24,806 bases of DNA, taken from the IMG/VR virus record IMGVR_UViG_3300022200_009154, positions 1 to 24,806 of that record; one strand, 5' to 3'. The position numbers were made by a program, and so were the translations under genes. Shown here piece after piece: positions 1 through 24,806 of this stretch. The notes under the pieces are model-generated. The model did no database searches. It worked only from the letters and a program-made list of their open reading frames with translations, and was not told the DNA's origin. The DNA comes from a virus. Position 1 is the first letter of the stretch. Each line of letters begins with the position of its first letter.

Positions 1-3000
1 ACTTCACTTTGGTCAGAGATAAGAGATACACCCATGAAAGACAAACATTATTGGTTTCTCTCTTACATGATGGTTCATATGGTTACTTAAATCAATATGG
101 TAGAGTAGCGTCTTATCCTGATTTGGGATCTTTTGATTTTACCATCACAGGAACAACTGGACAATTGTTGTTCTACCCCAATAAGTTCACCATTAATGAT
201 TATAATGTTGCACATGTTTCTCACGATTTAAGAGAGGCGGCAGGAATAGGTAGTACGACCCTTGGAGATGTTGTACAGATTGATTCTGCACAAACAACAT
301 TCTCATCTGGAGCAACTGCAGCATCTTCCATTGTTGGAATCGCTTCAACATATCGTTCATCAAAGATCATAGTTGAGATTGGTGGGGTAGATGGATCTTA
401 TTATGAATTCGATGAAATCAATATGATCCACAACGGATCTGAAATTGATATTATTGATTATGGTCAATTGACTGATGAAATTTTAACACCTACAGGAACA
501 CCTGGTCTTGGAACCTATATTCCAAGATATGATGGTTCTGAAATAAGAATTGATTTCAAACCAGATTCAGCTCTTGGTGTTGGTGTAACCATCAATGTCT
601 TGGCAGTTTCAATTGCTAGTAGCATATCTGGAGCAACAGGAGTTGGAACTCAACAACTTAATAACGGAAGACTTAGTTCCGCATATGCCACCATTGCAGC
701 TTCTGGATCCCCTGGAGTTACCACAATAACACAATACCCAGATGATCATTTGGCAGCATATTATATTGTAAGCATAGAGGACAAAACAAACCAAAGATAT
801 CAAATGTCAGAGGTGATTGTCATTTCTGCCGGATCTACAGCATCTATCACAGAATATGGTATTTTAGAAACCGATGCATCTCTTGGAACGATTGATGCAA
901 ACGTAGTTACTGGAGGCACAGATCTCACATTTACTCCAATCGCTGATATTGATGTTGATGTTAGAGTATTCCAACAGGCGTTGTGTTTTGATAGAGGAAT
1001 TACTGATACAGAGATAAGTTTTACTAACGCGCTTATTTCTAGTGGTTTCGGTGACTATGAAGGAACTGAAAGATCTGTTAAGAGAGAATTCAATCTTACC
1101 CACAACTCTAGAAATATTTTCCAAAGAGACTTTGACGGAAGTAATACTTCTATTGCAAATACGTCAACAAATACAATTGAATTGCCAGAGCACTTCTTTG
1201 TAACTGGAGAAAAACTTCTTTATACTTATTCTGGATCAGACTCTTCAACTGCTAATGCTGTTGGAATAGCAACAACCTCAATTTCTGGTATTGGAAATAC
1301 TGACAAACTTCCAACAACAGTTTATGCAGTTAAAGTTAGTGAGAAAACTATTAAGTTGGCAGCTTCAGCTGAAGATGCATTAAAAGTAAATCCAGTTGTA
1401 CTTGATCTTACTAGTGTTGGTATTGGAACATCTCACGTCTTTACTGCAACAAATCAAAATGCAAAAGCATTGATTTCTATTGACAATTACATCCAATCAC
1501 CCATTGTTGCTTCTGCAGTAACAACAACAATTTCGGAGGCTGCATCTACCGCTGACAATAGACTCAAATTTGCTGGAATAACTTCATTCTTCGGTGGAGA
1601 CTTGATTAAGGTTAATGATGAAATAATGAGAATTGATGGTGTTGGAATAGGAAGCACAAATGTTATTTTGGTCAAGAGACCTTGGATGGGAACAGTAGTC
1701 GCAAATCATGCTGCTAACTCTGTTGTTACTAAGATTGAAGGTAATTACAATATTGTTAATAATACACTTCACTTTGTTGAAGCACCTCAAGGTCCAACCC
1801 CAATTGGATCAATAACTAATCGACCAGATCAAAGAGATTATACTGGTTTGACGACATATTCTACTTTCCATGGTAGAACATTCATGAGATCTGGAATTGT
1901 TGGAACAACAACAGATTCATATTCCGCAAACTACGTTTTTGATGATATCTCTGATGGATTTACTGGAATAGCAAAGACCTTCACCTTAACATCCAACAAA
2001 CAAAATGTTACTGGATTCTCTACAGATAATGCAATTGTGCTCATAAACGGAATATTCCAAGGACCACAAGGAACTCAGGCAGAAACTCAAGATTATACTT
2101 TGACAGAAAGTTCTGGTATAACCAGTGTTAGATTTACAGGAACAGCCTCTTCTGTAGGATATGATATTAATGCATCAAACGTTCCTGTTGGTGGAGTATT
2201 AGTTTCTGTTGCATCAACTGAAGGATTTGGATTGCAACCACTTGTTGCTGCTGGAGGAACAGCAGTTGTTTCTGCTGCTGGAACAATTTCATCAATTAGC
2301 ATTGGAAACAGTGGATCTGGATATAGAATTGGAATACAGACTGTAGTTAATGTAGGAGTTCAGACCTCAAGCACTGGAACAGCAAATATAGAATTCATCG
2401 GAACTGCATCTGTAAGTAACGGTAGAATCGTATCTGTTGCCATTACAAATCCAGGGGTTGGATATACAAGATCAAATCCACCAACTGTTGTCATTGATTC
2501 ACCATTATCATATTCAAATATTTCTCTGATTTATAGTTCTTCCTCTGTATCTGGAGTTGGAACTCAGGCAAAAGTTGATATTGTTGTTGGACAAGGATCA
2601 AGTGTAATTGATTTTACTATAAGAAACACTGGATATGGATATGGTCAAGGTGAAATACTAACCATCCAAACTGGTGGAAATATTGGTATTCCAACTGATA
2701 CAACAAAAACTTTCAAAGAATTCCAAATAACTGTTGATAAAGTTTATAATGACAATTTCTCTGGATGGTCAGTTGGTCAACTTCAGGTTTTAGATTCATT
2801 TGAATCCTTATTTGATGGAACTTCCAAATCATTCCCACTTAAGTTAAACGGTGGATTTATTACAATTCGCGCAGCAAACGGATCCAACATTGATATAAAA
2901 TCAACTCTTCTCATCTTCATCAATGATATCCTTCAGGTTCCTGGACAGGCATATACCTTTGAAGGTGGAAGTTCTATTGAATTCACCGAATCACCTAAAA

Positions 3001-4319
3001 AAGGAGACACTGCAAGAATCTTGTTCTACAAGGGTAGTGGAGATACTGATGTTATCTTTAAAGATATTATTGAAACAGTTAAAGTTGGTGACGAATTAAC
3101 ATTACAAAATGATCCTGGACTTGGACAAGGTATTGGACTTTTACAAGATACTAGAGTTATTACTGGAATCAATACATCGGATTCCGTGACAACAAATCCA
3201 TATTCTGGACCAGGGATAACTACAGATGATACTTTACTGAGACCACTTAAGTGGTGCAGACAAACAAAGGATAAGTTTATTAATGGTATTAGAGTTGGTA
3301 AGGATAGAGTTAAGTATGAACCTCAAATCTATCCAGCATCATTGCTTATTTCTTCTACAGGAATTGGTTCAACATCAATTTATGTAGATAGCATCAGACC
3401 ATTCTTTGATGCTAGAAATGAAAATAGCATTCTCACTTTCCAAGATAAAGTGAAGTTAACTTCTCAAGACTCTTTGGTTGGTGCATCTGCAACTGCAACT
3501 GTATCTGCTGCAGGAACTATAACATCCATTACAATCACTGATGGTGGATTTGGTTATTCTTCTGCACCTATTGTTACTATTGAAACTCCAGTCGGAATTG
3601 CTACAACAGAAAGAGCGTCTGCAACAGCGACGATATCATCTGGAGTTGTTGATGCAATCTCTGTGACTGGACCTGGAACTGGATACACATCAACGAATCC
3701 ACCTGCAGTTCTGATTGAACCACCAACTCTGAAGCAAGAGACAATCGACGTTTCTTCCTTCTCAGGAGATTCTGGAACTATTGTTGGATTTGGAACAACT
3801 TCATCTCCATCAGAGCAAATGACCTTTGATTTGTTTATTCCTCTTAATTCATATCTAAGAAACACTGTTATTGCTGGAACTGCACTCACTATCAGTGGTA
3901 TTTCAACTGGTGATTACTTCGTTGTTTATAACTCCAATGTTGGATCATCTACGACTTCAACAACATCTTTTGATAATGGTAGTCAAGTCATTGGAGTTGG
4001 AACACAATTTGTTGATAATGTATATCAAGTTTCTTCGTTCTCGGTGGTGAGTGTTGCTAATACATCTATTGGTCTTTCGACTGTTGGCACAGCAACAACA
4101 GAAGTGATTAGAGTTAGTGCTGCATCATCTACACCAAAATCATTCTCTGGTATAACAACAGCACCTTTCCTTGGTGAATATAGTTGGGGTAAGATTAACC
4201 TGTCCGCAGGAGTTTCTACAACTTTCAGCAATCATACTAGTAGAGGTGTTGGAGGACTTTCAACTTCAACCCTCGTGAATAGAAGTGCTTTCCTCAAGTT
4301 CAAAGACTATACTGCATAA
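1..4319 (+). CDS. Giant virion structural protein, 5'-partial (position of T4 gp7)
   Basis: The frame is open to the left edge, so the start lies upstream; the TTG at 9 is only the first possible start inside the window. At least 1436 residues remain. The protein is rich in Gly, Ser, Thr, Ile and Val with almost no Cys, as expected of an extended beta-rich virion protein. The N-terminal visible part contains GQLLFYPNKFTINDYNV, which resembles a motif I remember from large cyanophage virion proteins. Inserted modules are visible at 1506-1736, 2247-2678 and 3480-3725. The short turn-like motif G(I/V)G(S/T)T recurs many times. It lies directly upstream of gp8, the place of baseplate wedge gp7 in T4 (1032 residues), so a baseplate role is likely. 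I see no direct similarity to T4 gp7, so this rests on position. Virion structural protein is fairly sure; the exact role is not. Confidence 0.8.
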   Translation, partial: FTLVRDKRYTHERQTLLVSLLHDGSYGYLNQYGRVASYPDLGSFDFTITGTTGQLLFYPNKFTINDYNVAHVSHDLREAAGIGSTTLGDVVQIDSAQTTFSSGATAASSIVGIASTYRSSKIIVEIGGVDGSYYEFDEINMIHNGSEIDIIDYGQLTDEILTPTGTPGLGTYIPRYDGSEIRIDFKPDSALGVGVTINVLAVSIASSISGATGVGTQQLNNGRLSSAYATIAASGSPGVTTITQYPDDHLAAYYIVSIEDKTNQRYQMSEVIVISAGSTASITEYGILETDASLGTIDANVVTGGTDLTFTPIADIDVDVRVFQQALCFDRGITDTEISFTNALISSGFGDYEGTERSVKREFNLTHNSRNIFQRDFDGSNTSIANTSTNTIELPEHFFVTGEKLLYTYSGSDSSTANAVGIATTSISGIGNTDKLPTTVYAVKVSEKTIKLAASAEDALKVNPVVLDLTSVGIGTSHVFTATNQNAKALISIDNYIQSPIVASAVTTTISEAASTADNRLKFAGITSFFGGDLIKVNDEIMRIDGVGIGSTNVILVKRPWMGTVVANHAANSVVTKIEGNYNIVNNTLHFVEAPQGPTPIGSITNRPDQRDYTGLTTYSTFHGRTFMRSGIVGTTTDSYSANYVFDDISDGFTGIAKTFTLTSNKQNVTGFSTDNAIVLINGIFQGPQGTQAETQDYTLTESSGITSVRFTGTASSVGYDINASNVPVGGVLVSVASTEGFGLQPLVAAGGTAVVSAAGTISSISIGNSGSGYRIGIQTVVNVGVQTSSTGTANIEFIGTASVSNGRIVSVAITNPGVGYTRSNPPTVVIDSPLSYSNISLIYSSSSVSGVGTQAKVDIVVGQGSSVIDFTIRNTGYGYGQGEILTIQTGGNIGIPTDTTKTFKEFQITVDKVYNDNFSGWSVGQLQVLDSFESLFDGTSKSFPLKLNGGFITIRAANGSNIDIKSTLLIFINDILQVPGQAYTFEGGSSIEFTESPKKGDTARILFYKGSGDTDVIFKDIIETVKVGDELTLQNDPGLGQGIGLLQDTRVITGINTSDSVTTNPYSGPGITTDDTLLRPLKWCRQTKDKFINGIRVGKDRVKYEPQIYPASLLISSTGIGSTSIYVDSIRPFFDARNENSILTFQDKVKLTSQDSLVGASATATVSAAGTITSITITDGGFGYSSAPIVTIETPVGIATTERASATATISSGVVDAISVTGPGTGYTSTNPPAVLIEPPTLKQETIDVSSFSGDSGTIVGFGTTSSPSEQMTFDLFIPLNSYLRNTVIAGTALTISGISTGDYFVVYNSNVGSSTTSTTSFDNGSQVIGVGTQFVDNVYQVSSFSVVSVANTSIGLSTVGTATTEVIRVSAASSTPKSFSGITTAPFLGEYSWGKINLSAGVSTTFSNHTSRGVGGLSTSTLVNRSAFLKFKDYTA
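1506..1736 (+). repeat. 'DE-RG-H' beta module in the left giant protein
   Basis: About 77 residues with the pattern: hydrophobic strand, 'KVNDEIMRIDGV', a strand ending in 'VKRPWMGT', then 'ANHAANSVV'. The same order of motifs (nDE.m.v / L.V.RG..gT / aa.H..g..V) occurs at 12132-12389 and 17488-17685, in two other proteins. The similarity is at protein level only and was judged by eye. Confidence 0.6.
2247..2678 (+). repeat. 'GxGY' modules, three anchors, left giant protein
   Basis: Three tandem divergent units have the anchors GSGYR, GVGYT and GYGYG. The first two are preceded by a strand of the type 'ISSISIGNS' or 'IVSVAITNP', and the second is followed by 'NPPTVVID'. The first unit contains GTGGATCTGGATATA at 2311-2325, a 15-base string identical to one in gp14 at 15957-15971. 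Confidence 0.7.
3480..3725 (+). repeat. 'GxGY' modules, two anchors, left giant protein
   Basis: Two further units, with anchors 'GGFGYSSAPIVTIE' and 'GTGYTSTNPPAVLIE'. Each is preceded by a strand of the type 'GTITSITIT' or 'GVVDAISVT'. They are closer to the gp14 units than to the set at 2247-2678 in the same protein. Confidence 0.7.
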
Positions 4320-4321
4320 CC

Positions 4322-4330
4322 TAATAAATA
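4322..4330 (+). promoter_or_regulatory. Candidate T4-like late promoter for gp8
   Basis: TAATAAATA lies in the 30-base gap before gp8, about 20 bases before the ATG. AATAAATA differs at one position from the T4 late promoter core TATAAATA (established for T4 and reported as similar in cyanophages). The same string also occurs by chance inside genes in this AT-rich window, so its placement in the short gap is the main support. Confidence 0.5.
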
Positions 4331-4349
4331 GATAAAAAAAGTCTGTAAA

Positions 4350-5915
4350 ATGGCAGCTATTATAACTGATCAACTTCGAATTGTTAATGCAAAGAATTTT
4401 GTTGCGGGAGTTGCATCCACTAGTAATTCTTACTATTCGTTTGTAGGACTTCCAAATCCTACAGACTATGATAGTGATTGGAACACAACTCCCCCCTCAC
4501 CAAAAGATAATTTTGATGAGGAGAACAATTATTGGGACACAATGATTGCCCTGAAGAAGATCACTAAAAATGATGTTCGACAGGTTGTTAAAAGAACAAC
4601 CTGGACATCGGGGATCACTTATGATATGTATCGCCATGATATAAGTGCAACTAATACATCTAAACCATCTAATTCAGTTGATTTATACTCTGCAAATTAC
4701 TATGTAATGAATAGTGATTACAGAGTTTATATTTGTCTCCAAAATGGAACTACTCCAGAAAATCCTTCTGGAAGACCATCCTTAGACGAACCAACATTCA
4801 CTGATTTAGAACCAAGGTCTGCAGGAACAAGCGGCGATGGATATGTCTGGAAATACTTATATACAATCAACCCAAGTGATATTGTAAAATTTGACTCTAC
4901 TGAATATATGCCAGTTCCTCAAGATTGGGAAACTAGCACCTCTACCGCTGCTGTAAGAAATAATGCTTCAACTAGCGGTCAAATAAAAGTTGTAACAATT
5001 TCAAATAGGGGAGTTGGATTAGGAACTGCAAATAGAACATATACCAGAGTTCCAATTAGAGGTGATGGAAGCGGTGCTGAGGCAACAGTTGTAATTAACA
5101 ATGATGCAAAGGTTGATTCAGTAACAATATCTAAAGGAGGGTCTGGATATACCTTTGGAATTGTTGATTTAGCAGGTGGAGGTGTTCCAACTGGATCATC
5201 ATCTCCAGTTTTTGATGTTATTATTCCACCTCAAGGTGGTCATGGAGCAGATATTTACAGAGAACTTGGTGCATATAATGTTCTTTTATATTCCAGAATT
5301 GAAAATGATACGGAAAATCCCGATTTTATAACTGGAAATGAAATTGCAAGGGTAGGGGTTGTGGAAAATCCACAATCAAACTCAAATTCAAATTTGACTC
5401 TTGACAAAGCAAGTGCTGTTTATGCATTAAAATTGACAGGAGTTGGTTATAGTTCAGTTACATTTACCGCTGATACTCAAATAACTCAAACTATTGGAGT
5501 TGGATCTACTGCTTTTGGTAGAGTAGTTTCATATGATAAAAATACTGGAGTTTTGAAATATTGGCAAGATAGATACCATGTTGGATTTAATACTGATGGT
5601 ACAAGAAATACTTCGCCAACTTACGGATTCAAAATGCATAGATTTACCGCAGACATTGGAAGCGGTGGATCATTTAATATTGTAGGCGGAAGTGCTACTT
5701 TAGGCATTCAAACAACATTTGGAAGTTCTTCTAATCCAGGTGTTAGTACCGTAATAAATAGTAGGACATATTATTTGGGACAGTCGTTTGTGAAGGGAGT
5801 TTCCCAACCAGAAGTCAAAAAATATTCTGGAAACATCATATATGTCGACAATAGACCGTCAATCACTAGGTCATCAAACCAAAAAGAAGATATCAAAGTT
5901 ATTTTGCAATTCTAA
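4350..5915 (+). CDS. 8: Baseplate wedge subunit gp8
   Basis: 521 residues; T4 gp8 has 334. Two landmarks match T4 gp8: 'GDGYVWKYLYTINP' at residues 162-175 (T4 has GDGYVWEYLFEIPP), and the C-terminal 'SGNIIYVDNRPSI' at 493-505 followed by an 'EDIKVILQF' end (T4 has GEMIYMENRPPI and ends EINILFTF). gp8 is part of the baseplate wedge with gp6, gp7, gp10, gp11 and gp53. Much of the extra length lies in the middle: residues 211-292 are a Gly-rich 'GxGY' module absent from T4. The ATG at 4350 has no strong Shine-Dalgarno sequence but has a candidate late promoter 20 bases upstream. The next gene starts 6 bases after the stop. Confidence 0.9.
   Translation: MAAIITDQLRIVNAKNFVAGVASTSNSYYSFVGLPNPTDYDSDWNTTPPSPKDNFDEENNYWDTMIALKKITKNDVRQVVKRTTWTSGITYDMYRHDISATNTSKPSNSVDLYSANYYVMNSDYRVYICLQNGTTPENPSGRPSLDEPTFTDLEPRSAGTSGDGYVWKYLYTINPSDIVKFDSTEYMPVPQDWETSTSTAAVRNNASTSGQIKVVTISNRGVGLGTANRTYTRVPIRGDGSGAEATVVINNDAKVDSVTISKGGSGYTFGIVDLAGGGVPTGSSSPVFDVIIPPQGGHGADIYRELGAYNVLLYSRIENDTENPDFITGNEIARVGVVENPQSNSNSNLTLDKASAVYALKLTGVGYSSVTFTADTQITQTIGVGSTAFGRVVSYDKNTGVLKYWQDRYHVGFNTDGTRNTSPTYGFKMHRFTADIGSGGSFNIVGGSATLGIQTTFGSSSNPGVSTVINSRTYYLGQSFVKGVSQPEVKKYSGNIIYVDNRPSITRSSNQKEDIKVILQF
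4980..5225 (+). repeat. 'GxGY' module inside gp8
   Basis: Residues 211-292 of gp8: a first degenerate unit 'VVTISNRGVGLGTANRTYTR' followed by a clear one, 'VDSVTISKGGSGYTFG'. It has the same strand, Gly-rich turn and GxGY order as the modules in gp14 and both giant proteins. It sits between the gp8 core motifs, so it looks like an insertion in a loop. Confidence 0.6.
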
Positions 5916-5921
5916 GGAATT

Positions 5922-8900
5922 ATGTCTCAGGAAACTAATCTCAACGTAGCTCCATATTTTGATGACTATAATGAACCAGTAATTGGTGGGAAAGATAAGG
6001 ACTACTATAAAGTCCTTTTTAAACCAGGTTATCCAGTTCAAGCAAGAGAACTGACAACCCTTCAGTCAATTTTACAGAATCAAGTTGAACAATTTGGCAC
6101 ACATTTCTTTAAGGAAGGTGCTAGGGTAATTCCTGGTCAATTAACTTACCTCAAAGATTTCTTTGCGGTAGAAGTTGAGAGTAATTTTCTGGGGATACCA
6201 GTATCTCTTTATTTGGACCAACTTGTTGGATTACAAATCCGTGGAGAAACTTCTGGAGTTGTAGCAGTAGTCAAAAAGGTTATCACATCAGATGAGTCTG
6301 AAAGAGGAAATATAACCCTTTATGTTGACTACTATAGTTCAAACCAAAATAACTTCTCCAAGAGAGAATTTGATGATGCAGAAAATCTGATTGCAGATTC
6401 GGATATTTCTTTTGGAAATTCTTTCATTGTATCTGGTGAAGGATTTGCTAGAACTATTGACACAAATTCAACTTCTATTGGATCCGCATTTGCTTTATCT
6501 CAAGGAGTTTATTTTTTAAGAGGTTATTTTGTAACCGTCAATGACCAGATTTTACTGTTAGATCAATATACAAATACTCCCAGTTACAGAGTTGGTCTGG
6601 AAGTAGTCGAAGATGTAATTTCAGCAGACATTGACCCATATCTGAATGATAATGCTGGTGGTTTTAATAACTATTCTGCCCCAGGAGCAGATAGATTAAA
6701 AATTACTGCAACTTTAGCAAAGAGAGATTTAGACGATTTTGAAACACCTGGATTTGTAGAATTAGCAAATGTTAAGGATGGTGTTTTAAGAGAATTAAAT
6801 AAAAATACAAATTATAACTTATTAGCAGATGAGTTAGCAAGAAGAACTTTTGATGAGTCTGGAAATTATTATATCAAGTCTTTTACAACAAGTATAAAAG
6901 AAAGTCTTAATGATGGAAAAGGTAATGGTGGTATATATCGCTCAAATCAATTAACTTCATCTGGAGATAGTCCATCAGAAGACATGATGGTCTATAAAGT
7001 TGGTCCAGGAAAGGCATATGTAAGAGGATATGAAGTAGAAAAAATATCCTCAACATTCCTAGATATTCCCAAACCAAGAACAACAAAATTAATTGAAAAT
7101 AAAGCAGTTAATTTTGATTTTGGAACTACTTTTGAACTCAATAGATCATCAGGAGCTCCAAGTATAGGTATCAACACCTCTGCAACTGTAAGTTTAAGAG
7201 ATCAAAGAATCGGAGTAAGTTCTTACGTTGCTGCTGGCAAAGAAATTGGTGTTGCTAGAGTCTATGATTTTGCATTAGAGTCTGGTTCTTATGAGTCAAA
7301 CTCAAATTTGAACAGATGGGATATCTCTTTATTTGATATTCAAACATATGGTGATTTGTCCATCAATGAACCAATTACTCTTTCAGTACCAGCAAGAGTT
7401 AAAGGTGATTCTAGTGGCGCTATTGGATTCTTAAAAAATAGCGTGACTGCTGGAACTGCACTGACAGTGTATCAGATATCTGGTGAGTTTATAAATGGCG
7501 AAAAACTAATTTTTGATAACTCTAATTCGACCAGAGTAAGCACAGGATTCACGAATTATGGTATTTCTGACGTAAAATCCCTTTATGCAAACGTTGGAGC
7601 ATCAAAAACGTTTGCTGCTGATACTTTACAATCAGTTTCTTTCTCAATTGGTGGTGGAAATGCAACAATTTCCCCATTTTCAGCAGGAGTGGCAACAGTA
7701 ACAAGTGCATTAGTAACTTTCCCAGGAATCGTTACCACTGGAAACTTACTGCGTTATACTCTTGGTAATGCAACAGACCCATCTTTTGCAAAAATTGATC
7801 AAGTTTTAACAAATTCTCTGATAATCAGTGGAGTAACGACTGTCACTGGAATTTGTGACGGAACTTTTTCCGTTGGAGTTTCAACAAGCGTAAATGATCT
7901 CAGTTTGCTCGGAACAAAGTTCAGAGGGTCAAAAAATAACGGCGGATTATTTGCAAGATTACCAAAAGTCAACATTGAATCTGTAGATTTAACAAATTCA
8001 AACATTGTTTTGAGAAAAGAATATGATGTAACCATTACATCAAATTCATCCAACACGATTTCAGTTGGAACCAATTTAGTATTTTTACCATTTGACGAAG
8101 AAAGATATATTTTAGTTCGTTCTGATGGAACTCTTGAAACTCTGACGGAAGATAAGTTTGATTTTACCAACGGATCAACGGAACTTACAATTAATGGACT
8201 TGGAAGTAACGATTCTGCAGCAAAATTAGTTGCTACCGTTAGAAAAGACGTTGTAACTTCAAAATCAAAGAGAAAAACCGCAATTTCTTCTTTAATTGTA
8301 GATAAATCAAACTACGACTACTCAGGAATAGGATCAACAACCAGAAATGATGGACTTACTTTTGGTTCATATCCATTCGGAACCAGAGTTCAAGATGAAA
8401 AGATTTCTTTAAACGTTGCGGATGCCATTGAACTGTTAGGAGTATATGAATCATCGGATACATCCAATCCAACACTACCAAATTTGGTTCTTGGATCTTT
8501 GGATGGACCAACATCAAAAACTGATGACTTGATTATTGGGGAAGAACTGATTGGATCTGTTAGTGGTGCTAGAGCAAAATATGCAGAAAAACTCAATAGC
8601 AGTAAAATTGGATTTGTATATTTAAATCAAAATACTTTCCAGTCTGGTGAAATAATTTCATTCCAAAATTCTGGTGTCAATGCAATCGCTGGAACTTTAG
8701 ATCAAGGTAGCAATAATATAACAAGTAGATTCACATTCAATAATGGACAAACTCCAACTCATTATGGATATGGATATATTCTTAGAAAACAAGGAGTAAA
8801 GTCTCCAATAAGAAAATTAAAAGTTGTATTCTCAAAAGGATACTACGAATCTTCTGACACTGGAGACGTAACAACCTCTAATTCATATGCAGACTTTGAT

Positions 8901-11900
8901 TACCAAAAAGATATTCAAGTTTTAGATGGAGTAAGAAACACTGATATAATTGATGTAAGACCAAGAGTTAATGACTTCACAGTTTCTAGTGGGTCAAGAT
9001 CCCCATTTGAATTTGATGGAAGATCTTTCTCTGATGGAAATCATAGTTCAAATCATGTATTTGCGAGTGACGAATCATCAACATTCTCGTTTAATTACTA
9101 TCTGCCAAGAATTGACAGAGTGTATTTAACCAAAGATGGTGTATTCCAAGTAAAAGTTGGAGAACCTTCAGATGATCCAAAACTTCCAACAGAAGTTTCC
9201 GAGTCTTTAAATATCGCTAACATTGCGTTACCTCCATATCTCTATGATGTAAAAGATGCCGAAGTAACTTTTGTAAATTATAAGAGATATCAGATGAGTG
9301 ATATCTTCAGACTTGAAAATAGAATTAAAAATCTTGAGTATTATACATCACTTTCACTTCTTGAGGACAACACCGCTAATTTGTTTGTTGCTGATGCTCA
9401 AGGACAAAATAGATTTAAGTCTGGATTCTTGATTGATAACTTCTCATCTGTAGGAACACAAGACGTTAGTGTTGGTGTCAAGAACAGTCTAGATGTTCAA
9501 AATGGTCAATTGAGACCATCACACTACACAACTCAATTAAATCTTGAGATTGGGTCAGATGCAATCGCTGGACTCGGTACAACTACAAATTCAACTCAAG
9601 ATCGTAATTATCTTAGCAATATTACTGGAAATAACATTAAAAAAACTGGTAATGTTGTAACTCTGGATTACACAGAATCTCTATGGGTTGAACAACCATT
9701 TGCAACCAGAGTAGAAAATGTTACCCCATACTTAGTTAAGAGTTATGAGGGAACTATTGATTTAGAACCATCAGTAGATGTTTGGATTGATGTAAATCGT
9801 CTTGAAGTCAGAGACGTTAGAATGGAAGGATCTTTCACTGGCGTTGCTGAAGCATTAAGAGCAGAAATAGACGACAGGGCAGATGGTTCTAGACTTGGAG
9901 TAAGTCCAATCATTTGGAATTCTTGGGAAACTAATGGTGTAAGACAGAACATCAATCTTTCCCTTGGATTGAATATGAATACTGGTGGTAATACAGTTTC
10001 CGCTAATGTAAGTGGAAATGTAAGTCTTACAACCAATCTTGATCAGAGAAGAACTGGTGTAAGACACACAGTTAGAGAACAACTCGATACAGAATCTCTT
10101 GGAGACAGAATTGTCAGCAGGGACATAATTCAGTTCATGCGTTCGAGGAACATTCAGTTCACTGCTAGACGCATGAAACCAAATACGCAACTTTATGCGT
10201 TCTTTGATAATGTTGATGTTAATGGGTTCTGTTTCCCTAAATTACTTGAAATCACTATGGAATCTGGCACCTTCCAAGTAGGTGAAAGAGTTCGTGGAAC
10301 GATGATAACAGCACAGAATGTTACCGACGTTGATCCAGACACGATTCCAAATATTGATTTTAGAATTGCATCATCAAATCACAAGTATGGACCTTATAAC
10401 AATCCAACTGATGTCTTCACAGAAAATCCATATGATAGAAATAATGTAATTCCAGCGTCTTACTCAGAAACTAGCACTGTTCTGAACATTGATACTTTCA
10501 GTCTATCAAACGAAAGACAACCAGAATACTGGGGTTGGATTTCATCTGGAATGATATTGAGAGGTCAGAGCAGTGGTGCTGTTGCCACAGTCACAAATGT
10601 AAGACTAATTTCAGATAATGTCGGAACATTAATTGGATCATACCTTGTTCCAGATGGAACTGGTGATTATCCATCATTTGAAACTGGAAGATCTGCATTT
10701 AGATTAACTAATAGTTCAATAAACAGTAGAGTCGGTGGTGTCGTAACCACTTCCGCTGAAGAAATTTTCTACTCAGAAGGAAGTATCGACAATACTCAAG
10801 AAGCAACTCTTTCTTTGAGAAATGCTAGAGTAGAACATGAAGAATTTGAACAGAGTAGAACATTAACATCTTCAACTTCAGCATCTGCTAGTGCTAGTGC
10901 ATCTGCAAGAGTTATAACTCAAGTAGTTAGACCAGTTAGAAGAGATCCTCTTGCCCAAACTTTCTATGTTGATGATGAAACTGGAATTTTTGTTACAAGT
11001 CTGAATGTTTATTTCAATACCAAATCATCAACTTTACCAGTATATTGTCAAATCAGAGAAGTTCAGAATGGTCTTCCTTCATCAACAATCTTAGCATTCT
11101 CTGAAGTAGAACTTTCAGCAGATGAGGTTAATACTTCTGATGATGCTACAGTTGCAACCAAATTTACTTTTGATTCTCCAGTTTATCTGAATGGTAATAG
11201 AGAATATGCACTGGTTCTTCTTTCAGATTCTACAGATTACACTGCATGGATCTCAAGAATTGGTGAATCTGATGTAACCTCTATTGCAACTGAAGCGGGA
11301 CAAGTTCTGGTTTCCGCTCAACCAATCCTTGGATCACTCTTTAAGTCACAAAATGCTTCTACTTGGGATGCAAGTCAATATGAAGATTTGAAGTTTGAAT
11401 TATACAGAGCGGATTTCGTTACCAACGGATCTGTACAGTTCTTCAACCCAACCCTTCCAACTGATATTTCCAGATTGAGAAGGGACGCATTTGATATTGA
11501 TTCAAAAACAATTCGTATTGGAATTGGAACCACAGTAAATGATCCAGACTTGTCAAATGGAAATACAATTATCCAATTACAATCTGGTGCAACAGGAAAT
11601 CTTGTTGGAACTGCGGGAACAATCAATACCTTACAAATTACAAACGTCGGTACGGGATACACTCCAAGCAGTGGTGGAACAACTTATTCCAACTTGACTC
11701 TAACAAACGTTGTTGGAACTGGTAGAAATGGAACGGCAGACATTACGATAAGTAATGGAGTCGCTATCGCTGCTACCGTTAATGATGGAGGAACTGGATA
11801 TTCTGTAGGAGATCTTCTTACAATCTCTGCGGTTGGAGTTTCATCTCTTGGCAGAAACTTAAGATTGAGTGTATCTGATATCAGTGGATTAAATGAACTC

Positions 11901-13391
11901 ACTATAGCAGACGTTCAGGGAGACTTTACTGTAGGTGCAGGATTTACATTAACCTACATCAACAACTCTGGAGTTACAACTACATTGAATGCCTCTAAAG
12001 GTGGTAATGTAACAATTACTGGTACTATTCAAGAGGTGTTTGATGGATTGCACTTTAAAGTCAATCACAGAAACCATGGTATGTACTCCGATGTCAATAA
12101 AGTGACAATTAGCAATGCTCTCCCAGATGTAATTCCAACATCACTGAGCGTTGACTACACCGCAGCATCAACGTCTGCGATATCTGTTGCTAGCACCTCC
12201 AACTTTACGACTTTTGAAGGTGTAAGTGTTGGCAGCACAAACCCAGGATACGTTTTAATGAATGATGAGATTATTGAATATACTGGTATTTCCGATTCGA
12301 CTTTAACTGGAATTACAAGAGAGATAAATGGAACAAAGGCTTTCCCATATTCCGTTGGAACTCTTGTTTATAAGTATGAAATGAATGGAGTATCACTCCT
12401 TAGAATCAATAAGACACATGATTTAAGTGATGCAAGTATTTCAAATCAAATTGGGTTGGACCATTACTTCTTGAAGGCTGATATGTCTTCTGGTACAAAT
12501 CTTACAGATAGAACTGGAGCATCATTCCCCAAACTGTTCTTTACGGAAACGAAAAAGGTTGGTGGTCAAAAAATTGATGCAACGTATAATGTTCCATACA
12601 ACATCATTACACCAAAAATTGAATCAGTATCACCCAAATTTACAACATTATCCCCATCCGTTAGAACAATCACTGGAAAATCAATTGATGGAACTGAGAC
12701 ACCATACGTCGATAAGGGATTCCAACCAGTTACATTATTCAGTAATAACTATTTTGATTCTCCAAGAACAATTGCATCTCGCATTAATGAAGATGCAAGA
12801 TTGCAAAATCTACCAGGAAGAAAATCATTTACACTCAACATGGATATGTTGAGTGCTGATTCGAGATTGTCTCCTTGCATTGATATTACAAGATCAAGCA
12901 TTATCTTTACATCCAATAGAATTAATGCACCAATAAGTAATTATGTAACTGATAACAGAGCAAATACAATAGAAAGTGATCCAAACGCATTCTATTATGT
13001 TTCAAAACCAATTTCTCTGGAAAACTCTGCTACATCAATCAAAGTTCTCTTGACTGCATCTCTTGGACTGGAAAGTGATATTCGTGGATTCTATGCCATT
13101 CAAAATGATGTATCAGATGATCCAATCTTTGCTCCATTCCCAGGTTATACTAACCTCAATGCGAGTGGTGATGTAATTGATGTTTCTTTGAATAATGGTT
13201 CTTCTGACAAAAATGTTATCAAGAACACCGCATATGATTATGTTCCAACTCCAAATTCATTTAATGAGTATGAGTTCACAATCGATAAATTACCATCGTT
13301 CAAAGTCTTTAGAATTAAATTGGTCATGACTTCAACGAACTCTTCTATTGTACCGGTAATTCAAGACTTGAGAGTAATTGGATTTGCTTAA
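5922..13391 (+). CDS. Giant virion structural protein, DUF4815-type N-terminus
   Basis: 2489 residues, the largest protein in the window. The N-terminus has 'DYYKVLFKPGYPVQARELT', then 'LQSILQNQVEQFGTHFFKEG' at about 27-66; I recognise this as the start of the phage DUF4815 family (from memory, not searched). 'G..SGA.A' modules lie at about residues 101-137, 489-533, 868-917 and 1542-1578. A Ser-Ala run is at 1653-1662, directly before 'RDPLAQTFYVDDETGIF' at about 1674, a conserved-looking beta domain. 'GxGY' modules lie at about 1896-1982 and a 'DE-RG-H' module at about 2071-2156. The ATG is well supported: TAAGGAATTATG carries a Shine-Dalgarno AAGGA that overlaps the gp8 stop codon. It takes the place of T4 gp9-gp12 and wac, so a baseplate periphery or fibre-anchoring role is likely but inferred. 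Confidence 0.85.
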   Translation: MSQETNLNVAPYFDDYNEPVIGGKDKDYYKVLFKPGYPVQARELTTLQSILQNQVEQFGTHFFKEGARVIPGQLTYLKDFFAVEVESNFLGIPVSLYLDQLVGLQIRGETSGVVAVVKKVITSDESERGNITLYVDYYSSNQNNFSKREFDDAENLIADSDISFGNSFIVSGEGFARTIDTNSTSIGSAFALSQGVYFLRGYFVTVNDQILLLDQYTNTPSYRVGLEVVEDVISADIDPYLNDNAGGFNNYSAPGADRLKITATLAKRDLDDFETPGFVELANVKDGVLRELNKNTNYNLLADELARRTFDESGNYYIKSFTTSIKESLNDGKGNGGIYRSNQLTSSGDSPSEDMMVYKVGPGKAYVRGYEVEKISSTFLDIPKPRTTKLIENKAVNFDFGTTFELNRSSGAPSIGINTSATVSLRDQRIGVSSYVAAGKEIGVARVYDFALESGSYESNSNLNRWDISLFDIQTYGDLSINEPITLSVPARVKGDSSGAIGFLKNSVTAGTALTVYQISGEFINGEKLIFDNSNSTRVSTGFTNYGISDVKSLYANVGASKTFAADTLQSVSFSIGGGNATISPFSAGVATVTSALVTFPGIVTTGNLLRYTLGNATDPSFAKIDQVLTNSLIISGVTTVTGICDGTFSVGVSTSVNDLSLLGTKFRGSKNNGGLFARLPKVNIESVDLTNSNIVLRKEYDVTITSNSSNTISVGTNLVFLPFDEERYILVRSDGTLETLTEDKFDFTNGSTELTINGLGSNDSAAKLVATVRKDVVTSKSKRKTAISSLIVDKSNYDYSGIGSTTRNDGLTFGSYPFGTRVQDEKISLNVADAIELLGVYESSDTSNPTLPNLVLGSLDGPTSKTDDLIIGEELIGSVSGARAKYAEKLNSSKIGFVYLNQNTFQSGEIISFQNSGVNAIAGTLDQGSNNITSRFTFNNGQTPTHYGYGYILRKQGVKSPIRKLKVVFSKGYYESSDTGDVTTSNSYADFDYQKDIQVLDGVRNTDIIDVRPRVNDFTVSSGSRSPFEFDGRSFSDGNHSSNHVFASDESSTFSFNYYLPRIDRVYLTKDGVFQVKVGEPSDDPKLPTEVSESLNIANIALPPYLYDVKDAEVTFVNYKRYQMSDIFRLENRIKNLEYYTSLSLLEDNTANLFVADAQGQNRFKSGFLIDNFSSVGTQDVSVGVKNSLDVQNGQLRPSHYTTQLNLEIGSDAIAGLGTTTNSTQDRNYLSNITGNNIKKTGNVVTLDYTESLWVEQPFATRVENVTPYLVKSYEGTIDLEPSVDVWIDVNRLEVRDVRMEGSFTGVAEALRAEIDDRADGSRLGVSPIIWNSWETNGVRQNINLSLGLNMNTGGNTVSANVSGNVSLTTNLDQRRTGVRHTVREQLDTESLGDRIVSRDIIQFMRSRNIQFTARRMKPNTQLYAFFDNVDVNGFCFPKLLEITMESGTFQVGERVRGTMITAQNVTDVDPDTIPNIDFRIASSNHKYGPYNNPTDVFTENPYDRNNVIPASYSETSTVLNIDTFSLSNERQPEYWGWISSGMILRGQSSGAVATVTNVRLISDNVGTLIGSYLVPDGTGDYPSFETGRSAFRLTNSSINSRVGGVVTTSAEEIFYSEGSIDNTQEATLSLRNARVEHEEFEQSRTLTSSTSASASASASARVITQVVRPVRRDPLAQTFYVDDETGIFVTSLNVYFNTKSSTLPVYCQIREVQNGLPSSTILAFSEVELSADEVNTSDDATVATKFTFDSPVYLNGNREYALVLLSDSTDYTAWISRIGESDVTSIATEAGQVLVSAQPILGSLFKSQNASTWDASQYEDLKFELYRADFVTNGSVQFFNPTLPTDISRLRRDAFDIDSKTIRIGIGTTVNDPDLSNGNTIIQLQSGATGNLVGTAGTINTLQITNVGTGYTPSSGGTTYSNLTLTNVVGTGRNGTADITISNGVAIAATVNDGGTGYSVGDLLTISAVGVSSLGRNLRLSVSDISGLNELTIADVQGDFTVGAGFTLTYINNSGVTTTLNASKGGNVTITGTIQEVFDGLHFKVNHRNHGMYSDVNKVTISNALPDVIPTSLSVDYTAASTSAISVASTSNFTTFEGVSVGSTNPGYVLMNDEIIEYTGISDSTLTGITREINGTKAFPYSVGTLVYKYEMNGVSLLRINKTHDLSDASISNQIGLDHYFLKADMSSGTNLTDRTGASFPKLFFTETKKVGGQKIDATYNVPYNIITPKIESVSPKFTTLSPSVRTITGKSIDGTETPYVDKGFQPVTLFSNNYFDSPRTIASRINEDARLQNLPGRKSFTLNMDMLSADSRLSPCIDITRSSIIFTSNRINAPISNYVTDNRANTIESDPNAFYYVSKPISLENSATSIKVLLTASLGLESDIRGFYAIQNDVSDDPIFAPFPGYTNLNASGDVIDVSLNNGSSDKNVIKNTAYDYVPTPNSFNEYEFTIDKLPSFKVFRIKLVMTSTNSSIVPVIQDLRVIGFA
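6222..6332 (+). repeat. 'G..SGA.A.V' module, first copy
   Basis: Residues 101-137 of the giant protein: 'LQIRGETSGVVAVVKKV' followed by a strand 'ITLYVDY'. It has the pattern G..SG..A.V, then a variable turn, then L.V, seen in four other places in the window. Confidence 0.45.
7386..7520 (+). repeat. 'G..SGA.A.V' module, second copy
   Basis: Residues 489-533 of the giant protein: 'VKGDSSGAIGFLKNSV', then 'ALTVYQISGEFINGEKLIFD'. The second half (L.V....G.F..GE.i) matches the gp14 copy at 16430-16591. Confidence 0.55.
8523..8672 (+). repeat. 'G..SGA.A.V' module, third copy
   Basis: Residues 868-917 of the giant protein: 'IIGEELIGSVSGARAKYAEK', then 'IGFVYLNQNTFQSGEIIS'. It has the same G-E...G..SGA.A, strand, 'F..GE.i' order as the other copies. 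Confidence 0.55.
10545..10655 (+). repeat. 'G..SGA.A.V' module, fourth copy
   Basis: Residues 1542-1578 of the giant protein: 'MILRGQSSGAVATVTNVRLI' followed by 'GTLIGSYLVPD'. It has the first half of the module and lacks a clear 'F..GE' half. Confidence 0.45.
10878..10907 (+). repeat. Ser-Ala dipeptide run in the giant protein
   Basis: Ten codons encode five Ser-Ala pairs using mixed Ser and Ala codons (tca, tct, agt; gca, gct). The run sits between a charged helix-like stretch and the beta domain that begins 'RDPLAQTFYV'. It looks like a flexible interdomain linker. The mixed codons argue against recent simple slippage. Confidence 0.7.
11607..11867 (+). repeat. 'GxGY' modules, two anchors, large giant protein
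   Basis: About 87 residues with anchors 'ITNVGTGYTPSSGG' and 'VNDGGTGYSVGDLLTIS'. They are preceded by strands 'TINTLQITN' and 'GVAIAATVND', the same order as in the gp14 repeats. Confidence 0.65.
12132..12389 (+). repeat. 'DE-RG-H' beta module, large giant protein
   Basis: About 86 residues: a strand 'AISVASTSNF', then 'VLMNDEIIEYTGIS', then 'LTGITREINGTKAFPYSVGT'. The order nDE.i.y / L..ItR...GT.a matches the modules at 1506-1736 and 17488-17685, with the His replaced by other residues. Confidence 0.55.
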
Positions 13392-13392
13392 A

Positions 13393-13437
13393 ATGAATAA
13401 AAATTTGATTCCCGTTGAAGGTGAGACTAGTCTATAG
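13393..13437 (+). other. Detached N-terminus of the next small gene (frameshift)
   Basis: An ATG one base after the giant gene's stop codon opens a 14-codon frame, MNKNLIPVEGETSL, that ends at TAG (13435-13437). The following open frame, shifted by one base, continues with 'YRDPQTNAIVNVNKSEYESY'. I remember small cyanophage proteins that begin with an 'L.PV.G...LYRD' type sequence and continue as in the second frame. The two parts therefore look like one gene split by an indel; loss of two bases from a TATATA-like run at about 13433-13436 would explain it. This could be real or a sequencing error. Confidence 0.55.
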
Positions 13438-13621
13438 AGACCCCCAAACAAATGCAATTGTAAATGTGAATAAATCTGAATATGAATCTTACATTTCCAG
13501 AAAAAATCATCAAGAAAATGAAAAAAATAGAATTGACAATCTGGAAAATGATGTCAATTCTATAAAAAATGATTTAAATGAAATAAAATTTCTTTTGAGG
13601 AGTATTGCAAATGAAACTTGA
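13415..13621 (+). CDS. Small phage protein with coiled-coil C-terminus, apparently frameshifted
   Basis: The open frame allows only TTG (13415) or GTG (13421) as starts, neither with a convincing Shine-Dalgarno. The natural start is probably the ATG at 13393 in another frame. Visible content: 'YRDPQTNAIVNVNKSEYESY' then a charged, heptad-like helix 'RIDNLENDVNSIKNDLNEIK' to the end, which suggests a short coiled coil. Its end overlaps the next gene by 11 bases. The family is common in cyanophages as far as I recall but has no known function. It could still be translated from the non-ATG start. If the frameshift is a sequencing artefact, the full product would be about 77 residues. Confidence 0.6.
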   Translation: MKVRLVYRDPQTNAIVNVNKSEYESYISRKNHQENEKNRIDNLENDVNSIKNDLNEIKFLLRSIANET

Positions 13622-13781
13622 TCCTGATGAAGTATCACTAGAAAGTGTGAATAAACTTTTTGAATATGAAAAAATTTCTAGAGAGATAGATAATATAGAT
13701 GATATTGAACTTGTGAGAACTGTTGCAAAATGTTATGTTAAATTATACTACAAACAAGCAGAAGTAGTGGCGAAACTCTAA
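13611..13781 (+). CDS. Small acidic phage protein, 56 residues, function unknown
   Basis: The reading frame starts with ATG at 13611 and ends at TAA 13779-13781. Its start overlaps the upstream gene by 11 bases, and its stop overlaps the next ATG by one base (TAATG), so the three genes are translationally linked. The product begins MKLDPDEVSLESVNKLFEYE and contains 'EKISREIDNIDDIELVRTVA', then 'KLYYKQAEVVAKL' at the C-terminus. It is predicted to be all-helical. I recall similar 55-60 residue proteins in T4-like cyanophages, all unassigned. Codon use and tight packing on both sides support a real gene. Confidence 0.75.
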   Translation: MKLDPDEVSLESVNKLFEYEKISREIDNIDDIELVRTVAKCYVKLYYKQAEVVAKL

Positions 13782-14167
13782 TGGCATCACACACAATCAA
13801 GTTCGATCCAAGTGCAGGTGTTGCATATGGTGTTAATTTAAAGATTAACGCTGGAGCAACATTTAGCGATTCATTTACTGTTACTAGAACAGATGGGACT
13901 GCTTTTGATTTTACTAGTTGGACTGCCTCATCACAGATGGCAAAAAGTGTGTCTGTTGGATCAACTTCTTATGCAGTAGCAACTTTTAGTGTTGGATTTA
14001 CTAGCACCACTGAGGGCAAATTTATCTCTTCCATAAGTGCTGCTCAAACAAGAAATTTAGTAGAAGGAAGATATGTGTATGAAATTCTTGTTAGTTCTGG
14101 AACGACTGTTTATAGACTTGCGGAAGGAAATGTTCTGGTGATCCCTGGCATTTCTTCAGCACCATAA
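13781..14167 (+). CDS. Small beta-sandwich virion protein, 128 residues
   Basis: Starts at an ATG that overlaps the previous stop by one base. The pattern 'INAGATFSDSFTVTRTDGTAFDFTSW', then alternating strands, then 'NLVEGRYVYEILV' and 'LAEGNVLVIPGIS', matches the general layout of small Ig-like or BppU-like phage proteins (G..f......DGtaxDlt.....l..G.Y.Y.v.....g....l..G...v.p). No signal peptide or membrane segment is visible. It sits just before gp13, the region that holds fibritin (wac) in T4, but has no coiled coil and is not wac. A structural role is likely from sequence style and location; the attachment site in the virion is unknown. Confidence 0.7.
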   Translation: MASHTIKFDPSAGVAYGVNLKINAGATFSDSFTVTRTDGTAFDFTSWTASSQMAKSVSVGSTSYAVATFSVGFTSTTEGKFISSISAAQTRNLVEGRYVYEILVSSGTTVYRLAEGNVLVIPGISSAP

Positions 14168-14170
14168 ATA
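14163..14170 (+). promoter_or_regulatory. Candidate T4-like late promoter for the gp13-gp16 block
   Basis: CATAAATA overlaps the stop codon of the previous gene and lies about 20 bases before the gp13 ATG. It differs at one position from the T4 late core TATAAATA. The distance to the start is nearly the same as for the gp8 candidate at 4322-4330, which raises confidence in both. Confidence 0.55.
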
Positions 14171-14190
14171 ATTTGAGAGGTAATAATTAA

Positions 14191-15036
14191 ATGGCGCAAC
14201 CTTCTTCAAGGTCAGAATTAATAGATTATTGCAAAAGAAAACTGGGAGCGCCAGTTTTAGAGATCAACGTTGCTGATGAGCAAATTGAGGATCTTGTTGA
14301 TGACGCTATTCAATTTTTTCAAGAAAGACACTTTGATGGTGTCTCTCAAATGTATTTGAAATATCAAATAACAGAAGATGATATAAAAAGAGGTCAAGCG
14401 CCAGCGAGCGGTGTAAAGACTGGAATTGTTACAACGACAGAATCGGCAACTATTGCTGGGGTTTCAACAAGTTTTAGTTATGAGGAGAACAGCAATTATT
14501 TGCAAATACCTCCAGCAGTTATCGGTGTAAATAAAATATTCCATTTTGATGGAACAAACACTGTTACAAACAATATGTTCAGTGTGAAGTATCAATTGTT
14601 TCTTAATGACATATATTATTGGGGTTCAACTGAAATTCTGACCTATGCAATGGTACAAACGTATCTGTCAGATATCAACTTCCTGTTAACTACCGAAAAA
14701 CAAATAAGATTTAACCAAAGACAAGACAGATTATACCTGGATATTGATTGGGGAAGTGTTACTGCTGGAAACTACTTAATCATAGATTGCTTTAGAGTAT
14801 TGAATCCAGAAGATCACACTAGAGTTTATAATGACTCTTTCTTAAAACCATACTTAACATCTCTTATCAAGAGACAATGGGGACAAAATCTTATTAAATT
14901 CCAAGGAGTGAAATTACCTGGTGGAATTGAATTGAATGGAAGACAAATATATGATGATGCTCAAAAAGAATTGGATGCTTTAATGGAAAAAATGTCCAAT
15001 ACTTATGAACTTCCCCCATTAGACATGATAGGATAA
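14191..15036 (+). CDS. 13: Neck protein gp13
   Basis: 281 residues, close to T4 gp13 (309). The N-terminal sequence 'ELIDYCKRKLGAPVLEIN' at 9-26 and 'DLVDDAIQFFQERHFDGV' at 34-51 are the signature I recognise for gp13 of T4-like cyanophages. gp13 forms the neck with gp14 after DNA packaging and makes the head ready for tail joining. The ATG at 14191 has GAGAGG about 10 bases upstream as a ribosome binding site. gp14 starts 4 bases after the stop, matching the T4 order 13-14-15-16. Unlike gp14 next door, it carries no obvious inserted repeat modules. Confidence 0.92.
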   Translation: MAQPSSRSELIDYCKRKLGAPVLEINVADEQIEDLVDDAIQFFQERHFDGVSQMYLKYQITEDDIKRGQAPASGVKTGIVTTTESATIAGVSTSFSYEENSNYLQIPPAVIGVNKIFHFDGTNTVTNNMFSVKYQLFLNDIYYWGSTEILTYAMVQTYLSDINFLLTTEKQIRFNQRQDRLYLDIDWGSVTAGNYLIIDCFRVLNPEDHTRVYNDSFLKPYLTSLIKRQWGQNLIKFQGVKLPGGIELNGRQIYDDAQKELDALMEKMSNTYELPPLDMIG

Positions 15037-15040
15037 TGCC

Positions 15041-16696
15041 ATGCTCAATCCATTTTTTCAGCAAGGGACAAGAGGTGAACAAAATCTTATACAAGATTTA
15101 ATTAATGAACAACTGAAGATTTATGGTGTGGAGGTATATTACATACCAAGACAGTATGTAAATAAAAATACAATTATTAGAGAAGTAATAGAATCGAAAT
15201 TTGAGAATGCATATCCAATTGAGGCATATGTAGATACCTATGATGGATATCAAGGTTTAGGAACCCTGATGTCTAAATTTGGCATCCAAGAAATGGATGA
15301 CTTGGTTCTGATTTTATCCAAAGAGAGATACGAATCATATATAACGCCATTAATAAAAAATTTACCAAACATAGAATTAGCAACCAGACCCAAAGAAGGT
15401 GATTTAATTTACTTTCCTTTGGGGGATAGATTGTTTGAAATTAAATATGTTGAGCATGAAAAACCTTTCTATCAACTTCAGAAAAATTATGTTTATGAAT
15501 TAAGATGTGAATTGTTCCGTGCAGAAGATGAAATTCTCGACACCAGTGTTGAAGAAATTGATGACAATCTTATTGATCGTAGATATATACAATCTTTAAC
15601 TCTTGTAGGAGTTTCCTCTGTTGCAACAGCGATAGCTGGTTTTGTTAGCGGTGCTCTCAGAAGTGTTACAATAACTAATAGAGGTGTTGATTATACTTCA
15701 GCACCTAGAGTAGCAATTTCATCTGCTCCTGCAGGTGGAGTAACCGCAATTGGCATCGCCTCTATGATCGGTGCTTTAACTGATTGTGAAGGATTAACGT
15801 CGGATTCTAAGGTTCAAGCAGTAGAAATCATTAATCCAGGTATAGGATATACAGTTGCTCCAGGAATCGTTTTCATCGGTGGTGGAGGGTCTGGTGCTGC
15901 AGCGACAACGGTTCTTTCTGACAATGGTGCTGTTGGTGTAGTTACAATAACAAGTGGTGGATCTGGATATACTACAGCACCAACGATTACATTCTCAGTT
16001 CCAGGCGGTGCAACTGCTACTGCATCAACCACTGCTGGTGGAGTGGGAACTATTGATGCAATTACTATCACCAATCCTGGTATATACTATACCACAGCAC
16101 CAACTGTCACTATCAGCGGTCCAATTGGTGGAGGAACAACAGCAGAAGCGACTGCAACAATTGGTGCGGCAGGAACAGTTACTACAATTACTCTGACAAA
16201 TGCTGGTGCTGGATATACATCAGATCCAACAGTAACAATCTCCAACCTCATTGGTGAGAAGGATCCAGATGAAGTAATTGTACCAACTGGAGTTGCTTAC
16301 ATTAGTTCTGCAGGAATTGTTACTTCGATCCGAATCACCAATGCAGGTTTGGGTTACAGCAGTGCTCCTACAGTTACTGTAAGTTCTCCACCTGTAGGTT
16401 TAGGAACAACTAGTAAGACATTTGTATTCAATGAGATTGTAACTGGATCTATCAGTGGAACAACTGCTCGTGTTAATGATTGGGATGGAACCACCAATAT
16501 TTTAGAAGTTTATAAAGTTGATGGAACATTCGTTGTTGGAGAAAATATAACTGGATCGGAAAGTGGAGCAGTAAGTCAATTAAGAAGTCTTGACACTGAC
16601 GATTTGGTCGATACTTATGCTGAAAATGATATTATAGAATCTGAAGCAGATGACATTATAGATTTTACCGAAAAGAATCCTTTTGGAATACCCTAA
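15041..16696 (+). CDS. 14: Neck protein gp14 with a large repeat insertion
   Basis: 551 residues, more than twice T4 gp14 (256). The N-terminal core is clear: '[13 protein letters not shown]' at 28-40, '[20 protein letters not shown]' at 119-138 and 'PFYQLQ' at 142-147 correspond to T4 [33 protein letters not shown] and PFYQLG. The C-terminus, '[17 protein letters not shown]', resembles the T4 end with its 'SNPFD'. Between these, residues about 200-450 are six 'GxGY..aP.V.I' repeats, and 464-517 is a 'G..SGA.A' module. Core function is expected to be as in T4: neck assembly with gp13 and tail attachment. The insertion should project from the neck, perhaps as collar decoration (inference). The ATG lies 4 bases after gp13. 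Confidence 0.92.
   Translation: [551 protein letters not shown]
15638..16390 (+). repeat. Six tandem 'GxGY' repeats inserted in gp14
   Basis: Tyr anchors lie at residues 218, 270, 310, 350, 392 and 439 of gp14, so the units are 40 to 52 residues long. The shared pattern is strand 'v..ITN.G.GYt.aP.VtIs', then a Gly/Ala/Thr-rich linker. This is the clearest array of this module in the window. The sequence here is GC-richer than its flanks because of Gly and Ala codons. Confidence 0.85.
16430..16591 (+). repeat. 'G..SGA.A.V' module in gp14
   Basis: Residues 464-517 of gp14: '[18 protein letters not shown]', a strand '[20 protein letters not shown]', then a second 'ESGAVSQL'. It is the clearest copy, showing both halves plus the start of another unit, and lies directly after the GxGY array. 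Confidence 0.65.
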
Positions 16697-16699
16697 ATA
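16692..16699 (+). promoter_or_regulatory. Possible late promoter-like element before gp15
   Basis: CCTAAATA overlaps the gp14 stop codon, about 40 bases before the gp15 ATG. It has two differences from TATAAATA. The 41-base gap is otherwise very AT-rich (several TATAA-like strings near 16721-16737), so another element could serve. Weak. Confidence 0.3.
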
Positions 16700-16737
16700 A
16701 ATTGACGGTCTAATAAAAATCTATAACATAATATAAA

Positions 16738-17751
16738 ATGTTTGACTATCATTACCACGAAATTTTAAGGAAGACCATCATTGCTTTCGGAACCTTGTTT
16801 AATGGATTAACCATTAAACATTCTGATAGTAGCGATGATGTAACTAGCGTTATTAAAGTACCTCTTGCTTATGGACCGTCACAAAAGTTTTTGGCAAGAT
16901 TGCAGCAATCCGCAAATCTGAATAAACCCGTCCAAATGACACTACCGAGAATGTCATTTGAATTTGATGGTTTGAGTTATGATCCAACTAGAAAAGTTAC
17001 TTCAACTCAAACTATAATAACTTCTTCTTCAACGGATAAAACACAAGAAAAGAAAGTGTTTATGCCCGTTCCATACAACATGTCATTTGAATTAAATGTA
17101 ATGTGTAAATTGAACGAAGATGCTCTTCAAATTATAGAACAAATTTTACCAAACTTTCAACCAGCATATACCATGTCGGTCAATTTGGTGAGTGAGATCG
17201 GAGAAAAAAGGGATGTTCCAATCATCTTAGATAGTATCACAATGAATGATGATTATGAAGGTGATTTTTCAACTAGAAGAGCATTAATCTATACTCTAAG
17301 ATTTACAGCAAAAACTTATCTGTTTGGACCAGTTTCTTCTGCATCCAACGATGTTATCAAAAGAGTTTCCATTGGTTATATTGCAGCATCTTCTTCAGGT
17401 CTTGATGCACGTAATGGTGGAAGAGATCTTACATACGTTGTTACTCCAAGAGCACTGAAGAACTATACTGGAACTGTAGTTACAAACTTGAATGGAGACA
17501 TCAGTGCTATTGATACGTCTGTTGTCGTTAATGATGCTAGTAGCATAACAGCAGAAACTTACATTGTTATTGATAATGAAGAATTGTATGTTGAGAGTAA
17601 ATCTGGAAACACCTTGACAGTTACAAGAGGTGCTGATGAGACAACCGCTGCAGCACACGTTTCTGGATCAGATGTGAAGGCAATTACAGACGCCGATGAT
17701 GCCTTGATTGAAGTCGGAGATGACTTTGGATTTAGTGGAAGTTTTGAGTGA
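16738..17751 (+). CDS. 15: Tail completion and sheath stabiliser protein gp15, C-terminally extended
   Basis: 337 residues; T4 gp15 has 272. The N-terminus 'FDYHYHEILRKTIIAFGTLF' followed by 'NGLTIKH' and then 'IKVPLAYGPSQKFLARL' corresponds to the T4 start (MFGYFYNSSFRRYATLMGDL, then FSNIQIKR and a later VPITYASKEHF). gp15 forms a hexameric ring that caps the tail tube and sheath and binds the neck. Residues about 251-316 are a 'DE-RG-H' module (17488-17685) that has no place in T4 gp15 and explains most of the extra length. The ATG at 16738 lacks an obvious Shine-Dalgarno. The stop overlaps or nearly touches the gp16 start. Confidence 0.9.
   Translation: MFDYHYHEILRKTIIAFGTLFNGLTIKHSDSSDDVTSVIKVPLAYGPSQKFLARLQQSANLNKPVQMTLPRMSFEFDGLSYDPTRKVTSTQTIITSSSTDKTQEKKVFMPVPYNMSFELNVMCKLNEDALQIIEQILPNFQPAYTMSVNLVSEIGEKRDVPIILDSITMNDDYEGDFSTRRALIYTLRFTAKTYLFGPVSSASNDVIKRVSIGYIAASSSGLDARNGGRDLTYVVTPRALKNYTGTVVTNLNGDISAIDTSVVVNDASSITAETYIVIDNEELYVESKSGNTLTVTRGADETTAAAHVSGSDVKAITDADDALIEVGDDFGFSGSFE
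17488..17685 (+). repeat. 'DE-RG-H' beta module at the C-terminus of gp15
   Basis: About 66 residues: 'TSVVVNDASSITAETYIVID', 'NEELYVES', 'NTLTVTRGADETTAAAHVSG'. It is the cleanest copy of the module also seen at 1506-1736 and 12132-12389, and is appended after the gp15 core. Confidence 0.7.
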
Positions 17752-17756
17752 GTATT

Positions 17757-18173
17757 ATGACAGATAAATTTGATGATTTGAATGATGCATTCAACGTCAC
17801 TGGAGAAATTGTATCACAAACAAGAGAGACCTCCATCAAAAAGATGGATATGTCCCACGAAGATATTAAAAAGGATTATGAATATACAAGAGGAAACTTA
17901 TACAGTTTAATTGAAAAGGGACAAGAAGCAATTAATGGCATTTTGGAGTTAGCACAAGAAAGCGAAATGCCAAGAGCATATGAAGTTGCTGGTCAATTGA
18001 TTAAAAACGTTGCGGATGCAACAGATAAATTGATGGATCTTCAAAAGAAATTAAAAGAAGTTGAAGAAGAAAAAAAATCTGGACCATCAACCGTCAACAA
18101 TGCATTATTTGTTGGTTCAACTTCAGACTTGGCTAAACTTTTAAAATCTGGACTAAAGGAAGATACTAAATAG
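17757..18173 (+). CDS. 16: Small terminase subunit gp16
   Basis: 138 residues from the ATG at 17757. A GTG at 17748, overlapping the gp15 stop by four bases, would add three residues and cannot be excluded; a GAGTGAG run just before the ATG favours 17757. T4 gp16 has 164 residues. The central 'DYEYTRGNLYSLIEKGQEAI' and following 'SEMPRAYEVAGQLIKNVADA', then 'DKLMDLQKKLKE', match the T4 pattern (DDYGVVRRN......DSPRHMEVFATLM....REILKLHKDM). gp16 oligomerises on viral DNA, is long-helical, and regulates the gp17 packaging motor. In T4 gp17 follows directly; here a fibre-like gene and further genes intervene. Confidence 0.9.
   Translation: MTDKFDDLNDAFNVTGEIVSQTRETSIKKMDMSHEDIKKDYEYTRGNLYSLIEKGQEAINGILELAQESEMPRAYEVAGQLIKNVADATDKLMDLQKKLKEVEEEKKSGPSTVNNALFVGSTSDLAKLLKSGLKEDTK
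18165..18172 (+). promoter_or_regulatory. Possible late promoter-like element before the fibre-like gene
   Basis: ACTAAATA overlaps the gp16 stop codon, about 50 bases before the next ATG. It lies just upstream of a hairpin (18177-18194), which would place the hairpin in the leader of a transcript starting here. It has two mismatches to TATAAATA. Weak. Confidence 0.25.
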
Positions 18174-18176
18174 TTC

Positions 18177-18194
18177 TTGGGAGAGAAATCCCAA
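18177..18194 (+). terminator. Candidate hairpin or terminator after gp16
   Basis: TTGGGA (18177-18182), a six-base loop, then TCCCAA (18189-18194) form a perfect 6-bp stem in the 49-base gap after gp16. It is followed by AGTATTATTT, which is T-rich but interrupted. It could be a weak intrinsic terminator or a leader hairpin for the downstream gene. Confidence 0.45.
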
Positions 18195-18222
18195 AGTATT
18201 ATTTACTCATACCCTTGGTCAA

Positions 18223-21200
18223 ATGGCGAACAATAAGAACAATTTACCATCCATTAATGATTTCGCCGGAAATTATGATGATTTGCCTTCAATTAAAGAG
18301 TATTTGAAGGAATCAACTTCAGAAGAACCTGTAGAAAAGGAAGAGGTTCTTCTTGAGGAAGTTAAAGAAGAAAAAAATACAAATTCTGATGGTGTTTTAG
18401 TAGAAGTTTTACGTCTGATTAGTGACGTAAGGAAGGATATTCCTAAAGTACCAGAAGTAAAATATTATGATGAAGAATTAGAAAAATTAAGTGAAGAAAT
18501 TGTAAGAATTAGGGAAGAGGTAAAAGAAACTCCCGAAGTAAAATATTATGATGTAGAAATAGAAGCAATTTGTGATCAAATTGACTCTGTAAAAGAGTAT
18601 ATTTCAGAATCCGTATCAAAAATACCAGAAATAAGAGATAATGTATCTTCATTGGAAGAAACCCTTTCTTATTTAAAAGATACTGTTTCTAATATTCCAG
18701 AAGTTAGATATTATGAAGAGGAGTTGGAAACTCTTCGTAGTGCTATTAATGAAACAAAAAATTCTATTCCAAATGTTCCCCATTGGGTACAAGAAACTGA
18801 AGATGTTCCCGATTTTTCTTGGTATGTAAATGTTAGAAAAACATTTAATGACATTGGAGAGAATTTTGGTAATGTAAGAGATTCTATTCAATCAATAACT
18901 GATAAATTTGATCTTGAAATTGAAAAAATTCAAGAGGAAAAAGAAGTTTTATCTTTTGAAACAAAGATAGAAAAGCAAGCTCTTGAAGAAAAATTAAATC
19001 AAACCAAAACCGAAATCTGGGAAGAATTTAAATCTACATCATCTAAAATTTGGGAATATCATAAAGAATTTAAAGATGATGATCGCAAATTAAAAAAACA
19101 GATCCTTGGTGAGTACAATTCATTAAAACAATCTGTCAACGAAAAACTTGAAAAAATTAATAATCAAAGTGTAGAAACTGATGAATTATTGTTAGGATAC
19201 TTTAATAACTTAAGGGAAGAAATTTCAAATTTCCCAGAAGTAAAATATTATGACGAAGACATTGATGATGTAAGACAAGAAGTTATATCGGTAAGACAAA
19301 ATGTAGAATCAGTAGAATCTGATATTAGTAATCTCTATAAACTTGTAGATATAATTAAGACTTCCCAAAAGCAATTAAAAGAGGAAGTTCAAATTGTAAA
19401 TGAACCAACAGATAAACCACAAAGTGTTGGGGCAGGAAAAGATCCATTGACACCAATGGATCAAAAGTTTGCTACTCTTGAAGATCTTTCCAAACACTAC
19501 AGTTTGTTCATTAACAGAATTCAGCAGCAAATTTCTACCATTGGTGGCGGTGGTGCTGGATTTATCAAAGATCTTGATGATGTTAGTTTTGACCAAACTG
19601 TTGGTAACAACAAACTTTTAATTTACGACCAAGCTAATTCGAAATGGGTTGGTATTGCTAGTACCGCTCTGGGTGGTGGCAGTGTAGTTGGTGCTGCTGG
19701 AACATGGACTACAGACTCTGTTGGTATTCATACAACAAAGAGTGTTGGTATTGCAACCACATCTGCTAAAGCTGGAATTTCCCTTTACGTTGTAGGTGAT
19801 ACTGAAATCACTGGCAATATTTCTGTTGCAGGAACAATAACTTATAATGATGTAACTAATGTAGATTCAATTGGAATTGTCACAGCAAGAAGTGGTATAA
19901 CCGTTGTTGGTGGAGGAATCACTGTTTCTGGAATTTCTACATTCTATGATCATGTAGATTTCAATAATAATATTTTCCACACTGGTATTGCTACATTTGG
20001 ATCCTCTAATGGTATTGGAACAGTCACTATTGGATTGGGAAGCACTGCTCTCTATGTCGATGGTGATGCAAGAATTATCGGTATTCTGACTGTTGGTAGA
20101 GCGTCTGTTACCATTGACGGTAATAACAATACTATTACTTCTGGTATTGTTACCATTACAAATTCTCAGATTTATCTTGGAGATAATATTACTCTCAGTG
20201 GAAGTGCAACAGGTATTAACTCTGCACCTAACGTTTTATATGTTGCAAAAGATGGTAATGATGAAAACAATGGAACTTCTATTGACAACGCAAAATTAAC
20301 AATTTCTGGAGCAGTAGGAATCGCTACTACTGGAACAGTTATTAAGGTTCTTGCAGGAAACTATGCAGAGAACAATCCAATTGAAGTTCCTGCTTTCGTT
20401 TCTATTGTTGGAGATGATTTAAAGACTGTAACTGTAACACCAAATACAGCGACAAAAGATATTTTCCACGTAAGAAAAGGTTGCTATTTGGCAAACATGA
20501 CATTCACAAACCATACAGCACCTGCTGCTGCAATTGGCTTCCCAACAGCAGAGATAGCAACTAATGTTGGAGGTGGAAAGTGGGAAAGTCCATACATTCA
20601 AAATTGCACCAGTAACACTACAACTGGAACTGGATTAAGAATTGATGGTGCTCAAGCAGAAGGACTTAAATCAATTGTTTGTGATAGTTATACTCAGTAC
20701 AATCAAGGTGGTGTTGGAGTTGCAATTACAAACGAAGGATTTGCACAATTAGTTTCAGTATTTACTATTTGCTGTAACGAAGCGATTACTTGCTATAAGG
20801 GATCAACTTGTGATTTGACAAATAGTAACTCAAGTTTTGGAACTTATGGATTGGTTGCAGACGGTGTAAGTAGTCTTCAATCTACTGGTATCGTTACTTC
20901 ATCTGCAGCTGCAGCGCAAGATAATGTTGTAGTTAATATTGGTGCAGGAACAACAAGACCATATGATGGACAAGTCGTTTATTTTGATCAACTCTATCAA
21001 AGTGTAGAGACAATAACTGTTGGATCTGGTGGAACTGGATATACCTCAACTCCAACTGTAACTATCGATGCACCATCTGGACCAAATGGTGAAACTGCAA
21101 CTGCATTTGCAACACTTGAAGGAGAGAGTGTTTCTGAAATTACTATCATCAGTAGTGGAACTCAATACATAGGTACTCCAAATATTACAATATCTGGACC

Positions 21201-21639
21201 TCAAAGTGGAATTAATACTGCGACAGCAACTGCATCGATGTCACCAATTTATTATACAATAAATAGTTCGACACCAGTTGTGTCTGGAATTACTACATTA
21301 ACTCTTGATGAAAACTTGATCAATACTGTTGGTGTTGGTTCAACTGCATATTTTTATCAGCAAAGTAAGATCGTTGCAAGTTCACATACATTTGAATATG
21401 TTGGATCTGGTAATGATATTACTTCAGCAACTCCAAAGAGAGGTGGTGTCACAGTTCAAGCAAATGAAGTTGTCACATCAAATGGAGGAAAGGTAGTTTA
21501 TACAAGTACAGACCAAGCAGGAAACTTCAGAATCGGTGATGAACTACAAATTAATCAAAACACCGGTACAATTAGTGGAAGAGCTTTCACTAGAAGTTTA
21601 TTCTCAGAAATGACACCCTTTATCTTAGCACTCAGTTAA
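18223..21639 (+). CDS. Long fibre-like virion protein: coiled coil plus beta-helix
   Basis: 1138 residues. Residues about 1-60 are acidic and begin with two related short elements, 'LPSINDF' and 'LPSIKEY'. Residues 60-440 are highly charged and helical with heptad character, punctuated by four copies of PEV(K/R)YY(D/E) at 77, 104, 159 and 338. A Gly-rich hinge at about 440-446 is followed by beta-rich repeats of the 'SVGIATT' and 'GIGTVTIG' style to about 665. Residues 668-890 start 'APNVLYVAKDGNDENNGTS' and continue like a right-handed beta-helix (pectate-lyase-like fold). A 'GxGY' module is at 928-1007. The C-terminus 'TSTDQAGNFRIGDELQIN' to 'MTPFILALS' is one I recall as shared by cyanophage fibre-like proteins. 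The likely role is a trimeric fibre or whisker; receptor binding is possible. No catalytic residues could be identified. Confidence 0.8.
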   Translation: MANNKNNLPSINDFAGNYDDLPSIKEYLKESTSEEPVEKEEVLLEEVKEEKNTNSDGVLVEVLRLISDVRKDIPKVPEVKYYDEELEKLSEEIVRIREEVKETPEVKYYDVEIEAICDQIDSVKEYISESVSKIPEIRDNVSSLEETLSYLKDTVSNIPEVRYYEEELETLRSAINETKNSIPNVPHWVQETEDVPDFSWYVNVRKTFNDIGENFGNVRDSIQSITDKFDLEIEKIQEEKEVLSFETKIEKQALEEKLNQTKTEIWEEFKSTSSKIWEYHKEFKDDDRKLKKQILGEYNSLKQSVNEKLEKINNQSVETDELLLGYFNNLREEISNFPEVKYYDEDIDDVRQEVISVRQNVESVESDISNLYKLVDIIKTSQKQLKEEVQIVNEPTDKPQSVGAGKDPLTPMDQKFATLEDLSKHYSLFINRIQQQISTIGGGGAGFIKDLDDVSFDQTVGNNKLLIYDQANSKWVGIASTALGGGSVVGAAGTWTTDSVGIHTTKSVGIATTSAKAGISLYVVGDTEITGNISVAGTITYNDVTNVDSIGIVTARSGITVVGGGITVSGISTFYDHVDFNNNIFHTGIATFGSSNGIGTVTIGLGSTALYVDGDARIIGILTVGRASVTIDGNNNTITSGIVTITNSQIYLGDNITLSGSATGINSAPNVLYVAKDGNDENNGTSIDNAKLTISGAVGIATTGTVIKVLAGNYAENNPIEVPAFVSIVGDDLKTVTVTPNTATKDIFHVRKGCYLANMTFTNHTAPAAAIGFPTAEIATNVGGGKWESPYIQNCTSNTTTGTGLRIDGAQAEGLKSIVCDSYTQYNQGGVGVAITNEGFAQLVSVFTICCNEAITCYKGSTCDLTNSNSSFGTYGLVADGVSSLQSTGIVTSSAAAAQDNVVVNIGAGTTRPYDGQVVYFDQLYQSVETITVGSGGTGYTSTPTVTIDAPSGPNGETATAFATLEGESVSEITIISSGTQYIGTPNITISGPQSGINTATATASMSPIYYTINSSTPVVSGITTLTLDENLINTVGVGSTAYFYQQSKIVASSHTFEYVGSGNDITSATPKRGGVTVQANEVVTSNGGKVVYTSTDQAGNFRIGDELQINQNTGTISGRAFTRSLFSEMTPFILALS
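18451..19251 (+). repeat. Four PEV(K/R)YY repeats in the coiled-coil stalk
   Basis: The hexapeptide starts at 18451, 18532, 18697 and 19234 (residues 77, 104, 159, 338), each time followed by Asp or Glu residues and a helical segment. The first, second and fourth copies share most bases (cc.gaagtaaaatattatga). Spacings are 27, 55 and 179 residues. Pro at the start of each copy should break the helix, so the stalk is probably jointed. Confidence 0.8.
21004..21243 (+). repeat. 'GxGY' modules in the fibre-like protein
   Basis: Residues 928-1007: a clear unit 'VETITVGSGGTGYTSTPTVT', then a degenerate one, 'VSEITIISSGTQYIGTPNIT', each followed by a Gly/Pro-rich turn and an 'ETATAFATL' or 'NTATATASM' strand. 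It follows the same rules as the gp14 array. Confidence 0.7.
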
Positions 21640-21640
21640 T

Positions 21641-21973
21641 ATGGCACAACTAGCACTCAATAGGTTTCAAACAGAAACTTTAGAAATCACTACAGACTCA
21701 CAAACAGCATACACCGCTCCGACTGGATACACAGCGATTGTGTTGTATGCACATGTCACTAATTATGGAGCATCTGATGCGACTGTAACTATGTCACATA
21801 AGAGAAGTTCCACAACAACCGAAATAATCAAAGAAGGTACTGTCCCAGTCAATGATGCATTTATTCCACTTGATGGAAAACTTGTATTGGAGACGAGTGA
21901 TTCTATTCAAGTTTCTGGGAGTGCTAACAGCACGCTAAAATTAATCTTAAGCGTTTTGGAGACTGCAAACTGA
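21641..21973 (+). CDS. Small beta-rich probable virion protein, 110 residues
   Basis: The ATG follows the fibre-like gene's stop by one base, and the stop overlaps the next ATG by one base (TGATG). The product begins MAQLALNRFQTETLEITTDS, has 'YTAPTGYTAIVLYAHVTNYG' and 'ATVTMSHKRSSTTTEIIKEG', and ends in 'LKLILSVLETAN'. The pattern is alternating strands with no Cys, no signal peptide and no membrane segment. It looks like a small beta-sandwich. Position between a fibre-like gene and another small structural-looking gene suggests a fibre accessory or decoration protein; this is inference. Confidence 0.7.
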   Translation: MAQLALNRFQTETLEITTDSQTAYTAPTGYTAIVLYAHVTNYGASDATVTMSHKRSSTTTEIIKEGTVPVNDAFIPLDGKLVLETSDSIQVSGSANSTLKLILSVLETAN

Positions 21974-22215
21974 TGCCAAAACTCATTAGCCAAAAAAACC
22001 TTAGAAAACCAACTGCTAATGGGTATGTACTTTCTAGCAGCACTGTTGGAGTTCAGTCTTGGGTAGATAACAGGTCTGTAGGGATAAACAGTGGAGGATC
22101 CATAATAGGAACCGCTAGTACAATTAATATCGCAAATAAAAATACTGTTACAGTTTCTTCAGGAATTGCAACTGTAACACAATTGACTGATCCTCTTACG
22201 ATCATAGGTTTATGA
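21973..22215 (+). CDS. Small probable virion protein, 80 residues
   Basis: Starts at the ATG in TGATG, one base overlapping the previous gene, and its TGA overlaps the next ATG by four bases (ATGA), so translation is coupled on both sides. It begins MPKLISQKNLRKPTANGYVL and continues 'SSSTVGVQSWVDNRSVGINS', with further beta-type Ser/Thr/Val/Ile repeats. The basic N-terminus followed by a beta tail, and motifs such as 'VGIN' and 'TVTVSSGIATVT', resemble pieces of the fibre-like protein at 18223. It may be a short fibre tip or a remnant of a longer fibre gene. Function unknown. Confidence 0.6.
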   Translation: MPKLISQKNLRKPTANGYVLSSSTVGVQSWVDNRSVGINSGGSIIGTASTINIANKNTVTVSSGIATVTQLTDPLTIIGL

Positions 22216-22367
22216 AGACTTTTAAAGAATTTCAAGAGTCTTGGACTAATAAATATAAAAAGAGTATTGATTGCTCAAATCCGAAAGGATTCTCTCAGAA
22301 AGCACATTGTGCTGGACGTAAAAAAAGAGCAAGAGGTGAACAAACTAAATCAAAACCAGTTGAATGA
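22212..22367 (+). CDS. 51-residue basic protein with a capsid-targeting-like N-terminus
   Basis: ATG at 22212 overlaps the previous stop (ATGA) and its own stop overlaps the next ATG (ATGA), so it sits in a chain of coupled genes. The N-terminus MKTFKEFQES closely resembles the T4 capsid-targeting sequence MKTYQEFIAE, which directs internal proteins into the prohead and is cleaved after Glu by the gp21 protease. The rest contains 'IDCSNPKGFSQKAHCAGRKK', with two Cys and a run of Lys/Arg, a motif I recall in many marine phage proteins of unknown function. A small, head-packaged, DNA-binding protein is the best guess, not proven. Confidence 0.65.
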   Translation: MKTFKEFQESWTNKYKKSIDCSNPKGFSQKAHCAGRKKRARGEQTKSKPVE

Positions 22368-23854
22368 AAAAGAACGGTCGCTGCCCAGAGGGACAATACT
22401 ACTGCTACACCAATAAGGAATGCAAACCCATTCCAAAGGGGTTTATGGTGGATCCTCAAGGTATGCTCCGTAAAGAAAATGGTGCTTCAATTGATGAGGC
22501 AAGTAAAAGTGGAGATTCATCACTTCGTGATTGGTTTAGTAAAAGTAAATCATCAGACGGGAAACCTGGTTGGGTTCAACTGGGTGGTAAATATGCTGGA
22601 AAACCTTGTGCTAAGCAACCAGGTCAAACCACTAAACCAAAGTGTGGTTCCAGTAAAATGAAGCGTGCTCTCTCCAAAGATGAGGAGGAAAGAGCATTTC
22701 GTCGTAAGAACAGTCAAGATCCAAATCCAGACAGAAGAGGGAAGGCAATTAACGTGGCTACTGAAGAAACGAAAAAAGATCATGAATATTCAATGGCACG
22801 TTCTGAACTCAAAACTGTCAAAAATGCTGCTAAAAGACTTGAAAAGAAAATGGGCAAAAAAGGAGAAGGAAACCTTGAAGCTTGGGTTCAGTCTAAAATT
22901 ACAAAGGCAGCAGATTATATTGATACTGCAGCAGACTACGTGACAAACGAAGCAGCGGGAGAGAAAGACGCTTGCTATCATAAAGTAAAGTCACGCTATA
23001 AGGTTTGGCCAAGTGCATATGCGTCAGGAGCACTGGTCAAATGCCGCAAAAAAGGTGCATCTAATTGGGGAAATTCAACGAAGAAAGAAGAATTTTCTGA
23101 TTGGAGAGAAGAATTAGAACTTGATGAGAAGTGTTGGAAAGGGTATGAGAAGAAGGGCATGAAGACTATGTTTGGTAAGAGATATCCAAACTGTGTCAAA
23201 AAAGAAGAGTCTTGTCCAATTTGTAATTGTGATCCTTGCCAATGTCTTGAAGGAACAATAAATGAATCCATTAGAATGCCAACAAGAGTTGGAAATATTG
23301 TTTTGGTTCATTTAACTTTTAGGGGAAAATATTATGCAATGAAAATGTTTTTCCCCCATGCGAAAGTACCTTCTAGAAAAGACGTTCAAAATGAAATAGT
23401 CAAAGTATATCCTGGCGCAAAACTACAAAGTTTTCAAGTATCCGAGTATGAACCAGGACAACCATTCCTCCAAGTCTCAGAAGGAAGAGACGAAAACGGA
23501 GAAGGAATTGAGGAAAATATTGGATATGACAATCAAACATCAACAGAATTGCCTAAGAATGCCAAAAGGTCATCAGTAGATGAAGACTGGCAATCAGTAA
23601 ATCGTAAAGACAAAACTGATGGATTAAGCCCAGCTGCTGTAAAAGCATATCGCCGCGAAAATCCAGGTTCCAAACTGAAAACTGCTGTTACCAAAAAACC
23701 ATCAGAACTTAAAGCAGGGTCTAAAGATGCAAAACGTCGTAAGTCATTCTGCTCAAGAATGAGTGGAATGAAAAAGAGATTGACCTCTGCTAAAACTGCA
23801 AGAGACCCAGATTCAAGAATTAATAAAGCCCTTCGTCGTTGGAACTGTAATTAA
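22364..23854 (+). CDS. Cys-rich basic patchwork protein of marine phages, 496 residues
   Basis: Composed of separate motifs in order: Cys cluster with Cys 7, 14 and 20; 'GWVQLGGKYAGKPCAKQPGQ' at 69-88, similar to what I remember as DUF5872-type sequences; helical 'SMARSELKTVKNAAKRLEKK' at 143-162 and 'GEGNLEAWVQSKITKAADYI' at 167-186; 'ACYHKVKSRYKVWPSAYASG' at 203-222; 'LDEKCWKGYEKKGMKTMFGK' at 253-272; a zinc-ribbon-like CPICNCDPCQC at 284-294; a 'YxMK...YPGA' domain at 305-360; and a C-terminal basic domain 419-496 ('GLSPAAVKAYRRENPGSKLK' to 'INKALRRWNC') that I recall as DUF6321. Lys and Arg are abundant, with no membrane segment. It overlaps the 51-residue gene by four bases. Role unknown; DNA binding or head packaging is inferred from charge and neighbours. 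Confidence 0.75.
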   Translation: MKKNGRCPEGQYYCYTNKECKPIPKGFMVDPQGMLRKENGASIDEASKSGDSSLRDWFSKSKSSDGKPGWVQLGGKYAGKPCAKQPGQTTKPKCGSSKMKRALSKDEEERAFRRKNSQDPNPDRRGKAINVATEETKKDHEYSMARSELKTVKNAAKRLEKKMGKKGEGNLEAWVQSKITKAADYIDTAADYVTNEAAGEKDACYHKVKSRYKVWPSAYASGALVKCRKKGASNWGNSTKKEEFSDWREELELDEKCWKGYEKKGMKTMFGKRYPNCVKKEESCPICNCDPCQCLEGTINESIRMPTRVGNIVLVHLTFRGKYYAMKMFFPHAKVPSRKDVQNEIVKVYPGAKLQSFQVSEYEPGQPFLQVSEGRDENGEGIEENIGYDNQTSTELPKNAKRSSVDEDWQSVNRKDKTDGLSPAAVKAYRRENPGSKLKTAVTKKPSELKAGSKDAKRRKSFCSRMSGMKKRLTSAKTARDPDSRINKALRRWNCN

Positions 23855-23855
23855 A

Positions 23856-24185
23856 ATGAAATCTTTTCAACAATTCATCTCAGAAAGCGTCACTATTCAT
23901 GGTGACTTTAATGGAACTCTCAATGTAGGCGGAGATCCAGTTCAACAAAAGGTTGATGAACAAAACCAATACATTGCAGATGTAGTTTGGATGGGAAGTA
24001 TATATAGAATGAAAATTGAAAGGAAAGAGTCCTATAGACTTCCAACAACACAAGAACTAGCAGAGCAACTTCAAGGAGAATATCCTGGGGCGATCGTTCA
24101 ACGAATTTATCCAGTAGAACCAAAACCAATTGTAAAAATAGCAGATGTAAAGAGATATCATCCAGGCAAATTAGAGTGGGTATAA
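23856..24185 (+). CDS. 109-residue protein: capsid-targeting-like N-terminus plus 'YPGA' domain
   Basis: ATG is two bases after the previous stop. The N-terminus MKSFQQFISES matches the T4 capsid-targeting sequence MKTYQEFIAE in its spacing of Met, Lys, aromatic, Phe, Ile and Glu, with an IxE site where gp21-type protease would cut. Residues 38-85 ('ADVVWMGSIYRMKIE' through 'LPTTQELAEQLQGEYPGAIV') share the pattern G..Y.MK.......P....l...i...YPGA with residues 309-352 of the 496-residue protein next door, so the two genes share a domain. Likely a small virion or internal head protein; function unknown. Confidence 0.65.
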   Translation: MKSFQQFISESVTIHGDFNGTLNVGGDPVQQKVDEQNQYIADVVWMGSIYRMKIERKESYRLPTTQELAEQLQGEYPGAIVQRIYPVEPKPIVKIADVKRYHPGKLEWV

Positions 24186-24189
24186 TTTT

Positions 24190-24806
24190 ATGGCACAGTG
24201 GAATAAAGTTGAACAAGATTTTTTAAACCAGGAGAGAAGTCTCTTTGAGGTTTATAACATTGCAGATCACTGGGGAAACCAGACAGACTGGAGACCTCAG
24301 TTTTCTGACAATAACAGACTAAAGGTTGCTCCTTTCCAAACAATTTTCTTCAATACTTTCCAGTATGGTAAGGAGACTGATGTATGGGATGAGAGAATCA
24401 CTGGTGTTGGAACTGCTAATCATAATACCAATTCCAGTAATGTGGTTATGGAGGTCGGAGATACTGCTGGTAGTAAGGTTGTCAGGCAGACTAAACAGGT
24501 AATGAGATACATTCCTGGCAGACCAGCAACTCTCGCATTTGCAATTCGTCTGGAAGCACCACAAGTCGGTATTCGTAGAAGATTCGGATTGTTTAATGAG
24601 ACCGATGGTGCTTACTTTGAGGATGATGGTGGCACATATTCTTATGTAATTCGCAGCAGTGCATCTGGTATCACTACAGAAACAAGAGTAACCAGAGAAA
24701 ACTGGAATGGTGAAAAGTTTGATGGTAATGGATACACTGGTGTAACTGCTAATGCTACAAAACAGCAGATGATTTCCATTAACTATGAATGGTATGGTGC
24801 AGGTGG
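24190..24806 (+). CDS. Virion structural protein, 3'-partial
   Basis: Starts at ATG 24190, four bases after the previous stop, and stays open for 205 complete codons to the right edge. Product begins MAQWNKVEQDFLNQERSLFE and includes 'VMRYIPGRPATLAFAIRLEA', 'GIRRRFGLFNETDGAYFEDD', 'VTRENWNGEKFDGNGYTG' and 'TKQQMISINYEWYGAG'. This set of motifs is one I recall from structural proteins of cyanophages and other tailed phages; no specific function is known to me. It uses CAG, GAG, AAG and C-ending codons more than the genes before it, as highly expressed virion genes often do. No Shine-Dalgarno is obvious. The full length cannot be judged. Confidence 0.75.
   Translation, partial: MAQWNKVEQDFLNQERSLFEVYNIADHWGNQTDWRPQFSDNNRLKVAPFQTIFFNTFQYGKETDVWDERITGVGTANHNTNSSNVVMEVGDTAGSKVVRQTKQVMRYIPGRPATLAFAIRLEAPQVGIRRRFGLFNETDGAYFEDDGGTYSYVIRSSASGITTETRVTRENWNGEKFDGNGYTGVTANATKQQMISINYEWYGAG

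Follow-up and report, generated by a model that had tools for sequence, protein, structure and literature searches.

Five different structural proteins of the window, the 24,806-base stretch of DNA analysed here, carry a GxGY unit of about 40 residues, two copies of which make up one domain. We consider it probable that this pair is an autonomous Ig-like sandwich, an accessory domain that is inserted into loops, faces outward and contacts surfaces, perhaps sugars. At the level of sequence, this reading builds on a homologous module in five genes, fixed slots, numbers that change mostly in steps of two, and two sites in gp14. What could be taken for scattered 'GxGY repeats' becomes a definable, so far unnamed two-unit domain with one solved relative.

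The window is the whole of IMG/VR record IMGVR_UViG_3300022200_009154, a genome fragment that holds the structural module of a marine T4-like phage in the order gp7 end, gp8, giant VrlC/DUF4815 protein, gp13, gp14, gp15, gp16-position gene and tail fibre. The top cultured record, Synechococcus phage S-SM2, has the same gene order and 68.5% DNA identity to the window over the gp13–gp16 stretch. The window gp14 contains the T4-type neck-protein core, and the tail fibre has, in its N-terminal part, four copies of a PEVKYYDEE-type repeat (18451–19285). The units and related features are as follows.

2244–2678, + strand: gp7 (C-terminal part), array with units at 2256–2324 and 2403–2504 and a degenerate third near 2592–2645; same slots in relatives
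3483–3728, + strand: gp7, two-unit domain (units c and d); leave-one-gene-out match and AlphaFold2 model
4947–5159, + strand: gp8, two-unit domain with a degenerate first unit; leave-one-gene-out profile
11601–11834, + strand: giant VrlC/DUF4815 protein, two degenerate units; leave-one-gene-out profile and hhalign
15620–16408, + strand: gp14, six-unit array; gp14 seed and profile searches, alignment, AlphaFold2
15620–15742, 15788–15898 and 15899–16012, + strand: gp14 units s1, s2 and s3
16019–16138, 16145–16264 and 16286–16408, + strand: gp14 units x4, x5 and s4
16013–16285, + strand: the two extra gp14 units (x4, x5); four units in 61 of the 64 full-length gp14 proteins counted
16427–16600, with a strand near 15590–15604, + strand: putative gp14 host β-barrel; AlphaFold2 strands, VIA ranges, motif positions
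21004–21204, + strand: tail fibre, two-unit domain; seed, iterated and leave-one-gene-out profiles
2311–2325 and 15957–15971, + strand: 15-mer common to gp7 and gp14; explained by codon usage

By detection, the first gp7 array has three units, an odd number and an exception to the even rule described below. Long stretches are inserted inside GxGY loops in the gp7 of some phages (L102 and L006), reaching hundreds of residues in L102. The gp8 domain lies within residues 195–487, a stretch that replaces residues 216–300 of T4 gp8. The units of the giant protein have the degenerate form GxGYxxGDxLTV, and the gp14 array sits between segments of the putative host β-barrel.

Homology of the GxGY units

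The original prediction placed a GxGY module in five genes, and the module was found in all of the stretches it listed. A two-unit profile lacking one gene was used to scan that gene, with 200 shuffles of each held-out protein as control; the joint alignment of all rows preceded removal of the held-out gene. Each copy was recovered above its shuffles, whose maxima per held-out protein were 5.2–8.5 bits. In gp7, the scores were 13.1, 27.6 and 33.8 bits at 2244–2678 and 59.9 bits at 3489–3728. They were 34.3 bits for gp8 (4947–5159), 29.5–47.4 bits for gp14 (15623–16456), 46.6 bits for the fibre (21004–21204) and 19.8 bits for the giant protein (11601–11834; E = 4.6e-7, shuffle maximum 8.5).

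A profile from the gp14 units alone, the search that the original prediction had looked to, performed less evenly on the window: it found the gp7, gp8 and fibre units and missed the giant-protein copy, which reached only 8.9 bits in an iterated single-unit profile. With the six-unit gp14 seed, 20+20 shuffled sets and one reversal gave a top score of 6.3 bits, and the gp7, gp8 and fibre matches were higher. By hhalign, the probability was at least 86 in 21 of 28 family pairs (one pair has a unit in common) and 7.2–71.2 in the remaining seven, four of which involve the five-row fibre set; reversed controls reached at most 1.3. We take the five copies to be one homologous two-unit module.

At E ≤ 1, no Pfam family is common to all five proteins. 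PHROG families do recur among these proteins, and the unit stretches alone match them. The units are not covered by any Pfam or NCBIfam model scoring above its cut-off, and the eight window proteins scanned have no match to the Pfam Ig and Big families at E ≤ 1. A FlgD_tudor match over gp7 unit c was rejected as far too weak (16 against a cut-off of 26.9 bits; E = 0.014). In the literature covered, mostly openly readable journal papers, we recognised no account of this GxGY repeat.

The module seems to mislead annotation. HTVC008M gp055 (L177:11436–14486), which occupies the gp7 position, is annotated as 'head closure Hc2', and PHROG 460 (Hc2) matches the gp7, gp8 and fibre pairs of the window; gp055 probably received its name because Hc2 profiles contain GxGY units. 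A second recurring module was seen by eye, a barrel with GExxxGxxSGA motifs in the window gp14 (16427–16600) and in the same HTVC008M protein.

Fold of the unit pair

A search of 177,635 distinct PDB sequences with the two-unit profile gave a sole significant match, residues 442–505 of Dpo31/Dpo36 (E = 6.4e-07; the next at 0.26). The single-unit profile found nothing in the PDB at E ≤ 1, and phmmer with the gp14 unit region found nothing at 0.1. According to the accessible part of the paper describing it, Dpo31/Dpo36 is the tailspike of the marine podovirus Carin-1 (PDB 28lx, 28mg, 8ck1), and its domain D3*, residues 434–536, has an Ig-like fold, protrudes from the β-helix and is soluble when made alone (PMC13317679). 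DALI returned only distant matches for D3* (Ig-like sugar-binding domains, Z 2.9 and 2.8), and the authors speculatively place the activity close to the D3/D3* interface (PMC13317679). That part of the paper mentions neither the units nor T4-like phages (PMC13317679). The original guess of an Ig-like unit fits this solved homologue (PMC13317679).

The gp7 c–d pair was modelled alone (window 3450–3758) with AlphaFold2 from 48 alignment rows and is predicted to form one compact all-β domain (mean pLDDT 89.3, pTM 0.76). Of the features expected of a D3*-type domain, the significant two-unit sequence match is found with Dpo31, and one compact all-β domain from two units in the prediction for the gp7 pair only. 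The full gp14 model was poor (pLDDT 62.3, pTM 0.46), with residues 1–180 nearly all below 50; per unit, the conserved slots had pLDDT of about 78–91 and the extra units 60–77.

In BFVD, 24 predicted viral structures matched the gp7 pair model at E ≤ 0.001, among them a baseplate wedge initiator and a neck protein. Against the PDB, Foldseek gave no match at E ≤ 0.001 for either the gp7 pair or the gp14 model. VIA on the pair model had a best Z of 3.0, with antibody and MHC constant domains at Z 2.0–2.7 in nine of 15 rows, and the D3* chain was absent among the rows listed by the two PDB structure searches. 'Ig-like' is therefore a loose term here, since no PDB match passed E ≤ 0.001 and the best VIA Z was only 3.0. 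The gp14 model was set aside for this purpose: its Foldseek and VIA matches fell on the host barrel rather than the units (best VIA row phage KP1 9f4a_A0, Z 7.5, rmsd 4.1, 83 aligned), and no D3* chain was among the rows listed.

We propose that two GxGY units would fold by themselves into one Ig-like β-sandwich of about 80–100 residues. The sandwich would hang in an exposed loop of its host protein without disturbing the host fold and would face outward to contact sugars or surfaces. Exposure of the domain on the virion of the window phage, and a contact role for it, are what we infer.

Hosts in phages and bacteria

In the complete S-SM2 genome, the profile has 15 matches: gp7 accounts for nine, gp14 for two, gp8 and VrlC for one each, and two lie in other frames. 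S-PM2 has 13, P-SSM2 seven, and HTVC008M and S-TIM5 three each; the T4 and P-SSP7 genomes have no match. Genome contigs searched with the S-RIM2 pair gave at least 56 loci in many phyla, with the qualifications that a two-unit query is biased towards runs of at least two units and that some contigs, being metagenome bins, may contain phage DNA. In one of the 56 ORFs (L234) no unit was seen. Bacterial and phage-like host proteins include DUF3383 proteins, a lambda-like tail tube, a DUF2589 protein, an autotransporter-repeat protein and xanthine dehydrogenase, together with a gp8-like protein below the Pfam cut-off and a tail sheath from Nostoc that carries six units. Plasmids searched with gp14 units yielded nothing. 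One ORF (L189, 2824–5607) encodes a xanthine-dehydrogenase-like enzyme with two GxGY pairs.

Thirty of the 56 ORFs were scanned and included six SusD proteins, three multicopper oxidases and two DUF3383 proteins. The pairs fall within the Pfam match in the tail-tube protein L244 and the SusD proteins L223, L232 and L240 (in L223, units at 450–513 within a SusD match of 330–656). In the tail-sheath, DUF3383, multicopper-oxidase and xanthine-dehydrogenase proteins they border matched segments or lie between them. In the bacterial loci, none of the Pfam and NCBIfam models whose position could be read falls on the units themselves, one scan being without positions for most members.

Inner runs in the bacterial and archaeal loci had an even number of units in 62 of 65 cases at one setting. 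Over six settings, 58–65 of 63–68 runs were even and 3–5 odd at each; these counts exclude runs lying 50 residues or less from an ORF end, and the same proteins served to retrain the profile. With the gap set to 30 residues, the gp14 runs break up and no more than 15 of 19 are even. We tentatively entertain, as a possibility that still falls short of an even chance, that the GxGY pair is a prokaryote-wide guest domain, repeatedly spliced into exposed loops of unrelated proteins and exchanged horizontally between phages and bacteria as a generic surface-contact module. Its hosts would be phage neck (two sites), baseplate, sheath, tube and spike proteins, SusD, multicopper oxidase and xanthine dehydrogenase.

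Slots, counts and alternative readings

The gp14 counts cover 64 full-length proteins in the loci fetched, which were the best 80 of more matches, with 35 partial gp14 left aside. Four units were found in 61 of the 64, six in the window and in L007, a relative identical to it, and in L041 eight at one threshold and ten in the other count. A further set of 17 proteins comprised 15 hand-chosen cultured phages, the window and L041. The cultured phages had no units (two phages), two (seven) or four (six), and the window and L041 had six and ten; all 17 counts are even, though not independent given the shared ancestry of most phages. Two more degenerate units were seen by eye in ACG-2014f.

The units occupy two sites in gp14. 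At site 1, between the VGE and AEVKSW barrel segments, a pair is present in six two-unit phages (S-RIM2, ACG-2014d, S-CAM8, S-RIM12, S-H9-2 and S-RIM14), and nothing lies between these segments in the two phages with zero units, S-SSM4 and S-CAM1. Site 2, before the VGE/FNE segment, is used in the window, L041, P-SSM2, S-SM2, ACG-2014f, Bellamy, S-SRM01 and S-B43, and by eye the S-T4 array is there too. Because the two barrel sites are different and are used in different phages, gp14 seems to have acquired the domain on at least two occasions, and the two sites fit the guest-domain reading. Occurring with zero, one, two, three or five domains and at either of two sites, gp14 offers natural test material for the roles of inserted domains. 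In S-SRM01, an HNH endonuclease gene (L185:2750–3277) lies between gp14 and gp15.

The two extra units of the window gp14 lie between slots 3 and 4, and their gain in the window's lineage is real. At the same site, L041 gp14 (L041:3013–5583; 857 aa, about ten units) exceeds its relatives in length by about 390 residues, so that the slot 3/4 site accepts new units. A tblastn search of phages with the L041 insert found nothing.

Alignments place the units of gp14, gp7, gp8 and the giant protein in equal register across relatives; fibre units occur among relatives only in L040, L057 and L062, besides the identical L008. For 494 of the 497 scorable units (gp14 s1–s4, gp7 a–d and gp8), the nearest neighbour is the same slot of another locus. 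Identical rows were taken out, pairs more than 90% identical skipped and L007/L008 omitted; one locus was treated as one phage, yet two contigs have two loci each (L011/L094 and L044/L093). Same-slot neighbours were found for seven of eight fibre units, neither of the two extra gp14 units and 12 of the 94 units in the giant protein's two slots, which have too few profile columns to score (94 of 601 units); overall the count is 513 of 601. A second comparison kept near-identical relatives, set the giant's units aside and covered those units for which every comparison existed, which excludes the two extra ones of gp14. In it, the top same-slot match from a different locus scored higher than all remaining units of a unit's own locus in 484 of 484 cases, and the median same-slot score, a stricter measure, did so in 474 of 484. 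Units change at about the same rate as their surroundings: with up to 40 rows per gene, mean identity is 0.76 for the gp8 units and 0.76 for its N-terminal core, 0.56 for the giant's units against 0.49–0.53 around them, and 0.60–0.66 for the gp14 units against 0.79 for the core and 0.55 for the barrel.

Such conservation fits a structural role equally, and an assembly role is the main rival to the contact-domain reading. In it, the domains would interlock, packing on neighbouring neck, baseplate and fibre subunits with each slot tuned to its neighbour. Every slot does retain its own sequence across phages, and in gp8, gp7 and the giant protein the unit stretches are conserved to about the same degree as the remaining sequence. 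Yet gp14 dispenses with units altogether in two phages, carries two to ten elsewhere and holds them at alternative sites, some phages tolerate large insertions in the gp7 GxGY loops, and the solved homologue protrudes (PMC13317679). We regard such an interlock as rather unlikely.

The original prediction also suggested that the module moves between the genes of one virion by recombination, perhaps in part recently, and that grouping units by gene or by genome would tell. The gp14, gp7 and gp8 units group by gene and slot, and the same-slot results above speak against recent movement. The identical 15-base string proposed as a trace of it is present in gp7 and gp14, but codon usage explains the match, which we accordingly read as no sign of recent exchange: the string encodes GSGY in common codons, occurs in 26 of 161 loci, and under synonymous resampling a cross-gene match of at least 15 bases arose in 31% of 2000 trials (P = 0.31). 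The extra gp14 units, like the long L041 protein, leave some room for such movement. Taken singly, they are nearest to gp7 unit c, and within the window the insert scores 63.9 bits against gp7 and 60.8 against gp14; in other phages, however, BLAST places it slightly closer to gp14 (slots 3–4 of L061, 88.6 bits) than to gp7 (80.1), so that the evidence points both ways as to whether gp14 or gp7 was the source. Recent shuffling within a virion is on balance very improbable; over longer times, the domain did spread among unrelated proteins.

Convergence of Gly- and Thr-rich β repeats with no common descent, for which low-complexity composition and the weak single-unit scores of the giant units and one gp8 unit might speak, we regard as the least credible reading, in view of the leave-one-out and reversed-profile controls and the prevalence of even numbers.

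The outward-facing accessory domain that we favour can be set beside known systems. T4 gp14 and gp8 are homologous to the cores of the window gp14 and gp8, and the T4 genome, unlike the window, is without any match to the two-unit profile. Fraser and colleagues reportedly described Ig-like domains in phage virion proteins, T4 Hoc being an example of such a protein. These are likewise accessory β-sandwiches scattered over unrelated virion proteins; the GxGY pair differs in lacking a Pfam Ig match, in its internal two-fold repeat with GxGY and in a structural likeness that is distant. Dpo31 D3* differs as a single pair on the spike of an unrelated podovirus. Like the window pairs, it is a two-unit sequence homologue set into a host fold; D3* protrudes from that fold (PMC13317679).

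Follow-up and report, generated by a model that had tools for sequence, protein, structure and literature searches.

Introduction

In phage T4 the first ten residues of internal protein IPIII are enough for entry into the head, and within this leader targeting depends mainly on residues 4 and 7 and processing on residues 8 and 10; the protease gp21 cuts after L/I-x-E, and a leader with Asp at position 10 is targeted and stays unprocessed (PMC9026906). The same protease cuts gp22, gp67 and gp68 down to small peptides (PMC9958956). For another group, the polyvalent proteins encoded by phages and conjugative elements, it has been proposed that they accompany the DNA and undergo processing; these are multi-domain proteins (PMC5512222). 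In cyanophages, virion proteomes repeatedly hold enzymes (NMNAT-like proteins, kinases, a SAM lyase), which their authors could not assign to either cargo or contamination. Within the open-access literature we found no paper that links a capsid-targeting sequence (CTS) or a head polyprotein to cyanophages, and no mention of DUF6321 (PF19846), a family found in the locus described here.

Results and Discussion

Gene layout

The stretch of DNA analysed, which we call the window (24.8 kb, the whole record), represents part of the genome of a T4-like cyanophage (Kyanoviridae). From left to right it carries baseplate, neck, small terminase subunit and tail fibre genes and two small ORFs, followed by ORF51, ORF496 and ORF109 and then by a virion structural protein gene. 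The coordinates originally given for these three ORFs are all correct:

22212..22367, + strand: ORF51, leader MKTFKEFQES plus a basic module with two Cys (SIDCSNPKGFSQKAHCAGRKKR)
22212..22241, + strand: CTS-like leader of ORF51, residues 1–10, with F4 and F7; Q8 and S10 replace Ile/Leu and Glu, and the Glu is residue 9
22364..23854, + strand: ORF496, a patchwork of small modules (phrog_727) with a C-terminal DUF6321; proposed gp21-cut precursor
23856..24185, + strand: ORF109, a complete CTS-like leader and an acidic-neutral body (phrog_1742)
23856..23885, + strand: leader of ORF109, MKSFQQFISE, with a predicted cut after Glu10

The start of ORF496 overlaps the end of ORF51 by four bases (ATGA), and there is also a four-base overlap between ORF51 and the end of an 80-aa ORF upstream. 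As the ORFs overlap or nearly abut, they form one tightly packed gene run, and the three adjacent genes, two for leader proteins and one for a chain of modules, probably encode head cargo.

Modules and junctions of ORF496

ORF496 consists of small modules in a row, many of them with at least two Cys; the protein ends in DUF6321 and has a net charge of +38 and 16 Cys in total. DUF6321 is the only Pfam family above the cut-off (7.9e-15), and the profile match is to phrog_727 (2.2e-135); ORF109 matches phrog_1742 (6.8e-31). Both proteins belong to these families by score, and the families carry no function. Because the AlphaFold model of ORF496 is of moderate confidence (mean pLDDT 60), we used it to locate linkers only, which have low predicted confidence.

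Module combinations vary among the 86 patchwork ORFs compared. For eight module types we took the 16 residues upstream, reduced these contexts to below 50% identity, and scored a site when it lay within the last ten residues, each context also being shuffled with its composition kept. The motif [LIVM]-x-E is present in 76 of the 98 non-redundant contexts, compared with about 27 in the shuffles. Most modules show this excess strongly; it is less marked for DACY (9/14), the weakest well-sampled junction, and for FVTLP (3/5). That ORF496 lacks the N-terminal signal and overlaps ORF51 by four bases was correctly predicted; to this we add that it has gp21-consensus sites at module boundaries, listed here with a segment related to ORF109:

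22490..22498, + strand: gp21-consensus site IDE45-A, preceding the LRDWF module
23120..23128, + strand: gp21-consensus site LDE255-K, preceding the CWxGY module
23258..23266, + strand: gp21-consensus site INE301-S, preceding the RMP (ORF109-like) module
23474..23482, + strand: gp21-consensus site VSE373-G, where the ORF109-like module ends
23576..23584, + strand: gp21-consensus site VDE407-D, preceding the DUF6321 module
23252..23491, + strand: segment homologous to the ORF109 body (hhalign probability 89%, E 2.3e-6)

Two weaker boundary sites, VATE and VTNE, have V at P4 instead of P3.

An alternative explanation for these sites takes ORF496 to be a structural protein of the ordinary multi-domain kind, which might belong to the tail in view of the adjoining tail-fibre and neck genes, and supposes that hydrophobic-x-E triplets arise from linkers that are rich in Glu and that may go along when modules move as units. 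Several features of the junctions argue against this. The P3 residue is L, I, V or M for 45% of junction Glu as opposed to 18% of Glu elsewhere; the number of sites in composition-kept shuffles stays far below that observed even among contexts of less than 50% identity; and at many junctions the site is kept where the upstream modules differ. We consider an ordinary structural role unlikely.

The protease itself, which the original prediction had proposed looking for, is encoded downstream in the closest relative contig, which carries gp21, gp22 and gp23 together with a leader-bearing NMNAT; the window stops before that region. Bellamy and S-SM2 have gp21 as well. In all five phages inspected the gp23 propeptide ends in LxE followed by A, which fits the same specificity as the junction sites; no solved cyanophage capsid that might give the mature gp23 N-terminus is listed, the entries being T4-type only. 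The predicted sites in ORF496 resemble the L/I-x-E type sites of gp21-type processing (T4 gp22 and gp23, and the extensive cleavage in phiKZ and SPN3US), and T4 gp22, like head proteins of giant phages, also has several sites in one protein. Unlike in those systems, the predicted sites of ORF496 mark the boundaries of many small shuffled modules.

Some modules are found both inside patchwork proteins and on their own. A model of the ORF109 body also has matches among patchwork proteins, namely those of S-CAM9 and S-SCSM1; the ORF51 module is contained in the patchwork proteins of S-CAM9 and others; and in podophages HTVC115P, P-SCSP1d and HTVC022P, DUF6321 is a separate gene of 72–84 aa that adjoins the capsid gene. 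A precursor that is cut between modules would predict the same modules fused and separate, although domain shuffling alone could do so too. In these podophages, which lack a T4-type head, other tiny and very basic proteins adjoin the capsid gene along with DUF6321.

We read ORF496 as a precursor of head cargo, for which we infer cleavage by gp21 and injection. Like the polyvalent proteins (PMC5512222) it has multiple domains, and in our proposal it would be processed and would accompany the DNA; unlike them, its modules are tiny and without a recognised enzyme, effector or peptidase domain, and the putative cuts would be made in trans by gp21.

Leaders of ORF109 and ORF51

Both starts had been predicted to match the T4 signal MKTYQEFIAE, with the Glu that precedes the gp21 cut. 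For ORF109 this is borne out in full: alone of the two it has the complete T4 capsid-targeting sequence (F4, F7, I8, E10), with determinants at positions 4, 7, 8 and 10 as in T4 IPI, IPII and IPIII. Among homologues gathered with the body alone, the leader being left out of the query, F/Y4, F7, I/L/M8 and E10 are kept in 25 of 25. ORF51 agrees at the targeting residues F4 and F7 only, as the processing residues are absent (Gln8, with Glu at position 9), and its approximately 27 homologues have the same pattern, F4 and F7 included. Since the T4 Asp10 leader is targeted and unprocessed, ORF51 may likewise be targeted and uncut. The remainder of both proteins had been described as basic and Cys-containing, which is true of ORF51 (net +9, 2 Cys) and does not apply to ORF109, whose mature part has a net charge of -1 and no Cys.

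The best PDB fold match of ORF109 is T7 Gp2, an RNA polymerase inhibitor (probability 0.97, but E 0.19); a profile comparison gave a probability of 0.2% and we rejected this kinship. For DUF6321 and ORF109, no PDB sequence relatives were found beyond chance-level RPA matches.

The leader in other marine phages

The leader can be written M-K-x-[F/Y/L]-x-x-F-[I/L/M]-x-E; the search pattern was derived from T4 and this locus, and its position 3 was freed after MKN leaders were seen in relatives. At the ATG starts of 11 marine relatives (part only of the S-CREM2 genome was taken in) there are 17 leaders of the strict form compared with 0.39 expected from shuffled N-termini; for T4 the corresponding numbers are 3 and 0.04. 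The 17 span approximately eight protein families and are not independent, with about seven in the NMNAT/cytidylyltransferase family and three ORF109 homologues, and one of them, MKWFEDFVFE of Bellamy, probably arose by chance. The pattern used at first, MK[ST][FY]xxF, was narrower and matches nothing in S-CREM2, whose leaders appear only when position 3 is freed. No strict leader was found in P-TIM68, S-PM2 or HTVC008M, so that either some of these phages lack the system or the motif misses its leaders.

Two distant cyanophages encode a leader-bearing SAM lyase, P-TIM68 (L027:1501-1995; MKTYKEFIQD, outside the strict form) and S-CREM2 (L350:3837-5081; MKDFDSFLEE), the assignments having Pfam E-values of 3.6e-22 and 2.3e-19. 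These parallel the anti-restriction role of T4 IPI and, as SAM lyase is an anti-restriction type of enzyme, lend indirect support to the predicted disarming of host defences.

A module of about 40 residues, SDGHGxWxD, lies right behind a CTS-like leader in otherwise unrelated proteins: S-CREM2 gp12 (L350:7704-10313) and gp14 (L350:10579-12846, with two copies) and the S-SCSM1 NMNAT (L164:3820-5049). The likeness between these modules is supported by BLAST E-values of 2.6e-8 and 4.9e-8, and the module may be a second packaging element.

Leader proteins in virion proteomes

Mass spectrometry of S-CREM2 virions lists 52 proteins of 219 ORFs (PMC10665884). All four strict-leader ORFs are in this list (p 0.003), namely gp6, the SAM lyase; gp13, a small protein; gp14, a kinase with a GTG start; and gp154, a cytidylyltransferase. 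As the motif was widened after relatives had been seen, gp154 is not a blind match, while gp6, gp13 and gp14 are. With a relaxed motif, sought in the first 30 residues and with recognised structural proteins left out, six of seven ORFs are in the list (p 3e-5), the additions being gp12 (LRFASFMAEA) and gp136 (MQTFSMFFSE); three control motifs were negative in the same comparison. The annotation of gp12 as a CRISPR-associated Cas9 nuclease is doubtful, as the protein has no Pfam family match.

The S-SCSM1 NMNAT (MKSFLQFLKEA) was detected in the virion, and the relaxed motif picks out no extra genes in that phage. The NMNAT of S-SZBM1 (MRFRQFIIEA, one residue shorter and outside the strict form) was also detected, and a DUF6321 protein of the same phage with the leader MKTFKQYITEA was not among its 30 virion proteins; as an independent test of the strict motif S-SZBM1 gives 0 of 1. 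Pooling the three proteomes, five of seven strict leaders were detected (p 0.005), with a base rate for S-SCSM1 taken from the record, which labels 48 genes as virion, where the paper reports 45. That these phages have leaders of the capsid-targeting class is well supported by conserved residues and by the presence of the leader on virion-detected proteins.

Of the patchwork relatives of ORF496, S-SCSM1 ORF29 (SSCSM1_29) and S-CREM2 gp160 were detected in virions, and S-SZBM1 194 is not in the virion list. The ORF109 homologue is missing from the S-SCSM1 list, though proteins of 61–69 aa were detected there, and was not detected among the 30 proteins of S-SZBM1; this counts against delivery of ORF109 itself. 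The predicted head packing is in line with several leader proteins in other cyanophage virions; for ORF109 itself, packing and injection are putative.

The main rival explanation starts from these absences. In it the leader does direct proteins to the core, yet ORF109 and a large part of ORF496 would be core components that are degraded or lost in head maturation and are not delivered, which would explain why ORF109 homologues are unseen in virions. The fate of T4 gp22, gp67 and gp68 offers a precedent, and ORF496 is rich in xE sites. However, mature virions yielded both patchwork relatives, in two preparations, and several enzymes with leaders, and we consider that loss of the core components is a rather improbable account of the locus as a whole. 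That MKxFxxFxxE is simply an ordinary amphipathic N-terminus without targeting, its occurrence in virions reflecting coincidence or contamination, is very improbable, for although proteome-tested leaders are few (seven strict) and the original authors allow for carry-over of highly expressed proteins, the enrichment over approximately eight families, the agreement with mapped T4 determinants, and the S-CREM2 relaxed-motif and control results all argue against it.

Proposed explanation

The explanation we favour, to which we assign a probability of roughly 0.6, is that of head cargo loaded by a leader and processed by gp21, with ORF496 as a polyprotein-like precursor. A T4-type capsid-targeting leader would take non-structural proteins to the prohead core, where the gp21-family prohead protease would cut after [L/I/V/M]-x-E with loss of the leader. 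ORF496 would be an array of small modules, most of them basic and many containing Cys; some of these modules are also encoded on their own, by genes with a leader. Cutting by gp21 at the boundary sites would free the modules inside the head, and the freed modules could bind the packaged DNA and exit with it. The sequences show a conserved leader that recurs on unrelated proteins and coincides with published virion detection, an excess of sites at junctions, homology between modules, and gp21 in the closest relative. Targeting itself, like cleavage, module release, DNA binding and injection, is what we infer from these patterns.

As with the T4 internal proteins, one leader is found on unrelated bodies, and gp21 is present in the closest relative. 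In contrast to them, enzymes (NMNAT, kinase, SAM lyase) are among the cargo in relatives, the ORF109 body is not basic, ORF51 is without processing residues, and ORF109 homologues are undetected in virions.

More tentatively, and with the odds somewhat against it, there may be a general head-delivery code in which the leader, sometimes with SDGHGxWxD, loads unrelated enzymes (NMNAT, kinase, SAM lyase and the nuclease-annotated protein) as well as a gp21-cleaved polyprotein that frees Cys-containing basic modules. If so, the injected protein cargo of cyanophages would be predictable from sequence. Because it agrees with the targeting residues mapped in T4, the leader offers both a mechanism for the packaging of cyanophage proteins and a rule, readable from sequence, for which of them are packaged; the polyprotein reading, if true, would account for the build of a common and unexplained patchwork family of marine phages.

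Two further CTS-like strings were seen. SSCSM1_93 of S-SCSM1 (91626-91835), a basic virion-listed protein of 69 aa, has the string RTFKEFLEYIE at its C-terminus, and in T4 a 54-aa ORF on the minus strand (NC_000866.4, 19130-19101) that starts MKTFKEFIKED fits the strict leader.
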